Of a stretch of 64,000 nucleotides of DNA, positions 1 through 64,000 are shown piece after piece. The notes beneath the pieces are model-generated. The model was not told where the DNA came from. It saw nothing but the letters and a program-made list of their open reading frames with translations, and searched no databases. Source of the stretch: Oceaniovalibus sp. ACAM 378 (lineage in GTDB: Bacteria; Pseudomonadota; Alphaproteobacteria; Rhodobacterales; Rhodobacteraceae); the NCBI RefSeq assembly GCF_008085915.1, contig NZ_VSJK01000002.1, forward strand, positions 62,001 through 126,000. Reading direction: 5' to 3'. Made by a program: the position numbers and the translations under genes. Each line of letters starts with the position of its first letter. Position 1 is the stretch's first letter.

Positions 1-355
1 TCGGATCATTTTGGCCGACCTTGCAGCGTATACAGTCCGCGGCCTGTACGTTGTCCACGTGCGGCGGCACAAGCAGACGGAGCAGGCCAATTACGCATTT
101 TTGGCGATACCTGCTGATCAACATCGCGATTGCTGTTGCCTGCTTAGTGACTCCCCACGGCTGGACAGGATCTGGCACAATTCAACCTACTCGTTGCCCG
201 TGCTGATCAGGCTGGTTGATATCAGAAGACCGCAAACCGCAACTTTTGTCAGTGTCCAAATCTCTGGGTAGCTCAGATCATCTTGGAACTCACAGACGCC
301 TCGTAGGCTTGGTCGCCTGTATCCCCTGCGCTTACCTGACAAGTTAGGAAGAAAT
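1..355. other. No recognisable gene (start of window)
   Basis: Short open frames exist here on both strands, the longest 86 codons at 11-271 on the plus strand. None has a clear ribosome binding site, a recognisable motif or the codon bias of the neighbouring genes. The stretch probably holds the promoter of the amidotransferase gene that starts at 356, plus decayed island DNA. Confidence 0.5.
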
Positions 356-1306
356 ATGTGCCGCGTCCTTGCCTATATCGGCCCGGAAATACCGCTTGAG
401 AGCTTGCTTCTGGAGCCGGAGAACAGCCTGATCAACCAGAGCCTGGACCCCGAGCTTCACCCGCTGCTTCAACTGGCCGGTTGGGGGTTCGGAGCGTGGA
501 GCGAACATCTTTTAAAAACTGAGGAGCCGCTTCTCTATCGCCGGCCAATGGGAGCCTTCTATGATGACAATGCGCAAGGCATCATCCCGAGCCTTCAGGG
601 CAGCACACTGCTCGCGCACGTCAGGGCCGCTGCCTATAATTCACGGACTGTTCTGGCGGATGAGAACTGCCATCCTTTTTCCTTCGATGAAACGCCCTGG
701 ATCATCGCCCAAAACGGTGCCTTGCCAAACTGGCAGATTTTACAAAGGGAGCTGATTTCGCACTGCGAGGATAGGTATCTTAAGCAGATGCGGGGCACCA
801 CCGACACAGAGTTTCTTTACGTTCTGCTCCTCTCCCTGCTCAAGGGCGACAGTGACGGAGACGTGCAAAAAGGCTTCGAGGACCTGCTGAAAGTCATTCT
901 TCAGGCCATGAAAAAGCTTGATCTGGTTGAACTGACAAAATTGAAGATTGCCTTGGTTGCGCCAAAGCGGATCATCGGGGTCAATTATGGATTGGGGCAC
1001 AAGGGAGAGACTGACCCCGCAGGCGATTGGAAAGAGCTGCGAAAATCCGGGTCGGGAACCGCCGACTATTCGCTTTCGATGCTTCTGGAGCCGATGTATT
1101 TGCTCATGGGGGCGAATTTTCAGGACCATGAAAAATCCTACAAAGTCGACTCTTGTCCGGAGGGCGAGGCAACTTCCGCTATCTTCGCATCTGAGCCTTT
1201 GACCGAGGATGGCGACGAATGGCTGAACATCGAATTTGGTGAAATCGTCGCTCTCGAGAGAAAGGGCGAAAAAATTTCGAAAACCGTGAACAAGCTGAAC
1301 CTGTGA
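356..1306 (+). CDS. Class II glutamine amidotransferase family protein (GATase type 2, YafJ/EgtC-like)
   Basis: The 316-residue protein begins MCRVLAYIG, so Cys2 becomes the N-terminal nucleophile after Met removal, the hallmark of class II (Ntn-type) amidotransferases. Other family motifs are HVRAAAYN near residue 85, the NG pair in AQNGALPNW near 119, and TDTEFLY near 149. A stand-alone glutaminase-like domain of this size fits the YafJ/EgtC/DUF-type group, which hydrolyses glutamine or gamma-glutamyl amides. The start is fixed by Cys2 and preceded by AGGAAG. A poly-gamma-glutamate hydrolase family gene follows on the same strand within about 60 bases, so both may act on gamma-glutamyl bonds; this is inference. 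It lies in an island-like region with transposon remnants. The substrate is not known. Confidence 0.75.
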   Translation: MCRVLAYIGPEIPLESLLLEPENSLINQSLDPELHPLLQLAGWGFGAWSEHLLKTEEPLLYRRPMGAFYDDNAQGIIPSLQGSTLLAHVRAAAYNSRTVLADENCHPFSFDETPWIIAQNGALPNWQILQRELISHCEDRYLKQMRGTTDTEFLYVLLLSLLKGDSDGDVQKGFEDLLKVILQAMKKLDLVELTKLKIALVAPKRIIGVNYGLGHKGETDPAGDWKELRKSGSGTADYSLSMLLEPMYLLMGANFQDHEKSYKVDSCPEGEATSAIFASEPLTEDGDEWLNIEFGEIVALERKGEKISKTVNKLNL

Positions 1307-1363
1307 CGACGCAGCCCCGCGTGTATACGCTGACCCCACTTGCCGCGAACAGGACATTGGCCA

Positions 1364-1948
1364 ATGGCTGATCGCTACCGAAATTTCGAAGAACTCGCTG
1401 CCGATTTGCAGCCGGAGGTCGACTACCGCATCCGCAGTGAGGATCGCGGCACATCTGTGGTGATCCTTGCGCCGCACGGTGGCTCCATCGAGCCGGAAAC
1501 TTCGCAAATCGCCATGGCAATTGCGGGAACCGACTTATCCTTCTACTCCTTCGATGCACTGAAGGCCGGGGGGCATGGCGACTTCCACATTACCTCTCAC
1601 CGGTTCGATGAACCCCGAGCCATCGACCTTGTCGGCAGGTCGAATACCGCGGTCGCGATCCATGGACGCAAAGACGACGGCACCAATACCGTATGGCTGG
1701 GCGGGCGCGCGACTGTGCTGCGCGACGCCATTGGTTCCGCGCTGCGCGACGCAGGGTTTGGGGCCGAACTTAACCAGACGCTGCCGGGTATCCATGAATC
1801 CAATATCTGCAACCGGACCCGCTCTGGCAAAGGTGTGCAGCTCGAGCTTCCGAGATCGCTGCGTCGCAGGTTGGCGACAGAGAGTAATGACTTGGATGCA
1901 TTCTGTTTGGCCATCCGAAGTGCCATCGTGTCTGCGTCGCAAAGTTGA
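1364..1948 (+). CDS. Poly-gamma-glutamate hydrolase family protein (zinc hydrolase, phage PghP-like)
   Basis: About 194 residues. The frame resembles the DUF867 / phage poly-gamma-glutamate hydrolase family. The motif APHGGSIEPET near residue 33 supplies the His and Glu expected to bind zinc, and HITSHRFDEP, VAIHGRKD and LPGIHESNICNR follow as in the family. The C-terminal GVQLELPRSLRR is also characteristic. ATG at 1364 (MADRYRNFEEL) is the preferred start; a TTG 24 bases upstream keeps the frame open. These enzymes cleave gamma-linked glutamate polymers (capsules, or competitor and phage barriers), but bacterial homologues are mostly untested. It lies directly downstream of a class II amidotransferase and is probably co-transcribed with it. 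Confidence 0.72.
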   Translation: MADRYRNFEELAADLQPEVDYRIRSEDRGTSVVILAPHGGSIEPETSQIAMAIAGTDLSFYSFDALKAGGHGDFHITSHRFDEPRAIDLVGRSNTAVAIHGRKDDGTNTVWLGGRATVLRDAIGSALRDAGFGAELNQTLPGIHESNICNRTRSGKGVQLELPRSLRRRLATESNDLDAFCLAIRSAIVSASQS

Positions 1949-2244
1949 CAGAATGACCGCCCTATTCGCGAACGAACGGTACTACAGCGCGGCCATCCGG
2001 CGCAAAGCGAACACAAGCGGACATCTGGAAATGGAAGTTCGATGTGCCTGCCTGTGCTGGCTGCGAGCGTCGAAACCGCTGGGCCATCGGCACATCTGCA
2101 GGTGGTCTCTGGTTCGGTGCGCTACCTGTGCCTAGAATATTACAACTCTTCCGTCTTCCGGGAACTGGCACCCAAGACAAAGAAGGTCCGCGTGAATAGC
2201 CATAGATTTGTAGACGCCTTGATTGATAATTTTGGAAGCAAGTA

Positions 2245-2399
2245 GGACGAGATGTCAGCACCAAATCGATCTACACATGGCAGAAGCTGTTTTCGCGGCC
2301 GACGAAGGTGATCAAAGAGGTTGAGGCGCAAACCGATGAGATCCGCCGTCTGAAGCGCGATTTGGCGCGTGTCACGGAGGAACGGGACATCTTAAAACC
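2245..2399 (+). pseudogene. IS3-family OrfA transposase remnant
   Basis: A frame reading STKSIYTWQKLF followed by EIRRLKRDLARVTEERDILK matches the middle and C-terminal coiled-coil part of the IS3-family OrfA helix-turn-helix protein. The similarity stops abruptly after ILK. There is no OrfA N-terminus and no OrfB downstream, so only about 50 codons survive. It indicates an older insertion event in the island. Confidence 0.7.
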
Positions 2400-2838
2400 G
2401 TCTTGGGTCGCAGCCCGCCTGTGCACGGTAGGAACAGCCTGTGCTATCGTCGAGGTCTGGAGGGCAGTTGCCGATCGCTTATTGGAGGGACTGACCCCGT
2501 TAAAAAACGTGGCACATGGGCTGATGCGCACTTGAGAGTGGTGACGCCGACTCGGCGGTAATCCCGCTTAGGAGGATGACGAACTTGCATGGCTCAGGTC
2601 TTCCAGCCCAATGGAGGAGATGTAGTAATCCCCCCGAAAGTAAGGGGATGCGGATGCTGAATTTTCTCAGCAAGATAGCCGCAGTGCCGGGCCACATAGT
2701 GAGGTGGTTTGACTGACCCCTTCTCACGGGGCCCACAGCGTCCATTCACGCGCTGACGCAATGCTGCGTTGTTGCGCGCCGAGGCGGTCATTCGTGCATC
2801 GTGCAGCATTTTCTACTGTCGTACGGCAGCAGTGCGGA
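2400..2838. other. Non-coding or decayed DNA between two insertion sequence remnants
   Basis: No frame here shows a recognisable motif or sustained coding character. The sequence joins the IS3 OrfA fragment to the left inverted repeat of the IS1182-like element. A short inverted repeat, CCCC-TTCTCAC-GGGG, lies near 2716-2731. I see no gene. Confidence 0.5.
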
Positions 2839-4521
2839 GAGGGTGTGTGAAAACTCCGGCAGTTTTTCTCAATTGATGGTATGATTTCTGTATTCGATGC
2901 GGAGGTTGTTCATGGCGCAATTTATCGAAGGTTTGGATCGTCAGCAGACGATGCTGTTGCCGGAACATCTGGATGATTATGTCGACGAGAACAGCCCGGT
3001 TCGTGCCATCGATGCCTTTGCAGACATGCTTGATCTCGCAGCACTTGGCTTCAACGTGCAACCTGCGTCTACTGGTCGGCCGGGTTATCATCCAGGTCTG
3101 ATGCTGCGGATTTATCTGTACGGATATTTGAACCAGATCCAGTCATCGCGGCGACTGGAACGTGAGTGCGGACGTAATCTGGAGCTCATTTGGCTGACGG
3201 GTCGGTTGAAGCCTGACTTCAAGACGATTGCTGACTTCCGCAAAGACAACGGCCCTGCGATCCGCAAAGTGTGTCAGCAGTTCGTGGCGCTATGCCGCAA
3301 CATGGGCTTGCTCGACGCAGATGTGGTCGCGATTGACGGCAGCCGGTTTAAGGCGCTGAACTCCAAGGCCAAGAATTACACACGCGGTAAGCTACGCCAA
3401 AAGTTGATCGAGATCGACACGGCAATCGAGCGCTATATGGGGGAATTGGATCGTGCTGATGAGGTGTTTGCGCAGACCGGCACGGTGCTGCCCGAAGCAC
3501 GTATGGAACGCACCTTGAGAAAGCTGGAGCATCTGAAAAAGGAGGCCACGCGCTACAGATCAATTGAACAGCGCATGGACCAGACCGGCGAAACGCAGGT
3601 GTCGCTCAGCGATCCTGATGCCCGGTCCATGGCGACGACGGCGCGGATGCCGCGCATTGTCGGCTACAACGTTCAAACGGCTGTCGAGGCCGATCACCAC
3701 CTGATCGTTGCGCATGAAGTCACGATGCTTGGGTTTGACCGGGATGCTTTGTCGATGATGACCGCGGCAGCAAACGATGTCATGATGACAGATCAGCTCA
3801 CCGCAATCGCCGACAAAGGTTACTACAAAGGCGAGGAGATTGTTGCCAGCGAAGAGGCTGGCATCTCGGTCGTCGTCCCCAAACCCATGACGTCAAACGC
3901 TGCTGCACGCGGCCAGTTTGACAAGGCTGACTTTGCATATGACAGCGTCCTGGACGCCTATTTATGCCCAGCGGGCGAGCCTCTGGCCTACCGATTTACC
4001 GGCCAGCAAGACGGCAAAGCGATCAGATCATACTGGTCAGGAGCCTGCGCTGAGTGTCCGATAAAGACGAAATGCACAACCTCAAAAGAGAGGCGCGTTC
4101 GTCGATGGGAACACGAGGACGTGCTCGAACGCGTGCAGGACCGAAGACCCGACCCAACTGGCTGTTCGGAGCATGACCGTGGAGCATCCCTACGGCACGA
4201 TCAAATCCTGGATGGGAGCCACGCACTTCAAAATGCGAACGCTGAAGAAGGTGGCGACAGAGATGGCCCTGCATGTGCTCGCCTACAACATGACCCGCGT
4301 CATGAACATCATGGGCGTTCCTGCGATGATCACCGCCATGAGGGCGTAACCGGCCTCATTTGCACTGGAATTTGTTCCAAATTGCCCAATCCGTCTCTGA
4401 TCACTACCACCGCCCGCACACTCCATCCTGTCTACTAAGAGGGCGATCTCACGCCAAAACGGGCATAAACGCCGGAAAAGACAGCGGGGCATCGCAATCA
4501 GCCGAGTTTCCACACACCCTC
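2839..4521 (+). mobile_element. IS1182-family insertion sequence (about 1.68 kb)
   Basis: The element carries one transposase gene flanked by imperfect terminal inverted repeats. The left end at 2839-2860 reads GAGGGTGTGTGAAAACTCC and onward. The right end at 4501-4521 reads GCCGAGTTTCCACACACCCTC, whose complement matches the left end apart from two or three changes. The length is normal for IS1182. No convincing target duplication is visible beside the ends. The transposase frame is broken near its C-terminus, so this copy is probably not autonomous. It sits between the amidotransferase/hydrolase pair and the nucleoside-permease-like gene. Confidence 0.82.
2912..4349 (+). pseudogene. IS1182-family transposase, frameshifted near the C-terminus
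   Basis: The protein begins MAQFIEGLDRQQ after a good GGAGG site and shows the IS1182 N-terminal domain (RPGYHPGLMLRIYLYGYLN, SSRRLERE) and the DDE domain (VVAIDGSRFKA; DKGYYKGEEI; VVVPKP). A Cys-rich segment, CAECPIKTKCTT, precedes the last conserved block. Around 4143-4148 the frame shifts. Downstream, the block with VEHPYGTIKSWMGA and ALHVLAYNMTRVMNI continues in another frame to TAA at 4347-4349, while the original frame runs on with unrelated residues to 4438. One extra base or two missing bases at that point explain it. The catalytic domain is therefore truncated or altered. Confidence 0.85.
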
Positions 4522-4843
4522 CGGTCTTAGCTGTCATTGGCATCTTGAAACGAAGGCCCTTTCCTATAGGCCTTGCAGACATTCGCTTCCAGTTGGAGAT
4601 TGCACACTTCAAGTCGCTACCGCCTTGATTATCTCCCGAGGATGGCGACGGAATGACAGTAAGGCCCGTCAGATTAGCCTACTCACATGGCTTTCAAGCA
4701 TAGTGATTTCATGAATTTCGCAGATTTTGCACCGCAACTGCGACATAATATTGTAAACCGTGAGATGTTGATCTTTCTCCGGCCGGTTTGCCGCGCGTGG
4801 TGGCACCACGGAGAAAGTGGTAACCTGTTCAAAAGGAAACGCT
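4522..4843. other. Intergenic stretch upstream of the nucleoside-permease-like gene
   Basis: There is no gene of either strand with recognisable motifs. The 3' half holds a strong nested inverted repeat (annotated separately at 4773-4817) and the AAAGGAA ribosome binding site for the gene starting at 4844. The promoter is probably here but I cannot fix -35 and -10 boxes. Confidence 0.5.
4773..4817 (+). promoter_or_regulatory. Nested inverted repeat in the leader of the NUP-like gene
   Basis: CTTTCTCCG (4773-4781) pairs with CGGAGAAAG (4809-4817). Inside this pair lies a second palindrome, CGTGGTG-G-CACCACG, at 4796-4810, overlapping the distal arm. The structure ends 26 bases before the ATG at 4844. 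It could be an operator dyad or alternative RNA hairpins; the function is inferred only from position. Confidence 0.45.
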
Positions 4844-5854
4844 ATGCTTGAAGTCTGCAAGTCAGGTCTAACCGCACTGGCAATCTCAACTCTGAGCGCA
4901 ACGATTGCGTCCGCCGAACCGCTCAAGGTCAAGGTCTTTATCGGCACGATGTTCGAGATCGGCGAAAATGCTGGCGATCGCGCAGGCGAGTTTCAGCATT
5001 GGTTCGAAAAATACTGGACTGGCACCGAACCGCAGGACGTTGCAGGTGCCTTCCGGCCTGTGCATTGCAACGACGACGGCGTGTGCGGGTCTGTTCTTGG
5101 AATGGGCAAAGTCAACTCCTCTGCGTCCATGCAAGCGATCCTCCTGAATCCAAACTACGACTTTTCCGAGGCTTATTATTTGCTTGCAGGCGTTGCGGGA
5201 ACTCCGCCTTCAAGGGGCACGATCGGTGACGTTGTCTGGGGAACCTGGCTTGTGGATTATGACCTCGGCCATCGCTGGGCACCGGAAGAAGGTGAGCCGG
5301 GCGCTCCCGTGTTCATGCCACGCAAGGGCTATGAAGCGTATCGCCTGTTTGAAATGAACCCTGCATTGGTCGCCTGGGGCGTCGCTCTGTCCGACGATAT
5401 CGAAATGCGAGACTCAGAAGCGGCGCAGGATTACCGGCAGCGCTATCCCGATGCTGCGGCTCAGGCCGCGCCCAGTGTAAAAACCGGAACGCACATGACA
5501 GGGGACACGTTTTTCCACGGTCCCGGGCTCTCAAACCAGGCTCAGTATATGACCGAGCTTTATGGCGCAGATGACTATCTGATTACCGAGATGGAGGCTG
5601 CTGCGATCGCCCTTGTAATTGGCCGCCAGCACGGGATCGACCGGATCATCAGCTTGCGAGGTGCGGTAAACTTCGATCAGGGAAATCCGGATGAAACAAC
5701 ACTTCAACACCTTGACCCTGCACCGGGTGAAACCGCTGGCGGCTTCGCTGAAACCGTAGAGAACATAACCTTGGTGGGTGCGCCGCTGGTGGATAGGATC
5801 GTCACCGACTGGGCACAGTGGAAAACCGGTACTCCAGCGGAAGTCGCCAAATAA
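4844..5854 (+). CDS. Secreted purine nucleoside permease / phosphorylase-like (NUP family) protein
   Basis: The 336-residue protein has a Sec-type signal peptide (LTALAISTLSATIASA, cleavage near residue 23-24). It matches the NUP (purine nucleoside permease, phosphorylase-fold) family: FIGTMFEIGENAGDR near the start, LGMGKVNSSASMQAI near residue 85, a central LAGVAGTPPSRGTIGDVVW, and GDTFFHGPGLSNQAQYM, YLITEMEAAAIA and RGAVNFDQGNP in the C-terminal half. The ATG at 4844 is chosen for its AAAGGAA site and signal peptide; an upstream in-frame GTG is less likely. Family members were linked to nucleoside transport in Candida, but the fold is that of nucleoside phosphorylases; the periplasmic function is unknown. 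The gene lies alone in the island, just after the IS1182 copy. Confidence 0.78.
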   Translation: MLEVCKSGLTALAISTLSATIASAEPLKVKVFIGTMFEIGENAGDRAGEFQHWFEKYWTGTEPQDVAGAFRPVHCNDDGVCGSVLGMGKVNSSASMQAILLNPNYDFSEAYYLLAGVAGTPPSRGTIGDVVWGTWLVDYDLGHRWAPEEGEPGAPVFMPRKGYEAYRLFEMNPALVAWGVALSDDIEMRDSEAAQDYRQRYPDAAAQAAPSVKTGTHMTGDTFFHGPGLSNQAQYMTELYGADDYLITEMEAAAIALVIGRQHGIDRIISLRGAVNFDQGNPDETTLQHLDPAPGETAGGFAETVENITLVGAPLVDRIVTDWAQWKTGTPAEVAK

Positions 5855-6069
5855 CGTGCCCCCTAAATAGTCGCCACGTTAGGTGTAAATTTTGGATGCA
5901 ATGAGGGCGATCACTTCGCATTAGCATCCGCCTCGACGGCCTGCACCTGACGTTGTGGGCCGCTTTGGGGTGGGCCAACTGACATTTGTACAAGTTTGAG
6001 GCAGAGGGTGCGGCGTGGAGTCTGCCCGATCCGGACATTGACGGTGATGACCCGCCAGCCAACCACTAA

Positions 6070-6672
6070 CTACATTTCCTGCCAGTCTCCCAATGAGCCA
6101 CTGACCTGGGTCATCTCGCCGATGATGCCGGTTTCGCGGTCAAGGAAGGCCTTCTTGCGCCCGATAACGGTGCCATCCGCAGGGGCGAAGGTGTCGAAAT
6201 CATCGTCAACCCAGCCCGTGCGCGAAACGCGCACAAACTTTTCCTGCGGCCGCCATGCACACAGCAAGTCAACCAACCGCCCTCGCGCCTCGGCACCCGC
6301 AGCACCCGTTGCGATTTGCACCCCACTGCCCCCTAGGGGCCGCAACAGAGCGGCAAGGGAACCGTTGAACAGCGATTCGTCAAGGAGGAGGCGATGCGTA
6401 CGGTCATCTGGATCGACGATATCCACCAAACGGCTCCAGCCTTTGCCGTCAGACCAACTGCAGAGACCGATGACGGCGATCTTTGATCAGATCCAAACCG
6501 GGCCTACATCGTGTTTGGCATCCACATCGTGGAAATAGATACCATCCGGTGTGGCGAAATAGTTCTCGACAGGCGCCCGGCAGGAACATTCACAGGCATT
6601 GTTGCCACATGCGGCGAACCTGAAGTTTCGCGAACAGACAATGAGATGACATTCGAGGATGCCATATCGATG
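6070..6672 (-). pseudogene. Broken DUF927-type plasmid/phage primase-helicase gene
   Basis: The frame contains FATPDGIYFHDVD, then an in-frame TGA at 6486-6488, then SDGKGWSRLVDIVDPDDR, RPQEKFVRVSRTGWVDDDF and ADGTVIGRKKAFLDRE. These match the N-terminal part of DUF927 proteins found in plasmids, phages and integrative elements. The readable homology ends after about 150 codons (stop at 6070), whereas intact family members have several hundred residues. The upstream end lacks a plausible start. One nonsense codon plus C-terminal loss make it a pseudogene. It lies downstream of the AlpA-like remnant, as in small integrative elements. Confidence 0.72.
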
Positions 6673-6828
6673 TTACCGATGATCGCTGAGTGGGCTTTCA
6701 TACTACGTCTTTTGAATGGCCATAGCCTCCGGCTGCCGCGAAACGGATCTCGCTGCCTTGGGCCGTTTGAAGATGTTGAAGGGGCCAAACCCGCGTCGAT
6801 CAGGACATCCGGGTCTGGCAGGCTAGGG

Positions 6829-7052
6829 TCACATTGCTGCGTGGAACGGGTAGTTGGTGATGAAGCCGCAGGGGCACTCCGCCTCGTAGGCTTGAAGTTC
6901 GCTGAGCCGCCAGCGTGAGGTCTTGAGGCTCAGCATGATCGGCTTGGGAAAACCGCCTTCGCGACGCCAGCGCCAGATGGAATCCTTTGAGACATTGTAC
7001 GGGCCGAGACCTGCTCTACAGACAGGTAGACGTCGCTTGCGGCTTTGTTCAT
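6829..7052 (-). pseudogene. AlpA-type excisionase/regulator, frameshifted
   Basis: On the minus strand, MNKAASDVYLSVEQVSAR opens in one frame. A one-base deletion then moves the coding sense to a second frame with VSKDSIWRWRREGGFPKPI and SRWRLSELQAYEAECP. This is the compact helix-turn-helix of AlpA-family prophage and island regulators, typically 65-80 residues. The start ATG is at 7050-7052. The frameshift is near the GCCCG/TACAATG junction, about 30 codons in. Such genes usually sit next to an integrase and a replication or primase gene; here only the DUF927 remnant remains. Confidence 0.72.
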
Positions 7053-7865
7053 GAACGTTCACTGCACATGATCTGCGCACACAAAATTGCTCTCGTTGCC
7101 GATTGAGGCGTCGAGAGTATCCGGTGAACGTCAGCGGGTTGATATGCGTAAAGGGAAACTACTAGACCATACTTGGCACAAAAAGAGCACCTTATTTCTC
7201 GTGGTCTTACGCGAAAAAAACCCAATTCCCAATAATGCGGCGAGATTGGCACAGCGTATCAGTCCTAACGCATGACAACATGCATTTGTCTGGCACCTCA
7301 TACATGGGAGCCACCTCGCCCAGTGCAGCGGGCTGAATGATGGAGATCTCATCATCGAGGGGCATCGTATTAGAGACTGGACGCGCGACTGGCGGAGGAT
7401 TGAGGCGCCCTCGTCCGGCTGGCACCGCCTGCATCCCACGACTGAAGCATCTTTTTCCAGGTCTTCGCATGCCCCGACGCATCGCAGAAAGTCCCACCTG
7501 ACTGCTGTGATACAACACGTCAAATATGTCATGATGCCGACCACACGAGAGAGACATCACGTACCCGTATCAGAATACCCCGACCGCAAGATTGATCTCA
7601 GACCGCATCTGCGAGCTGTCGAATCGCAAGATTCAGGCCGGATTGAAGCTGATCATTAGGGGTTGTGCTCGCTCTATACGACTTCGAAAGTTGCCTTCGG
7701 GATTGTGAAGTTCGAACAGATTCTTCCTAGACAGCGTTCGCGGATGAAGAAGCCTGTAGTTAGTGCCAGCGAGCATTTGTAGCCCCAGTGTAGCCCCAAA
7801 CAACGCATGGCGTCTGACGGTCATTCTGAAATGCAGCAAAACGATGGTTATTCAACTGGTTAAAG
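7053..7865. other. Decayed island DNA next to tRNA-Phe, no recognisable gene
   Basis: Several minus-strand frames of 60-140 codons span this stretch (for example 7131-7544, 7207-7560 and 7633-7839), but none has a motif I recognise. Base composition is lower in GC than the core genes. An integrase would be expected here between the AlpA remnant and the tRNA 3' end, and I cannot find one. I also see no direct repeat of the tRNA 3' end on the far side of the island. Confidence 0.5.
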
Positions 7866-7940
7866 TGGTGCCCGGGGGCGGAATTGAACCACCGACACGA
7901 GGATTTTCAATCCACTGCTCTACCCCTGAGCTACCCGGGC
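7866..7940 (-). tRNA. tRNA-Phe (GAA)
   Basis: The minus strand folds as a complete cloverleaf. The acceptor is GCCCGGG/CCCGGGC, the D-arm GCTC..GAGC, the anticodon loop TTGAAAA with anticodon GAA, and the T-arm GGTGG-TTCAATT-CCGCC. The discriminator A and an encoded CCA occupy 7869 and 7866-7868. The anticodon stem has one U-U mismatch at the second pair. The 3' end faces the decayed island, the usual polarity for tRNA-targeted integration. Confidence 0.93.
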
Positions 7941-8066
7941 ACGGATTGGCAAGGTCGTGCCTTGCCGAGGCTGCGATCTTCTAGACGCGGCGGGGTGGGG
8001 TTGTCCATAGGGCGATTGATTAAATTCGAGGTTTCGCGTCATCGGGCGTAAAGAACCGGCCAAATT

Positions 8067-8095
8067 GACACCCGCCAACGGTGAGGCGGGCTGTC
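8067..8095 (-). terminator. Candidate terminator after hemY
   Basis: GACACCCGCC and GGCGGGCTGTC form an inverted repeat with an 8-base loop. On the minus strand it is followed by AATTTGG, a weak T stretch. It lies about 100 bases beyond the hemY stop, so it may end the hemD-hemY transcript. Confidence 0.45.
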
Positions 8096-8195
8096 ATCTG
8101 TTCTGCGTCATCGCGCAACACGGGCGGTGGGGCGTCCGACAGCGTACCGCGCTGCGGTAAGCGGGTGACAACCGGTGCAGGATCGATTGTGCCGG

Positions 8196-9716
8196 CTAGG
8201 CAGGGCGCCCATCGCCCGGAGCGCTTGGTTCGGGAACGATCTCGGCATCCGGCGTGTCAGGCGCGACATCCCGCCTTGTGCCATCGTTTGTCGCAGGGGA
8301 CGCCGCGACGATCTCGGATTCCGGTTCGGGCTGCTTTGCGATCTGACCCACGATCAGCGGCAGCATTTCCGTACTGGACGGCATCGCTACCTCGCCGGAT
8401 TTTGGTACAGTCCAGGCCAGAGTGTCGAAGGCGCCGCATTCGTTGCAGACGGGGGTCCAGGCGCTGTGGATCGTGTGGCAGTTTTCGCACACCCACTGCG
8501 GCCCGCGCGAGACGGTCAGCGCCCGGGTGAGCCAGCCGCGCACGATGGCATCGTCAGCCCCCTCGCCCCGCTCGATCGCGGCCATGATCGTTACGGAACG
8601 CGCGGTCGGATCGGCGGTGGCCAGATCACCCAGCGCACGGCGGGCGGATGGGAAATCTTCGTCAGCGATGTTCAGTTCGGCCAGCAGCATCTTGGTTTCC
8701 GGATGATCAGGCCGGATCCGTGTCAGCACGGTAAACCGCTTGATCCTCTCGCGCGGCGATTCGTTCGGCTGAATTTCGGCAAAGGCGGCAGCCAGATCCG
8801 GATGCGGCTGAGCCTCCCATGCCTTGCGCAGCACGCGGGTGGCATATTTCAACTGGTTGTTGGCGATATAGCCACGGGCGGCCATCGCGGCGGCGGGAAT
8901 CAGATCGGGGGACAGGCGATTCGCCTCGATCGCTGCCTCGCGCGCCTCGATCGGATGACCTTCTTCGATAACGTCTTTTGCCTCGGATAGGGCCAGAACG
9001 GCGTCGCGTCGTTTGTGAACGTCGCGCGGCATGCTGCCGTGTTTCAGCTTGGCGCCCAGCGTCTTGCGCGCACCGGACCAGTCGTTGTGGCCCGCCTGGA
9101 GCTGTAGCAGCATATCCTGGGTTTCGGTGTGTTTAGGTTTCAGCGCGAACGCCTTTTCCGCCAGTTTCAGCGCGGTATCGGTATCGCCCTCGGCCAGCTT
9201 TTGCTTGAGCAGCCCGCGCACACCCACGAACCGGGTGCGGTCGTCGGTAAGCAGCCGCTTATAGACAGCTTCGGCCTTGCGCTTGTCGCCGACCATTTCG
9301 GCGGCCTGTGCCTGAATCAGGTTGGTCAATTCGGGACGGTTCAGCAGCTTCTCGGCGCGGTTCGCCTTGGCCATGGCGACCTTGCCCTCGCCCGAGGCCA
9401 GCGCCAGCAACCCATCGGCCAGAGCGTCATAGCCTTTGCGTTCGCGATTGCGATCAAAATAGCGGGAGATTGCAGTTTCATCGCCGTTCAGGAACCGGAT
9501 CAAGGCCACCAGCAGCCCGACCAGTTTCAGCAGGAGCCAGACCGTAAACAATAACAGCAGAGCGGAGATCGCCAGTTGCAGCGGCCCCAGCGTGAATTCC
9601 GTATTGGCGACTGCAACGATAACGCCGCCGTCGGTCTCCATCAGGTAACTCGCACCCAAGGCCAGACCGGCGATGATGCAGATGAAAAGGACGAATTTGA
9701 GCAGGGACCAGAGCAT
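8196..9716 (-). CDS. hemY: HemY-like TPR membrane protein with C-terminal zinc ribbon
   Basis: The 506-residue protein starts with two membrane segments (residues about 4-26 and 42-70), as in HemY N-terminal domains. A long TPR-like helical repeat region follows (LAEKAFALKPKHTETQ and similar). Near residue 415 the sequence CENCHTIHSAWTPVCNECG gives two CxxC knuckles, probably a zinc ribbon, followed by a low-complexity acidic tail. HemY proteins are linked by gene context to tetrapyrrole synthesis, but their biochemical role is unclear; this is not protoporphyrinogen oxidase. It lies 10 bases downstream of the mitofilin-like gene in a hemD-led cluster. Confidence 0.85.
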   Translation of the reverse strand: MLWSLLKFVLFICIIAGLALGASYLMETDGGVIVAVANTEFTLGPLQLAISALLLLFTVWLLLKLVGLLVALIRFLNGDETAISRYFDRNRERKGYDALADGLLALASGEGKVAMAKANRAEKLLNRPELTNLIQAQAAEMVGDKRKAEAVYKRLLTDDRTRFVGVRGLLKQKLAEGDTDTALKLAEKAFALKPKHTETQDMLLQLQAGHNDWSGARKTLGAKLKHGSMPRDVHKRRDAVLALSEAKDVIEEGHPIEAREAAIEANRLSPDLIPAAAMAARGYIANNQLKYATRVLRKAWEAQPHPDLAAAFAEIQPNESPRERIKRFTVLTRIRPDHPETKMLLAELNIADEDFPSARRALGDLATADPTARSVTIMAAIERGEGADDAIVRGWLTRALTVSRGPQWVCENCHTIHSAWTPVCNECGAFDTLAWTVPKSGEVAMPSSTEMLPLIVGQIAKQPEPESEIVAASPATNDGTRRDVAPDTPDAEIVPEPSAPGDGRPA

Positions 9717-9726
9717 TTAATCGTCC

Positions 9727-11436
9727 TCAGTTGGAGTTCTGTGCGGCCAGATCGGCATGGGCGGCCGTGGCGGCCAGTCTGGCCTCGGCTGCGGTGCGCC
9801 AATCGGCCATCGCCTCTTGCCCCGAGGGCGGAAGAGCCGCGATTTCGGTCAGTGCAGCGGGCAGGTCACCCGATTTCACCGCCGCTTCGGCCCGCGACAG
9901 GATGGCATCGGGATCGTCACCGTCCTTGGCGCCCAAAGATCGCGCGCCGGTTTGGGCACGCAGGAAATCACCGATGCGGTTCATCGTCCCACCGCCCGAT
10001 ATCTCGCGGATCGACAGGTTCAGTGCGCGGCGTGCGGCAGGCGGGAACTGGTCCTGCAGTTGCGACAGCGTGGCGACACCGCTGGCGTTGGCGGTCAGGC
10101 CCTCGGGGGCTTCGGGTCCGCCAGTGGTGTCCAATTCGGCCAGAGCGTCAACGAAGGGGTCGCCGTTTTCCAGCGCCGCGCCGATCTTGGCCAATGCGGC
10201 CTGCACCGAAATCCTGCGGGTTTCCGTCTCGGCGGCATCGCGGGCTACGGCGATATCGTCGCGCTGATCGTCCAACTGTGACTGGAGCGTCGCCAGTTGC
10301 TGCGCATAGGCATCCATCGCCTTTTGCGCCGCTTCGGGGTCGATCTGGTCGGTGAATGACTCGAACCGGGTGGTCAGGTCGGCCAGACTTGCGCCCGTTG
10401 TATCGATCTGTCCGGTCAGCGCTTCGATCCGGTCTGCAACGGTATCGACCTGTCCGGCGACGGTATCAACCCGCGCCACCAGATCGCCCAAGGCCGGACC
10501 GTTGTCGGTGCCAGCGCCGGACCCTTCGGCGGGTGGTGCGGCGGGCGATGTGCCCGGAGCAGACCCCGCGCCTTGCGAAGTTTCGATCAGGGCGCGCAAT
10601 TCGGCAAGGTCACTGGCACTTGCAGAGGCCTCAACGCGCTGTGCCGCGGCGGTTGCTGTTTCGGCTGCCGAGTTTGCGGTCTCGGCGGCGAGGGTGGATT
10701 GCGCCGCAAGTTCTTCGATCGATCCGGATTGATCGTTCAGCCGGGATTCGATTCCGGCCAGTCTGCCGTCGTCGCGTTGTTCAAAAACGTCATATGTGGA
10801 CAGACCATAACCGATCCCGCCGGCGATCAATCCGCCAAGCAGCATGGTGAAGAACCCCGGCCCGGTGCTGATTCGCGCCTGTTTCACCGGTACCAGATCA
10901 GTGGCGGATTCACCGGTCGGCGAGTCGCGCCCGGCCTGTGCCTCGGACGCCGGTTCGGGGTCCGGCATGTCGGCGGGCGGGGCGGATTCTGCCCGGGCTG
11001 TCACAGGATCGACCGGCTCGGCGGGGTCCAATGCGGCGTTGTCGGGGCCATCGGCATCGGACGTGTCATTAGCCGAAGCATCGGTGTCAGGTGTCGCCAT
11101 GTCTGGAGTGGTGTGGGCTGAAACATCGTTGTCAGACACAACGTCACTTGATGCATCCTGCAACGCCTCCGCTGGGGTTTCGCTTGATTCAGACCCATCC
11201 GCTTGATCAACCGCGACAGCCTCGGCCGTCGGTTCATCACTCGCAGAGGCGAGTTGCCCTGCATCCGCAGAACCCGGTTCGCCACCCTCGATCGTGGCTT
11301 CTGCCTTGGTCCCCGCATCGGGATTGTCGGCCTCAAACTGATCATCGACGGATTTGCCCGCCTCGGAGTTAACTACGGCCGGTTTGCCGGGTGCGGCTTT
11401 CGATCGCGTGCTTCTCGGTTTCGTCGATTTTGCCAC
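9727..11436 (-). CDS. Mitofilin-like (COG4223) inner membrane protein
   Basis: About 569 residues. The first 200 residues are acidic, Ala/Asp/Ser-rich low complexity. A single membrane segment, FFTMLLGGLIAGGIGYGLS, follows near residue 205, then a long coiled coil (LAAQSTLAAETANSAAE; VDTVAGQVDTVADRIEAL) and a helical C-terminal domain resembling the mitofilin/Mic60 domain. Alphaproteobacterial Mic60-like proteins sit between hemD and hemY and are thought to shape the inner membrane. GTG at 11436 (VAKSTKPRS) is preferred because AAGGTGAGG precedes it; the frame extends 17 codons further upstream without a good site. It lies 92 bases after hemD. Confidence 0.82.
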   Translation of the reverse strand: MAKSTKPRSTRSKAAPGKPAVVNSEAGKSVDDQFEADNPDAGTKAEATIEGGEPGSADAGQLASASDEPTAEAVAVDQADGSESSETPAEALQDASSDVVSDNDVSAHTTPDMATPDTDASANDTSDADGPDNAALDPAEPVDPVTARAESAPPADMPDPEPASEAQAGRDSPTGESATDLVPVKQARISTGPGFFTMLLGGLIAGGIGYGLSTYDVFEQRDDGRLAGIESRLNDQSGSIEELAAQSTLAAETANSAAETATAAAQRVEASASASDLAELRALIETSQGAGSAPGTSPAAPPAEGSGAGTDNGPALGDLVARVDTVAGQVDTVADRIEALTGQIDTTGASLADLTTRFESFTDQIDPEAAQKAMDAYAQQLATLQSQLDDQRDDIAVARDAAETETRRISVQAALAKIGAALENGDPFVDALAELDTTGGPEAPEGLTANASGVATLSQLQDQFPPAARRALNLSIREISGGGTMNRIGDFLRAQTGARSLGAKDGDDPDAILSRAEAAVKSGDLPAALTEIAALPPSGQEAMADWRTAAEARLAATAAHADLAAQNSN

Positions 11437-11528
11437 GCTGACCTCACCTTGTTTCGAAATTCTGATTTTGCCGCGATATCGGCACAAGTCCGGAGTTTAG
11501 CTTTTCGATAACCGACCAACAAGACCGG

Positions 11529-12218
11529 TCATGAAATGGTTCCGGCCAACACCGCCGCCAGCATTGCCGCACTGTCGGGCCGGGCGGCGACAATCGGCGT
11601 TTCAGGGCGCTCCCATGCGGCGGCGGCGGCGGCGCTGATTGCAACAGGGAGCAGTTGTGCGGTTGACCCTTTGCATGCGGCGGCCATCAATACGGCGGAG
11701 CGGGGTGAAAACAGCGGGACGATTATGGGCCCGGGCCCGCGCAACAACGCAACTGCCTCAGGCGAAAGGGCGCGCGCATGCTGATCATAGACGATGAACG
11801 CATCGGTGGGCAGGCCATTTGCGGTCAAACGCTCGGAAAGATCGACCCGGGCATGCTCGCCGCGCAGATGGCACAGGGGTGTCGCGGGCGGATCGGCCAG
11901 CAGCATGGCAATCAAGCTCTCGGCGGTTCCGTTGGCGGTGATGGCCGTCATGCCTGCCTGTTCGGCCCGGTGTGCCGTGGCACCGCCCACGGCGATCGCC
12001 AGCCTGCCGGTCAGATCAGTCTGCGCCGCGACCGACTCGATCCCGTTGATCGAGGTAAAGATCAGCGCGGCATAGCACGACAGATCAGCCGTCAGGTGCC
12101 GCGGCTCGATCTCGATCAGCGGCGAGATCGCGATATCCCCTGACCAACCGGCAGCGCGGCAGTCCATGGCAAAGGCCCGGGATTGCGCGTCGGGACGGGT
12201 AAGCAGCAACAGCGTCAT
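11529..12218 (-). CDS. hemD: Uroporphyrinogen-III synthase
   Basis: The 229-residue protein has the HemD length and pattern: [14 protein letters not shown] at the N-terminus, [16 protein letters not shown] near residue 48, [14 protein letters not shown] near 76, a [13 protein letters not shown] segment and [13 protein letters not shown] in the C-terminal domain. It cyclises hydroxymethylbilane with inversion of ring D to give uroporphyrinogen III for heme and related tetrapyrroles. It heads the minus-strand hemD - mitofilin-like - hemY cluster and is divergent from tsaD with a 96-base gap. hemC is not in the window. Confidence 0.9.
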
Positions 12219-12314
12219 GGCGCGCCTCGTCAGGTCTGTTGGAGCGCGCGGTCATTGTCGCCGCGCGCCCCGAGTGTTAGCGACGCCGGGTCATACACGC
12301 AACCGGGGCCACCG

Positions 12315-13406
12315 ATGACCACGCTTACCATTCTGGGAATCGAAAGCAGCTGTGACGATACCGCTGCCGCTGTCGTGCGCCATACGCCGGGCAGCGCGCC
12401 TGTCATTCTGTCGTCGATTGTCGCGGGGCAGACCGCGCTGCATGCCGGGTTCGGCGGTGTGGTGCCCGAAATTGCCGCCCGTGCCCATGCCGAAAAGCTC
12501 GACCATTGCATCGAACAGGCACTGTCCGAAGCTGGAACTGCTTTGGGCGATTGCGACGGGGTGGCGGTGACCGCCGGTCCGGGGCTGATCGGCGGGGTGA
12601 TGTCGGGTGTGATGTGCGCCAAGGGGATCTGTGCCGGGTCCGGCCTGCCGCTGATCGGGGTGAACCATCTGGCCGGTCACGCGCTGACGCCGCGCCTGAC
12701 CGATATGGTGGCGTTTCCATATCTGATGCTGCTGGTGTCGGGCGGGCATTGCCAGTTCCTGCTGGTTCATGGCGCGGACCGGTTCACCCGCCTTGGCGGC
12801 ACGATTGACGACGCCCCGGGCGAGGCGTTCGACAAGACGGCCAAGCTGCTCGCGCTGCCTCAGCCCGGTGGTCCGGCGGTGGAGCGTACGGCGGCCACCG
12901 GTGACGCTGCGCGCTTCGCCTTTCCCCGCCCGCTGCTTGATCGGGCCGGTATGGACCTGTCATTTTCCGGGCTGAAAACGGCACTGCTGCGCGAACGGGA
13001 TCGGGTGATGACACCCGAGGGATTGCGCGAAACCGACCGTGCCGATCTTTGCGCCGGGTTTCAGGCAGCGGTGCGCGATGTGCTGGTTGCAAAATCCGCC
13101 CGGGCGCTGGATGCCTATCTGACGCTGAAGCCTGCCGCACCGGTGTTTGCTGTGGCGGGCGGCGTGGCGGCGAACGGCGCGATCCGGGGCGGGTTACAGG
13201 CCCTGTGCGGCGAGCGTGGCGTGCGTTTCCTTGCCCCGCCGCTGGACCTGTGCACCGATAATGCGGCGATGATCGCTTGGGTCGGGGTCGAACGGTTCCG
13301 CCTTGGTCTGTTTGACGACATGACCCTGTCGGCCCGCCCCCGGTGGCCGCTGGACGACGCCGCTCCTGCGATGCTGGGGAGCGGCAAGAAAGGCGCCAAA
13401 GCCTGA
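12315..13406 (+). CDS. tsaD: tRNA N6-adenosine threonylcarbamoyltransferase
   Basis: The 363-residue protein begins [20 protein letters not shown], the canonical ASKHA-fold TsaD N-terminus. It has the metal-binding region [31 protein letters not shown] near residue 117, LLVSGGHCQ, and [10 protein letters not shown] near the C-terminus. It transfers threonylcarbamoyl from TC-AMP to A37 of ANN-decoding tRNAs with TsaB and TsaE. The ATG at 12315 is the family start; the longer open frame upstream is not coding. It is divergent from hemD. Confidence 0.96.
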
Positions 13407-13539
13407 GCAGGAGCGTTGTGCCCGGTGCATCGGTCCGGCGCTGCGCCGAAATCGGGCTGGGGCGCCCATGTGTCGATGTGCCTTGAGATGATCCAGCTTC
13501 GCCGCATCGGTAAGAGGCTTGTGAGATTGGAGTTAACGC

Positions 13540-13779
13540 ATGGCCCATACGAACAAAGTTCTCCGGTCGATCAATCTTGACGGCAAAACCATTTGTGTTG
13601 ATATTTTTGCCCGCCCTGACGGCACTTACGGCTTTGATGAGTTTCGCCGCGATCCCGAAGATGGGCAGGGATGGTACAGTATCGGACACTATGGCTCGGC
13701 CGTATTCCGCAGCCCTGATGAGGCGTTGGCCGAGGCGAGAAGGGTCGTGTCCTGGCTTGACGATACAATGGCACGATGA
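13540..13779 (+). CDS. Small conserved hypothetical protein
   Basis: The 79-residue soluble acidic protein reads MAHTNKVLRSINLDG, DIFARPDGTYGFDEFRRD, GWYSIGHYGS and ends in a helical segment, SPDEALAEARRVVSWL. No signal peptide, membrane segment or metal motif is visible. It has good coding character and a GGAG-type site a few bases before ATG. I recognise it only as a conserved hypothetical. It lies between tsaD and the yciI-EVE pair, a position where many relatives, as I recall, carry gpsA. Confidence 0.7.
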   Translation: MAHTNKVLRSINLDGKTICVDIFARPDGTYGFDEFRRDPEDGQGWYSIGHYGSAVFRSPDEALAEARRVVSWLDDTMAR

Positions 13780-13900
13780 CCGGATGGTCCGCAAAACTGA
13801 CGCTCTGACGGTGATGTGAAAAATGACGGACATGTAAGTCCCTCTTGCTACCCGCCCTGTCCCCGGGCAGGTTATTGCGAACTGAGCAAGGAGACTGCCA

Positions 13901-14173
13901 ATGCGCGTTGCGCTGATCGCCCGGGACAAACCCGGCGCCCTGTCCGTCCGGACCGAAAACCGCCCCGCCCATGTGGCATACCTCAAAGCGTCGCCCGCCG
14001 TTGAACGCGCCGGTCCGCTGCTCGATGATGCCGGAGAGATGTGCGGATCGCTGATCATCCTCAACGTCGATGACATGACGGCGGCACAGGCGTTTCGCGA
14101 TGGCGATCCCTATGGCAGGGCCGGGCTTTTCGACTCGGTTGAACTGATTGCTTGGACTCAGGTAATCGGCTGA
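13901..14173 (+). CDS. YciI family protein
   Basis: The 90-residue protein is a single YciI-type ferredoxin-like domain. It reads MRVALIARDKPGAL, RPAHVAYLKAS, AGPLLDDAGEMCGSLIIL and YGRAGLFDSVELIAW. The His in the RPAHVAYL segment and the following Asp correspond to the conserved polar pair of the family, whose biochemical role is generally undefined. AAGGAGAC precedes the ATG. Its stop overlaps the ATG of the EVE gene by one base (TGATG), so the two are translationally coupled. Confidence 0.88.
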   Translation: MRVALIARDKPGALSVRTENRPAHVAYLKASPAVERAGPLLDDAGEMCGSLIILNVDDMTAAQAFRDGDPYGRAGLFDSVELIAWTQVIG

Positions 14174-14586
14174 TGGCATTCTGGCTGTTCAAGTCGGAAC
14201 CGGGTGAGTGGTCCTGGGACATGCAGGTGGCCAAGGGTGCCGCAGGCGAAGAATGGACCGGTGTGCGCAACTATCAGGCGCGCAACTTCATGCGTGACAT
14301 GGCGGTGGGTGACCGGGGGTTCTTTTATCATTCGCAGGCCGAGCGGGCGATCGTCGGCATTGTCGAAGTGTGCAAGACGGCGCACCCGGATTCCAGCACC
14401 GATGACGAACGGTGGGAATGTGTCGATATTCGCGCCGTTGAACCTCTGGCCCATCCCGTGATGCTGGATATGGTCAAGGCCGAACCGGGACTGGCCGACA
14501 TGGTGCTGGTCAAGAACTCACGCTTGTCTGTCCAGCCAGTCACCGCCGACCAGTGGGCGGCGGTGCTGAAGCTTGCAAAGGGCTGA
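14173..14586 (+). CDS. EVE domain-containing protein (YTH/PUA-like fold)
   Basis: The 137-residue protein has the full EVE signature. It starts MAFWLFKSEPGEWSWD, then WTGVRNYQARNFM, VGDRGFFYHSQAERAIVGIV, WECVDIRAVEPL and LVKNSRLSVQPVTADQW. EVE domains belong to the PUA superfamily and bind modified nucleobases in DNA or RNA. Stand-alone copies like this one are common in proteobacteria and of uncertain role. The start overlaps the stop of yciI. It is convergent with the sulfatase gene, only 12 bases apart. Confidence 0.92.
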   Translation: MAFWLFKSEPGEWSWDMQVAKGAAGEEWTGVRNYQARNFMRDMAVGDRGFFYHSQAERAIVGIVEVCKTAHPDSSTDDERWECVDIRAVEPLAHPVMLDMVKAEPGLADMVLVKNSRLSVQPVTADQWAAVLKLAKG

Positions 14587-14598
14587 TCCGGCCGCTGT

Positions 14599-16053
14599 TC
14601 AGGCCAGAGCCATCGGCGCAACCACCCGTTTGCGCGCATCCCGCGTCTGAACGGCGCTGTCGATGTGCCATTCCATCAGCACGGTCAGCAGGCTCGCCTT
14701 GATCGCTGCCGATCCGGGATCATCCCACAGGTTGCGGACCTCTTTCGGGTCCGCCACCAGATCGAACATCTGGCCGCAATCCATACCGCGAAAATGCACC
14801 AGTTTGTGGGTTTCGGAGCGCACCATGGTCAGGAAATTCGCACCGGTCAGGTTTACGTCACCGCCCTGTTCGCAGAACACATGGGTCCGGCCTTCGAAAT
14901 CGTCGCCCTCTAATGCGGGATTCAGCGAGACCGCTTCGAAACTGCTGTCCGGCGTCACCCCGGCCCATTCCAGAATCGTAGGGCCAAGATCGAACAGTTG
15001 CACCATCTGGTCGACGCTGCGCCCACCGGTGAACCGCTTGGGCGCGCTGATGATCAGCGGCACGCGCGTCACTTCGTCGTAAGGGGCCCATTTCTGGCTC
15101 AGACCGTGATCGCCCAGACAATCGCCATGGTCGGACGTAAAGATGATGATTGTATTGTCCATCCGCCCGCGTTTTTCCAGCGCATCCAGAATTTCGCCGA
15201 CTTCGCGGTCGATCATTTCGACGTTGGCATAATAATAGGCCCGCAGGCGGTGCAACTCGTCCCGCGTCGGGTTGAGTTTCCATGACACGGAATCATGATC
15301 AACCTCGACATCGTGGTGGCGCTTTTCAACAAACGGCGCGGGCAACCCGGCGATTTCCTCTTCGGTCACTTCGGGCAAGGGCACATCGCGGGCCATATAT
15401 TTTTCGGCATATTCCGGCGTCGGATCATAGGGCGGATGCGGCCCGGGAAACCCGACGACCAGAAACAGCGGTTTGTCCACCGGTTTGGTTTCCAGCCACC
15501 ATTCCACCATGCCGCCGACGAAAACGTCGGAATGCAGGTGTTCGGGCATGTCCCAGGTAAACGCGCCCAGACGATCCTTGTAATCGGGGCGTTTGCGGTA
15601 ATCGACCCGCTGCTGTTTCTTCAGCCCGTGTGCCGCCAGCGCCTTGTCCCATTCATCGAAGTACCACCGGCCCTCCATGAAGCGATCCTTGTTTTCCACG
15701 ACAAAGCGTTCGGAAAATCCTGCGGGTGCGTCATAGGGGATGGTGTGCATCTTGCCGATGTTTACTGTCTGGTACCCGACAGCGGCCAGTTCGGACACCC
15801 AGGTCCGGCTCCAGGGCTGACCATTCGCCAACACGCCGTTGGTGTGCGGATAATAACCCGAGAACAGCGAGGCGCGACAGGGTACACAACTCGGCGCGGT
15901 GACGTGGCACTGTGTGAATGTCACACCGTGCTGGGCCAGACGGTCAATGTTGGGCGTGTCCATATGCGACGCACCAAGAGCGGCAATGGTGTCATACCGT
16001 TGCTGATCGGTGCAGATCAAAACGATATCGGGCTGGTTGGCGGTCTTGGGCAC
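14599..16053 (-). CDS. Cytoplasmic type I sulfatase (alkaline phosphatase superfamily)
   Basis: The 484-residue protein shows DIVLICTDQQRYDT (metal Asp), the formylglycine segment SCVPCRASLFSG near residue 56, YYPHTNGV, IIIFTSDHGDCLGDHG near 310 and a sulfatase C-terminal region. The formylglycine motif is C-V-P-C-R; the usual Ser at the fourth position is Cys. No signal peptide is visible, so it should act in the cytoplasm on an imported sulfate ester; a phosphonate monoester hydrolase-like activity cannot be excluded. GTG at 16053 follows GGAGA. It is the last gene of the tctCBA-gntR-sulfatase operon. The formylglycine-generating enzyme is not in this window. Confidence 0.88.
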   Translation of the reverse strand: MPKTANQPDIVLICTDQQRYDTIAALGASHMDTPNIDRLAQHGVTFTQCHVTAPSCVPCRASLFSGYYPHTNGVLANGQPWSRTWVSELAAVGYQTVNIGKMHTIPYDAPAGFSERFVVENKDRFMEGRWYFDEWDKALAAHGLKKQQRVDYRKRPDYKDRLGAFTWDMPEHLHSDVFVGGMVEWWLETKPVDKPLFLVVGFPGPHPPYDPTPEYAEKYMARDVPLPEVTEEEIAGLPAPFVEKRHHDVEVDHDSVSWKLNPTRDELHRLRAYYYANVEMIDREVGEILDALEKRGRMDNTIIIFTSDHGDCLGDHGLSQKWAPYDEVTRVPLIISAPKRFTGGRSVDQMVQLFDLGPTILEWAGVTPDSSFEAVSLNPALEGDDFEGRTHVFCEQGGDVNLTGANFLTMVRSETHKLVHFRGMDCGQMFDLVADPKEVRNLWDDPGSAAIKASLLTVLMEWHIDSAVQTRDARKRVVAPMALA

Positions 16054-16078
16054 GGGGGTGTCTCCGTCTGTCAGGGTC

Positions 16079-16783
16079 TTACAGGTTCAGTTGAAAGAAG
16101 CGTTCGGCCAGCACATCCAGATGGGCGCGCATGGCCGTCTGTGCGGCGTCGGGCAAGCGACGTTGCAGGGCGCGCAGGATGACGCTGTGATCTTCGACCG
16201 ACCGCACACGGTTCTTGCGTTGGCGGGTCTTGTCATACCAGATTTCCCACATCGCGCTCTGGCGCATCTTCCACAAGTGCCCGACATAGGATTCGATCAC
16301 CGCATTGCCCGAGGCCGCGGCGATCTGCAGGTGAAATTCGGCATCAGCCGCGTCGAACCGGGGAATGTCGTCCAGCGCATCGGCCATACGTTCGCTGCAG
16401 CGCTCCATTTCGGCAAGCTGTGCATCATCGATCCGTTGCGCGGCGGTATAGGCGGAATATCCCTCGATCAGGCGCCGGGCCTCCAACACCTCCCACGGGC
16501 CGGCTGCATCCTGTTCGGCCAAAGCCCCGCGGTCCGGGTCGCGCCCGGCGGCAGGCAATACGAACACCCCCGAGCTGACGCGAATTTCCACGTACCGCTG
16601 AATCTCCAGCGCCAGCAGCGCCTCGCGGACTGTTGTCCGTGACACTTCCAGTTGCGCCGCCAATTCGCGTTCGGGCGGCAACCGGTCACCGGCGGCATAT
16701 TCGCCGCTGTCGATCCGGTCGGCGATGTCTTTCGCAATGCCAAGATATCGCCGCCCGCCCGTGGGAAGCCCGATCAAACTCAT
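16079..16783 (-). CDS. GntR family regulator, FadR (FCD) subfamily
   Basis: The 234-residue protein has an N-terminal winged helix (RYLGIAKDIADRIDSG; RLPPERELAAQLEVSRTTVREALLALE, residues about 12-60). An all-helical FCD ligand domain follows, with DAADAEFHLQIAAASGNAV and metal-binding-type histidines (EDHSVILRAL, MRAHLDVL). FCD regulators commonly repress sugar-acid catabolic operons until they bind the acid. ATG at 16783 overlaps the tctA stop by four bases (ATGA). The much longer open frame upstream is the shadow of tctA. I infer autoregulation through the palindromes upstream of tctC (19793-19850). Confidence 0.9.
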   Translation of the reverse strand: MSLIGLPTGGRRYLGIAKDIADRIDSGEYAAGDRLPPERELAAQLEVSRTTVREALLALEIQRYVEIRVSSGVFVLPAAGRDPDRGALAEQDAAGPWEVLEARRLIEGYSAYTAAQRIDDAQLAEMERCSERMADALDDIPRFDAADAEFHLQIAAASGNAVIESYVGHLWKMRQSAMWEIWYDKTRQRKNRVRSVEDHSVILRALQRRLPDAAQTAMRAHLDVLAERFFQLNL

Positions 16784-18252
16784 GCCGTGTTCCTTTTGCC
16801 TATACGCGCCGCGATCACAGGCCAGATCAGCGTAAGCACGCAGAGCACAAGGAAGAACAGCGCCCAGGGCCGGCCCAGAATCTCGGTGACGTCGCCGTCT
16901 GACATCATCAGCGATGCGCGCAACTGTTCTTCGGCGATGGGCGACAGGACAAAGCCGATCACGAAAGGCCCCAGCGGCACCCGCGCCGCCTCGAGCCCCA
17001 GACCGATCACCCCGAAGGCGATCATCACCCAGACATCGGCAAAGCTGCTGTTCACCGCATAGGAACCGGTGACGCAGAACACCAGAATGATCGACAGCAG
17101 GGTCGAGCGGGGGATCTGCACCACCCGGGCGATCCATTTCACCGCGCCCCACATCATCAGCAGCATGATGATGTTGGCCACCAGATAGGCGGCGATGATG
17201 CCATAGGCGATCTCGGGCGCGTTCTGGAACAGCAGGGGTCCGGGTTGCAGATTGTGGATGGTCAGCGCGCCGATCAGGATCGCCTCGGTCACACTGCCGG
17301 GGATCCCCATGGTGATCAGCGGGATCAGCGCGCCGCCGATGGATGCGTTGTTTGCGGTTTCCGCCGACACGACGCCGGGTTCATAACCGGTGCCGAACTT
17401 TTCTGGCTCCCGGCTCAGTTGTTTGGTGGTGGAATAGCTGACCAGCGCGGCGATATTGCCGCCGATCCCGGGCAATAGGCCGATCCAAGTCCCGATGACC
17501 GACGAACGCAGCATGTTCGCGCCATGGGTTCGGATATCGGACCAATACACCGGCAAGCGTTTTTTCGGTGGGTCGATCTTCAGATCGGTCGCGGCACTGT
17601 TGGAGTCGCGCAGGACCTGACTGATCGCAAAGGCGCCGATCAGCACCGGCAACAATCCGAATCCCGACAGCAGCGTGGACGACCCGAATGTCAGCCGCGC
17701 CTGCCCGATGCTGGAATCGATCCCCGGCAAGGCAAAGGCCATGCCCAGCGCCGCTCCCATCAACCCTTTGGCCAGCGAACCCTGTGCCAGAACCGCCAGC
17801 ATCACCAGCGCCATCAGGACCAGCGTGAAATATTCCCAAGGGCCGAACTTTAACGCGAACCGCGCCAGAGAGGGCGACATGGACGCGAGAAACATCCAGG
17901 AAATCACCCCGCCCACGACTGATGCCATGATGCCCAGTGCCAGCGCCCGCTCGGCCCGGCCCGATTGCGCCATGGGATAGCCATCGAAAGTGGTGACGAT
18001 CGAGGCCGGGGTGCCCGGCATGCGCAACAGGATCGCGGTGATCAGCCCGCCAGAGATTCCGCCGACATATTCACCGATCAGCAGGGTCACAGCACTGACC
18101 GGATCCATATGGAAGGTCAGCGGCAGCGTCAGCGCGATCAGCATTGTCGCCGTCAGCCCGGGAATCGCGCCGATCACGATGCCCAATCCGGTGCCCAGCA
18201 CCAGAAATGCCAGATTTTGCCATTGAAACAAAAGGATGAAGGCGTCGATCAT
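16780..18252 (-). CDS. tctA: Tripartite tricarboxylate transporter, large permease TctA (copy 1)
   Basis: The 490-residue integral membrane protein has the TctA pattern: GTGLGIVIGAIPGLTATML near residue 20, YVGGISGGLITAILLRMPGTPAS, GIMASVVGGVISW, GLLPGIGGNIAALVSYS and NNASIGGALIPLITMGIPGS. About ten or more hydrophobic segments are visible. It forms the secondary-transport pore that works with TctB and the periplasmic binding protein TctC to import carboxylates. It starts 3 bases after the tctB stop and overlaps the gntR start by four bases. Confidence 0.95.
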   Translation of the reverse strand: MIDAFILLFQWQNLAFLVLGTGLGIVIGAIPGLTATMLIALTLPLTFHMDPVSAVTLLIGEYVGGISGGLITAILLRMPGTPASIVTTFDGYPMAQSGRAERALALGIMASVVGGVISWMFLASMSPSLARFALKFGPWEYFTLVLMALVMLAVLAQGSLAKGLMGAALGMAFALPGIDSSIGQARLTFGSSTLLSGFGLLPVLIGAFAISQVLRDSNSAATDLKIDPPKKRLPVYWSDIRTHGANMLRSSVIGTWIGLLPGIGGNIAALVSYSTTKQLSREPEKFGTGYEPGVVSAETANNASIGGALIPLITMGIPGSVTEAILIGALTIHNLQPGPLLFQNAPEIAYGIIAAYLVANIIMLLMMWGAVKWIARVVQIPRSTLLSIILVFCVTGSYAVNSSFADVWVMIAFGVIGLGLEAARVPLGPFVIGFVLSPIAEEQLRASLMMSDGDVTEILGRPWALFFLVLCVLTLIWPVIAARIGKRNTA

Positions 18253-18255
18253 GAG

Positions 18256-18729
18256 CTATCCGATGCGGATAAAAAGAAAGGTGGACAGGATCCAGTCAAG
18301 CAAAAGCGCGACCCCAAGACCCAGCGCGGCAAAGAACAGCGCGTGGCGAAAGGTGAGCCGCGACATTGCCAGACCAGAGGCTAGCACGAACAGCGGTGTG
18401 GCGACGTTGAACGGCACGCGGCCAAAATCCAGAGCGCCGACATAAACGACCAGCGCGATCAGAACCATCGTTCCGCGATAGGGGATTGCAGCCGGGCGTT
18501 CGGGTGAGGGTTCGGATTCAGAGTTGCGCGCGACCACCGCCTGTACGGCGACGATCACGGACAGGACGATCAGAATGCCGCCCAGAATACGGGGTACGGC
18601 CGCGCTCCCCAAAGGTTCAAACCGGGGTGGCGGCAGGGTGGAGGCGCCAATGAACAGGACAATGGAACCGGCGATGACAAGGGCGCACAGGGCAAGATCG
18701 CCCAGAGTGCGGCGGCTGAATTCGGGCAT
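18256..18729 (-). CDS. tctB: Tripartite tricarboxylate transporter, small membrane subunit TctB (copy 1)
   Basis: The 157-residue protein has about four membrane segments (LALCALVIAGSIVLFIGA; PRILGGILIVLSVIVAVQAV; GTMVLIALVVYVGALD; C-terminal HALFFAALGLGVALLLDWIL), the standard TctB layout. The motif PPPRFEPLGSAAVPRILG near residue 35 is typical. It is required for TTT transport but its role is structural or poorly defined. It lies between tctC and tctA in the usual order. Confidence 0.92.
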   Translation of the reverse strand: MPEFSRRTLGDLALCALVIAGSIVLFIGASTLPPPRFEPLGSAAVPRILGGILIVLSVIVAVQAVVARNSESEPSPERPAAIPYRGTMVLIALVVYVGALDFGRVPFNVATPLFVLASGLAMSRLTFRHALFFAALGLGVALLLDWILSTFLFIRIG

Positions 18730-18750
18730 GGCGGGCTCCGCTGAACAGAT

Positions 18751-18776
18751 GCCACGGCCCGGGGTCGGGCCGTGGC
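18751..18776 (-). promoter_or_regulatory. Stem-loop in the tctC-tctB gap (copy 1)
   Basis: GCCACGGCCC (18751-18760) pairs perfectly with GGGCCGTGGC (18767-18776) over a 6-base loop. It sits between the tctC stop and the tctB start and has no T run. Such intercistronic hairpins often keep binding-protein mRNA more abundant than permease mRNA. A similar hairpin sits at the same place in the second tct operon. Confidence 0.6.
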
Positions 18777-18784
18777 GCTATGAT

Positions 18785-19762
18785 TTACTGGATGGTCGCG
18801 GCGATCTTGTTCAGCTTTTCAAGCAGCTTTTCAGACTCCGCCATCGCCTCATCGCCCGGGGTCCAATAGGCCTCGAGCGTATTATTGGTGAAGTATTCGA
18901 CGATTTCGGGGTCGGCCATGGCCTTTTCCAAAGCCGCCGACAGCGCCTCGACCGCTTCGTCCGGCGTGTCCGCAGGGGCCAGCCACCAGTTTGGGTTCGC
19001 CCATGTGACGTCATAGCCAAGTTCCAGTGCCGTCGGAACATCGGGCATTTCGGGCAACCGGTTCAGGCCGAAATAGACCAGCGGGCGCAAGCCTTCCTTC
19101 TGAGCCAGATATTCCGACGCGGCGAACAGCGCTATATCGGCATTGCCACCCAGTAACATGCGCAGACGGTCAGCGGCGCTGTTGGCGGTGACATAGCGGG
19201 TCTCGAATCCTGCCGCGTCGGCGAACATTCCGCCGACGAAATGCGGGATGCTGCCAATGCCCAGCGCTTCGATCAACGAACGCGGCTCGGCCTTCAGGTG
19301 ATCGATCAGTTGCTCGATGGTTTCGAATTCACTGTCGGACCGGACCGCCCACAGGGGGCTGCCGCCGCCGGTGAACCCGAGCGAGCGGAAATCGTCCAAC
19401 CCGAAATCGCCCAGTTTCATTGCCATGGCGATCAGCGCCTGATGATGCCAGTGGATGATCGTATGTCCGTCGGCCTTGCCCCGGCGCATCTGTTGCACCG
19501 CATTGGCACCCGCACCCCCATCGGCATTGACGATGACCATGGGTTGCGACAGCCAGTCGTTTTCCTTGATTTTCTCGGCAATCAACCGGGCGACGACATC
19601 GGTGCGCCCGCCGGGTTTGAACGGCACGATCACGCGGATCGGCTCACTGGGAAAACCCTCGGCCTGTGCGTGACCGGTCGGATTTGGTCCAACCGATCCA
19701 ATCAGGGTGGCGGCCACAGCAAGGGACACACCTCCTGCCAACATCTTAATTCGACGCATCAT
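18785..19762 (-). CDS. tctC: Tripartite tricarboxylate transporter binding protein TctC (copy 1)
   Basis: The 325-residue periplasmic binding protein of the Bug/TctC family begins MMRRIKML and has a signal peptide ending near GHAQA. The characteristic PIRVIVPFKPGGRTDVVARL follows, then VNADGGAGANAVQQM, LGIGSIPHFVGGMF, LPEMPDVPTALELGYDV and PADTPDEAVEAL. It captures the carboxylate substrate for TctAB. ATG at 19762 is chosen because GGAGGAGA precedes it. It leads the operon tctC-tctB-tctA-gntR-sulfatase; the substrate is inferred to be a sulfated or desulfated sugar acid. Confidence 0.93.
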   Translation of the reverse strand: MMRRIKMLAGGVSLAVAATLIGSVGPNPTGHAQAEGFPSEPIRVIVPFKPGGRTDVVARLIAEKIKENDWLSQPMVIVNADGGAGANAVQQMRRGKADGHTIIHWHHQALIAMAMKLGDFGLDDFRSLGFTGGGSPLWAVRSDSEFETIEQLIDHLKAEPRSLIEALGIGSIPHFVGGMFADAAGFETRYVTANSAADRLRMLLGGNADIALFAASEYLAQKEGLRPLVYFGLNRLPEMPDVPTALELGYDVTWANPNWWLAPADTPDEAVEALSAALEKAMADPEIVEYFTNNTLEAYWTPGDEAMAESEKLLEKLNKIAATIQ

Positions 19763-19792
19763 CGCAAAATCTCCTCCCGGTATTTGCTTTAA

Positions 19793-19850
19793 TGGTCCAA
19801 CCAATATGGCACAGTGTCGCATCTGTCCAGACCAATTCGGTTGGACCAAT
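19793..19850 (-). promoter_or_regulatory. Candidate GntR/FadR-type operator cluster upstream of tctC
   Basis: TGGTCCAACCA at 19793-19803 is a palindrome of the TGGT-N3-ACCA type recognised by FadR-subfamily regulators. Its inverse, GGTTGGACC, recurs at 19839-19847. On the minus strand three related units start with ATTGG: ATTGGTCCAACC, ATTGGTCTGGAC and ATTGGTTGGACC. They lie 31-88 bases upstream of the tctC ATG, a position that would overlap the promoter. The likely regulator is the GntR encoded in the same operon; this is inferred from motif and position. Confidence 0.6.
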
Positions 19851-19883
19851 CCGTCGATGCGTCGTGCTCCGTGCCCTCTACCG

Positions 19884-21263
19884 TTATGAACGGCGTGCGC
19901 CCATCGCGGCCAGCTTTTCGTCCGAAAGGTAGCCATATCGGTTCATTTGTACCGGCCCGTCCGCCACGGCATCGTATCGGCGCATCACATCGTCCAGCGG
20001 TCCGTATCCATGCGCCATTGCCCAGACACCGGGCGCCTCGATTCGCGCTGCCGCCATTTTGGCCGCCAGATCGGTCGATGCTGCCGGGTGCGCTTCGTCA
20101 GGTCCGGGATACAGGATCGCGGCCGGATCGCGGGGTGTGGCGGGTGACAACGCCATGATCCGGCTTAGCGCCAGCGCGACCTGAGCCGGGGCGAAATCGG
20201 CGCGGGTGGTCAGGGCTTTCAGAAAATCCGCCTCGATCAGTGGCCAGTGCATTGTGTACATCTTGATGCCCAGCCCGTCGCAATGGGGGGCCAGCGCTGC
20301 CAGATCGGCACCCGTTCCGGTCGACAGGGGCGGCGGGAAGCCGGGCAGGAACAGTTTGCACTCGCCCTTGGATGCCTCGTCCACCATGGCCCGAAGGGCG
20401 GCGGCGAAATCGGTCACCACGGCACGGCGCAGGGCTATCATCTGCTCCAGTGCGGGATAGGCGGCAAACAGGCTGTCACGGAACCCGTCGAACCCGTCTA
20501 GCGCGATCTTTTTATGGCGGGCAGCACCATTGCCGAGTTCGGCCAGAAACCCGCGCACCCCGGCGGCGATACCCTCCATGTCGAATCCCGCTGCCCGGGC
20601 GATGGGCGCCACATGGGGCGAGAAATCGAAGAACAGCGCGTCGAAATGGTAACAGGGGTATTCCGGCCAGTCGAATTTCAGCCCATCCACCTGCGGATAA
20701 TTGCGCCACAAATCCTGTGTCAGCGCCCGCAGATAGGCCCGCAGATCGGGCGCGGCAAGCGAGGCATTGTTGTCGACCCTCGGCCGCAACACCCGGCCAT
20801 CTGGCAACAACGGCTCGTCCCCCGGCAGCGGCCCCCCGAACGTCACGCGGATACAGGGCGGCATGGCGGCCTGCACCTGCAACCAGGTCTCGACCCCCCG
20901 ATCCCTTGCCGCGTCGAGAAACCGGCCCACGGTCGCGCCCTCGGCCCTGGTCAGTTCCGTCGCGTCGGGCGGGCGATACCGCAGCCCGTCATACAGGCCC
21001 ACGTCGGGCACAAAGCTGGGCGCGGCAGTCATCCACAATTCGCGCCGTCCCCACAGCGCCCGGTCCAGCAGCCGTTTCTTGCCCAGCCCCGCATCGCCCG
21101 GCGGTTCACGGTCGCCAACCCCCTCGGGTGCCAGTGCCGCGACATAGGGCGATGTGGTGATCGACGTCGCCCGCGCCAGTCCGGCGATATTGTCAAGAAC
21201 CCGGTCGATCCCTTCGGACTGGGGGTATTCGGGCATGACGGTAATTCCCAAGGGATGGATCAT
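19884..21263 (-). CDS. Unrecognised TIM-barrel-like protein, possible cytoplasmic glycosidase
   Basis: The 459-residue protein begins MIHPLGITVMPEYPQSEG and has no signal peptide or membrane segments. Alternating strand/helix patterns suggest a (beta/alpha)8 barrel: ITTSPYVAALAP, VETWLQVQAAMPP near residue 125, VDGLKFDWPEYPCYHFD near 200, CKLFLPGFPPPLS near 310, CDGLGIKMYTMHWP near 340 and APGVWAMAHGYGP near 415. The DGLKFDWPEYP segment resembles the acidic strand-end motif of barrel glycosidases (DGIHFDYIRYP-type in COG1649/GHL10), so a hydrolase acting on a glycoside is possible, but I do not recognise the family. It is the last of six genes joined by ATGA overlaps with a sulfatase, two dehydratases and a split UxaA, so it probably acts on the same substrate. 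Confidence 0.6.
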   Translation of the reverse strand: MIHPLGITVMPEYPQSEGIDRVLDNIAGLARATSITTSPYVAALAPEGVGDREPPGDAGLGKKRLLDRALWGRRELWMTAAPSFVPDVGLYDGLRYRPPDATELTRAEGATVGRFLDAARDRGVETWLQVQAAMPPCIRVTFGGPLPGDEPLLPDGRVLRPRVDNNASLAAPDLRAYLRALTQDLWRNYPQVDGLKFDWPEYPCYHFDALFFDFSPHVAPIARAAGFDMEGIAAGVRGFLAELGNGAARHKKIALDGFDGFRDSLFAAYPALEQMIALRRAVVTDFAAALRAMVDEASKGECKLFLPGFPPPLSTGTGADLAALAPHCDGLGIKMYTMHWPLIEADFLKALTTRADFAPAQVALALSRIMALSPATPRDPAAILYPGPDEAHPAASTDLAAKMAAARIEAPGVWAMAHGYGPLDDVMRRYDAVADGPVQMNRYGYLSDEKLAAMGARRS

Positions 21264-22345
21264 CCGGCGGTCTCCTGCAGGTCGATACCGATACCCGGGG
21301 CCATGCCGTGCAGATCCACTTGTCCGTTCTTCGGGCGGGGAAGGGCGTGGCGCGACAGGGTATCGAACATCGGGGTTTCGTCGAACTGCATCTCGAGCAG
21401 ATCGCAATTTCCCAGCGCGGCACAAAGCTGCATGGAATGAGCATGGCACACCGGGCCGCTGGGGTTGTGGGGCGAAAACGCGATACCGGCATCGGCAAAA
21501 CTGGCGGCAATGCGCAGCATCTCGTCCGGTCCGCCGGCGTATTTCACATCGGGCATCATCACGTCATAGGCCCCCGCCGCCACCCAAGGCGCGAACCCTT
21601 GTTCAAGTATCGCGGTTTCCAGCCCGGCAAGGCGCATGCCTTTGGCGTTGGCGCGACGGCGCAGCGCCGTAATCTCGGTTATGGTTTCGGGGGTTTCCAC
21701 CATCGGGCATTCGATCCAATACAGAGCCAGCGCCGCGCAGGCTTCAATCAGATCGTCCGCGCCCGTCGCATCAAACCGCCAGTGACAATCGACCATCAGC
21801 CGGGCATCGCCCAGCGCATCGCGGATCGCTGCAACACGGGCCAGTCCGATCTCCATGGCGACGCGCATCGCGGCGCGGTCCTGCGTGGGCGAAACCTCAT
21901 CGAAAGGGGCGATCTTGAACGCTGTGTGCCCGGCGGCCAAAGCATCACGCGCACTGGACGCCATGCCCTTTGGCGACCGGTCGCGGGTGCGGCGGTTGAA
22001 GTTGGCATAAAGTCCAATACCGACGGTTTTCGTCCCGCCAAGATGATCCGCCAGCGATTGACCGGCCCGCCGCGCCGCCAGATCACGCGCGGCCTGCATC
22101 AGCGACGACGACAGCGCCGCCTGTGCCAGCGTGGCAAAGGGCAGGGTCGCCTGAAACCCGTCGGGAATGGCGCGCAGGCCCGGCAACATCGCCTCGGCCA
22201 GCGCGATCACCTGTGCCTCTTGCCCGGCCAGCGTCGCCTCGCCCCAGCCGGTATGGCCATCCATGTCGGTCAGTTCGGTGAACAGCCATGTCGTGACTGG
22301 GGTTACCTGAACGGGAAACAGCCGGGCCGAACGCAAGGCGATCAT
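21260..22345 (-). CDS. Enolase-superfamily (mandelate racemase/muconate lactonising) sugar-acid dehydratase-like protein 2
   Basis: The 361-residue protein has the enolase-superfamily two-domain layout. The N-terminal capping domain has HTGWGEATLAG; the barrel carries TAFKIAPFD (Lys-type strand), LMVDCHWRFD (metal Asp), YWIECPMVE (metal Glu), GLETAILEQ (third acidic ligand) and MMPDVKYAGG, with FSPHNPSGP near the C-terminus. DxH in the second strand and SPHNPSGP are seen in acid-sugar dehydratases. Likely reaction: dehydration of a hexonate or uronate-derived acid to a 2-keto-3-deoxy acid; the substrate is unknown. ATGA overlaps join it to uxaA-C upstream and the TIM-barrel gene downstream. 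Confidence 0.85.
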   Translation of the reverse strand: MIALRSARLFPVQVTPVTTWLFTELTDMDGHTGWGEATLAGQEAQVIALAEAMLPGLRAIPDGFQATLPFATLAQAALSSSLMQAARDLAARRAGQSLADHLGGTKTVGIGLYANFNRRTRDRSPKGMASSARDALAAGHTAFKIAPFDEVSPTQDRAAMRVAMEIGLARVAAIRDALGDARLMVDCHWRFDATGADDLIEACAALALYWIECPMVETPETITEITALRRRANAKGMRLAGLETAILEQGFAPWVAAGAYDVMMPDVKYAGGPDEMLRIAASFADAGIAFSPHNPSGPVCHAHSMQLCAALGNCDLLEMQFDETPMFDTLSRHALPRPKNGQVDLHGMAPGIGIDLQETAG

Positions 22346-23496
22346 ACGGACGGGCCCAGACGGCTGATCACCTCATCCCCGTCACCATTGCGTTCGGCGG
22401 CGGTCGTATCGCCGGAACAGATCCGCAATGCCAATGCCACCAGTTCAGGCAACAGGTCGGCGCGGGTGCGCGCGCCGGTGAATCCGGGTGAGGCGTCGAA
22501 ATCGATCTGACCGGGCAGGTGCGCGGCGGTTGCCGGATTGCCGGTCAGCTTGATCGTCGGAGCCAGCGCGCTGGCATAGGGGTTGCCCTGACCGGTGGTG
22601 AAAATCACAAGCTGCGCCCCTCCGGCAACCATCGAAGTGATCGATTCCGGCGACAGCGTTGGCGTATCCATGGCATACAGGCCGGGGCCGGGGATCGGTT
22701 CGCCCTCGGCCAATGCGCCGGAAATCGGTGAAGTGCCGCCCTTTGAAATCGCACCCAGCGATTTTTCCTCAAGCGTGGTGATGCCGCCGCTATGGTTCTG
22801 CGGCCCCGGATTGCCGATCAGCAGATTGTGCCCGGCCTGTGCGGCTATGGCATGGCGCGCGGCCACCAGCGTCAGCAGGCGTTCGGCCATGGCGGGCATG
22901 GTACAGCGGGCGGCCAACCCCGTCTCGCAGCCCAGCCATTCCAGCGTTTCCGAGAATACCGCCGCACCGCCTGCGGCAATCACATGGTCGGCGAAATCTC
23001 CGGTCAACGGATTGGCGACGATGCCCGATGACGCGTCCGAATGGCCACACTCCATGGCGACCAACAGATCGGACAGCGGGCAGGGCGCGCGGGCGGTGCG
23101 GGCCAGATCGCCCTGCATGTCCTGCCCGGCCTTGATCGCGGCGGCGGTCATTGCGGTGCCGTCCTCATCCCATGATTGCAGGGAAAACACGGCCACCGGG
23201 CGGCCGGCATTGCGCACTGCCTCGCCGAATATCGCGCCAAGCCCGTCATCAGGGGCAAGCACCAGCACCGCGCCCGCATTCGGATGGCTGGCAAGCGCGC
23301 ATAACATCTGGCGATGAAAGACACGGTCCGGCCCCACATGCCCCCGGCCATAGGGTGATGCGATCAGCACTGACCCGGGCAGCGCCGCCGCCACCCGCCG
23401 CGCCCCCGGCCCATTCAGCCCGCAGACCGACAGCACGACAAGATGATTGCGGGTGCCGGGGCGACCAGTGGTGCGGGGAAACCCCTGAAACGTCAT
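22342..23496 (-). CDS. UxaA family lyase, large subunit (altronate dehydratase / sulfolactate lyase-like)
   Basis: The 384-residue protein starts MTFQGFPRTTGRPGTRNHLVV. It contains the family motifs MECGHSDASSGIVANP near residue 165 (canonical CGGSD; here His replaces the second Gly), FSETLEWLGCE and GNPGPQNHSGGITTLEEKSLGA. It ends with TTGQGNPYASALAPTIKLTGNP. This is the catalytic Fe-dependent part of altronate/galactarate dehydratases, which also gives rise to the SuyB subunit of (2R)-sulfolactate sulfo-lyase. The SAF part is encoded separately just upstream, overlapping by four bases. Context with sugar-acid dehydratases favours a sugar-acid substrate. Confidence 0.85.
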   Translation of the reverse strand: MTFQGFPRTTGRPGTRNHLVVLSVCGLNGPGARRVAAALPGSVLIASPYGRGHVGPDRVFHRQMLCALASHPNAGAVLVLAPDDGLGAIFGEAVRNAGRPVAVFSLQSWDEDGTAMTAAAIKAGQDMQGDLARTARAPCPLSDLLVAMECGHSDASSGIVANPLTGDFADHVIAAGGAAVFSETLEWLGCETGLAARCTMPAMAERLLTLVAARHAIAAQAGHNLLIGNPGPQNHSGGITTLEEKSLGAISKGGTSPISGALAEGEPIPGPGLYAMDTPTLSPESITSMVAGGAQLVIFTTGQGNPYASALAPTIKLTGNPATAAHLPGQIDFDASPGFTGARTRADLLPELVALALRICSGDTTAAERNGDGDEVISRLGPSV

Positions 23497-23759
23497 GCCA
23501 GCACTCCGGCCAGATTGTGCAGATGCACATGATCCCCCGGCGCGATGTCGCAGGTCGCATGGCCGATCACCGCGCCGTATTTGACCACCGGTGCCCCGCT
23601 GGCATGGGCGATCAGCGCCATCTTGTGGCCCAAGGCAATGTCGCAGTGCAGCGCGGGCGCAACGAGACCCGCCAGCACCGGAACCGCCCCCGCCGCATGG
23701 TCACGCAGCAGGCAGATCACCGTGTCGTCGGGATGCAGGAGAATTGCGCTGGGCGTCAT
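23493..23759 (-). CDS. UxaA family lyase, small SAF-domain subunit
   Basis: The 88-residue protein is a stand-alone SAF domain: LLHPDDTVICLLRD, LGHKMALIAHASG, VVKYGAVIGHATCDI and GDHVHLHNLAG. In UxaA and GarD this domain is the N-terminal part of one chain; here it is a separate subunit, the arrangement found in SuyAB and in several alphaproteobacterial sugar-acid dehydratases. It overlaps the mle-type gene upstream and the large subunit downstream by four bases each, so a 1:1 complex is likely. Confidence 0.87.
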   Translation of the reverse strand: MTPSAILLHPDDTVICLLRDHAAGAVPVLAGLVAPALHCDIALGHKMALIAHASGAPVVKYGAVIGHATCDIAPGDHVHLHNLAGVLA

Positions 23760-24898
23760 AGCTGCACCTCGGTGTGATCGTGCAGCAACTCGCCCATCCC
23801 GCCGACGTCGGGCGTGAAGCCCAGTCCCGGTGCGTCGGCAAGCGGGAATAGTCCCTGTTCCAGCATCAGACCCCCGCCGTGCCCCGAAAAATGGTCAAGC
23901 AGCGGGTTTTCCGAACTGTCCACCTCAAGCAATCCGTCGCCGCCCACCGCCGCCAGCAGATGCGCCGAAGCGACAAGCCCGACACCTCCGCCAAGGAAAT
24001 GTGGGCAATACCTGCGCCCGGACGCAAGCGCGTTGCGGGCAATGTCGCGCGTCGTGCTCAGCCCGCCCCATTTGCAGATGTCGGGCTGAATAACGTGCAG
24101 CGCGCCCCTGGCGATCACTTCGGCAAAGGCGCTGTCTCCGGTGACGTTTTCGCCCCCGGCCAATGGCATCTCAGCCGCTTTGGCCAGCCTTGCCCAGTCG
24201 GCGGCGGGGGCGTCAACCGGCAGCGGTTCCTCCATCCAGTCAATGCCAAGCGGCGCCAGACGGGCGCATTGGGTCAGGGCGCGGTCGATATCCCAGGACT
24301 GGTTCGCATCCAGCATCAGACGGTCGCCGGGGTGCAATGCGGCCGCGGTCGCCTCGGCGGCGGGCAGGCCCTCGTCTGGGCCAAAGCCGATGCGCTGTTT
24401 GAACCGGGTAAAGCCCAGCGCGCGCATCCTCTCGACCTGAGCGGGCGCCTTGTCAGGGCTGATGCCGCTGGCATAGGCGGGCAGCTCTCGCACCTTGCCA
24501 CCCAGATGCACGGCCAGCGGCACACCAGCGCGCCGCGCGGCCAGATCGTTCAGCGCAATGTCAAACCCACAGGCGACCTGCGCGACAGGGCCGGGTTCAC
24601 CTGATTGGATGGCAAGCCGGTGCAGCCGGGCGATAATCTGGCGGAACGGATGATCGGTGTCCGCCGTCATTCCGTTCAGCGCGATCGCGGCAACCCTTGC
24701 GGCAAGGCGGGCCCGGTGCAGATCGCCGTCGGGTGGAAAATTACACCAGATTTCACCCCAGCCCGCCGCGCCATCGTCATCCTCGATCCGCACCAGCAGC
24801 GCCGGGCGGTGGGTCATCGGGCCCATGACGGTGGCGATCGGCTGTGCCAGTTCATGGCGGAAGTGGTAGATATTCAGACGTTTCAAGGCTGCGGTCAT
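23756..24898 (-). CDS. Enolase-superfamily (mandelate racemase/muconate lactonising) protein 1
   Basis: The 380-residue protein has AAGWGEIWCNFPP in the capping domain and a barrel with FTRFKQRIGFGPDE (KxR-type base), LMLDANQSWD (metal Asp), DWMEEPLP (metal Glu), LAGGENVTG (third ligand), VIQPDICKWGG and RRYCPHFLGGGVGL. This is the mandelate-racemase-like subgroup, containing acid-sugar dehydratases and epimerases. It is clearly distinct from the second enolase-superfamily gene in the same operon, so two consecutive or alternative steps are likely. ATGA overlaps join it to the sulfatase gene upstream and the SAF subunit downstream. Confidence 0.87.
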   Translation of the reverse strand: MTAALKRLNIYHFRHELAQPIATVMGPMTHRPALLVRIEDDDGAAGWGEIWCNFPPDGDLHRARLAARVAAIALNGMTADTDHPFRQIIARLHRLAIQSGEPGPVAQVACGFDIALNDLAARRAGVPLAVHLGGKVRELPAYASGISPDKAPAQVERMRALGFTRFKQRIGFGPDEGLPAAEATAAALHPGDRLMLDANQSWDIDRALTQCARLAPLGIDWMEEPLPVDAPAADWARLAKAAEMPLAGGENVTGDSAFAEVIARGALHVIQPDICKWGGLSTTRDIARNALASGRRYCPHFLGGGVGLVASAHLLAAVGGDGLLEVDSSENPLLDHFSGHGGGLMLEQGLFPLADAPGLGFTPDVGGMGELLHDHTEVQL

Positions 24899-26352
24899 TG
24901 CGTATCCAGACGGTTCATTGATGGGTCGAGCGGCCAGATATGAGTGCCGGTAGGAGCAGTTTCCCGCGCCCAGGCGGCCAGAATGTCTTTGCGCTGTCGC
25001 CGTGCCAGCATCTTGTCACGGACCGCGCCCGCATCCCAGTCGCGGGTGATCAGCGCGGTCAGATCGGTCAGGGTGTCAGCATGGGCGGGATCACCTGCCA
25101 GATTGATCATCTCCTGCGGATCGTTGGCAAGATCGTACAAAAGCGGTTCTTCTTCTCCCGATACGATCAGTTTCCAACTGCCCCGCCGCACCATCCGCCG
25201 TTGAACCGCCCGCCCGCCGGTCCAGACCGGAACCGCATCGGTGCAATATTCCGAGAACACGGTATCGTCCCAGCCCTGCGCTGCGCCAGTCAGCAGCGGC
25301 CAGAAACTCCGTCCGTCCGCCTGTGGCAGCAGGTCGGCGCCCATCGCTTCGAGCATCGTCTGGGACAGATCGATCAGGCTGACCACCCGGTCACAGACCT
25401 CGCCCATGGGCAGGGTGCCGGGCAGGGACAGGATAACCGGCACTTTCGCGCTTTCGTCATAGAACGTGTGCTTCCACCAGACGCCGCGTTCGCCCACATG
25501 ATCGCCGTGATCCGAGGCATAGACGATCAGCGTGTCGTCGCGCAGCCCCAGCGTATCCAGCCGATCAAGTATCTGCCCGATCATTTCATCCAGCACCGCC
25601 ACCAGCCCCCAGTATGCAGCGCGGGCAAGGCGGGACTTGCGCTCGGGCACGTTGTCGACCCCGCGATTAGCGCGCCACCATGTCAGCCAGGTGTCATCCT
25701 GCCCGGGCGGGATTTCGGGCGGCGGAAGGCTGTGAAGATACCGGTCGATCCACTTTTGTGCCGCAACATAGGGCGCATGGGGCAGCATGAAACCGACCGT
25801 CAGACAGAACGGATCGCCTGTCTCGGCAATCCGGTCCAGTGCGGCAAGCGCTGCGGTGGTCACGTCGCGGTCCTTGACCTCATAGGCCGATTGCCCCGCG
25901 CCGCAGGCGATCAGGCCTTTCGGTGTGGGGTCGTTGGCCCCGTCCAGCGGGCCCATGTCATGCCATGTGCTGCCGGGGAAGTTTGGCGAATGATCGCCCA
26001 CTTCGCGCCATGCGTAGCCGCGCATCTGGTCGGGCCCAACCGAGTGCATGCGCCCGATCAGGCCGGGTTTGTACCCCGCCGCGCCCAGCGCGTGCAGCCA
26101 TGTGGGCCGCTCTGACGCAAGCACATCGTCGTTGGTCCAGCAGTCCTGCGACGAGGGATGACAGGCGGTCAGCATCGACATGCGCGAGGGCACGCAGATT
26201 GGCGAGGGGCAATAGGCGTTGGTCATCCGCACCCCCCGCGCTGCCAACCCGTCAAGCGCGGGTGTCTGGGCATGGGCGTCGCCCGCACAGCCCATGACGC
26301 GGGCGGCGTGCTGATCGGAAAACAGGAACAAGAGGTTCTTCGCAGGCATCAT
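24895..26352 (-). CDS. Cytoplasmic type I sulfatase (choline-sulfatase-like family)
   Basis: The 485-residue protein starts MMPAKNLLFLFSDQHAARVMG (metal Asp). It carries the canonical formylglycine motif CVPSRMSMLT near residue 53, then AGYKPGLIGRMHSVG, LPHAPYVAAQKW, IVYASDHGDHVGERG near 280 and a C-terminal region with EEPLLYDLANDPQEM. No signal peptide is present, so it should act on an imported ester. The ATG follows AGGAGA; a second ATG is one codon on. It heads the six-gene block linked by ATGA overlaps, 104 bases after tctA copy 2. The exact sulfate ester is unknown. Confidence 0.9.
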   Translation of the reverse strand: MMPAKNLLFLFSDQHAARVMGCAGDAHAQTPALDGLAARGVRMTNAYCPSPICVPSRMSMLTACHPSSQDCWTNDDVLASERPTWLHALGAAGYKPGLIGRMHSVGPDQMRGYAWREVGDHSPNFPGSTWHDMGPLDGANDPTPKGLIACGAGQSAYEVKDRDVTTAALAALDRIAETGDPFCLTVGFMLPHAPYVAAQKWIDRYLHSLPPPEIPPGQDDTWLTWWRANRGVDNVPERKSRLARAAYWGLVAVLDEMIGQILDRLDTLGLRDDTLIVYASDHGDHVGERGVWWKHTFYDESAKVPVILSLPGTLPMGEVCDRVVSLIDLSQTMLEAMGADLLPQADGRSFWPLLTGAAQGWDDTVFSEYCTDAVPVWTGGRAVQRRMVRRGSWKLIVSGEEEPLLYDLANDPQEMINLAGDPAHADTLTDLTALITRDWDAGAVRDKMLARRQRKDILAAWARETAPTGTHIWPLDPSMNRLDTQ

Positions 26353-26456
26353 TCATTCTCCTGTACTGCTTCTTTGGATCCGCGTTCACGCGAACGGCCA
26401 GAGGGTTCGATGGGTTCAAGGGGTGGCAGGTGGATGGCCGCAACGCAGTGGGTTGT

Positions 26457-27950
26457 TCATTTCGCGGCCTTCGACTTGCGACGCCGTTCAGCGATGAGGG
26501 GCCAGACCAGCAGGATTACCGCCATGACCGTGAACAGCAGCGGGAAGGGCCGGGTGAGGATGGGCGAATAATCTCCGCCGGTCATCATCAGCCCCGAGCG
26601 GAGCTTTTCTTCGCCCAAGGGCGCAAGGACGAAGCCGATCACGAAAGGGCCCAAGGGGATGCGCGCCTTCTCCATCAAAAAGCCAAGCACACCGAACACC
26701 AGCATCACCCAGACGTCGAACATGGTGTTGTTCAACGCATAGCTGCCGATGACGCAGAACATCATCACCACCGGCAATACGAACGCTTTCGGCAAATAGA
26801 TCAGCCCGGCAATGTGTTTCACGGTCGAGGTCATCAGGATGAACATCAGGATATTCGCGAGCAGTGCCGCGGCGATCATGCCCCACACAATGTCGTTGTT
26901 GGTCAGAAACAGGGTTGGTCCCGGCTGGATCGAATGGATGGTCAGTGCGCCGATCAGAATGGCGTCAATCACGCTGCCGGGGATGCCCATGGCAATCAGC
27001 GGAATCAGCGCACCGCCTACTGTGGCATTGTTCGCCGCTTCCGATGCTATGATGCCTTCTTCGGACCCATGGCCAAATTCTTCGGGCCTGTCGCTGACGT
27101 TTTTGGCCACGGTATAGGCGACGACCGATCCGATGCTGGCGCCGATCCCGGGCAGGATACCGATCCATGTTCCGATAAACGACGACCGCAGCAAGTTGCC
27201 CGCGCTGCGTTTCAGATCGCTCAGGGACATCAGGATGCCCGATGTATTCATCTTGTTACGCTCGGGCATGTCGGCGCGATCCATGCAATCCTTGATCACC
27301 TGCGACACGGCGAAGGTGCCGATCAGCACCGGCAAAAGCTGCAATCCGCCGTTCAGTTGATAGAACCCCATGGTCATCCGGGGCATCCCCGACGACGGAT
27401 CAACCCCCGGCATCGACACCAACATCCCCAGCAGGCCAGAGATCAGCCCCTTGACCAATGATCCCTCGGAGACCGAGGCGATCAATACCATCGCCATCAT
27501 GATCAGCGTGAAATACTCGAACGGGCCGAACCGTGTTGCCAGAATTGACAGGGGCTGTGTGATCGTCAGCAGCACGACCCAGGACACCAGCCCGCCGACA
27601 AAGGATGCGGTTATCCCAAGCCCCAGCGCGCGCCCCGGCTTGCCCGCCCGCGCCATGGGGTATCCGTCGAGTGTGGTCATCACGGACGCGGGCGTGCCCG
27701 GCATCCGCATCAGCGTGGCAGTGATCAGCCCGCCCGATATCGCGCCGACATACATGGCGATCAGCAGAACCACCGCATCGAATGGATCCATATAGAACGT
27801 TAGCGGCAGCGTCAGCGCGATCAGCATCGCGCCCGACAGCCCCGGAATCGCCCCCACGACAATGCCCAACGCCGTGCCGATGAACAGCATGAAAAACGTC
27901 CATGGCTCAAAGATATGGCCGATGGCGCCGAAAAGTGCCGGAAGATCCAA
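26457..27950 (-). CDS. tctA: Tripartite tricarboxylate transporter, large permease TctA (copy 2)
   Basis: The 497-residue membrane protein has the TctA motifs GTALGIVVGAIPGLSGAML, YVGAISGGLITATLMRMPGTPAS, GILPGIGASIGSVVAYT and NNATVGGALIPLIAMGIPGS. It shares the layout and many motifs of the other TctA in the window but differs in loop regions. The start appears to be TTG at 27950, with AAGGGGG a few bases upstream overlapping the end of tctB; no ATG or GTG lies at a better position. It works with the tctB and tctC genes immediately upstream. Confidence 0.93.
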   Translation of the reverse strand: MDLPALFGAIGHIFEPWTFFMLFIGTALGIVVGAIPGLSGAMLIALTLPLTFYMDPFDAVVLLIAMYVGAISGGLITATLMRMPGTPASVMTTLDGYPMARAGKPGRALGLGITASFVGGLVSWVVLLTITQPLSILATRFGPFEYFTLIMMAMVLIASVSEGSLVKGLISGLLGMLVSMPGVDPSSGMPRMTMGFYQLNGGLQLLPVLIGTFAVSQVIKDCMDRADMPERNKMNTSGILMSLSDLKRSAGNLLRSSFIGTWIGILPGIGASIGSVVAYTVAKNVSDRPEEFGHGSEEGIIASEAANNATVGGALIPLIAMGIPGSVIDAILIGALTIHSIQPGPTLFLTNNDIVWGMIAAALLANILMFILMTSTVKHIAGLIYLPKAFVLPVVMMFCVIGSYALNNTMFDVWVMLVFGVLGFLMEKARIPLGPFVIGFVLAPLGEEKLRSGLMMTGGDYSPILTRPFPLLFTVMAVILLVWPLIAERRRKSKAAK

Positions 27951-27959
27951 AGTGCCCCC

Positions 27960-28436
27960 TTAGACCGGAAGGTCGACGACGAAGATTTCGGTAAAGACGT
28001 ATTGCGCACCAAAGGCGGTGATCGCCGCGAGTATCAGGGCGGGCAGGATGCGGCGGCGCGAAAACCCTTCCATCCCCAGAATCAACAGCAGCAGATAGAC
28101 AAAGGTGATGATCCCGAACCCCGCCAGTTTCAGCTGCAGCGCGGCAACATAGGCCAGGGTCAGCCCCATCACGACAACGCCGCCCATCGGGTTGCCGCCC
28201 GAAAACTCTTCCCGCATTGCGGCGCCCGCATCGATACCGCGCAGCGACAGGGCGGCCCGCAGGATCACGGTAACGCAACACAGGATCACGATGACCGAGG
28301 TCCATATGGGCACCGGGCCAGAACCCAGAGGCTCGAACCGCCCGGGGGGCAGGGCCAGCGCCTGAACCAGAAAGACACCACAGATCAGGGTGATCAGGGT
28401 GGACACACCGATTTCGGTGAACGGACGACGTTCCAT
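27960..28436 (-). CDS. tctB: Tripartite tricarboxylate transporter, small membrane subunit TctB (copy 2)
   Basis: The 158-residue protein has four hydrophobic segments (LITLICGVFLVQALALP; VIVILCCVTVILRAAL; GVVVMGLTLAYVAALQL; IITFVYLLLLILGMEG and a C-terminal helix) and the motif PPGRFEPLGSGPVPIW. ATG at 28436 (MERRPFTEIG) is preferred; the frame runs 9 codons upstream. It sits between tctC and tctA, 9 bases before the TTG start of tctA. Confidence 0.9.
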   Translation of the reverse strand: MERRPFTEIGVSTLITLICGVFLVQALALPPGRFEPLGSGPVPIWTSVIVILCCVTVILRAALSLRGIDAGAAMREEFSGGNPMGGVVVMGLTLAYVAALQLKLAGFGIITFVYLLLLILGMEGFSRRRILPALILAAITAFGAQYVFTEIFVVDLPV

Positions 28437-28458
28437 GGATACCCCGGAATGACAGGTT

Positions 28459-28483
28459 GGCACGCCCCGTTGCGGGACGCGCC
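28459..28483 (-). promoter_or_regulatory. Stem-loop in the tctC-tctB gap (copy 2)
   Basis: The GC-rich sequence between 28459 and 28483 folds as an imperfect hairpin (GGCACGCCCCG / CGGGACGCGCC over a short loop). It lies between tctC and tctB exactly as in the first tct operon and lacks a T run. A role in differential stability of the binding-protein transcript is inferred. Confidence 0.5.
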
Positions 28484-28490
28484 TGAGTGG

Positions 28491-29462
28491 TCAGTTCTGG
28501 GCAGCCAGCTTTGCCACCGGCTCGATTGCGCTCCAGGTCGCGTCCAGATCGGCCTGCAGCGCGTCACCGGTCAGAAAGGATTCCGAGAACCCCTTGTCGG
28601 CCAGGAATTTCTGATACCGCTCCGTCTTGATCGCTGCGCCGACGGCGTTTGCAAAACCATCGACAGCCTCTTGTGGCGTGTCCTTGGGCGCAAAAATCCA
28701 GTTCTTGATGCAGAACGTCATGTCGAACCCTTCTTCCGTCACCGTCGGAATGTCCGGCAGGCCCTCAAACCGTTCGGGTCCGGTATAGGCGAGCGGTTTG
28801 ATCTGGCTTTCAGGATTGTCCGTTCCATCGGGCAGCAGGGTAAAGTTGATCACCTCGGCGCCTGACAGCACGGTCAGATTGGTCTGTGCTCCGGTCAGGG
28901 CGGTAAAGTTCGCCGTACCGCCGCCGACCTGTGCAAAGCGGAACTTTGCACCGGGCAGTGTTTCCTGCAACATCACCCCGGCCAGATGGTTGATCGCACC
29001 GATATTCACCCCCATGATCAGGGTATCAGGCTCGGCCTTGGCCTTTTCCAAAAGCTGACCGACGCTGTCGATCCCGCTGTCTTTTCGGACCATTGGTAAA
29101 AGGCAGAATTCACCCGTTGCAGCGACCGGTTTGAAATCACGCCAGCTGAAGTCCAGTGCACCGGTGCCTTCGCCGCCCATCAGGGCAATGTGGATGATAA
29201 CAAAGTTATATCCGTCGGGATCGCTTTCCATCACCTGCCGTGCGCCGATGGAATAATGGCCGCCGACATTGACCACAGTCACAGGTTGGCTCAGCGCATC
29301 GGCGTCCTCGATCGATGCCTGAAGGACGCGGGCAACCTGATCCGAAGTGCCTCCGGCGCCGAACGGCACGATCAGCCTGACGGGTTTTTCCGGCCACTCA
29401 GCCAGTGCGACACCCGTCGTTGCCAGCAAGGCAGCGGTGGCCAGTCCCAATAGTTTTCTCAT
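28491..29462 (-). CDS. tctC: Tripartite tricarboxylate transporter binding protein TctC (copy 2)
   Basis: The 323-residue Bug/TctC-type periplasmic binding protein has the signal peptide MRKLLGLATAALLATTGVALA, then PVRLIVPFGAGGTSDQVARV, VVNVGGHYSIGARQVM, MGVNIGAINHLAGVML, FEGLPDIPTVTEEGFDM and APKDTPQEAVDGFA. The ATG at 29462 follows GGGAGGA. It leads the operon tctC-tctB-tctA, which is followed by the sulfatase/dehydratase block in the same direction, so both probably form one long transcript. Substrate unknown. Confidence 0.93.
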   Translation of the reverse strand: MRKLLGLATAALLATTGVALAEWPEKPVRLIVPFGAGGTSDQVARVLQASIEDADALSQPVTVVNVGGHYSIGARQVMESDPDGYNFVIIHIALMGGEGTGALDFSWRDFKPVAATGEFCLLPMVRKDSGIDSVGQLLEKAKAEPDTLIMGVNIGAINHLAGVMLQETLPGAKFRFAQVGGGTANFTALTGAQTNLTVLSGAEVINFTLLPDGTDNPESQIKPLAYTGPERFEGLPDIPTVTEEGFDMTFCIKNWIFAPKDTPQEAVDGFANAVGAAIKTERYQKFLADKGFSESFLTGDALQADLDATWSAIEPVAKLAAQN

Positions 29463-29781
29463 TTGATCCTCCCCGATCAGCATAAGCAATAGATTATTTT
29501 ATATAACCTTATTCACGCTTAACATTATGAAGGTGCATTTAATAAATCAACCGGTTTTAGCCGCCCGGGCGAAACAGGCGGACCACGACAGCCTTGGCGC
29601 GACATCCGGTTGAGACCAGCGGATCGACGGCCGGCTGCATGGCTGGCGCTGGCGGAATCGGGATATCGGCACGTCGACGGTGGATCAGTGTTCGGCGAAC
29701 GCCGTGCGACCTTTCAATGTCCACTCGAAAGGTCGATCTGCTTGATCGCCTGCGGATGGTCCGTGAAGGGGATACCCCGCG
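29463..29781. other. AT-rich promoter region of tctC copy 2 plus non-coding sequence
   Basis: The first 90 bases next to tctC are strikingly AT-rich for this genome (TTATATAAAATAAT on the minus strand) and hold the likely promoter and regulatory sites of the tctC-led operon. The TGGT-N3-ACCA palindrome found upstream of the other tctC is not present. The remainder, to the stop of the DMT transporter gene, shows no recognisable gene. Confidence 0.55.
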
Positions 29782-30654
29782 CTAACTTCTCTGTTTTGCC
29801 CGGCGTTCGCGCCAAAGTGTGAACAGCCCTGCGGCCACCACCATGGACACGCCCAACCCCACGGCAGGGCGCAGATCTTCGCCCAGCACCAGAATGCCCA
29901 GCAGTGTCGCGAAAACCAGATGCAGATAGGCGAAGGGCTGCACCGCACTGGCCTCGGCCACCTCATAGACCTTGATCAACAGGAAATGCCCGAGGGCACC
30001 CAGCACACAGAGCGCGGCCATCACCACCTGATCGCCCGGTGTCATCGGCTCCCAATACCACAGACCGATCGGGGTGATTGCCAAGGCCCCGATGACGCCG
30101 GACCAGAAAAAACTGGTCGCTGCGGTGTCGCCCCGGGCCACATACCGGGTCAGCAGGGAATAGAGCGCAAACATAAATCCCGCCGCCAAAGGGATCAAAC
30201 CGGCAGGGGTGAACAGCGCGCTGCCCGGTTGCAGGATGACAAGAATTCCCGAAAATCCCGCCCCGATTGCCGCCCAGCGTCGCCAGCCGACACGTTCACC
30301 CAGAACCGGGCCGGACAGCGCCGCGATCAGCAGCGGGCAGGCGGCAAAAATCGCATGGGATTCCACCAGCCCCAGTTGCACAAAGGCGACAACCATCACG
30401 CAGATCTCGGCAGGCAGCAACAAGCCGCGCAGCAATTGAACCCATGGGTGACGCGACCGGGCGGCGGCAGCCAGCCCGCCTGCCCGACGGGTGGCGATGG
30501 TGACGGCGAAAATTCCGAAGAACCAGTATCGCAGCATCACCACGACATAGACGTTGTAATTCGCCGCCAGATGCCGCGACAGAAGATCCTGCAAAGCAAA
30601 AATCACCGTCGTGCAGATCATCAGCGTGATGCCCAGCTTTGTATCGTTCTTCAT
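29782..30654 (-). CDS. EamA/DMT family transporter
   Basis: The 290-residue membrane protein has ten hydrophobic segments in two EamA repeats. Recognisable parts are the N-terminal FALQDLLSRHLAA, MLRYWFFGIFAV, LLLPAEICVMVVAFVQL, PLLIAALSGPVLGERVGWR (the end of EamA repeat 1) and AVQPFAYLHLVFATLLGIL (in repeat 2). DMT proteins export or import small metabolites; no substrate can be assigned. ATG at 30654 overlaps the mnmD stop by one base (TGATG), so the two are coupled; a GTG codon immediately upstream is also in frame. Confidence 0.88.
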   Translation of the reverse strand: MKNDTKLGITLMICTTVIFALQDLLSRHLAANYNVYVVVMLRYWFFGIFAVTIATRRAGGLAAAARSRHPWVQLLRGLLLPAEICVMVVAFVQLGLVESHAIFAACPLLIAALSGPVLGERVGWRRWAAIGAGFSGILVILQPGSALFTPAGLIPLAAGFMFALYSLLTRYVARGDTAATSFFWSGVIGALAITPIGLWYWEPMTPGDQVVMAALCVLGALGHFLLIKVYEVAEASAVQPFAYLHLVFATLLGILVLGEDLRPAVGLGVSMVVAAGLFTLWRERRAKQRS

Positions 30655-31337
30655 CACAGGGCGGGGTCTTTCCGGCAGCGGGTCATATGTCTTTTGCGTC
30701 CATAACCTGCGACACGCTCAACCGTGAAACCGGCGTCACTCAGGGCGCGGCGGACGGCCCCGGCGGCGGTATAGGTGGCGGCAGTGCCATCCGGCGCAGT
30801 ATGGCGGGCGACTTCGGCCAGCAGATCGGGCGACCAGAGTTCGGGGTTCCTGGCCGGAGAAAAGCCGTCAAGGAACCATGCGTCTGCCTGATCCGGCCAT
30901 TTTGGCAAGCTGTCGCGTGCATCTCCCGGGATCAGGTGAAACTCAAGATCCGGCAAGGTGATGCGGCCCGGGCCGTTTTCCCACAGGGGCGTCAGTTCGC
31001 GCGACAGGTCGGCCAGTTCGGGAAACGCCAGATGGGCACGCTGCATGGCCTCGGCGGGCAGGGGAAACGCCTCGAAGGTGGAAAAGCGCAGGCGCCCGCC
31101 GATCCCCGCAGCGCGCCACAAATGCAACGTCGCCAGCAGGTTCAGCCCTGTCCCGAAGCCCAGTTCCGCAATATGGAATCCGGGTGCGAACCGCTCGGGC
31201 AACCCGTTGCCCTCCAGAAACACATGCCGCGTTTCGGCCAAGCCGTCGTCAAGCGAGAAATACGGGTCGTCAAAACGCAACGACACCGGCAGGTTGCCGG
31301 CACGCCATTCGATCGGGTGGGACTGGTTCGCATCCAT
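30654..31337 (-). CDS. mnmD: tRNA (5-methylaminomethyl-2-thiouridine)(34) methyltransferase, stand-alone MnmC1 domain
   Basis: The 227-residue protein contains only the methyltransferase half of MnmC. It has PYFSLDDGLAETRHVFLEG near residue 25, the SAM-binding motif IAELGFGTGLNLLATLHLW near 55, and the DUF752 signature AWFLDGFSPARNPELWSPDLL near 150. It would convert nm5(s2)U34 to mnm5(s2)U34. In E. coli the domain is fused to an FAD oxidase; here the oxidase-like protein is encoded by the divergent gene 60 bases away. ATG at 31337 is the family start. Confidence 0.9.
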   Translation of the reverse strand: MDANQSHPIEWRAGNLPVSLRFDDPYFSLDDGLAETRHVFLEGNGLPERFAPGFHIAELGFGTGLNLLATLHLWRAAGIGGRLRFSTFEAFPLPAEAMQRAHLAFPELADLSRELTPLWENGPGRITLPDLEFHLIPGDARDSLPKWPDQADAWFLDGFSPARNPELWSPDLLAEVARHTAPDGTAATYTAAGAVRRALSDAGFTVERVAGYGRKRHMTRCRKDPAL

Positions 31338-31397
31338 GGGGTGGTCTATGCCGCATCTGTCGGGAATTGCGGCGGACAATGGGCAAGGGACGCGGGA

Positions 31398-32429
31398 ATG
31401 GCAACGGTCGACGTGACAGTGCGCGGTGCCGGAATATTCGGCCTCTCCATCGCCTGGGCCTGTGTGCAGGCGGGTGCGCGGGTGCGGGTGATCGATCCGG
31501 GCGGCGTGGCGGCCGGGGCATCGGGCGGAATCGTCGGCGCACTTGCGCCCCACACGCCCGAACGCTGGAACGTCAAGAAGGCGGTTCAATTCGAAAGCCT
31601 GATCGTCGCCGAACGGTTCTGGGCCGGGATTGATGAGGTGTCCGGGCTGGCATCGGGGTATGGGCGCACCGGACGATTGCAGCCCGTGGCCGATGACCGG
31701 GCACTGGAATTTGCGTATGAGCGAACGGAGGCAGCGGCGGTGCTGTGGCAGGGGCTGGCCGAGTGGCGTGTGGTGCCTGCAACCGGCGCCCCGTGGGAGC
31801 CGCCATCGCCCAGCGGATATCTGATCCACGATACACTAAGCGCCCGTATTCACCCCCGGCAGGCCTGCTTGTCACTGGCGGCCGCTTTGCGGGTCAAGGG
31901 TTGCGAAATCACCGCAACGGGTGACGATCAGGGGGCGGTCGTCTGGGCCACTGGCGTGGCGGGATTGCTGGACAGCGGGGCGGGGAACGGCGTCAAGGGG
32001 CAGGCCGTGCTGTTGCGATTGGCGATGCCCGATGCGCCGCAACTCTTTGCCGATGCGCTGCATGTGGTGCCCCATGGGGATGGCACGGTCGCGATCGGAT
32101 CAACCAGTGAGCGTTATTTTGACGATCCCACTGCCACCGACGGTCAACTTGACGATGTGCTTACCCGTGCCCGGGCGGCGGTGCCCGCTTTGCGCGATGC
32201 GCCGGTGATCGCGCGCTGGGCCGGGGTGCGCCCCCGCGCCGCCAGTCGCGCGCCGGTTCTGGGGCCATGGCCGGGGCGGGACGGGCATTTCATGGCCAAT
32301 GGCGGTTTCAAGATCGGCTTTGGCATGGCGCCCGGAGTGGCGTCGATGATGGCCGGTCTGGTGCTGCACGGACGCGATGAAATCCCCGAGGATTTTCGGT
32401 TTTACTTGCCCGGGACGTCCAAGGGGTAA
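31398..32429 (+). CDS. FAD-dependent oxidoreductase, MnmC2/DAO-like
   Basis: The 343-residue protein has an N-terminal Rossmann FAD motif (TVRGAGIFGLSIAWACVQAG) and ASGGIVGALAPHTPERWN near residue 45. It follows with the D-amino-acid-oxidase fold (VWATGVAG; RWAGVRPRAASRAPVLGP; the end motif MANGGFKIGFGMAPGVASMMA). GALAPHTP and the C-terminal GFKIGFGMAP are those of the MnmC oxidase domain or its close relatives, which remove carboxymethyl from cmnm5U34. Its divergent neighbour is the matching methyltransferase, so a split MnmC is likely; a general glycine-oxidase-like function is the alternative. Confidence 0.8.
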   Translation: MATVDVTVRGAGIFGLSIAWACVQAGARVRVIDPGGVAAGASGGIVGALAPHTPERWNVKKAVQFESLIVAERFWAGIDEVSGLASGYGRTGRLQPVADDRALEFAYERTEAAAVLWQGLAEWRVVPATGAPWEPPSPSGYLIHDTLSARIHPRQACLSLAAALRVKGCEITATGDDQGAVVWATGVAGLLDSGAGNGVKGQAVLLRLAMPDAPQLFADALHVVPHGDGTVAIGSTSERYFDDPTATDGQLDDVLTRARAAVPALRDAPVIARWAGVRPRAASRAPVLGPWPGRDGHFMANGGFKIGFGMAPGVASMMAGLVLHGRDEIPEDFRFYLPGTSKG

Positions 32430-32505
32430 CTGAAGTCATCTGATTGCCTGACAGGTTGGCGTCAGCTCAAGCGGACCGGGCATAAGCTCGGCCCCGCTAA
32501 GTTTG

Positions 32506-33378
32506 TCAGTCCCGCCCATAGAACAGCGATACAGTGTGTTCTGCCTCGGCGAAGAACAGCCAGCGTGTGATCAGAACGCCCGTCACATGGCACAGAACCG
32601 CCAGCGCTGCCAGAAGATGGTGAAACGGCAACAGCAACAACGCAACGGGCACCGCAAATGCGAGCGCAAGCGCGATCGATCTGAGCTTGACCGAGTGTTT
32701 GCGCGCGACGACGAAAACCATTTCCTTGGTCAGATAATTGTCACTTGTATGCGGCCCCTCGAACAGGCGAACCTTGCCGAATTGCCCCAATCCCGTCGCC
32801 GTGCCTGCGGTGCTGCCTGTGGCGGCAAACCGGGAATCGCCGAACTTCCACGCAAAGAATTGCGCGATGCCGGTCAGCACCAGAAACAGGATCGCGGCGG
32901 GCACCTCGCCGGACAAAAGCGCACCGCCTGACAGCGAATAGGCGACGAACATCACGCTGGTTGACCAGTGGCTCCAGCGCGGCACGGTGCGGATCGATGC
33001 ATAGATCATCGAAGTCACATAAACCGTCGCCATGCAGGCCAGCGCTCCGAGCCACCCCAGAGGTGCCAGACGGATTCCGAACAGCACCAGAAACGCCGCG
33101 AAAATCCCCATCAATCCCAGTGTGCCGACCGACGCCCAGCCTTCACGGCTCAGCCAGCTTGTGCGCCACTGCGTGAAAGCCTTGAGCGCGCGCTCCGGGT
33201 GGCCAAGGTGGAAGGTCGAAAAGATCAACCCACCGACGGCCAGGGCAAAGGCGATGAAAAAGAACCAAAACGCACTCCAGCCTGTAACCTCCGGAAACCC
33301 AAGCCCCAGAAACGCCAGAAGTCCGAAGCCCATACCCGACAGGGTGGTAAAGGCGATGATAGAAGCAGCGGGATGCAT
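32506..33378 (-). CDS. soeC: DmsC-type membrane anchor of a sulfite dehydrogenase (SoeC-like)
   Basis: The 290-residue protein has eight hydrophobic segments and the DmsC-family loop STFHLGHPERALKAF followed by WRTSWLSREG near residue 70. It anchors the molybdopterin/iron-sulfur subunits to the inner membrane and passes electrons to quinone. It is the last gene of the operon, its ATG overlapping the soeB stop by one base (TGATG). Assignment to SoeC rather than DmsC rests on the xsc-pta context and the absence of a Tat signal on the catalytic subunit. It is convergent with the FAD oxidoreductase gene. Confidence 0.8.
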   Translation of the reverse strand: MHPAASIIAFTTLSGMGFGLLAFLGLGFPEVTGWSAFWFFFIAFALAVGGLIFSTFHLGHPERALKAFTQWRTSWLSREGWASVGTLGLMGIFAAFLVLFGIRLAPLGWLGALACMATVYVTSMIYASIRTVPRWSHWSTSVMFVAYSLSGGALLSGEVPAAILFLVLTGIAQFFAWKFGDSRFAATGSTAGTATGLGQFGKVRLFEGPHTSDNYLTKEMVFVVARKHSVKLRSIALALAFAVPVALLLLPFHHLLAALAVLCHVTGVLITRWLFFAEAEHTVSLFYGRD

Positions 33379-34118
33379 CAGACTTTCTCCAGCGCACGGT
33401 CGAGCCAGCCCAGAAATCCGCCCTGGGCGGTGGTCACAGGCTCAAGAAAGGGGGCCAAGACGTCGATGTCCTGATCCTTGGGACGGGGCGGCAGATATTT
33501 GTTGACCGGTTTGGTTCCCTGTTCGGGCATCAGATCAAAACCGCCCCGTTCGGCCACCAATTTGCTGACGTCGGAATCGGGGTCGCCAAGATCGCCGAAA
33601 TGTCGTGCCCCCGAGGGGCAGGTGCGGACACAGACGGGCACCCGGTCTACTTCGGGCAGGTTTTCATTGTAGATCCGGTCGACGCAGAGGGTGCATTTTT
33701 TCATCACCTTCTCGACCGGGTCCATTTCCCGCGCGCCATAAGGGCAGGCCCAGGCGCACAAACCGCAGCCGATGCAATCTTTTTCGTTGACCAGAACGAT
33801 CCCGTCTTCCACCCGCTTGTAACTGGCACCGGTCGGGCAGACGGTCACACAGGGGGCGTCTTCGCAGTGCAGGCAGGATTTCGGGAAATGTACGGTCTGT
33901 GCCGGGGCGGCTTCGGGTTTCACCTCGAAAGAATGGATGCGGTTCAGGAAGGCCCCGACAGGATTGGCACCATAGGCGTCCTTGTCGGCCAAAGGCGCGC
34001 TTTCATTCTCGGTATTCCATCCTTTGCAGGAGGTCACGCAGGCATGGCAACCGACACAGGTGTCCAGATCGATCACCAGCCCCAGTTTGCGTTGGGTCGT
34101 TTCAGGCAGCGTGGTCAT
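33378..34118 (-). CDS. soeB: Iron-sulfur subunit of membrane sulfite dehydrogenase (SoeB-like, DmsB family)
   Basis: The 246-residue protein has four ferredoxin-type Cys clusters: CVGCHACVTSCKGWN near residue 18, CLHCEDAPCVTVCPTGA near 95, CIGCGLCAWACPYGA near 126 and CTLCVDRI...CVRTCPSGA near 145-168. These give four [4Fe-4S] centres relaying electrons from the Mo subunit to the membrane anchor. It has no signal peptide. It starts 90 bases after soeA and overlaps soeC by one base. Confidence 0.86.
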   Translation of the reverse strand: MTTLPETTQRKLGLVIDLDTCVGCHACVTSCKGWNTENESAPLADKDAYGANPVGAFLNRIHSFEVKPEAAPAQTVHFPKSCLHCEDAPCVTVCPTGASYKRVEDGIVLVNEKDCIGCGLCAWACPYGAREMDPVEKVMKKCTLCVDRIYNENLPEVDRVPVCVRTCPSGARHFGDLGDPDSDVSKLVAERGGFDLMPEQGTKPVNKYLPPRPKDQDIDVLAPFLEPVTTAQGGFLGWLDRALEKV

Positions 34119-34208
34119 ACCGGCTCTCCCAGCTTTTAGTGATCAAGATACCCGCGCCGGAAGCACGAGGTTTCAACGAAAATTTGCATCCCGCCTTTGA
34201 TGTCCGGC

Positions 34209-37040
34209 TCATGAGCCCACCTTCTGGCGAACATTGGCCGGTCCGCGTCCGACCGGTGAAACCTGTTCGCCGGTGTCGGGATAGCTGCGCGCAGGCGTGC
34301 GCACCTTTTCAATCTTCACCCGCAGATCGAACCAGGCCGCCTGCCCGGTCACCGGATCCGAGTTTGCATAGCGCAACCCGTCGCCCTTTGCGGGCAGCAG
34401 TTCGTGAATGATATGGTTCAGCAGAAAGCCTTTTTTCGCCTCGGGCGCGTCCTTGTCCAGTGCCCAGGCACCGGCGCGTTTGCCGATGGCGTTCCAGGTC
34501 CAGATCGTGTTTTCGTTCAGCGCCGCCATATGCGCCACGGGAACGGTAATCTCACCGTGGATCGATGAGACGCGCGCCCAATCGCCATCGCTGAACCCGT
34601 TTGCCTCCCAGATCTTGGTCGGGACATACATCGGGTTGTGCCCATGGATCTGGCGCAGCCAGGCGTTCTGCGACCCCCAGGAGTGATACATCGCCATCGG
34701 TCGCTGGGTCAGGGCGTGGATCGGGTATTCGACCGGGTCGGCATGGCCGTCTTCCAGTGGCGGATACCAGACCGGCAGCGGATCGAGAGTCAGCTTGATC
34801 CGTTCGCGCAGGTGCTCGGGGGGCTGACGGGTGCCATGGCCTTCGGCAGCCAGTTGGAACCGGCGCATGGGTTCAGACCAAAGCGTGAAGATATAAGGCG
34901 TTGGTTTGTCGAACAGGCCGATGTCGACGGCCCAATTCTGATAGGCCATGTTCCACGGTTTATAGAACAGCGCGTCGTCCGGGATATGGCTGCTCCAGAA
35001 CCCGCCGTTCTGGATATAGGCGTCGATCTGACCCTCGTTCGGCGCACCGCGTCCTTCGGACAGCCCGGTTTCGCCAATCCGCCAGCCCGCAAGCGGCCCG
35101 ATCCCGGGGCGGCGTTCGTGGCTGACGATATAGTCGGCGTAATCGGCAAATTTCTGCGATCCGTCCTCGTTCACGAAACCCGGAAGGTTCAGCCGCGCAC
35201 CCAGATCGACCAGCGCCGACTGGAAGCCTTTGACGTTGCGGTCAGGCTCGACCACGGGCCAGCGGATCGCGTCGGCCACGGCGTCGGCCTCGCTGATCGG
35301 GCGGTCAAGCAGTGAGATACAGTCGTGACGTTCAAGATAGGTCGTGTCGGGCAGGATCAGGTCGGAATAAGCGACCATTTCCGAACTGTAGGCATCTGAA
35401 TAGATGATATGCGGGATGACATATTCGCCGCTTTCATCCTTGTCGGTCAGCATTTTCATGACGCCGGATGTGTTCATCGACGAATTCCACGCCATGTTCG
35501 CCATATACATGAACAGCGTGTCGATCTTGTAGGGATCGCCGGCATGGGCGTTGGAAATCACCATATGCATCATGCCGTGCGACGACATGGGATTGTCCCA
35601 TGAAAACGCCTTGTCGATGCGCGCCGGTTCGCCCTCGGGGGTCAGGCACAGATCGTCCGGACCATGGGTGAACCCCAGATGCGGCCCGTCCAGCGGTTTG
35701 CCCGGCGTGACGTTGTAATGCGGTTTCGGGTGCGCGGTGGCGGGTTTCGGATAGGGCGGTTTGAACCGCATGCCACCGGGGGTTTCGACGCTGCCCAGCA
35801 GGATCTGCAAAAGATGCAGCGAACGGCAGGTCTGAAATCCGTTCGAGTGGGCGGAAATTCCGCGCATCGCGTGGAACGACACCGGGCGGCCAATCATTTT
35901 CTCATGCTTGGTGCCACGGAAGTCGGTCCAGGGCTGATCAATCTCGATGGCTTCGTCAAAAGCGACGCGGGCCAGCTCGGCGGCGATCCGGTGAATCCGG
36001 TTGGCGGGCAGACCGATCCGGTCGGCGACAGCCTCGGGGGTATAGGTGTCGGTCAGGTATTTGTCGGCGATATGCTGAAACACGGTGCGGTGGCTGATAC
36101 CGGCGCGGCGCAGTGTTCCGGCCAGATCGGGTTGCACCCCGGGCTGGTCAAAAGCAGCGGGCTTGCCGGTCACCCGGTCGATCACCATATCCTTGCCGTC
36201 GTCGGTTTTCAGAAGCAGGCCGAATTCCGGGCTTTTCGGGTCTTCGTTGACCAGCACCGGCGAGTTGGTGAACTGCGCCAGATAGGACAGATCGACCTTG
36301 CCCGCCTTCAGCAGGCAGTGAATCAGCGACAGGATGAACAATCCATCGGTGCCCGGCGTGATCCCCACCCATTCATCGGCAATGGCGTTATAGCCGCTGC
36401 GGATCGGGTTGACCCCGATCACCTTGGCGCCGCGCGCCTTCAGTTTGCCCAGACCCATCTTGATCGGGTTGGAATCGTGATCCTCGGCCACGCCAAACAG
36501 CATGAACAGTTTGGTGCGGTCCCAGTCGGGCTGGCCGAACTCCCAGAATGCGCCGCCCATGGTATAGATGCCCGCCGCCGCCATGTTGACGGAACAGAAC
36601 CCCCCGTGTGCGGCATAGTTTGGCGTGCCAAACGCCTGCGCCCACCATGACGTAAAGCTTTGCGATTGGTCGCGTCCGGTGAAAAACGCCAGTTTCTCGG
36701 GCGCGGTCTCACGGATCGGCTTCAGCCATTTGACCGCGATGTCATAGGCTTCGTCCCATGAAATTTCTTCGAACTTGCCCGAACCACGTTCGCCCACCCG
36801 TTTCATCGGGGCGCGCAGGCGGGCGGGTGACAGGTGCTGCATGATCCCGGCGGCACCCTTGGCACAGAGCACACCCTTGTTCACCGGATGGTCGCGGTTG
36901 CCCTCGATATAGGCAACCTGGCCCTTTTTCATATGCACGTTGATGCCACAGCGGCAGGCGCACATATAACAGGTGGTCTTGCGCACCTCATCGGACACCT
37001 TGGGCGAGGTGTCGATTTCGGGTTGGGTATGGTGTGTCAT
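34209..37040 (-). CDS. soeA: Molybdopterin catalytic subunit of sulfite dehydrogenase (SoeA-like)
   Basis: The 943-residue protein is of the DMSO reductase/polysulfide reductase superfamily. The N-terminal [4Fe-4S] motif is CYMCACRCGINVHM (residues about 24-37) with CAKGAAG downstream. ISWDEAYDIAVKWL and the long Mo-bis-MGD domains follow, and the C-terminal MopB domain carries HALTQRPMAMYHSWGSQN. There is no twin-arginine signal, so the enzyme should face the cytoplasm, as described for SoeABC of purple sulfur bacteria and roseobacters. In this operon (tauR-xsc-pta-tauE-soeABC) it would oxidise the sulfite released by Xsc to sulfate. A DMSO or polysulfide reductase role is less likely but not excluded. 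Confidence 0.84.
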   Translation of the reverse strand: MTHHTQPEIDTSPKVSDEVRKTTCYMCACRCGINVHMKKGQVAYIEGNRDHPVNKGVLCAKGAAGIMQHLSPARLRAPMKRVGERGSGKFEEISWDEAYDIAVKWLKPIRETAPEKLAFFTGRDQSQSFTSWWAQAFGTPNYAAHGGFCSVNMAAAGIYTMGGAFWEFGQPDWDRTKLFMLFGVAEDHDSNPIKMGLGKLKARGAKVIGVNPIRSGYNAIADEWVGITPGTDGLFILSLIHCLLKAGKVDLSYLAQFTNSPVLVNEDPKSPEFGLLLKTDDGKDMVIDRVTGKPAAFDQPGVQPDLAGTLRRAGISHRTVFQHIADKYLTDTYTPEAVADRIGLPANRIHRIAAELARVAFDEAIEIDQPWTDFRGTKHEKMIGRPVSFHAMRGISAHSNGFQTCRSLHLLQILLGSVETPGGMRFKPPYPKPATAHPKPHYNVTPGKPLDGPHLGFTHGPDDLCLTPEGEPARIDKAFSWDNPMSSHGMMHMVISNAHAGDPYKIDTLFMYMANMAWNSSMNTSGVMKMLTDKDESGEYVIPHIIYSDAYSSEMVAYSDLILPDTTYLERHDCISLLDRPISEADAVADAIRWPVVEPDRNVKGFQSALVDLGARLNLPGFVNEDGSQKFADYADYIVSHERRPGIGPLAGWRIGETGLSEGRGAPNEGQIDAYIQNGGFWSSHIPDDALFYKPWNMAYQNWAVDIGLFDKPTPYIFTLWSEPMRRFQLAAEGHGTRQPPEHLRERIKLTLDPLPVWYPPLEDGHADPVEYPIHALTQRPMAMYHSWGSQNAWLRQIHGHNPMYVPTKIWEANGFSDGDWARVSSIHGEITVPVAHMAALNENTIWTWNAIGKRAGAWALDKDAPEAKKGFLLNHIIHELLPAKGDGLRYANSDPVTGQAAWFDLRVKIEKVRTPARSYPDTGEQVSPVGRGPANVRQKVGS

Positions 37041-37074
37041 GGGTGGGATGCCTTCCTGTGCCGCGCCAAGCGGA

Positions 37075-37842
37075 TCATGTCAGCGCCGTGCGCGCAAGGG
37101 CCAGTCCGGCCAGCCCCATCAGAAGCGACAGGCAAAACGGGCGATACCATGGTTCGAACCGTGGGGTGAAGAGAAGCTTTCCGCCAATGACACCCAGCGC
37201 GGCGGCAGGTGCCAGAAACAGACCGCGCGCCACCGTCCGTCCATCCATGGCACCGAACCACAGCAGGGTGGCCAGTGTCGTGACGGTCGAAAACAGCAGG
37301 AACACCACCAGCGACGCACGCATTTGACGCGCCGGACTGTCCGAGGCCAGAACATAAAGCGCGACAACCATTCCGCCGACCGATGCAATTCCTGTGGCGA
37401 TCCCGGCCAGCAGACCCGCGCCATAAAGCCCCGGCTTTGTGGCCAGAAATGCCAGCCGGATCCGCGCCAGTTGCGTCGCGGCCAGCACCAGAATCACGAC
37501 GAGCGCGACCAGTTTGCTGATCTCGACCGGCAGCGCCATGGTCAGCGCAAAGCCCACGGGCACACCGACCATTGATCCGACGACAAGGCCAAAGACGACA
37601 CGGCGGTCCGCTTCGGCCCAGCCGCCCCGCGCCATCAGGACCGAGGCTGTCATTTCCAGCCACCAACACACCGGGATCAGTTCGACAGGCGGCAGGATCA
37701 GCACCGCGCTGGCCATCGTCATGGCTGACAGGGCAAACCCTGAAAAACCGCGTACCAGACCGGCAAGCAGGACGATGCCAAAGAGGATCGCGAGGTTTCC
37801 CGCGCTCAGATCCGTCATTGCCGTGATATCGAACAGGTTCAT
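37075..37842 (-). CDS. tauE: TauE/SafE family sulfite/organosulfur exporter
   Basis: The 255-residue membrane protein has about eight helices and the two-fold repeat pattern of the family: LAGLVRGFSGFALSAMTMA near residue 25, PVCWWLEMTASVLMARGG, and in the second half GLLAGIATGIASVGGMVVA. Family members in taurine and sulfoacetate clusters are proposed to export sulfite. Its ATG overlaps the pta stop by four bases and it ends 34 bases before soeA, so it is part of the sulfonate operon. Confidence 0.87.
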   Translation of the reverse strand: MNLFDITAMTDLSAGNLAILFGIVLLAGLVRGFSGFALSAMTMASAVLILPPVELIPVCWWLEMTASVLMARGGWAEADRRVVFGLVVGSMVGVPVGFALTMALPVEISKLVALVVILVLAATQLARIRLAFLATKPGLYGAGLLAGIATGIASVGGMVVALYVLASDSPARQMRASLVVFLLFSTVTTLATLLWFGAMDGRTVARGLFLAPAAALGVIGGKLLFTPRFEPWYRPFCLSLLMGLAGLALARTALT

Positions 37843-38774
37843 GCACGGCTTATGGCGGCAAGTGCGACCGAGGCAAGCCGGGCCGCAGGTGGATCAGCGC
37901 GCGAGGTCAACAGGATCGGCACCGAGGCGCCCGTGACGATACCCGCCGCACAGCCCCCCGAAAGATACACAAGCGATTTGAACAACACATTGCCCGAAAC
38001 GATATCGGGCACGATCACCGCATCGGCGTATCCCGCCACCGGATCGTCAGTCAGACCCTTGGTGGCAGCGCTTTCGGGCGACAGGATCAGATCCAGCGCG
38101 AGCGGACCCGAAAAATCGGCATCGGTGATATTGTCCCGTGCCCATTCGGCCAGTTCTGCCGCTTCGCCCGATGAGGGTACGGCAGGGAGTACGCTTTCAG
38201 TGGCCGACAGAAACGCGACACGCGGCCGGGCGGTGCCTAGACGATGCAGCAGATCGACCACCGCATGGGTCGCGTCGCGGCGGGTTTCGATGTTGGGCGA
38301 TACGTTCACCGCCGCATCGGAAATCAACAGCGGGCGACCGCCGGATGGATGGGTGATGTAAAAGATATGAACCAGCCGCCGCCCGGTGCGCAGCCCTGCA
38401 TCACGAGCCAGAGCGGCCTTCATGAAAGTGTCCGAGTGCAACTGACCCTTCATCAGCACATCGGCGTCGCCACGCCCGCAGGCCTCGGCGGCGGCCTTGG
38501 CCGATGCTTCTTCGCCTGTCGCTTCGATCAGCGGAAAGGTGGATATGTCCCAGTCGAGCGCACGCGCTTCGGCGCGGATCAGATCGGGTTCGCCGGTAAA
38601 GATCGGGTGCATGATCCCGGCGCGGGTCGCATCCATCGCGGCCTGCATCGGCAGGGGCGCACCGGCGCGAGCGATGGCGACACGGGGTGCCCCGGCGGCG
38701 CGGGCCATGTCCAGCAGACCTGTCGGACAGACTGCCGGTGTATCAGACAGAAAGGGCGAACGGACGTCGGACAT
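37839..38774 (-). CDS. pta: Phosphate acetyltransferase (short form)
   Basis: The 311-residue protein is a PTA_PTB domain enzyme. It has PRVAIARAG near residue 30, DVLMKGQLHSDTFMKAAL near 105, GRRLVHIFYITHPSGGRPLLISDAAVN near 130, and the C-terminal PDIVSGNVLFKSLVYLSGG. It converts the acetyl phosphate made by Xsc into acetyl-CoA. The gene order xsc-pta is the standard one in alphaproteobacterial taurine and isethionate dissimilation. It overlaps tauE by four bases. Confidence 0.92.
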   Translation of the reverse strand: MSDVRSPFLSDTPAVCPTGLLDMARAAGAPRVAIARAGAPLPMQAAMDATRAGIMHPIFTGEPDLIRAEARALDWDISTFPLIEATGEEASAKAAAEACGRGDADVLMKGQLHSDTFMKAALARDAGLRTGRRLVHIFYITHPSGGRPLLISDAAVNVSPNIETRRDATHAVVDLLHRLGTARPRVAFLSATESVLPAVPSSGEAAELAEWARDNITDADFSGPLALDLILSPESAATKGLTDDPVAGYADAVIVPDIVSGNVLFKSLVYLSGGCAAGIVTGASVPILLTSRADPPAARLASVALAAISRA

Positions 38775-38800
38775 TTGAAAGCCTTGTGGTTTAAGGAAGC

Positions 38801-38827
38801 GGGCCCGCGCGTTTGCGGCGCGGGCCC
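38801..38827 (-). promoter_or_regulatory. GC-rich stem-loop between xsc and pta
   Basis: GGGCCCGCGC (38801-38810) pairs perfectly with GCGCGGGCCC (38818-38827). It lies in the 63-base xsc-pta gap. On the minus (coding) strand no T run follows, so it is more likely an mRNA processing or stabilising hairpin than a terminator; on the plus strand a short TTTTC follows. Confidence 0.55.
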
Positions 38828-38837
38828 GGCGTTTTCT

Positions 38838-40607
38838 TTATTCTACGGTCATGTCCGAACCGCTGACACCGGCAACGGCGACTGGTTTCTTCATCGCGTC
38901 GCGGCGGAATGGTTCGCCCAGCTCCTGGTTCAGCAGCACCTCGATAAAGGTCGTGGTACCATTGGCCATCTGTGCCTTGACGGCAGTGTCCAGAGCATCG
39001 GTCAGACCCTGCATCGTGGTCACCTGCACACCCTCAAGCCCACAAGCCTTGGCAATGCCCGCATAGGACACTTTGGTATCCAGTTCGGTGCCGACAAAGT
39101 TGTCATCGAACCACAGGGTCGTGTTACGCTTTTCGGCGCCCCACTGATAGTTGCGGAAGATCACCATGGTGATGGCGGGCCAGTCGTCCCGTCCCACCGA
39201 TACCATTTCGTTCATCGAAATGCCGAAGGCGCCGTCGCCTGCAAAACCCACGACGGGCACATCGGGCTGGCCGATCTTTGCGCCGCAGATCGCCGGAAAG
39301 CCATATCCGCAGGGACCGAACAATCCGGGTGCGAGATATTTGCGGCCATCCTCAAAGCTGGGATAGGCGTTGCCGATGGCACAGTTGTTGCCAATGTCCG
39401 AACTGATGATCGCATTCTTGGGCAGAGCGGCCTGAATCGCGCGCCAAGCCTGACGCGGCGACATCTTTTCCGGCTCGCGGTTGCGGGCGCGTTCGTTCCA
39501 GGTTGTGCCCGGATCGTCATCCTCGTGGTCGAGGCTGGTCAGTTCTTGTGCCCAGGCCGATTTGGTCTGTGCGATCATCGACTTGCGCGCATCGCGTCCA
39601 GTATCGCCGGCGTTTTCGCCAAGGTGCGAAAGGATACCCTCGGCGACCTTTTTCGCATCACCGACGATGCCGACAGCCACGGATTTGGTCAGACCGATCC
39701 GGTCAGGGTTCAGATCGACCTGAATGATTTTCGCGTCCTTGGGCCAATAGTCGATGCCATAGCCCGGCAGGGTGGAAAACGGGTTAAGACGGGTGCCAAG
39801 CGCCAGAACGACATCGGCCTTGGCAATCAGCTCCATTCCCGCCTTGCTGCCGTTATAGCCCAGAGGGCCGGCAAACAGGGGGTGCGAACCCGGGAAAGCA
39901 TCGTTGTGCTGGTATCCGACACAGACCGGCGCATCCAGTTTTTCGGCCAGTTTCATGCTGGCGTTGATGCCACCGGCCAGAACCACGCCTGCACCGTTCA
40001 GGATCACCGGGAATTTTGCCGATGACAGAAGCTCGGCTGCCTTTTTCACCGCATCCGCGCCGCCTGCAGGCGTTTCAAATTCGAGAACTGCGGGCAGGTC
40101 GATATCAATCACCTGAGTCCAGAAGTCGCGCGGCACGTTGATCTGCGCCGGGGCAGAGGCGCGGTACGCCTTAAGGATCACCCGGTTCAGAACTTCGGCG
40201 ATGCGGGACGGATCGCGCACTTCTTCCTGATAGGCGACGCAATCCTTGAACAGGTTCATCTGTTCCATTTCCTGGAACCCGCCCTGACCAATGGTCTTGT
40301 TGGCCGCCTGAGGCGTGACCAGCAACAGCGGTGTGTGGTTCCAGTATGCGGTTTTCACCGAGGTGACAAAGTTGGTGATGCCGGGGCCGTTCTGCGCGAT
40401 CATCATCGACATTTCGCCGGTGGCGCGGGTGTATCCGTCGGCCATCATCCCGGCGGTCATTTCATGGGCACAGTCCCAGAATTTGATGCCCGCCTTGGGA
40501 AACAGATCGGAAATCGGCATCATGGCCGAACCGATGATTCCGAATGCATGGCGAATTCCGTGGGATTGCAGCACTTTTACAAAGGCTTCTTCGGTCGTCA
40601 TTTTCAT
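38838..40607 (-). CDS. xsc: Sulfoacetaldehyde acetyltransferase
   Basis: The 589-residue ThDP enzyme starts MKMTTEEAFVKVLQSHGIRH. It shows FGIIGSAMMPISDLFP near residue 30, ATGEMSMMIAQNGPGITN near 75, and the ThDP-binding segment GDGAFGISMNEMVSVGRDDWP with FRNYQWGAEKRNT near 465-500. Length and motifs match Xsc closely. It converts sulfoacetaldehyde and phosphate to acetyl phosphate and sulfite. ATG at 40607 follows GGAGGACACC. It sits downstream of tauR and upstream of pta; candidate TauR boxes precede it. Confidence 0.96.
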   Translation of the reverse strand: MKMTTEEAFVKVLQSHGIRHAFGIIGSAMMPISDLFPKAGIKFWDCAHEMTAGMMADGYTRATGEMSMMIAQNGPGITNFVTSVKTAYWNHTPLLLVTPQAANKTIGQGGFQEMEQMNLFKDCVAYQEEVRDPSRIAEVLNRVILKAYRASAPAQINVPRDFWTQVIDIDLPAVLEFETPAGGADAVKKAAELLSSAKFPVILNGAGVVLAGGINASMKLAEKLDAPVCVGYQHNDAFPGSHPLFAGPLGYNGSKAGMELIAKADVVLALGTRLNPFSTLPGYGIDYWPKDAKIIQVDLNPDRIGLTKSVAVGIVGDAKKVAEGILSHLGENAGDTGRDARKSMIAQTKSAWAQELTSLDHEDDDPGTTWNERARNREPEKMSPRQAWRAIQAALPKNAIISSDIGNNCAIGNAYPSFEDGRKYLAPGLFGPCGYGFPAICGAKIGQPDVPVVGFAGDGAFGISMNEMVSVGRDDWPAITMVIFRNYQWGAEKRNTTLWFDDNFVGTELDTKVSYAGIAKACGLEGVQVTTMQGLTDALDTAVKAQMANGTTTFIEVLLNQELGEPFRRDAMKKPVAVAGVSGSDMTVE

Positions 40608-40663
40608 TTGCGGTGTCCTCCTACGGGCGCATTGCACCGTGTCTTAGTGCCAACCATTGCCCC

Positions 40664-40699
40664 GCGATAGGGCCAGTTGCGCGGTCGATCTAGAGCCAG
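40664..40699 (-). promoter_or_regulatory. Candidate TauR boxes upstream of xsc
   Basis: Read on the minus strand, CTGGCTCTAGATCG (40699-40686) and CTGGCCCTATCGC (40676-40664) form a direct repeat whose starts are exactly 23 bases apart. The same repeat with the same spacing occurs upstream of tauR (42253-42288). They lie 57-92 bases upstream of the xsc ATG, suitable for MocR-type activation. MocR/TauR regulators are known to bind direct repeats; the assignment here is inferred. Confidence 0.6.
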
Positions 40700-40779
40700 C
40701 CAGATATTTTTGAGCCGTTTGGTCTCAAAATGCAAGCCGTTCGTGGTATTTTGCCGGTGCCGTAACGGCGGTATCGGCC

Positions 40780-42246
40780 TTAGTGCCCGCCATTCCGGTT
40801 CAAATGTCGTGCCACCAGTTCCAGCCCGCTGCGGATACGGTTGGTCGGAATTGACGAATAGGCAAGCCGATAGAAATTGTTCGGCGCGCCCTCGGCCACG
40901 AAAAACGGGTGGCCCGGTTCGATCAGCACCGAATCGGCCCGCAGGTCTTGCGCGATCCGGGCCATATCGGTGCCTTCGGGCGCGCGCATCCACAGGGCTG
41001 AACCGCCGAACGCGCCACGCCCCGCGATCTCCAGCCCCAGATCGCTGATCGCCGACTCCATCTCGCGCCGCCGGTCATGATAGGCGCGACTGGTGCGGCG
41101 GATCATGGCGTCATAGTGGCCCAGCGACAGGAAATAGGCGGTCGTGCGCTGGATATGGCCGGGAACATGGCGCAGCACCGTTGAACGCAGCGCCCGCGCC
41201 TCGCGGATGAACGGCGCCGATCCTACCAGAAACCCCAGTCTCAGCCCCGGAAACAGTGACTTCGAAAAGCTGCCGACAAAGATCACCCGCCCATCGGTAT
41301 CCAGCGACTTCAATGTCGGTGACGGCGATTTGAGGAACGACATCTCGAATTCATAGTCGTCTTCGACGATCAGCATGTCATTGGCCGCCGCCCTGTCCAG
41401 CAACGCCTGCCGCCGGTGCAGCGGCATGGTGGCCGCTGTCGGACATTGGTGGCTGGGCGTGGTGAACAGCACATGTGCGTCGTCGGGCACCTGCTCGGGG
41501 ATCAGCCCGTCGTCGTCCACCGGCACCGGCACCAGATTACAGCGCGACTGCACCAGAATATCACGCAGCGCCGGATAGCATGGATCCTCGATTGCCGCCG
41601 TGCGCTGCGGCGTGAGCAGAACCTGAGCCGTGAGCCAGAGCGCGTTTTGCGCGCCCATTGTGATCAGGATCTCATCGGGTTCCGCCAGTATCCCACGGCG
41701 GGGCAGTGAGCGACGGGCGATGAACTCGATCAGTTTCGGATCGTCGGAATCGTAATAGTCCGACGTCAATGCCGAGAAATCCCGCTGACCCAGCGCCTGA
41801 AGTGCGCACAATCGCCAGTTGGCGTGATCAAACAGCGTCGGATCGGTCTGGCCATAGATGAAAGGATATTTATAGCTCTGCCAGTCGGCAGGTTTCACCA
41901 TCCCAACCCCGCCGGAAAACCGCTGACCGATGGCGCGCGTCCAATCCACCCGGTCCACCCGCAGTTTCGGTGCAAAGGCGGGGTGCTGTGGTGCATTGTC
42001 GGACACAAAGTACCCGGAGCGCCCGCGTGAGGTAAGATAATCGTCAGCCAGCAGTTCGGTGAAAGCCAGGGTCACGGTGATCCGGCTGACCCCAAGATGC
42101 CGTGCAAGACTCCGGGTGGATGGCAGCCGTTCGCCCGGACGGAACCGCCCGGCCAGAATGCCCGATGCAACCATCGTCTGGATCTGGAATTGCAACGTGC
42201 CCTCGGATCGGGGGTCGAGGAAGAAAGAATCGGCGGGGACGGACAT
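40780..42246 (-). CDS. tauR: MocR-type (GntR/aminotransferase) regulator, TauR-like
   Basis: The 488-residue protein has an N-terminal winged helix (GRFRPGERLPSTRSLARHLGVSRITV, residues about 33-58). It is fused to a fold-type I aminotransferase-like domain with DDYYESD-like segments, LITMGAQNALWLTAQ near 190, HVLFTTPSHQCPTAATMP and VGSFSKSLFPGLRLGF (PLP lysine in the FSKS motif). MocR regulators of this position activate xsc-pta in response to taurine with PLP. ATG at 42246. It is divergent from dapD and upstream of xsc in the same direction. Confidence 0.88.
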   Translation of the reverse strand: MSVPADSFFLDPRSEGTLQFQIQTMVASGILAGRFRPGERLPSTRSLARHLGVSRITVTLAFTELLADDYLTSRGRSGYFVSDNAPQHPAFAPKLRVDRVDWTRAIGQRFSGGVGMVKPADWQSYKYPFIYGQTDPTLFDHANWRLCALQALGQRDFSALTSDYYDSDDPKLIEFIARRSLPRRGILAEPDEILITMGAQNALWLTAQVLLTPQRTAAIEDPCYPALRDILVQSRCNLVPVPVDDDGLIPEQVPDDAHVLFTTPSHQCPTAATMPLHRRQALLDRAAANDMLIVEDDYEFEMSFLKSPSPTLKSLDTDGRVIFVGSFSKSLFPGLRLGFLVGSAPFIREARALRSTVLRHVPGHIQRTTAYFLSLGHYDAMIRRTSRAYHDRRREMESAISDLGLEIAGRGAFGGSALWMRAPEGTDMARIAQDLRADSVLIEPGHPFFVAEGAPNNFYRLAYSSIPTNRIRSGLELVARHLNRNGGH

Positions 42247-42252
42247 ATATTT

Positions 42253-42288
42253 TTGGACCTATCGCTGTTCTCAGTTTGGCTCTATCGC
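42253..42288 (-). promoter_or_regulatory. Candidate TauR boxes in the tauR-dapD divergent region
   Basis: TTGGACCTATCGC (42253-42265) and TTGGCTCTATCGC (42276-42288) on the plus strand are direct repeats with 23-base spacing, matching the pair before xsc (consensus TGG-N2-CTATCGC). They begin only 7 bases from the tauR ATG, so binding would overlap the tauR start region and fits autoregulation. dapD starts 103 bases on the other side. Confidence 0.58.
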
Positions 42289-42390
42289 AGAACGGGCGCA
42301 AGTGGGCCGTTCCCTGTCGTCGATTGCGGTACGGGCCGTATTGTTGTTTATGAGCCTGAAATGTGAAAACGCGCCAAAGGAGCCCACCCC

Positions 42391-43218
42391 ATGTCGAACG
42401 CCGCATTGGAAGCCGCAATCGAAACCGCATGGGAGGGCCGCGACGCCATCACTCCCGCAACCACAGGTCAAACCCGCGAGGCAATCGAAGACACGCTTGC
42501 GGCGCTGGATTCCGGCAATCTGCGTGTGGCCGAGAAACAGGCCGACGGATCGTGGCATGTGAACCAGTGGGCGAAAAAGGCTGTGCTGCTGGGATTCCGT
42601 ATCAAGGATATGGAAATGCAGCAGGGCGGTCCGCAGGGTTCCGGCTGGTGGGACAAAGTTGACAGCAAATTCGCCGGATGGGGCGAAAAAGAGTGGAAGA
42701 CCGCCGGTTTCCGCGCCGTGCCCAACTGCATCGTGCGTAAATCCGCCTTTATCGCGCCCGGTGTGGTGTTGATGCCCTCCTTCGTCAATCTGGGCGCCTA
42801 TGTGGATTCCGGCACCATGGTCGATACCTGGGCCACCGTGGGAAGCTGCGCGCAGATCGGCAAGAACGTGCATCTGTCGGGCGGCGTCGGCATTGGCGGC
42901 GTGCTGGAACCGATGCAGGCCGGCCCGACGATCATCGAAGACAACTGTTTCATCGGTGCGCGGTCCGAGGTGGTCGAGGGCTGTATCGTGCGCGAAGGTT
43001 CGGTTCTGGGGATGGGCGTGTTTATCGGCAAATCCACCAAGATCGTCGATCGCGAAACCGGCTCTGTCAGCTATGGAGAAGTGCCGCCCTACTCGGTCGT
43101 CGTTGCCGGATCGATGCCGAGCAAGAACGGCATCAACCTGTACTGCGCCGTGATCGTCAAGCGCGTCGATGCACAGACCCGCAGCAAGACAGCGATCAAC
43201 GAGTTGTTGCGCGACTGA
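42391..43218 (+). CDS. dapD: 2,3,4,5-tetrahydropyridine-2,6-dicarboxylate N-succinyltransferase
   Basis: The 275-residue protein has a helical N-terminal domain and a left-handed beta helix with hexapeptide repeats: [20 protein letters not shown] near residue 115, [34 protein letters not shown] and the C-terminal [17 protein letters not shown]. This is canonical DapD, the succinyl-transfer step of meso-diaminopimelate and lysine synthesis. dapE and dapA follow at 44.1 and 48.1 kb on the same strand. The GGAG site precedes ATG by about nine bases. Confidence 0.96.
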
Positions 43219-43246
43219 GCGCAATCGTCGCAGAAACCCAGACCCG

Positions 43247-43291
43247 CCCCCGGCGTTGCACACCTAAAGGCAGACACCGGGGGCTGAAATT
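43247..43291 (+). terminator. Rho-independent-like terminator after dapD
   Basis: CCCCCGG (43247-43253) pairs with CCGGGGG (43277-43283), and inner bases can extend the pairing. A short TTTT follows at 43290-43293 after CTGAAA. It lies 28 bases after the dapD stop, so it probably ends the dapD transcript. Confidence 0.55.
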
Positions 43292-43393
43292 TTCCGACCC
43301 TCGCAAACCCAAGATCCACGCTGCGCGAGGGAACAATTCGCCGGATCATCGCATTTATACGTCACATGACATAATGCACGAGGGGAGCGGCAC

Positions 43394-43639
43394 ATGGGAA
43401 TTGGGTTAATCGGAGCCATCATCATTGGCGGACTTGCGGGCTGGATCGCAAGCATCATCATGAAGGCCGACACGGGCCTGATCCTGAACATCGGACTGGG
43501 AATCGTCGGCGCCGTTGTGCTGAACCTGATCCTTTCCGCCTTGGGCATCTATGCCGAGCGGTCGTGGCTGCCGCAACTTATTGTCGGGTTGATCGGTGCC
43601 TGTGGGCTGATCGCCATATGGCGCGCCGTCGCGCGATAG
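43394..43639 (+). CDS. GlsB/YeaQ/YmgE family small membrane protein
   Basis: The 81-residue protein is mostly hydrophobic, with the glycine-rich pattern MGIGLIGAIIIGGLAGWIAS, ADTGLILNIGLGIVGAVVLN and a third segment, LIVGLIGACGLIAIW. This is the transglycosylase-associated / GlsB family linked to envelope stress. The ATG follows GAGGGGAG. It stands alone between dapD and the small gene before dapE. Confidence 0.88.
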   Translation: MGIGLIGAIIIGGLAGWIASIIMKADTGLILNIGLGIVGAVVLNLILSALGIYAERSWLPQLIVGLIGACGLIAIWRAVAR

Positions 43640-43714
43640 AATAGACCGGTCCACAGGACACGCCGGAAATGATAATGCTGGACGCGCCCTGCCGTTGCTG
43701 GCAGGACGCGGCCT

Positions 43715-44083
43715 ATGGCAAAATCTGAAAAAATACATCACGTCTATACCCTTTTGGTGCAGGTCGGTCGCCGGGCCGGTGATGGCCTGCCCAAGGGCGC
43801 GACCGGTGCGGCGCTGATCTGCTATGCCTCGGGCGTGGATGAGGGCGAGGCGGTGCGCGAAACCGTGGCGATCCTGAAACAGGCTGATCTGGCTCCGCTG
43901 GATGTGACCGGATATGGCACCCTCGAAGAGCGGTTGGCCGAAGGGCACGAGATTGACGAAGACGAACAGACGTTGATGGCGCGGGCGTCAGATGAAAATT
44001 CGGTGATCGTGGCGCAGATGACGCCGCTTTATGATGACCCCGGCAAGGTCGCCGCAAGCGAAGAGGGGGGTAATCCCCGATGA
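43715..44083 (+). CDS. Conserved hypothetical protein upstream of dapE
   Basis: The 122-residue soluble acidic protein reads [56 protein letters not shown] and a C-terminal DSEN-like acidic tail. No signal peptide, membrane segment or catalytic motif is visible. Its stop overlaps the dapE start by four bases (ATGA), so it is translationally coupled to dapE. I recognise it as a conserved hypothetical in roseobacters; a link to lysine synthesis is suggested only by position. Confidence 0.75.
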
Positions 44084-45237
44084 GCGTACCCCAAACCCCC
44101 GCCGATCCCGTTGAATTGACCGCGGCGCTTATCCGCTGCGCTTCCGTCACTCCGGATGAGGGTGGCGCCTTGGTATTGTTGGCCGATCTGCTGACCAAAG
44201 CCGGGTTCCTCTGCACCCGCTGCGACAGAAACGGTATTGCCAATCTGCACGCGCGCTGGGGGCAGCTTGGAAATGGCAGGGTCTTTGGCTTTAATGGCCA
44301 CACCGATGTCGTACCCGTGGGCAACCGCGCCGATTGGCAGCACGATCCTTTCGGGGCCGAAATTGTCGATGGTGTGATGTACGGACGAGGCGCTTGCGAC
44401 ATGAAATCCGGCGTTGCGGCCTTTGCTGCCGCTGCCGTCGATTTCGTCCGCGACACCCCGCCCGATGGTGCGGTCGTGCTGACGATCACCGGCGACGAAG
44501 AAGGTGACGGGGTGGACGGCACCACTGCAATTCTTGACTGGATGACCGAAAACGGCGAACGGATGGATGTCTGTCTGGTCGGCGAACCGACCTGTCCGGA
44601 AACCATGGGCCAGATGATCAAGATCGGGCGTCGCGGCTCGATGACCGCGTATTTCACTGCGACCGGTGTGCAGGGGCACTCGGCCTATCCACACCGGGCT
44701 AAAAATCCCTTGCCGGCCATGGCACGGCTGATCGACAGGTTGGCCCGTCACGAGTTGGACACCGGCACCGCGCATTTCGACGCCTCGACTCTGGCTGTCA
44801 CAACCATCGACACCGGTAACCCGGCCAACAATGTGATCCCGGCCACCTGCCGCGCCACGGTCAATATCCGGTTCAACGATGCGCATTCATCGGCTGGCAT
44901 CATCGAATGGCTGCAATCCGAGGCAGCCCTTGTGGCAGGTGAAACCGAGATCGCTTTCGCGATGACGACCAAAGTATCGGGCGAAAGTTTTCTGACCCCG
45001 CCCGGCGATCTGTCGGCGCTGGTGGCCCGTGCAGTCACGGCAGAAACCGGTGTGACGCCAGAGCTGTCCACCACTGGCGGCACTTCCGACGCGCGGTTCG
45101 TCAAGGATCACTGTCCGGTCGTTGAATTCGGACTGGTCGGGCGGACGATGCACCAAGTCGATGAATGTGTCGACGTAGCGCAAATTCATCAGCTCAAGGC
45201 GATTTATTCGCGGGTTCTCACTGACTTTTTTGCATGA
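44080..45237 (+). CDS. dapE: Succinyl-diaminopimelate desuccinylase
   Basis: The 385-residue M20 metallohydrolase has [12 protein letters not shown] near residue 70 (first zinc ligand), [13 protein letters not shown] near 103, [13 protein letters not shown] near 135 (catalytic Glu and ligand), LVGEPT near 165 and GGTSDARF near 330. It removes succinate from N-succinyl-LL-DAP. ATGA overlaps join it to the gene before and the acetyltransferase gene after. Confidence 0.96.
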
Positions 45238-45650
45238 TCGTTGCGCGAACAGACGATATTGTCGCCTGCCATCGGCTGCGCCATGCCGTGTTCGTCGATG
45301 AACAGGGGATCACCCCGGAAGATGAATTTGACGGGCGGGATGGCGAGGCGATTCACCTGCTGGCCATGCTGGGCGGTGTTCCGGTCGGGACGGCCCGTTT
45401 GTTTATCATCGGAGATATCGGCAAGATCGGGCGGGTCTGCGTTTTGTCCGCACACCGGGGTACGGGAATCGGAGCGGCGCTGATCCGTGCCGCCCTGACC
45501 GAATTGCGCGTCTTGCCGGCGGTTCGGCTGGCGCGACTGGGGGCACAGACCCATGCCATCGCATTTTACGAGGCTCTGGGATTCACCGCCCATGGGCCAC
45601 TCTATGACGATGCCGGAATAGCGCACCGTGATATGGACCTGACGCTTTAA
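45234..45650 (+). CDS. GNAT family N-acetyltransferase
   Basis: The 138-residue protein has the ElaA/AT-like GNAT layout: [20 protein letters not shown] near residue 11, the acetyl-CoA-binding segment [23 protein letters not shown] near 70, and [16 protein letters not shown] near 105. The substrate is not predictable. ATG overlaps the dapE stop by four bases. [14 protein letters not shown] is the pantetheine-binding A motif. Confidence 0.9.
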
Positions 45651-45667
45651 AACCGAAGCTTTTCGTA

Positions 45668-45991
45668 ATGGTGAAAGAACCGCGATCAATCGGGTAAAGA
45701 CCGGCTGGGACGCGACATCTGAGCGGTGCCCGCGGCGTGGTGGTTTCGTTACCAGTCCTGCGCCGGTTGCGCGACCCGCGCTGGCGGCTGGTGCTGGCCG
45801 TGGCCCCTGATCGCGAAGGCATGATCAGCCGGGTCTGGCCCACCGATCTGCCGCGTATCCGGCAGGGACAGGGGGGACTGGGTGTGCGGATGGGGCGGTT
45901 GCTGCGGCAACCCGGACCGGTGGCGGTGATCGGCTTGGACATCCCGGGTGTCAGACGGCATCACGATCTGATGCGCCAATCCAGCGACTAA
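45668..45991 (+). pseudogene. Decayed DUF2064 (TIGR04282-type) glycosyltransferase gene
   Basis: Pieces of a DUF2064 glycosyltransferase are readable in order but in different frames: MVKEPR, then VKTRLGRDI-like sequence after a one-base loss near 45703, then AAWWFRYQS, then in another frame LRRLRDPRWRLVLAVAPDRE, VWPTDLPRI and GPVAVIGLDIPGV. The sequence stops about 110 codons in, whereas intact proteins are around 200 residues. A stop codon, at least two frame changes and a missing C-terminal half make it non-functional. It is convergent with the lytic transglycosylase gene. Confidence 0.75.
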
Positions 45992-46004
45992 AAAATTCGG
46001 CAGC

Positions 46005-47996
46005 TCAGCGTTTCAACTCATCGGTCAGGCGCACCGGTTCGGTTTTTCCGGTCAGACGCGCGCGGTAAATTGGCAGCGATTCGGCCACCCGCATGACATA
46101 GTTCCGGGTTTCATCGAACGGAATATGCTCGATCCAGTCCACCGGATCGATACCATCGGCGCGTGGATCGCCGAAGTCGCCAATCCAGCGGTCCGGTCTG
46201 CCCGGCCCGGCATTGTATCCCGCCGACACCAGCGTGACATTGGGGCCGAACCTGCCGAACAGTTCGGCCAGATATCCAGTGCCAAGGCGGGCGTTGTAAA
46301 CCGGATCGGTGAACAGCCGTGCGCGGGAGAACGGCAAGCCCAGCTTTTTCGCCATGTCCTGTGCTGTGCCCGGCATCAACTGCATCAGCCCGCGCGCCCC
46401 CACTCCGCTGGCCACACCGGGGTTGAATTCGCTTTCGCGCCGGGCAATCGACAGGGCCAGTTCCAGAGGCACCGGGATATTGCCAAGTCCCAGATCGACC
46501 ACAGGGTAATAGGGCCGCGGCAGGGTGATCCCCGCCTGTGCTGCCTGTTTGGCAATCAGCACTGCCATATGCGGTTCGCCCAACGCCAATGCCAGATCGC
46601 CCAGTGTACCCAGCTCGGGTTCGCTCAGGGTTTCTGCCAGATGCACCAGAAACCGTTTCGACAGGTCCCGTTCGCCCGCCGCCTGCAACCGCAGGGCGGT
46701 TTTCAGCACCGATGATCCGGCAAAAGACGATTCTGCCAGCGGCGGATAAATCTGTTTGCCGATCAGTTCGGGGTCCATCGGCAACCCGCCGCGTTCGGCG
46801 GCGAGCAGGCCATAAAAACTGGTCTGATATTCCGCGCCGTAAGCATAGGCGACCGCAGCCGCTTCTTCATCGCCCAAAGCTTCCTGCGCGCGGCCTTCCC
46901 AGTAACCGGCCCGGCCCAGACTGATTGGTGTGTCCACAGCCCCCCGGAATTTCTGGAAATGGATCAGCGCCTTGGCGGGATCGTCAAGGAAACTCAGCGA
47001 CAGGTACCCCGAAAGCCATTCCAGATCGGCATAGTCGGACCCGGATTCAAGCCAGTGTGACGAGGCAACGGCATAGGCGTCTTCGTGGCGTTTCGCCCGC
47101 ATCAGGGTGCGCGCCAGATCGCGCCGCGCCCGCGCCCAGATTGCCGGTTGCCCAAGGCGCTCGTAGGCTGTGCTGTGTTCCAGGATCAGGGTTGTCGCCT
47201 CGTCAACGCGGTTGCGGGCGTGGGCGTCGCGAAATTTCTCATAGGCCAGACCGGGATCGGATTGCAGGGCGGTGGGCACGGCCTTCACCGCGGCCTCGGC
47301 TCCGTTGCGCCCGTTGCGCAGGCTCAGCCGTGCCTCGGCCAGCGCGGTCTGGTCAGCATCGCCAAGCCGGGGCAGCATGCGCCGCGCGGCGCTTTCGGAA
47401 TCCCGCCACAGCATATTGTCCAGCCGCACGGCATGCAGGGGGAACAGGACGTCCGGATACCGCTGTAGCAGCGCGAACTCGGCCTCGGCGGTCATTGAAA
47501 TGTCCAGCCAGGCCAAAGCCGCCATCGATTCGGCATCGCCATTGGCACCGATCGCCGCAAAGGCATTGACCAGAGCGACGACGCCGTGCCCGGTCATTGG
47601 CTGGTGGTCGGCAAAAAACGCGATCACGTCGGGCCCACGGGCATCCAGCGGCAGGGCCTCTTCGCTTTTCTGTTTCAGATAGGAAAGACCCGGCCAGTCG
47701 GGATGGCGGTTGAGAAAGGCCAGCGATTCGTCAAATGTGCCGCGTCCGGCCCGTAAGCGATGCCATTCGACGACATCGCCTATCAACGGCCCGGCCTGGG
47801 CGCCCAGTTCTGCCGCGGTGTCCCAATCCCCCGCCCTGAGCGCCTGCATCGCCTGGGTTGCGGCCAGGCTGGCCAGTGACACGAAAGGGCGGCGCACGGG
47901 CCGGATTCCGGTGTCAGATATCTGCGACCAGACGGGCCAAGGCGCGCCGATCAGCAAAAGGCCAAAAACAAGCATATTTCGAAGGAAATTGTACAT
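46005..47996 (-). CDS. Soluble lytic murein transglycosylase (Slt70-like)
   Basis: The 663-residue exported protein has a signal peptide (MLVFGLLLIGAPWPVWSQ), a long superhelical U-domain of short helical repeats, and a C-terminal SLT domain. Motifs are ALSIARRESEFNPGVASG near residue 535 (catalytic Glu in RRESEF), GARGLMQLMPGTAQD, and LVSAGYNAGPGRPDRW near 600. It cleaves peptidoglycan with formation of 1,6-anhydromuramic acid. The start at 47996 (MYNFLRNMLVF) is preferred; the frame extends 17 codons upstream. It is divergent from dapA by 136 bases. Confidence 0.92.
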   Translation of the reverse strand: MYNFLRNMLVFGLLLIGAPWPVWSQISDTGIRPVRRPFVSLASLAATQAMQALRAGDWDTAAELGAQAGPLIGDVVEWHRLRAGRGTFDESLAFLNRHPDWPGLSYLKQKSEEALPLDARGPDVIAFFADHQPMTGHGVVALVNAFAAIGANGDAESMAALAWLDISMTAEAEFALLQRYPDVLFPLHAVRLDNMLWRDSESAARRMLPRLGDADQTALAEARLSLRNGRNGAEAAVKAVPTALQSDPGLAYEKFRDAHARNRVDEATTLILEHSTAYERLGQPAIWARARRDLARTLMRAKRHEDAYAVASSHWLESGSDYADLEWLSGYLSLSFLDDPAKALIHFQKFRGAVDTPISLGRAGYWEGRAQEALGDEEAAAVAYAYGAEYQTSFYGLLAAERGGLPMDPELIGKQIYPPLAESSFAGSSVLKTALRLQAAGERDLSKRFLVHLAETLSEPELGTLGDLALALGEPHMAVLIAKQAAQAGITLPRPYYPVVDLGLGNIPVPLELALSIARRESEFNPGVASGVGARGLMQLMPGTAQDMAKKLGLPFSRARLFTDPVYNARLGTGYLAELFGRFGPNVTLVSAGYNAGPGRPDRWIGDFGDPRADGIDPVDWIEHIPFDETRNYVMRVAESLPIYRARLTGKTEPVRLTDELKR

Positions 47997-48132
47997 GTTG
48001 CGCAACCTATCCTTATGCCCGATTACATCAATACACAAACTTGGCAATCCGGCGATCCGGCGCTAGGGTCCGCGCGCACCGGAGGGTGCATTTAACGGGG
48101 CCATAGCGCCCAAAAGATAAAGGAAGCGTGTC

Positions 48133-49008
48133 ATGTTCAGGGGATCTTTCGTCGCACTGGTCACGCCGTTCAAGGACGGTAAGCTGGATCTGGACACGCT
48201 GAAGAAACTGGTCGACTGGCATATTGAACAGGGCACTCATGGCCTTGTGCCCGTCGGCACCACAGGCGAAAGCCCGACGCTGAGCCATGCCGAACATGAA
48301 CAGGTGGTCGAAACCGTGGTCGCCCATGCGGCTGGGCGGGTGCCAGTGATTGCCGGGGCCGGATCGAACAACACCTCCGAAGGCATGCGGCTGATTCGCC
48401 ATGCTGCTTCTGTCGGGGCGGACGCCGCGCTGGTCGTGACGCCCTATTACAACAGGCCGACACAGGCGGGCATGATTGCGCATTTCACCGCGCTTCACGA
48501 TGCCGCCGATATTCCGATCATCATCTATAATATTCCGCCTCGTTCGATGGTCGACATGACACCCGCCACCATGGGCGTTTTGGCAAAGCTGCCGCGCATC
48601 ATCGGTGTCAAGGACGCCACCGCCGACATCACCCGGGTTTCGTCCCAGCGGATCACCTGCGGCAAGGATTTCGTCCAGTTGTCGGGCGAAGATGGGAGTG
48701 CTCTGGGCTATAACGCCCATGGCGGTCATGGTTGCATCAGCGTGGCGGCAAACGTCGCGCCAAAGCTCTGTGCTGAATTTCAGACCGCCACGCTGAACGG
48801 CGATTTCGCCAAGGCGCTGGAGTATCAGGACCGGTTGATGCCGCTGCATCTGGCGCTGTTTCTGGAGCCCGGGCTGGTCAGTGCGAAATATGCCCTGTCG
48901 CTGCTGGGGCTGTGTAGCGATGAGGTGCGCCTGCCGTTGGTCGGGCTGACCGATACTGCGAAAGAGGCGGTTCGCGCGGCGATGCGCCATGCCGGGTTGA
49001 TCGACTGA
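48133..49008 (+). CDS. dapA: 4-hydroxy-tetrahydrodipicolinate synthase
   Basis: The 291-residue TIM-barrel protein has [19 protein letters not shown] at the start, [14 protein letters not shown] near residue 44, [13 protein letters not shown] near 133 (catalytic Tyr) and [12 protein letters not shown] near 160 (Schiff-base Lys). It condenses pyruvate with aspartate semialdehyde, the first step of the DAP/lysine branch. The AAAGGAAGCG site precedes ATG. It is divergent from the lytic transglycosylase. Confidence 0.96.
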
Positions 49009-49018
49009 CCTTTGGATA

Positions 49019-49615
49019 TCAGGCTGCGTCGCGTTTCGATCTGCGATGCAGCCAGATTCCACAGAGCACCATGACAGCCAGCGCGGCGACGATCCCCACC
49101 ACATCGGTCACGAGTTCGGCCATGTATTCCAGCTCGGTCGCGAAAATATACCCCAGCGCAACATAGGCGCCTGTCCAGACCACCGCACCAAGAACCGCGG
49201 ACAGGGTGAACGCGGCCCAGCCGACGCCGGTGGCACCGCAGATATAGCTGACATAGGGTCCGGTCGGGCTGAGCACTGTATGGCTCAGGAACACGGCCAG
49301 CCCACCGCGCCTCTGCAACAGCGATTCCGCCCGATCCACGGTCGAAGCCACACGCCGAACTCCGCGTATGCGCGTCACCAGAGGCGGCCCGGCGCGGCGG
49401 GCCAGATGAAACGCGAGTTGGTCGCCGATCACGTAGGCCGCCCAGATCGCCGCAATCACCTGCCAGAGGATCAGATCGCCCGTCGCCGCAAATGCGCCCG
49501 CCGCCAGAACCAGCATCGAAGCGGGCAAAGGCACGGCAAGACATCCAAGAAGGACCGTCAACGCAACGATCCAAAGCCCGTATTCGGGCACAAGGGCCAG
49601 AAGTGTTCCGGTCAC
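49019..49615 (-). CDS. DedA/SNARE-associated family membrane protein
   Basis: The 198-residue membrane protein has the DedA pattern. LVLAAGAFAATGDLILWQVIAAIWAAYVIGDQ is a membrane block near residue 35-60; FLSHTVLSPTGPYVSYICGA near 115 corresponds to the F/P-rich conserved region; four to five helices are visible overall. The family supports membrane lipid and envelope homeostasis, probably as lipid scramblases. It overlaps the next gene by four bases (ATGA) and is convergent with dapA. Confidence 0.85.
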   Translation of the reverse strand: MTGTLLALVPEYGLWIVALTVLLGCLAVPLPASMLVLAAGAFAATGDLILWQVIAAIWAAYVIGDQLAFHLARRAGPPLVTRIRGVRRVASTVDRAESLLQRRGGLAVFLSHTVLSPTGPYVSYICGATGVGWAAFTLSAVLGAVVWTGAYVALGYIFATELEYMAELVTDVVGIVAALAVMVLCGIWLHRRSKRDAA

Positions 49616-50016
49616 CGGTGCACGGCCCGCCAGACGGCGGCCGCGGCGCGCAGTCTGACGTTCAGTTCTTCGAGTGTGATGCCAAGGTCATCGGCGATGT
49701 CATCAAGTTTGCGACGCTTGTCTACATGGGGTTTGATATCGAACACCGAAAACACCACTTGGGGCGGCAGGCGCCATGACATCACCACATGGCGCGGGGT
49801 CATCCATTCCTTCAGGTCGGGGTCTTGCGGACGGGGGCCGCGCAGATGGGCCACGTCCAGCACAAATCCGATGGCAAACCACAGCGCCACGATGGCCGAC
49901 AAGATCAGCCCCAACGCCGGGATCCAGTTGCGCCGCAGCGCCAGTGTGAAATCACTCAGTCGCACGTCATTCCCATAGGCCAGTGTTTCCGACTGCCGGG
50001 TATCCGGCAACCCCAT
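49612..50016 (-). CDS. Conserved hypothetical membrane protein
   Basis: 134 residues if the ATG at 50016 is used. A GTG at 49965, preceded by GGGAATGAC, would give a 117-residue protein beginning VRLSDFTLALRRNW and is perhaps better. One membrane segment (LGLILSAIVALWFAIGFVLD) is followed by a soluble domain with EWMTPRHVVMSWRLPPQVVF and a helical end, DDIADDLGITLEELNVRLRAA. I do not recognise a function. It is probably co-transcribed with the dedA-like gene downstream. Confidence 0.75.
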   Translation of the reverse strand: MGLPDTRQSETLAYGNDVRLSDFTLALRRNWIPALGLILSAIVALWFAIGFVLDVAHLRGPRPQDPDLKEWMTPRHVVMSWRLPPQVVFSVFDIKPHVDKRRKLDDIADDLGITLEELNVRLRAAAAVWRAVHR

Positions 50017-50076
50017 TGTTCAGAAAAGACAGGGTCCGTGGCGCGGGCAAGGGACAGCCGAAACGGACGTCGTGCA

Positions 50077-50109
50077 AAGGAAAAGGGCGCGTTCCGGCAG
50101 AACGCGCCC
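50077..50109 (-). terminator. Rho-independent terminator after petABC
   Basis: GGGCGCGTTC (50085-50094) and GAACGCGCCC (50100-50109) pair perfectly over a 5-base loop. On the minus strand TTTTCCTTT follows. It lies just beyond the petC stop and ends the cytochrome bc1 operon. Confidence 0.85.
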
Positions 50110-50135
50110 CCATTATTTCAGTCGTGCCACCCGTT

Positions 50136-50951
50136 CTATGCCGAGGGCGAATCATCCTTGCGGCCATTCTTGATCGGCGCCCAGATGCGTTTGTTTGTCA
50201 GATACAGCAGCGCTGCAAGAACCGACAACATCAGAACTGCAATGAATCCCGCCCGCTTGCGCGCCATCATCTTGGGTTCTGCAGTCCACATCATGAAGGC
50301 GGCGACGTCTTGTGCGATGTCAGGGATGCCGTTGTCGTGCCCGTCGGCGAATTCGACATCTTCGCCGTACAGAGGGGGTGCCATGGAGATCCAGCCACCC
50401 GGGAAGGCCGTATTCTCGTACAGCACAGTGCCTGCCTGTTCTCTTTCCTCACCGGTATAGCCGGTCAGGAGGCTGACGATATACTCTGGACCACCAGTGC
50501 CTTTGAGGAACTGGTTGATCCCCGAGCCATAGGGCCCGTGGAACCCGGCGCGGGCCTTGGCCATCAACGTCAGGTCAGGCGCACCCGGCAGCCCGCTTTT
50601 GTTGAAGTGGTCGGTCGGCAGGGCCGGGCGAAAGTCGCCGTCGCCGTCGGCCAGCTCGGGGTCGAAAACCTCGTGCTGGGCGGCATAGGCCCTGACCTGA
50701 TCCTCGGGCAGGGATGGCCCACCGGCCTCTCCCAAGGCGCGATAGGTCAGATGCTCCATCCCATGGCAGGCCGAGCAGACTTCGGTAAAGACCTGCAATC
50801 CGCGCTGCAACTGGTTCTCGTCATATTTGCCGAACGGACCTTCGTACGAAAAATCGACGTCTTCGATGTGGGCTTCGTCGCTTGCGGCCAGCGCGACACC
50901 CGGCATTAGGCCGAGGGTCAGAACTGCGGCGATTGTAAGCTGTTTCAGCAT
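50136..50951 (-). CDS. petC: Cytochrome c1, ubiquinol-cytochrome c reductase
   Basis: The 271-residue protein has a signal peptide ([22 protein letters not shown]), the heme c motif CSACH at residues 59-63, [24 protein letters not shown] in the middle, and a C-terminal membrane anchor ([20 protein letters not shown]). It accepts electrons from the Rieske protein. ATG at 50951 is fixed by the signal peptide; a long upstream open frame is a shadow. It follows petB by 14 bases. Confidence 0.95.
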
Positions 50952-50965
50952 TGTCAGCGGTCCTT

Positions 50966-52309
50966 TCACTCGGCCGGTTTTACCAAGGTTTTCGTGCCCA
51001 CGGCGTCCGGCGCGTAGTGCGCGTTGAAGTCGTCTTCGATGGTCGCGGGTTGGGCATGGGGTTTTTCGATCACACCCAGCAACGGCAGGATGATCAGGAA
51101 ATAACCGAACCAATAGGCCGCACCGATCAGCGAGATCGTGGCATAGGGCTCTTCGGCGGGCATGGAGCCGCACCACATCAGAACCATGAAATCGACGCAG
51201 AGCAGGGCGAACCACCACTTGAACATCGGGCGATATCGTCCCGAACGCACCGACGACGTGTCGAGCCAGGGTGCCAAAGCCATCACGAAGATCGCACCGA
51301 ACATCGCCAGGACACCGAAGAATTTGGCGTCGACGATGCCACCCGTGATGAACGACGCGAATTGCACCGCCCAGACTTCCGACGTGAAGGCCCGCAGGAT
51401 TGCGTAGAACGGCAGGTAATACCATTCCGGCACGATATGCGCGGGCGTCGAAAGCGGGTTTGCCTCGATATAGTTATCCGGATGGCCCAGATAGTTGGGC
51501 ATGAACCCGACCACGGCAAAGAAGATCGCCAGGATCACCGCCAGCGCGAACAGGTCCTTCATCACGAAGTAAGGCCAGAACGGCAGGGTGTCCTTTTCCG
51601 CCTCGACCTTGGATGTGCGGCGCACCTCGACCCCGGTGGGGTTGTTGTTGCCGGTGGTGTGGAACGCCCAGATGTGGACGACCACAAGACCCGCGATCAC
51701 GAAGGGCAGCAGATAGTGCAGCGAGAAAAAGCGCGTCAGCGTCGCGTTGTCCACAGCCGGTCCGCCCAGCAGCCATTGCTGCAGCGTTTCACCGATGAAC
51801 GGAATGGCACCGAACAACCCGGTGATGACGGTGGCACCCCAGAACGACATCTGCCCCCAGGGCAGCACATAGCCAAGGAAACCGGTCGCCATCATCAGCA
51901 GATAGATCAGCATACCGATGATCCAGGTGACTTCGCGCGGTTCCTTGTAGGAACCATAGTAAAGACCCCGGAAAATATGCAGATAGACCGCGATAAAGAA
52001 CAGCGATGCGCCGTTGGCGTGAATATACCGCAGCATGAACCCACCGTTCACGTCACGCATGATGTGTTCGACCGAGGCAAATGCCATTGATGTGTCGGGC
52101 GTGTAATGCATCACCAGCACGATGCCGGTGACAATCTGCAACACCAGACAGAATGTCAGGACGATGCCCCAGATCCACATCCAATTCAAATTCTTCGGAG
52201 TGGGGATCATCAGGGTGTCGTAAAGCAGTCCGACAATCGGCAGACGGCGGTGCAACCACTTTTCGCCCCCGGTGGTCGGTTCGTAATGGTCGTGCGGGAT
52301 ACCAGCCAT
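50966..52309 (-). CDS. petB: Cytochrome b, ubiquinol-cytochrome c reductase
   Basis: The 447-residue integral membrane protein has [19 protein letters not shown] near the start, [21 protein letters not shown], the heme-ligand regions [25 protein letters not shown] and [23 protein letters not shown], and the Qo-site PEWY in [18 protein letters not shown] near residue 305. A full-length (fused) cytochrome b of this size fits alphaproteobacterial bc1. It is flanked by petA and petC with short gaps. Confidence 0.97.
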
Positions 52310-52320
52310 GATAAACTCCG

Positions 52321-52893
52321 TTATCCGAGAACGAGGGTGGATTCATCTTCGAAGGCAGCGACCGGAACCGGCAGGTTCCTCGGCGCGGGGCCTTTGCGGA
52401 TGCGTCCAGCGGTGTCGTAGTGCGAACCGTGACAGGGGCAGAACCAGCCGCCGAAATCACCCGCGTCGCCCAGCGGCACACAGCCAAGGTGCGTGCAGAC
52501 GCCGATCATGATCAGCCACTCACCGTCTTCCGACAGTGCGCGGTTGGCGTCGCTGGCATCGGTCTCGGCGGGCAGGTTGGCGTTTTCCGCCAACTGATCA
52601 GGCAGATCGGACAGGTCGACCGCGCGGGCCGACGCGATTTCTTCGTCGGTACGGCGACGGATGAATACCGGCTTGCCCTGCCATTTGACAGTCAGCTGGG
52701 TGCCCGGTTCAACGCCGCCCACATCCACGCGGATCGAGCTGAGAGCTTGCACGTCGGCCGAAGGGTTCATCTGGTTCACAAGCGGCCAGACGGCGGCACC
52801 GGTGACGACGACTCCGGTACCCGCAGTCGCATAGTACAGAAAGTCTCGGCGCGTGCCTTCATGATCATCTGTGTGGGACACGGCATTCTCCAT
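52321..52893 (-). CDS. petA: Rieske iron-sulfur protein, ubiquinol-cytochrome c reductase
   Basis: The 190-residue protein has a twin-arginine-like [12 protein letters not shown] at residues 14-25 that starts the membrane anchor, and the two cluster-binding boxes CTHLGC (133-138) and CPCHGS (152-157). It carries the high-potential [2Fe-2S] centre of the bc1 complex. It is the first gene of petABC, 11 bases upstream of petB, and divergent from smpB. Confidence 0.97.
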
Positions 52894-53108
52894 TTTCTCA
52901 CCCTAGCGGGCCAACAGGACTTCTGGCCGCACGGATTGCAGCCCCAATTGTTGCGTTACTTAACGAGGAGTCGCGGTTGCGTCCAGCGGACAAAGCCGCG
53001 CATCCGCGCGGTTTCCGGGTTTTGTTTCGCCGTTTTTTGTTCCCGGACCTGTGCATTGCCGCGCGTTGTCCGGTTGAACAGCGCCCGCGTGAACGCTATC
53101 TCATCCAA

Positions 53109-53585
53109 ATGAGCAAGCCCAAGGACAATCCGAATTACAAGGTGATCGCCGAGAATCGGCGTGCGCGGTATGACTTTGCCATTGCCGACGATATCGAATG
53201 TGGCATCATTCTTATGGGGTCCGAGGTGAAAAGCCTGCGGGTCAACAGCGCGAATATCACCGAATGCTATGCTGCCGTGGAAAATGGCGAGCTGTGGCTG
53301 GTGAACTCTTATATCGCGCCTTACCTGCCGGCAAAGACCTGGGGCCACGAGGATCGGCGACGCCGCAAGTTGCTGGTCAGCAACAAAGAGCTGTCGCGCC
53401 TGTGGAACGAAACGCAGCGCAAGGGCATGACGATCGTGCCACTGGTGATGTATTTCAACCACAAAGGTCTGGTGAAGCTGAAAATCGGCATCGCCAAGGG
53501 CAAACAGAATCATGACAAGCGCGCCGATGCGGCGAAACAGGACTGGAACCGGCAAAAGGCCCGGCTGATGCGCCACAACGGCTGA
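53109..53585 (+). CDS. smpB: SsrA-binding protein
   Basis: The 158-residue basic protein starts [20 protein letters not shown] and shows [18 protein letters not shown] near residue 33, [31 protein letters not shown] near 85 and the basic C-terminal [21 protein letters not shown]. It binds tmRNA for trans-translation. The ATG at 53109 is the family start, though the frame is open further upstream. ssrA is not visible in this window. Confidence 0.95.
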
Positions 53586-53675
53586 TCCGGTACGGCGGGC
53601 AGTGACCGCTTCGGGGCTCTTGCCTTGCCGCGGGGGCGGGGTTAGGCAGTCAGTATCCGATCCGGAGAGGTGCCC

Positions 53676-54530
53676 ATGGCCTATGACGATCCGACGACGC
53701 TGGTTTCAACCGATTGGCTGGCCCGGCACCTGAAAGACCCTGACCTGCGTATCATCGATGCAAGCTGGTATCTGCCCGACGCCGGGCGGGATCCGGCAGC
53801 CGAGTACGAGGCCGCGCATATTCCGGGCGCGCGATTTGTCGCGCTGGACGATGTATCCGACAGCCGCTCTGACCTGCCGCACATGGCACCGCCACCTGAA
53901 AAATTTGCCTCGCGCATGCGTAAACTGGGTGTCGGCGACGGGCATCAGGTGGTCGTCTATGACGGGGCCGGGCTGCTGTCGGCGGCGCGGATGTGGTGGC
54001 TGTTTCGCCTGATGGGCAAGACGGATGTCGCCGTTCTGGATGGCGGTCTGCCGAAATGGCAGGTCGAGGGCCACCCGGTTGATGACATGCCTCCGGTTGT
54101 GCGCGACCGCCACATCACCCTCACCCGGCAAAATCACCTCATTCGCGATGTCACTCAGGTGGCTGCGGCATCCAAGCTGAACGATCCGCAGATTGTCGAT
54201 GCCCGCGCCGCCGAGCGTTTCGCCGGAAAAGTGCCCGAACCGCGCCCCGGTCTGCGTGCCGGGCATATTCCCGGCGCGAAAAGCCTGCCATACAAGACCC
54301 TGCTGAACGCCGACAATACAATGAAACCGCCCGCCGCCCTGCGTACCGCCTTTATCGAAGCGGGCATCGACCTTGATAGCCCCGTCATCACGTCATGCGG
54401 ATCGGGTGTGACTGCGGCAATTCTCAGCTTGGGATTGCAGGTTCTCGGCCATCGCAGGCATGCGCTGTATGACGGATCCTGGGCTGAATGGGGCATGTAC
54501 AACGACCTGAAGGTCGCCACCGGAGACTGA
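53676..54530 (+). CDS. sseA: 3-mercaptopyruvate sulfurtransferase (two rhodanese domains)
   Basis: The 284-residue protein has tandem rhodanese domains: STDWLARHLKDPDLRIIDAS near the N-terminus, EYEAAHIPGARFVALD near residue 46, a second GHIPGAKSLPYKTLLNAD near 195, and the active-site loop SCGSGVTA near 242. CGSGVTA is the mercaptopyruvate sulfurtransferase signature rather than CRKGVTA of rhodanese. It makes persulfide from mercaptopyruvate. It is followed after 4 bases by the aromatic aminotransferase gene, which could supply mercaptopyruvate from cysteine; that link is inferred. Confidence 0.9.
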   Translation: MAYDDPTTLVSTDWLARHLKDPDLRIIDASWYLPDAGRDPAAEYEAAHIPGARFVALDDVSDSRSDLPHMAPPPEKFASRMRKLGVGDGHQVVVYDGAGLLSAARMWWLFRLMGKTDVAVLDGGLPKWQVEGHPVDDMPPVVRDRHITLTRQNHLIRDVTQVAAASKLNDPQIVDARAAERFAGKVPEPRPGLRAGHIPGAKSLPYKTLLNADNTMKPPAALRTAFIEAGIDLDSPVITSCGSGVTAAILSLGLQVLGHRRHALYDGSWAEWGMYNDLKVATGD

Positions 54531-54534
54531 CACG

Positions 54535-55719
54535 ATGTTAGAGACACTGAAACCGCAAGCCGCCGACAAGATCCTGACCCTGATGGCGGCCTACCGCGAG
54601 GATCCGCGCGCCGACAAGATCGATCTGGGCGTCGGGGTTTATAAAGACGCCGAGGGGCGCACGCCGGTTATGCGCGCGGTGAAAGAAGCCGAGCGTCGGC
54701 TGGTCGAACAGCAGGACACCAAAGCCTATGTCGGGTTGCTGGGCGATCCGGCGTTTACCGATGCGATGCGCGATCTGATCCTTGGCGATGCGGTGCCCGC
54801 CGACCGGGTTTCGGTGGCTGCAACGCCCGGCGGCACCGGAGCGATCCGGCAGGCGCTGGAGCTGATCAAGATGGCCGCCCCGGGTGCCACGGTTTGGCTG
54901 TCCAATCCAACATGGCCGAACCACCCGTCGATTATCAAGTATCTGGGCATGAAATCAGCCGACTATCGCTATTTCGACGAGGCGACGCGTAACGTAGACT
55001 TCGACGGAATGATGGCCGATCTTGACGGAATCGCCAAGGGCGACGTGGTGCTTTTGCATGGTTGCTGTCACAATCCGACCGGTGCCAACCTGACCCATGA
55101 ACAGTGGGAAAAGGTGGCCGATCTGCTGATCGCCAAGGGTGCGATCCCGTTCATCGACATCGCCTATCAGGGGTTCGGGGACGGGTTGGACGAAGACGCA
55201 TTCGGAACCCGGCTGATTGCACGACGCCTGCCCGAATGCCTGATCGCCGCCAGCTGTTCCAAGAATTTCGGCATTTACCGTGAACGGACCGGGGTGATCA
55301 TGGCCATTTCGCCCGAAGCCGGGATGAAGCCGGTCACGCAGGGCACGCTGGCCTATCTGAACCGCCAGAACTTCAGCTTTCCGCCAGATCACGGCGCGCG
55401 GGTGGTCACGACGATCCTGACCGACCCTGAATTGCGCGCCGACTGGATGGCCGAGCTTGAAGAGACCCGCAACGGGATGCTGGCTCTGCGCCAAAATCTG
55501 GCGGATGAGCTGCGCCAGCGCTCGAACTCGGACCGGTTCGATTTTATCGCCGGTCACCGCGGCATGTTCTCGCGCCTTGGCGCAACGCCCGAGCAGGTCG
55601 AAAAGATGCGGGCGGAAAACGGGATCTACATGATCGGCGACAGCCGGATCAACGTTGCCGGTCTGAACGCAAAGACGGTTCCGCTGCTGGCTCAGGCGAT
55701 TCTCGACGCCGGGGTCTGA
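54535..55719 (+). CDS. Aromatic amino acid / aspartate aminotransferase (class I)
   Basis: The 394-residue PLP enzyme starts MLETLKPQAADKILTLMAAY. It has DKIDLGVGVYKDAEGRTPVM near residue 25, VSVAATPGGTGAIRQALEL near 96, LLHGCCHNPTGANL near 175 and the PLP lysine in SCSKNFGIYRERTG near 242. This is the TyrB/AspC class of the proteobacterial type. It lies 4 bases after sseA, so the two form an operon. Confidence 0.92.
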   Translation: MLETLKPQAADKILTLMAAYREDPRADKIDLGVGVYKDAEGRTPVMRAVKEAERRLVEQQDTKAYVGLLGDPAFTDAMRDLILGDAVPADRVSVAATPGGTGAIRQALELIKMAAPGATVWLSNPTWPNHPSIIKYLGMKSADYRYFDEATRNVDFDGMMADLDGIAKGDVVLLHGCCHNPTGANLTHEQWEKVADLLIAKGAIPFIDIAYQGFGDGLDEDAFGTRLIARRLPECLIAASCSKNFGIYRERTGVIMAISPEAGMKPVTQGTLAYLNRQNFSFPPDHGARVVTTILTDPELRADWMAELEETRNGMLALRQNLADELRQRSNSDRFDFIAGHRGMFSRLGATPEQVEKMRAENGIYMIGDSRINVAGLNAKTVPLLAQAILDAGV

Positions 55720-55783
55720 CCAATCCGCGCATGGCCCCGCAGACAGCGGGGCCAACCACCGCCGGTCCGGACAAGGGGCGCTC

Positions 55784-57016
55784 ATGGAAAATCTCACCGA
55801 CCGCCGCTCCCGCCTGATGGGCCCCAACGTGCCGACGTTTTTTGAAACGCCGGTGCATATCGTCCGGGGGCAGGGTGTCTGGCTGTGGGATGCTGACGGC
55901 AAACGCTATCTCGACTGCTATAACAACGTACCACACGTGGGCCACTGTCATCCGGCGGTGACCGAGGCGATTGCCCGGCAGGCGGCGGTGCTGAACACCC
56001 ACACCCGATATCTGCATGAGGGTGTTCTTGACCTGCTGGACCGGATCACCGCCACCATGGGGCACGGATTGTCGCAGGGCATTCTGGTCTGCACCGGGTC
56101 CGAGGCGAATGACATCGCCTTGCGGATGGCGCAGGCGGTGACCGGCGCGACAGGGATCGTCGCCACCGACAACACCTATCACGGCAACACCACCGCCACC
56201 GCGCAGCTGTCGACCCGCCGCCCGCCGATCGGTGGCTATCCGCCCCATGTGCGACTGGTTCCAGCGCCGGAATCAGATACCGACCCCGAAGTGTTCGGCG
56301 CCGCCGTGGCACAGGCCATCGCCGGGTTGCAGCAGGCCGGGCACGGATTTTCGGGCATGATGCTGTGTCCGATCTTTGCAAATGAGGGCCTGCCGAACGT
56401 CGCGCCGGGGTTCTTTGCCCCCGCTGAACAGGCGATCCGCAGGGCCGGCGGGTTGGTCCTGTGCGACGAGGTGCAGCCCGGGTTCGGGCGCACGGGGCGC
56501 TGGTGGGGGCATGACTGGCTTGGGGTGACGCCAGATGTGGTGACACTGGGCAAACCCATGGGCAACGGGCATCCCGTGGCGGGCGTGATCGCCACGCCGG
56601 ACGTCATGGCGGCCTTCCGCACCGCCTTTGGTTATTTCAACACTTTCGGCGGAAACCCGGTGTCGGCGGCTGCTGCTCTGGCAGTGCTGGACGTGATCGA
56701 GTCCGAAGACCTGATTCCCCACGCCGCCGCCATGGGCAGCCATGGGATTAACCGGCTGAATGGTCTGTCCCATCCGGCAATCACCGAAATTCGCGGCAAC
56801 GGGCTGTTTTTCGGCGCGGTGCTGGAACAAGGCGGCAAGCCCGCCACCGATCTGGCGATCCGTGTGGTTGAAGAAATGAAAGAGGCCGGGGTGCTGATCG
56901 GACGCGCCGGACGGCAGATGAATATCCTCAAGATGCGCCCGCCGATGCCGATTTCAGCCGATCAAATCGATCTGGCAATCGACACTCTGGCCGACGTGCT
57001 GTCGCGCCATGGCTGA
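55784..57016 (+). CDS. Class III aminotransferase-fold enzyme, phospholyase-like (AGXT2L family)
   Basis: The 410-residue PLP enzyme has VWLWDADGKRYLDCYNNVPH near residue 25, THTRYLHEGVLDLLDR near 72, ILVCTGSEANDIALRM near 100, CDEVQPGFGRTGRWW near 230 and the PLP lysine in VTLGKPMGNGHPVAG near 260. The YLDCYNNVPHVGHCHP and NTHTRYLHE segments resemble eukaryotic AGXT2L1/AGXT2L2, which eliminate phosphate from phosphoethanolamine or 5-phosphohydroxylysine rather than transaminate. The gene overlaps a small-molecule kinase gene by eight bases, consistent with kinase then phospholyase steps. Plain transamination remains possible. Confidence 0.85.
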   Translation: MENLTDRRSRLMGPNVPTFFETPVHIVRGQGVWLWDADGKRYLDCYNNVPHVGHCHPAVTEAIARQAAVLNTHTRYLHEGVLDLLDRITATMGHGLSQGILVCTGSEANDIALRMAQAVTGATGIVATDNTYHGNTTATAQLSTRRPPIGGYPPHVRLVPAPESDTDPEVFGAAVAQAIAGLQQAGHGFSGMMLCPIFANEGLPNVAPGFFAPAEQAIRRAGGLVLCDEVQPGFGRTGRWWGHDWLGVTPDVVTLGKPMGNGHPVAGVIATPDVMAAFRTAFGYFNTFGGNPVSAAAALAVLDVIESEDLIPHAAAMGSHGINRLNGLSHPAITEIRGNGLFFGAVLEQGGKPATDLAIRVVEEMKEAGVLIGRAGRQMNILKMRPPMPISADQIDLAIDTLADVLSRHG

Positions 57017-57941
57017 GGCCGGGATACAGGCGCTGGCCAGTGATGCGCTGCGGCTCTGGGGTGGGGGAACCGCGCCGCGCCTGATCGCAAACCGTGAAAA
57101 CGCCGTGTTTCACACCGTCCTGTCCGATGGCACCCCTGCGGCCCTGCGTCTACATCGCGCTGGATACCAGACCGATGCCGCCATCGAAAGCGAACTGGTC
57201 TGGACCGATGCGCTGGCGGCTGCCGGTTTTCCCTGTCCCCGCCCGATCCGCACCGCCGATGGTGCTCTGCTGGGGTGTCCCGCTGTTGGGCCGCGCGTGT
57301 CAGTCATTGCCTGGATCGATACGCTACCGGTGGGGGGCGCGGGCATTCCGGCGGCAGGCACGATCGCCCAGCAGTGCGAGTTGTACCACACCATCGGCGC
57401 CATGATCGCCCGGCTGCATCGGCTGAGCGACGGTCTGACCCTTCCGGCGGGGTTTCAGCGTCCGCAGTGGGATCTGGACGGGCTGACCGGCGATCTGCCC
57501 CATTGGGGCCGGTTCTGGGTAAATCCTGCGCTGGACGGCAAAGAAAGCGATCGGCTGGTCCACGTCCGCGATATCGCCCGCGCGCATCTGCGCGATGGTG
57601 CGTGGGACACCGGCCTGATCCACGCCGATCTGTTGCAAGAGAACATCCTTGGCAGCGCCGAGCACCTGTCGCTGATCGATTTCGACGACGGCGGGTTCGG
57701 ATATCGGTTGTACGATCTGGGCACGGCCATGGTGCAGCACGCCGAAGCGCCGCACTTTGGTGATCTGTCTGCGGCCCTGTGCGACGGCTATGGCGGGGGC
57801 CATGCCGATCTGCCGCTGTTCACCCTGTTGCGGGCCTGTGCCAGCACCGGCTGGCTGATCCCACGACTGGCCCCGGACGATCCGCGTCACCGGTCCTATG
57901 CCGACAGGGCGCTGCGTCTGGCGCACCGCTATTGCGGCTGA
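57009..57941 (+). CDS. APH/choline-kinase-like phosphotransferase
   Basis: The 310-residue protein has an N-terminal PRLIANRENAVFHTVL, AALRLHRAGYQTDA with the ATP-binding Lys/Arg region, and the catalytic loop LIHADLLQENILGS near residue 205 with LIDFDDGGFGYRLYDLG (metal-binding Asp) near 225. This is the aminoglycoside phosphotransferase / homoserine kinase II superfamily, whose relatives include hydroxylysine and ethanolamine kinases. It overlaps the phospholyase-like gene by eight bases, so it probably phosphorylates an amino alcohol that the partner then cleaves. It is convergent with pncB. Confidence 0.85.
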   Translation: MAEAGIQALASDALRLWGGGTAPRLIANRENAVFHTVLSDGTPAALRLHRAGYQTDAAIESELVWTDALAAAGFPCPRPIRTADGALLGCPAVGPRVSVIAWIDTLPVGGAGIPAAGTIAQQCELYHTIGAMIARLHRLSDGLTLPAGFQRPQWDLDGLTGDLPHWGRFWVNPALDGKESDRLVHVRDIARAHLRDGAWDTGLIHADLLQENILGSAEHLSLIDFDDGGFGYRLYDLGTAMVQHAEAPHFGDLSAALCDGYGGGHADLPLFTLLRACASTGWLIPRLAPDDPRHRSYADRALRLAHRYCG

Positions 57942-57959
57942 TACTGGCCGTTGCGGACG

Positions 57960-59252
57960 TCAGACCACCACCGGTTGAACCTTCTGTGCACCGACCCCGA
58001 ACACCCGCTTGTAGCGTTCGATTTCATCCGCCGGGCCCATTGCCTTGTTCGGGTTGTCCGAAAGCTTGACCGTGGGTCGCCCATTGGCGCTGACTGCCTT
58101 GCACACCAGCGAGAACGGACGCAGCGCATCGTCGGGAACCAGCCCGCGGAAATCGTTGGTCAGCAGCGTCCCCCAGCCGAATGAAACCCGCACCCGCCCG
58201 TTGAACTGCGCCTGCAACTGCGCGATTTTCGCGACATCCAGCCCGTCGGAAAAGATCACCAGTTTTTGCCGCGGGTCTTCGCCCCGTTCGGTCCACCAGC
58301 GGATCGCTGTCTCCGCCCAGGTCGCCGGGTCACCCGAATCGATGCGGATGCCCGTCCAGCCCGCCAGCCAGTCGGGCGCGTGCTCCAGGAACCCGGCGCT
58401 GCCATAGGTATCGGGCAGGATCACCCGCAGGTTTCCGTCGTGTTCCTCGTGCCAATCGGCCAGGACTTCATATGGCGCCTGGGCCAGTTCATCGTCACTT
58501 TCGGCCAGCGCGGAATAGACCATCGGCAATTCGTGGGCATTTGTCCCGATCGCCTCAAGGTCGCGGTTCTTGGCGATCAGGCAGTTCGACGTGCCGATGA
58601 ACGACTTTCCCAACCCCTCCTGCATCGCCTGCACGCACCAGTCCTGCCACAGGAACGAGTGTCGCCTCCGAGTGCCGAAATCGGCTAGCCTGAGCCCCTG
58701 CACATCGCGCAGACCCTCGACCTTTTCCCACAGTTTGGTCATCGCGCGGGCATAGAGCACCTGCAACTCGAACCGTCCCATGTCGCGCAGCACCGAGCGC
58801 GAGCGGAGTTCCATGATGACGGCCAGCGCGGGAATCTCCCACAGCATGACCTCGGGCCATTTGCCTTCAAACGTCAGTTCATACTGCCCATCGCGTTTCT
58901 CCAGATGATAGGGCGGCAGGCGCAGGGCCTCGAACCAGTCGATGAATTCGGGCGTGAACATCTGCCGCTTGCCATAGAATGTATTGCCCCGCATCCAGGT
59001 CGATTCGCCACGGCTGAGCGACAGCCCGCGGATATGATCAAGCTGTTCGCGCAACTCGCCCTCGTCCACCACATCGGCAAGACGTATGGATGTGGTGCGG
59101 TTGATCAGCGAAAACGTGACGTTGGTGTCAGGTTTGTTGCGGAACACCGACTGGCACATCAGCAGTTTGTAAAAATCCGTGTCGATCAGGGACCGGACAA
59201 TCGGATCGATCTTCCACTTGTGGTTCCAGACTCGGGTGGCGATGTCTACCAT
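57960..59252 (-). CDS. pncB: Nicotinate phosphoribosyltransferase
   Basis: The 430-residue protein has [17 protein letters not shown] near residue 20, [22 protein letters not shown] near 200, [12 protein letters not shown] near 230, [27 protein letters not shown] near 300 and [12 protein letters not shown] near 345. This is PncB, which makes nicotinate mononucleotide from nicotinate and PRPP. pncA lies 1.2 kb away, making a split salvage pair around argC. It is convergent with the phosphotransferase gene by 18 bases. Confidence 0.95.
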
Positions 59253-59352
59253 GGTGTTTCCTTAAACCTGTTGCACCCTTGTCACCCAAGGTTGCCGCCA
59301 AGAGCAAGGGCGCGCGAACCGAAGACCGTTGCGCCCGGTCGCGGACGAAGAT

Positions 59353-59402
59353 GAGTATTTGGGCAAGGAGAAGACATCAGTTTCTTCTTTGCAAAAATAC
59401 TC
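59353..59402. repeat. Inverted repeat in the pncB-argC divergent region
   Basis: GAGTATTT (59353-59360) pairs with AAATACTC (59395-59402), and inner sequence (GGCAAGGAGAAGA / TTTCTTCTTTGC) extends the stem imperfectly around a short loop. Both flanking genes read away from it, so it is not an ordinary terminator. It resembles repeated palindromic elements or an operator-like hairpin; the role is unknown. Confidence 0.6.
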
Positions 59403-59495
59403 AATGCGTGCCGCTGACGGGTGCAGGGCTGCCGCCGCGTCTTGGCAAAGTGGCACCGGCAGAGTAATTGGAAGCGGTTTCAGAAGGGGTATCAC

Positions 59496-60407
59496 ATGAC
59501 GGCGACGGTATTCATCGATGGCGAAGTCGGCACGACCGGGTTGCAGATCCGCGAACGCCTGATCGGGCGCAACGACATCCGCCTGTTGTCGCTGCCTGAC
59601 GACCGGCGCAAGGATGCGGCGGCGCGGGCCGATGCGCTGGCCAGTGCCGATGTGGCGATCCTGTGCCTGCCCGACGATGCGGCGCGCGAGGCGGTGACGC
59701 TGGTCGAGGGGGCCGGTACGCGGTTGATCGATGCCAGCACGGCACACCGCATTGCGCCCGGTTGGGTGTTCGGTTTTCCCGAAATGGCTTCGGGTCAGCG
59801 CGCGGCGGTGGCCAAAGCTGCGCGGGTTTCGAATCCGGGCTGTTATTCCACCTGCGCCATCGCGTTGCTGCGGCCGCTGCGCGATGCCGGACTGCTGGCG
59901 CGGGATGCGCAACTGTCGATCTTTGGCATTTCGGGCTATACCGGCGGTGGCAAATCAATGATCGCCGAATACGAAAGCGGTGCGGCGACGGGCAGTTTCG
60001 TCTATGCCACCGGTCAGACGCACAAACATCTGCCCGAGATCGTCAAACATGCCGATCTGGCCACTTCGCCGATTTTCGTGCCTTCGGTCGGTCAATTCGC
60101 CCAAGGGATGGTGGTGCAGGTGCCACTGTTCACCGAAGCCGCGCCGGCAACATTGCATGCCGCACTGGCCGATCATTATGCCGGCAGCCAGTTTGTGACA
60201 GTCCGTCCGCTGGACGTTTCAGTGGCGCGCGAAGAACCTGCCGGGCTGAACGGCACCAACCGGCTGGAACTTTCGATTTTGGGCGATGCAGCGAGTGGGC
60301 GACTGGTGCTTTCTGCCGTGCTCGACAATCTGGGCAAAGGCGCGTCGGGGGCTGCTGTGCAGAACCTGAACCTTATGCTCGGGCTGGACGAAGCTGCAGG
60401 CCTGTAG
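59496..60407 (+). CDS. argC: N-acetyl-gamma-glutamyl-phosphate reductase (short, type 2)
   Basis: The 303-residue protein starts MTATVFIDGEVGTTGLQIRERL (nucleotide-binding loop) and carries LIDASTAHRIAPGWVFGFPEM near residue 75 and the catalytic Cys in RVSNPGCYSTCAIALL near 115, then SIFGISGYTGGGKSMIAEYE and GMVVQVPLF. The short length and GEVGTTG start mark the type-2 ArgC group. It reduces N-acetylglutamyl phosphate in arginine synthesis. ATG at 59496 follows AGAAGGGG. Confidence 0.95.
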   Translation: MTATVFIDGEVGTTGLQIRERLIGRNDIRLLSLPDDRRKDAAARADALASADVAILCLPDDAAREAVTLVEGAGTRLIDASTAHRIAPGWVFGFPEMASGQRAAVAKAARVSNPGCYSTCAIALLRPLRDAGLLARDAQLSIFGISGYTGGGKSMIAEYESGAATGSFVYATGQTHKHLPEIVKHADLATSPIFVPSVGQFAQGMVVQVPLFTEAAPATLHAALADHYAGSQFVTVRPLDVSVAREEPAGLNGTNRLELSILGDAASGRLVLSAVLDNLGKGASGAAVQNLNLMLGLDEAAGL

Positions 60408-60434
60408 CCGCATGGATCACTGTCTGTCTGTCGC

Positions 60435-61037
60435 TCAGGCAGTCAGCATGACACCTGCAGCACCCATGGCCGACATGGCAGCGTGGAGCGAGCCGTCCAG
60501 ATCGATGGCGCGGCACAGATCCTGCTGAACGGTGACGTCAAAGCCAAGCCTGGCCCCGTCCACCGCAGAATAGTTCACGCAAAAATCCAGAGCCAGTCCG
60601 ACGAGCGTGATCCGCCCGATCCCCCGGCTACGCAAATACCCGTCCAGCCCGGTTTCCGTGGTGTGGTCATTCTCGAAGAACGCCGAATAACTGTCGATCG
60701 CGGGGTTGAACCCCTTGCGGATGATCATGTCGCCATCGGTGCGCAGACCCGGGTGGAATTCCGCCCCGTGTGATCCGATAACGCAATGATCAGGCCACAG
60801 AACCTGCGGGCCATAGGGCATTTCGGTCACCGAAAATGGCGCCGCCCCGGGATGGGATGACGCAAAGGATGAATGTCCCGCCGGGTGCCAGTCCTGACTG
60901 AGGATCACCGCATCAAAGGCGGGGATCAGGGCGTTTATGCCCGGCACGATTGCATCACCACCCGCCACGGCCAGCGCGCCTCCCGGACAGAAATCGTTCT
61001 GGACATCGATGATCAGCAGCGCGGAACGGTCGGTCAT
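60435..61037 (-). CDS. pncA: Nicotinamidase
   Basis: The 200-residue isochorismatase-like hydrolase starts MTDRSALLIIDVQNDFCPGG with the catalytic Asp, has SQDWHPAGHSSFASSHPG (metal ligands) near residue 54, IIRKGFNPAIDSYSAFF with the catalytic Lys near 107, and the nucleophile Cys in GLALDFCVNYSAVDGARLG near 150. It converts nicotinamide to nicotinate for PncB. ATG at 61037 is chosen for its GAGG site; the frame is open upstream. It is convergent with argC. Confidence 0.95.
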   Translation of the reverse strand: MTDRSALLIIDVQNDFCPGGALAVAGGDAIVPGINALIPAFDAVILSQDWHPAGHSSFASSHPGAAPFSVTEMPYGPQVLWPDHCVIGSHGAEFHPGLRTDGDMIIRKGFNPAIDSYSAFFENDHTTETGLDGYLRSRGIGRITLVGLALDFCVNYSAVDGARLGFDVTVQQDLCRAIDLDGSLHAAMSAMGAAGVMLTA

Positions 61038-61110
61038 TGTGGCCTCGGATATTAGATCTTCCGCCATCCTACAGCTTGTCGCGGGGGGGCCAAGGGGGTA
61101 TTCGGCGGCG

Positions 61111-62013
61111 ATGATTACCGTTGCCGCACTCTATCACTTCACCCGGTTCGACGATCCTGCCGCTTTGCAGGCACCGCTGGCCGAGCTGTGCCATGCGCAG
61201 GGGGTGCGGGGCATCCTTTTGCTTGCGCCTGAGGGGGTGAACGGAACCATTGCGGGCACGCGGTCGGGCATCGATGCGGTGCTGGCACATCTGCGCGGGC
61301 TGCCGGGATGTTCCGGGCTTGAGTGGAAGGAAAGCGGCGCAGAGTCGCCGCCGTTCCGCCGCATGAAGGTGCGGCTCAAGCGTGAAATCGTGACGATGGG
61401 CCAGCCTTCGGTCGATCCTCTGGCGGCGGTGGGGCACCATGTGGCGCCTGCCGACTGGAACGCACTGATCGCCGCGCCGGATGTGGCGGTGATTGACACC
61501 CGTAACGATTATGAGGTGGCGATCGGCAGTTTCGAGGGCGCGGTTGATCCCGAGACCGGAACATTCGGCGACTTCCCCGCATGGTGGGAGGCAAACCGCG
61601 AGCGGTTCGCGGGCAAGCGGATCGCGATGTTCTGTACCGGCGGAATTCGCTGCGAGAAATCCACCAGCTTTCTGCTGGGGCAGGGGGTGGAGGAGGTGTT
61701 CCACCTGAAGGGCGGAATTCTGAAATACCTCGAAGACGTGCCCGAGGAGAAGAGTCTGTGGCGCGGCGAGTGTTTCGTGTTCGACAAGCGGGTTGCGGTG
61801 GGGCACGGTCTGTCCCCCGGCACCCACGGGCTGTGCCATGCCTGCCGCCGCCCGGTTTCAACGGCTGATCGCGATCATCCGGCGTTTGAGGACGGGGTTT
61901 CCTGCCCGCAATGTATTAATACCGTGACCGACGCCGACCGCGCCCGATTTCGCGAGCGGCAGCACCAGATCGCCCTGTCTCGGTCACGGGGCGAAAGCCA
62001 TCTGGGCGATTAG
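61111..62013 (+). CDS. trhO: tRNA uridine(34) 5-hydroxylase, rhodanese domain protein
   Basis: The 300-residue protein has an N-terminal acylphosphatase-like domain (GVRGILLLAPEGVNGTIAG near residue 30), a rhodanese domain with active-site loop MFCTGGIRCEKSTSF near 178, and a C-terminal Cys-rich segment (LCHACRRPVS ... VSCPQCIN) that may bind metal. This is the TrhO/YceA family, which makes ho5U34 in some tRNAs with molecular oxygen. ATG at 61111 (MITVAALYHF) is the family start. It is divergent from pncA. Confidence 0.93.
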   Translation: MITVAALYHFTRFDDPAALQAPLAELCHAQGVRGILLLAPEGVNGTIAGTRSGIDAVLAHLRGLPGCSGLEWKESGAESPPFRRMKVRLKREIVTMGQPSVDPLAAVGHHVAPADWNALIAAPDVAVIDTRNDYEVAIGSFEGAVDPETGTFGDFPAWWEANRERFAGKRIAMFCTGGIRCEKSTSFLLGQGVEEVFHLKGGILKYLEDVPEEKSLWRGECFVFDKRVAVGHGLSPGTHGLCHACRRPVSTADRDHPAFEDGVSCPQCINTVTDADRARFRERQHQIALSRSRGESHLGD

Positions 62014-62059
62014 GTCAGCCCCCCGGTGATGATCCAGCGGATTCCCGCGAAAAATCCCA

Positions 62060-62101
62060 GCACGATAAAATAGGGGCAGGTGACCGATGGCCACCTGCCC
62101 C
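62060..62101 (-). terminator. Rho-independent-like terminator for the minus-strand gene
   Basis: GGGGCAGGTG (62073-62082) and CACCTGCCCC (62092-62101) pair perfectly with a 9-base loop. On the minus strand TATTTTAT follows the hairpin, a suitable T tract. It lies about 95 bases beyond the stop of the minus-strand gene at 62194. Confidence 0.75.
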
Positions 62102-62193
62102 GTTCCGGCAGGACGCTGGAGATGTGCGGTTAAGACGCCCTGCCGATTCCGTGTGAACAGCCCGATCAAGCCGGGACCGTTCGAAATTTCTGC

Positions 62194-62649
62194 TCAGACC
62201 TGACGCCATCCGTGGTTGCGCAGGCAGCGCGGATCATAGCCTTCGAGTCCGTTGCCCTTGCCGTGCACGCGGGTGCTGCACTGGCCGGGCAGCCGGGAAA
62301 TGTTCATCGTGCGTTGCAGGCAAGATCTCAGGAAGAGGTTCTGCCAGCCGCTGCGTGTCTGGACCGAGCGAAGGCAGCGGGAGTCCACCGTTTTGTTGTG
62401 GTGCGGATAGACGGGATTGGGGGGGCTCGGGCGCGGGTAGGCGGGCGGTTTCGGTGGCACATGGACCGCTGGCGGCGGGGTCTTTGAACGGCGATCCCGC
62501 GACACGGCAGCGCCGATGATGATCAAGGTCGCGGCCCCGGCAAGGATTGCCACCAGATCGCGGGAGTTGTCGGCCTGAACGGGCGTGGCGGCCATCGGGC
62601 TGAAGGCGACAGCGGCAGACAGTGTGGCGGCGGCAATGGTGCGGAACAT
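62194..62649 (-). CDS. Secreted conserved hypothetical protein
   Basis: The 151-residue protein has a signal peptide (MFRTIAAATLSAAVAFSPMAATPVQA), a hydrophobic stretch (LVAILAGAATLIIIGAAVS) close behind it, a proline-rich linker (PPAVHVPPKPPAYPRPSPPNP) and a Cys-containing C-terminal part (CLRSVQTRSGWQNLF, RSCLQRTMNISRLPGQC). The four or more cysteines suggest disulfides in the periplasm. I recognise only the general architecture, not a function. ATG at 62649 follows GGAAG; upstream in-frame codons are not coding. Confidence 0.75.
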   Translation of the reverse strand: MFRTIAAATLSAAVAFSPMAATPVQADNSRDLVAILAGAATLIIIGAAVSRDRRSKTPPPAVHVPPKPPAYPRPSPPNPVYPHHNKTVDSRCLRSVQTRSGWQNLFLRSCLQRTMNISRLPGQCSTRVHGKGNGLEGYDPRCLRNHGWRQV

Positions 62650-62896
62650 GGGAGGCTTCCTTTCGATATCGGACGTTGCAATGCGAACAGCGGGTCCGGC
62701 ACGATGTTTCCGAACTGGACTGCAATCAAACTGCAGCCGAACCCGGCGGACAGGCAATATCGCCGCGCTGTTATCCGATAGCGACCAATACAACCCTCGC
62801 GGACATTGAATATCGTGCCCGGTCGGCCCATCGTGACATCAACCGCCTGCCAAGCGGTCTGCCAAAGGTCACTGCGACCAGAACCCCGGAGACATC

Positions 62897-63205
62897 ATGC
62901 CGCGCCCGCCTGTTCCATCTGCCATTGCCGCACTGGCCGTCTGCCTGTCACTGTTCGGTTTCGCCGCCAGTGCCGAGGCCGCCTGTTTTGCCGATTACAA
63001 AGCCAAGACGGACAATCCGTTGAAACTGCATTATGGGGTGATAAAGCTGCCCCAAAATGCGTGCGATTCGAAGAGTGCACGGGCGGTGATTGAACGGCGC
63101 ATCGGTGCGGATGGCTGGCAGTTGCTGAACGTGATGTCGGTGTTCGATGAAAGTGGGCTTGAGCAAAGGAAAGACAGTGCTGGTGCCTACTTCCTCCGCT
63201 ACTGA
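62897..63205 (+). CDS. Small secreted hypothetical protein
   Basis: The 102-residue protein has a signal peptide (MPRPPVPSAIAALAVCLSLFGFAASAEA) and a mature part with two cysteines (ACFADYKAKTDNPLKLHYGVI and LPQNACDSKSARAVIERRIGADGW). The rest reads LLNVMSVFDESGLEQRKDSAGAYFLRY. No function is recognised; it looks like a small periplasmic protein conserved in related bacteria. Its 3' end overlaps the start of the next gene by 29 bases, so they are co-transcribed. Confidence 0.8.
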   Translation: MPRPPVPSAIAALAVCLSLFGFAASAEAACFADYKAKTDNPLKLHYGVIKLPQNACDSKSARAVIERRIGADGWQLLNVMSVFDESGLEQRKDSAGAYFLRY

Positions 63206-63881
63206 CACGCGGCGTTCAACAGGGCGGATCGTGACGCTTGGGATCGGGGCGATTGTCCTGATTCTGCTGGTGGCGGCGGTGTTTCTGCTCGTCAATCTGC
63301 CCGACGCCAACGCCTTCAACGCGCGGGTCGAGCGGATATTCATCGATAACGATGCGCTGACCGGTTCGGGCGAATTGCGCCTGCTTGAGATTCTGGCCCA
63401 GTCGGGCACCGCATTCTCGGGCGTGTTGAGCAGTTACCGCATGGTGATCTTCGTGCTGCTGGTTTTCGCCACGGCGCTGCTGATTGCGAGCCTTGTGTTT
63501 CTGGTGACAATCATCGCGTTGAACCGCCGCATGGGCGAAATCGAGAGGGCAGGCATTCAGGTGTCATCGCTGTTGATTTCGCGCGATCAGCTGACGGTCT
63601 ATCTGAACAACATGGAATTCAAGCTGACCGAGGCGGCGATCGAAACCCTTGCCGTGCTGGCCGAGGCGCGGATGGATGACGACGTTTTGTCAGGGTCGGA
63701 AATCGAAGCGGTGATATCGGGGCGCAAGGCTGCGGACTGTGACGAGGCGGCAGGCGCCACCCGCATCAAGCGGTTGCGCGATACGCTGGGCAACCAGATG
63801 GTCAGCGAACTTCTGGTCAAGAACATCGCGCGGCGGGGCTATATGCTTGCCATCGACAAGGACGTGATCCGCATGGTGTGA
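63177..63881 (+). CDS. Membrane protein with C-terminal OmpR-type winged-helix domain
   Basis: About 234 residues from GTG at 63177 (site AAAGGAAAG). Two membrane segments (IVTLGIGAIVLILLVAAVFLLV near residue 18 and MVIFVLLVFATALLIASLVFLVTI near 90) frame a periplasmic loop. The cytoplasmic C-terminal part reads ISRDQLTVYLNNMEFKLTEAAIETLAVLAE, then RIKRLRDTLGNQMVSELL and RRGYMLAIDKD. The LT..E helix, the RLRD..G recognition segment and the GY hairpin are the Trans_reg_C (OmpR/PhoB) pattern. ToxR/CadC-type regulators have this domain at the N-terminus; here it is at the C-terminus. I infer a membrane-bound regulator that may respond to the overlapping secreted protein. Confidence 0.75.
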   Translation: MLVPTSSATDTRRSTGRIVTLGIGAIVLILLVAAVFLLVNLPDANAFNARVERIFIDNDALTGSGELRLLEILAQSGTAFSGVLSSYRMVIFVLLVFATALLIASLVFLVTIIALNRRMGEIERAGIQVSSLLISRDQLTVYLNNMEFKLTEAAIETLAVLAEARMDDDVLSGSEIEAVISGRKAADCDEAAGATRIKRLRDTLGNQMVSELLVKNIARRGYMLAIDKDVIRMV

Positions 63882-63900
63882 CGGTCAGCGCAGACAGGTG

Positions 63901-63947
63901 CGGAATTTCTAAGAAATTCCGTGGTCGTTTTCTCGGGGAGAAAACGA
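63901..63947. repeat. Two adjacent perfect palindromes at the right end
   Basis: CGGAATTTCT-A-AGAAATTCCG (63901-63921) is a perfect 10-bp inverted repeat with a one-base centre. Four bases later TCGTTTTCTC-GGG-GAGAAAACGA (63925-63947) is a second perfect 10-bp inverted repeat. They follow the stop at 63881 by 20 bases. They could be bidirectional termination or processing hairpins, or a repeated extragenic element; no long T tract follows on the plus strand. Confidence 0.7.
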
Positions 63948-64000
63948 TGGCCCGCCGCTGTCAGCGATGGGGACCAGATCAGACTTTCTCATTCCGGATC

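Follow-up and report, generated by a model that had tools for sequence, protein, structure and literature searches.

A two-module locus of importers, sulfatases and a SuyB-like split lyase, with a predicted role in the use of sulfated sugar acids, in Oceaniovalibus sp. ACAM 378

Introduction

Sulfate esters block the breakdown of sugars, and the well-known systems for sulfated glycans strip them outside the cytoplasm. The locus described here lies in a window of 64,000 nucleotides (the whole stretch of DNA that was analyzed) and raises the question of whether a small sulfated sugar acid could be imported and then desulfated inside the cell, as an earlier note, made from the sequence alone, had proposed. 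A literature search (open-licence PMC, titles and starts of abstracts) found no account of a pathway with this combination of genes. A cassette that couples import by a tripartite tricarboxylate transporter (TTT) to cytoplasmic processing would account for the ability of some Alpha- and Gammaproteobacteria to use small sulfated remnants. Three targets for testing come with it: a clade of SuyAB-like lyases linked to a sulfatase; an uncharacterized glycoside-hydrolase-like family that several phyla share; and a group of nickel-pincer isomerases which, in relatives, has a metabolic context.

Organization of the locus

Open reading frames together with Pfam and NCBIfam profiles gave 14 genes, all on the minus strand and spanning 14599-29462 (Table 1). 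All fourteen co-directional genes of the earlier note are therefore present, and its family calls are borne out by matches above the curated Pfam cut-offs: TctA, TctB, TctC, Sulfatase and MR_MLE_C twice each, and SAF, GD_AH_C with GD_AH_second, and GntR with FCD once each. TctA, TctB and TctC are above cut-off in both importer sets, which identifies them as two complete tripartite tricarboxylate transporters, as had been claimed. Overlaps of 4 nt occur at all five joints of SulfA-Eno1-SAF-UxaL-Eno2-TIM, and at the TctA2-GntR joint as well. The block had been presented as one unit; it is in fact composed of two modules, a core of TctCBA1-SulfA-Eno1-SAF-UxaL-Eno2-TIM, and TctCBA2-GntR-SulfB, which also stands alone, on a Paracoccus plasmid.

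Table 1. Genes and putative operator of the locus (positions in the window)
Feature	Position	Strand	Evidence
TctC1, periplasmic substrate-binding protein, importer 1	28491..29462	-	PF03401 63 bits (cut-off 27); hydrophobic N-terminus
TctB1	27960..28436	-	PF07331 45.5 bits (cut-off 29.1)
TctA1 permease, TTG start	26457..27950	-	PF01970 490 bits
SulfA, S1-type sulfatase	24895..26352	-	Pfam Sulfatase 140 bits; C53-V-P-S-R
Eno1, enolase superfamily (mandelate-racemase group), 3ddm type	23756..24898	-	MR_MLE_C 171 bits
SAF-domain small subunit of split UxaA/SuyA-type lyase	23493..23759	-	Pfam SAF 28.3 bits (cut-off 21)
UxaL, large lyase subunit, SuyB-like clade F	22342..23496	-	GD_AH_C 246 bits; trees, cysteine columns
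Eno2, galactonate-dehydratase-like, enolase superfamily	21260..22345	-	MR_MLE_C 144 bits
TIM, unannotated family, glycoside-hydrolase-like barrel	19884..21263	-	AlphaFold2 model, Foldseek
TctC2, periplasmic substrate-binding protein, importer 2	18785..19759	-	PF03401 93 bits
TctB2	18256..18729	-	PF07331 39.8 bits
TctA2 permease	16780..18252	-	PF01970 482 bits
GntR/FCD regulator, ExuR/UxuR-like	16079..16783	-	GntR 75 bits, FCD 97.5 bits
SulfB, S1-type sulfatase, GTG start	14599..16053	-	Pfam Sulfatase 172 bits; C56-V-P-C-R
Putative GntR operator ATTGGTTGGACCAT before TctC2	19792..19805	-	degenerate copy 19837-19850

Conservation and co-occurrence

The earlier note had made its case depend on whether the gene set is kept together elsewhere. 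A neighbourhood search found the set in further genera, and outside the class too, and it is therefore clear that it is not a chance assembly. The gammaproteobacterium Granulosicoccus retains 13 of the 14 genes: 12 of them are 40-79% identical, SAF and UxaL being joined in one gene, and GntR is matched at 268 bits; Eno2 was not seen in this locus. A composition-scored gene caller missed SulfA and UxaL in one locus (L017), TIM in another (L049) and GntR in Granulosicoccus (L075); all were recovered by a stop-to-stop search.

We also searched 385 genomes of the class, scoring the best 4-6 candidates per genome, so that a miss does not prove absence. SulfA (E ≤ 1e-80) and UxaL (at least 303 bits, the next score being 210) occur in the same 8 genomes, from 4 families, and the UxaL proteins of all 8 fall in one clade (98/98; 100/100 in a second tree), which we call clade F. 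With families as units, co-occurrence of SulfA and clade F by chance has a probability of about 4e-8. As a control, 10 of the 12 next-scoring UxaL-like proteins are canonical SuyB, in 10 genomes that lack SulfA. In the 385 genomes, strong matches to TIM came from 6 of these 8 and from no other. Eno1 is not specific, since it occurs in 23 of the 385, namely 6 of the 8 SulfA genomes and 17 others. Canonical SuyB is also found, with SuyA, in 7 of the 8 clade-F genomes, 5 of these 7 having a ComC-like gene nearby. Given this coexistence, an organosulfur lifestyle may be part of what the gene set reflects.

The split lyase

The claim of a split UxaA-type lyase holds in that the enzyme is split and has the SAF, GD_AH_second and GD_AH_C domains of the iron-dependent sugar-acid dehydratases UxaA and GarD; it fails for the iron-dependent type. 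Passages of PMC6336799 describe conserved ferric-iron cysteines in UxaA/GarD dehydratases, a rule that we placed on UxaL by our own alignment and by spacing. UxaL has no cysteine in the columns of C132, C166 and C199 of E. coli UxaA, and retains C264. The three cysteines are replaced in 15/15 clade-F and 21/21 SuyB-clade proteins, and kept in one further UxaA-like protein and in 8/9 other references, the Variovorax reference, which groups with SuyB, being counted apart. The three are likewise missing from HaladA, an archaeal split protein, and their loss by itself is therefore no proof of a sulfo-lyase. UxaL and SuyB have a 2-residue deletion in common, and Arg stands in the C166 column in 8/15 clade-F and 21/21 SuyB-clade proteins. 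UxaL groups with canonical SuyB in both trees (98/98; 99/98), outside the SuyB clade itself: clade F (100/100) is separate from the SuyB clade (100/100) and beside it, at 29-33% identity. We conclude from alignment and trees that the split lyase is probably a SuyB-like subtype with a clade of its own rather than an iron-dependent dehydratase of the altronate/galactarate type.

This bears on two alternatives. One is ordinary sugar-acid catabolism, in which the sulfatases desulfate first and SAF/UxaL acts as a split altronate/fuconate-type dehydratase. The GD_AH domains are compatible with it, as is a heteromeric L-fuconate dehydratase, named from gene context in a passage of PMC6336799, but with three of the four conserved cysteines replaced throughout clade F we rejected the altronate-type assignment and regard the reading as unlikely.

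The other is an organosulfonate locus, in which SAF/UxaL would split sulfite off a C3-sulfonate, be it sulfolactate or some larger sulfo-acid, and so feed neighbouring sulfonate genes, the sulfatases being accessory. The split architecture, the missing cysteines and the deletion are all those of SuyAB, the (2R)-sulfolactate sulfo-lyase, and genes for Xsc (TIGR03457, 932 bits), Pta, a molybdopterin oxidoreductase, and Fe-S and DmsC-like subunits lie 3-11 kb from the locus. TTT genes also occur in SuyAB clusters (TctC and a permease in that of P. seriniphilus, TctC in another), and a relative of Eno1 sits in one canonical SuyAB cluster. In the genome studied here, the best 5 of 16 UxaL candidates include two further matches, both of the iron type, and no canonical SuyB. 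However, clade F is separate from SuyB and is tied instead to sulfatases: it tracks SulfA in 8/8 genomes, whereas the 10 SuyB genomes examined lack SulfA. Sulfolactate does not require clade F in the 7 genomes where SuyB and SuyA of the canonical kind are present. The 14 genes include no SlcC, ComC, HpsN, SuyZ or TauE, and the locus has no HpsNOP; a plain sulfolactate locus was rejected because the sulfolactate dehydrogenases and the sulfite/sulfate exporter of the reference clusters are missing. The reading also leaves two sulfatases without a role, and we consider it distinctly improbable.

The sulfatases and their location

The Sulfatase domain and the C-x-P-x-R motif, at residue 53 in SulfA and 56 in SulfB, identify both proteins as formylglycine-dependent S1 sulfatases; both also contain SDHGD. 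They share fold family and formylglycine motif with the choline sulfatase BetC and other S1 sulfatases; the closest PDB entry to SulfA is 6fny, and its top three PDB matches are choline sulfatases. However, SulfA (289 bits) and SulfB (213) score below the cut-off of the choline-sulfatase model TIGR03417 (433 bits), and their gene context differs from that of BetC. On these scores choline-O-sulfate was rejected as the substrate. A candidate sulfatase-activating enzyme is present in the genome, where the FGE family PF03781 is matched at 238 and 71 bits.

The sulfatases had been called signal-less. The term is based here on the hydropathy of the N-terminal 45 residues, not on a signal-peptide predictor: neither protein shows an evident signal, with peaks of 1.07 and 0.65 against 2.03 and 1.97 in the TctC proteins. 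Eno1, Eno2 and TIM lie at 0.87-1.10, and hydrophobic stretches were also seen in SAF (2.15, from residue 26) and UxaL (1.65). An intracellular route after uptake stands as a prediction.

Sulfated carboxylates might also be imported mainly for their sulfate, the enolase-superfamily enzymes and the lyase merely clearing the residue. The Paracoccus plasmid carries module 2, and the part of it that was examined contains no dehydratase; in Neorhizobium the neighbour of a SulfB relative (62.5%) is an ABC importer whose binding protein is of the aliphatic-sulfonate type. Such scavenging has little probability in our view: the regulator resembles the carbon-source regulators ExuR and UxuR, and three different elimination/epimerization enzymes overlapping with SulfA would exceed what scavenging needs.

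Enolase-superfamily enzymes

MR_MLE_C is matched in Eno1 and Eno2, in agreement with the two enolase-superfamily proteins noted before, and MR_MLE_N in Eno1 only. Eno1 matches 3ddm (E 3e-99) and 4ggb (E 6.6e-40), the latter of which we take to be galactarolactone cycloisomerase. Its motifs are K167-x-R169, D197, WMEEP, GEN, D273 and H300; Eno2 has D-C-H and SPHN, read from the sequence. These are presumably the catalytic acid/base and metal-ligand residues, and with MR_MLE_C they place both proteins in the mandelate racemase group. The catalytic motifs of the galactarolactone cycloisomerase/3ddm-type and galactonate-dehydratase-type enzymes are retained, but neither protein reaches a curated equivalog cut-off; the best NCBIfam model for Eno2, gluconate/galactonate dehydratase, gives 99 bits (cut-off 750).

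The TIM protein

TIM has no Pfam or NCBIfam match, and its best PDB sequence match (E = 0.093) is an unrelated protein. Its AlphaFold2 model is confident (pLDDT 95.3 with 56 sequences; 69 with 6), in keeping with the TIM-barrel-like protein of unannotated family described earlier. The top Foldseek matches are the PgaB C-domain, GH42, Cwp19, GH156 and beta-amylase (E 1e-7 to 6.4e-6, TM to query 0.34-0.52, rmsd 6.5-10 Å), and D198 and E201 are invariant. On this model TIM is a glycoside-hydrolase-like barrel, which shares the predicted fold of these enzymes but has no sequence match to named GH families and forms a family of its own. What is imported may therefore be a glycoside and not the monomer in free form.

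In 80 TIM-centred loci, kept from 188 confirmed, a strong sulfatase and TctA occur together in 16, all from Alpha- or Gammaproteobacteria, and a strong sulfatase accompanies UxaL in all 9 loci where UxaL is strong. The 24 Acidobacteria and 14 Planctomycetes loci have no strong SulfA/SulfB or TctA nearby; a weaker sulfatase is found in 13/24 and 2/14 respectively. A TPP enzyme adjoining TIM in Planctomycetes (L045) was rejected as Xsc, being acetolactate synthase, and the decarboxylase beside it is glutamate decarboxylase; the SelA-like gene of an Acidobacteria locus (L073) is a true selA. These neighbourhoods therefore reveal little about TIM. A search of viral contigs and plasmids found no TIM.

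Proposed pathway

On balance we favor, with some reserve, the reading that the two modules of the locus together take up a small sulfated sugar acid, perhaps as its glycoside, and process it in the cytoplasm by desulfation and elimination. The two TTT importers would carry the anion into the cytoplasm, where SulfA and SulfB would hydrolyze sulfate esters and TIM would cut a glycosidic bond. Eno2 and Eno1 would dehydrate or epimerize the resulting aldonate, and the SuyAB-like lyase would carry out an α,β-elimination without the ferric iron of altronate dehydratase, a sulfo-oxyanion being the simplest leaving group. The 2-keto-3-deoxy product would enter an Entner-Doudoroff route, for which two KDPG-aldolase family genes are found elsewhere in the genome; the 14 genes themselves include no uronate or aldose dehydrogenase, no kinase and no aldolase.

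The substrate would be a sulfated uronate or aldonate, perhaps of marine polysaccharide origin, as the earlier note had suggested. An aldonate is weakly favored, because the 14 genes include no uronate isomerase, reductase or dehydrogenase and because two close relatives (one, L017, by similarity) have a nickel-pincer isomerase gene. The relatives carry it with LarC, LarE and LarB; in the genome studied here the group-22 model found none, with 1 candidate scored. Group 22 is not named in passages of PMC7583248, PMC11770544 and PMC12611868.

A more specific possibility, made slightly more likely by the coexistence of clade F with canonical SuyB in 7/8 genomes, is one that we advance only tentatively and think rather doubtful: SAF/UxaL may be a new lyase that abstracts H-2 from a 3-O-sulfo aldonate and expels the C3 sulfate in an elimination instead of a hydrolysis. 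The step would parallel that of SuyAB, in which sulfite leaves sulfolactate. If so, the enzyme could do without the iron ligands that the related dehydratases need to activate hydroxide as a leaving group, and the locus would combine hydrolytic and eliminative desulfation.

Regulator and putative operator

The FCD-type GntR regulator of the earlier note is confirmed by Pfam, and among NCBIfam models it scores best with ExuR and UxuR, in each case well under the cut-off (131 bits for the ExuR model, cut-off 396). Promoter and terminator scans gave counts close to those of shuffled sequence. With one mismatch allowed, the operator pattern has 5 matches in the window, in which 1.48 were expected, and 4 of the 5 lie within 19684-19850; two of these four are one palindrome read on both strands, and one is inside TctC2. 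The strict pattern occurs in 2/10 upstream stretches, and exact TTGGTNNNACCA in 10/150 loci, two of which are the window itself and several unrelated. By eye, sites resembling the putative operator are seen before TctC2 in the Paracoccus plasmid and in Granulosicoccus.

Organization of the locus

The locus consists of 14 genes, all on the minus strand, lying between an EVE-domain gene and an EamA transporter gene in a genome of 5.36 Mb (116 contigs). In order of transcription they are TctC1, TctB1, TctA1, SulfA, Eno1, SAF, UxaL, Eno2, TIM, TctC2, TctB2, TctA2, GntR and SulfB, where the Tct proteins form two TTT importers, SulfA and SulfB are S1-type sulfatases, Eno1 and Eno2 belong to the enolase superfamily, SAF and UxaL are the small and large subunits of a split lyase, TIM lacks annotation and GntR is a GntR/FCD regulator. 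Genes overlap by 4 nt at every joint from SulfA through TIM, and this six-gene core is separated from TctA1 by 104 nt and from TctC2 by 124 nt. A hydropathy scan identified a strongly hydrophobic N-terminal segment in both TctC proteins and none in the sulfatases, Eno1, Eno2 and TIM, suggesting that these latter proteins are cytoplasmic.

Positions of features in the window and in related loci
Feature	Position	Strand	Remark
Transposase	2897-4438	+	DUF772 and DDE_Tnp_1_6
tRNA-Phe	7866-7940		
EVE-domain gene	14152-14586	+	Flank of 14-gene block
EamA transporter gene	29782-30657	-	Other flank of 14-gene block
Sulfonate-type cluster	32506-42246	-	DmsC-like subunit, Fe-S protein, molybdopterin oxidoreductase (943 aa), Pta-family protein, Xsc, MocR-type regulator
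Nickel-pincer isomerase (group 22) with LarC, LarE, LarB	L016:2049-3356 with L016:7375-9955; L017:451-1770		
Locus of long-branched lyase subunit L135	L149:4937-11466		
Canonical SuyAB cluster	L150:4000-12222		

The earlier note had picked out this block of co-directional genes, and the block is indeed real and conserved in other genomes. We found no description of the 14-gene set in the literature (titles and starts of abstracts, open-licence PMC). On a plasmid of Paracoccus seriniphilus, TctC-TctB-TctA-GntR-SulfB occur together (SulfB 74% identical), adjoining a divergent sulfatase with 37.6% identity to SulfA, and Eno1-SulfA-TIM-TctC-TctB-TctA occur in three alphaproteobacterial MAG loci (L049, L052 and L090). 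Given these arrangements, the block is best seen as two joined modules, namely a core module and a second importer-regulator-sulfatase module.

Both modules are kept in Acuticoccus (L051), on opposite strands. In Granulosicoccus (L075, Gammaproteobacteria) the identities are 67, 49 and 79% for TctC1, TctB1 and TctA1; 60, 59, 50, 57 and 43% for SulfA, Eno1, SAF, UxaL and TIM; and 68, 40, 79 and 77% for TctC2, TctB2, TctA2 and SulfB, with a GntR match at 268 bits. SAF is fused with UxaL at this locus, and Eno2 was not found there. Five genes, SulfA, Eno1, SAF, UxaL and TIM, recur in Halovulum marinum (L016) and in a Rhodobacter MAG (L017), the latter also having Eno2. In L016, a nickel-pincer cofactor-dependent isomerase of group 22 (436.8 bits, cut-off 400) lies directly upstream of SulfA, and LarC, LarE and LarB sit between UxaL and TIM; the same set is present in L017, assigned by similarity only. 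No match to a group-22 isomerase was found in the genome containing the window, where one candidate was scored. Enzymes of this superfamily racemise or epimerise 2-hydroxyacids, gluconate among them (PMC7583248). LarA group 22 is not named in passages of PMC7583248, PMC11770544 and PMC12611868, and the sulfatase loci of these relatives provide a metabolic context for it.

A site ATTGGTTGGACCAT lies upstream of TctC2. With at most one mismatch, four of the five matches in the window fall at 19684-19850, compared to 1.48 expected over the whole window; two of the matches are the two strands of a single palindrome, and another falls within TctC2. Exact TTGGTNNNACCA occurs in L051 directly before the sulfatase-TIM operon, within GntR, and between GntR and TctC2, and also in L027 near GntR-TctC2. 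On inspection by eye, both the Paracoccus plasmid and Granulosicoccus have ATATTGGT followed by GAC upstream of TctC2. Only two of ten upstream stretches fit the strict pattern, which is absent before TctC1 in the window. We suggest that the site before TctC2 is a putative GntR operator.

Co-occurrence of SulfA and UxaL

We compared 385 genomes of the same class, scoring the best four to six candidates per genome. SulfA was found at E ≤ 1e-80 (weakest 7e-154) in eight: G000, which is the genome containing the window, and G056, G122, G128, G178, G231, G274 and G351. The set of genomes with UxaL at 303 bits or more is identical; the score that follows is 210, the cut having been set at this gap after inspection. 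All eight UxaL proteins fall in a single clade (clade F). Of the eight genomes, six also have a strong TIM match, which is found nowhere else among the 385. The eight genomes represent four families; with families as units, and assuming 155 families, the chance of an identical set is about 4e-8. In G178 and G056 SulfA and UxaL are on different contigs, and their co-occurrence is therefore more than adjacency. As a control, the 12 next-scoring proteins examined comprise 10 canonical SuyB, one UxaA-like protein and the long-branched L135, all from genomes outside the eight. Apart from G000, each of the eight has a second copy that is canonical SuyB and is accompanied by a SuyA gene; in the stretches covered, five of these copies also have a ComC-like gene and two a SlcC-like gene. 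Clade F thus coexists with SuyAB and is not a replacement for it. In G000, where 5 of 16 candidates were scored, two further UxaL matches keep the iron cysteines.

Eno1 is less specific, occurring in 23 of the 385 genomes (six of the eight plus 17 others). Relatives of Eno2 adjoin clade-F UxaL in L144 and L147, and SulfA in L101.

The split lyase

Reference lyases were picked by annotated gene context. Four of them we take to be SuyAB, partly from the usual make-up of such clusters: L113, beside hpsN/hpsO; L114, beside a putative sulfate exporter; L118, with hisD-like, SDR, hydroxyacid and Ldh dehydrogenases, TTT genes and an exporter; and L119, with TauE and dehydrogenases. Further references were E. 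coli UxaA and GarD, UxaA of L116 and L122, and other split proteins. A tree built from 24 large subunits gives clade F (n = 10) and SuyB (n = 4) support of 100/100 each, and groups both with a Variovorax protein at 98/98. When proteins of the five remaining genomes with SulfA and 12 class proteins of lower score are included, clade F (n = 15) has support of 98/98; with second copies added, clade F and SuyB are each at 100/100, and join with Variovorax and L135 at 99/98. The tree program warned that the Variovorax join could reflect long-branch attraction.

With the exception of sulfolactate sulfo-lyase, UxaA/GarD enzymes have four conserved cysteines (PMC6336799, section 8). Cysteine is absent at the positions aligned with E. 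coli UxaA C132, C166 and C199 in all 15 clade F and all 21 SuyB-clade proteins, as well as in the Variovorax protein, L135 and archaeal HaladA. All three are kept in eight dehydratase-type or other references and in one UxaA-like class protein. The C166 column is arginine in 8/15 clade F and 21/21 SuyB-clade proteins, the fourth cysteine (C264) is retained in both clades, and a two-residue deletion is common to clade F, the SuyB clade, Variovorax and L135. The initial description of SAF/UxaL as a split UxaA-type lyase is therefore changed to a SuyAB-like one, lacking these three cysteines and with clade F beside SuyB.

The join of L135 to clade F has support of 96/85; five genes from L135 lies a relative of Eno1 (216 bits), in a genome without SulfA at E ≤ 1e-80. 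Another Eno1 relative (323 bits) is in the canonical SuyAB cluster of L150, together with TauE, ABC-like genes and dehydrogenases of the 2-hydroxyacid and Ldh_2 types, a hint that 3ddm-type enolases may have a role close to the metabolism of sulfolactate.

Structure and distribution of TIM

TIM has no Pfam, NCBIfam or credible PDB sequence match. Its AlphaFold2 model, from 56 sequences, is confident (pLDDT 95.3, pTM 0.94). Foldseek matched it to the PgaB C-domain (E 1e-7) and also to GH42, Cwp19, GH156, beta-amylase, GH35 and chitinases; the best 50 of the 76 matches at E ≤ 0.001 are, judged in part by their titles, carbohydrate-acting barrels. TM-scores to the best families are 0.34-0.52, with rmsd 6.5-10 Å, values that point to a barrel in common with them and not to close family kinship. 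Invariant residues include D198, E201, H339, H392, H418 and R442, which could form a predicted catalytic pocket for an anion.

TIM matches occur in 7 of the 385 class genomes at E ≤ 0.001 (six of these at E ≤ 1e-90). The distribution is patchy, since only 2 of 248 genomes of the family, own genome counted, contain it. A scan of named genome contigs, partly overlapping the 385-genome set, matched 223 stretches, of which 188 were confirmed and the best 80 kept; neighbour counts in these 80 are lower bounds because many loci end at contig ends, and their taxa were assigned from the titles of the records. At least 17 contain a SulfA relative (≥ 450 bits), 6 SulfB (≥ 450 bits), 42 any sulfatase relative (≥ 60 bits), 17 TctA (≥ 450 bits), 19 TctC (≥ 250 bits) and 13 an enolase-superfamily protein (≥ 150 bits). 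UxaL (≥ 250 bits) is present in at least nine, all nine with a strong sulfatase. A strong sulfatase together with TctA occurs in at least 16, all from Alpha- or Gammaproteobacteria. Of the same 80, 24 loci are from Acidobacteria and 14 from Planctomycetes; neither a strong sulfatase nor TctA was found in any of these, and the partners of TIM therefore seem to differ outside Proteobacteria. A weaker sulfatase is near TIM in at least 13 and 2 of them, respectively. In five Planctomycetes or Acidobacteria loci without strong sulfatase or TctA (L033, L045, L050, L054 and L073) TIM relatives adjoin apparent housekeeping genes, such as acetolactate synthase and glutamate decarboxylase (L045) and selA (L073).

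Proposed pathway and surroundings

The observed gene content, families, motifs, conservation, co-occurrence and predicted TIM fold allow a route to be sketched. A sulfated sugar acid would be taken up and hydrolysed by SulfA and SulfB following FGE activation (the genome has FGE-family genes at 238 and 71 bits); TIM would cleave a glycosidic bond; Eno2, Eno1 and the SuyAB-like lyase would carry out eliminations; and the product would exit via KDPG-type aldolases, for which the genome has two genes. We infer that an aldonate is a better fit than a uronate, because the 14 genes include no uronate isomerase, reductase or dehydrogenase, and because relatives have a gene of a 2-hydroxyacid isomerase family. 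The locus combines known kinds of TTT uptake, S1 sulfatase, enolase-superfamily and SuyAB/UxaA chemistry, and there is a chance of a new reaction.

The nearby sulfonate-type cluster contains Xsc (sulfoacetaldehyde acetyltransferase; TIGR03457, 932 bits, cut-off 676). It resembles clusters for taurine or other sulfonates that include a sulfite dehydrogenase of the SoeABC type, the Soe and taurine assignments coming from the pattern of genes and not from model matches. Its presence makes it worth testing whether SAF/UxaL instead acts as a sulfo-lyase, freeing sulfite from a C3-sulfonate that would feed these genes.

In a haloarchaeal locus on a Halomontanus rarus plasmid (L108), a relative of SulfB (55%) is accompanied by numerous sulfatase genes and a gene of the FGE family. 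At the start of the window, GC content is lower (about 0.55 over 1-8000) in the stretch that contains the transposase; this stretch ends near tRNA-Phe, a possible island edge.
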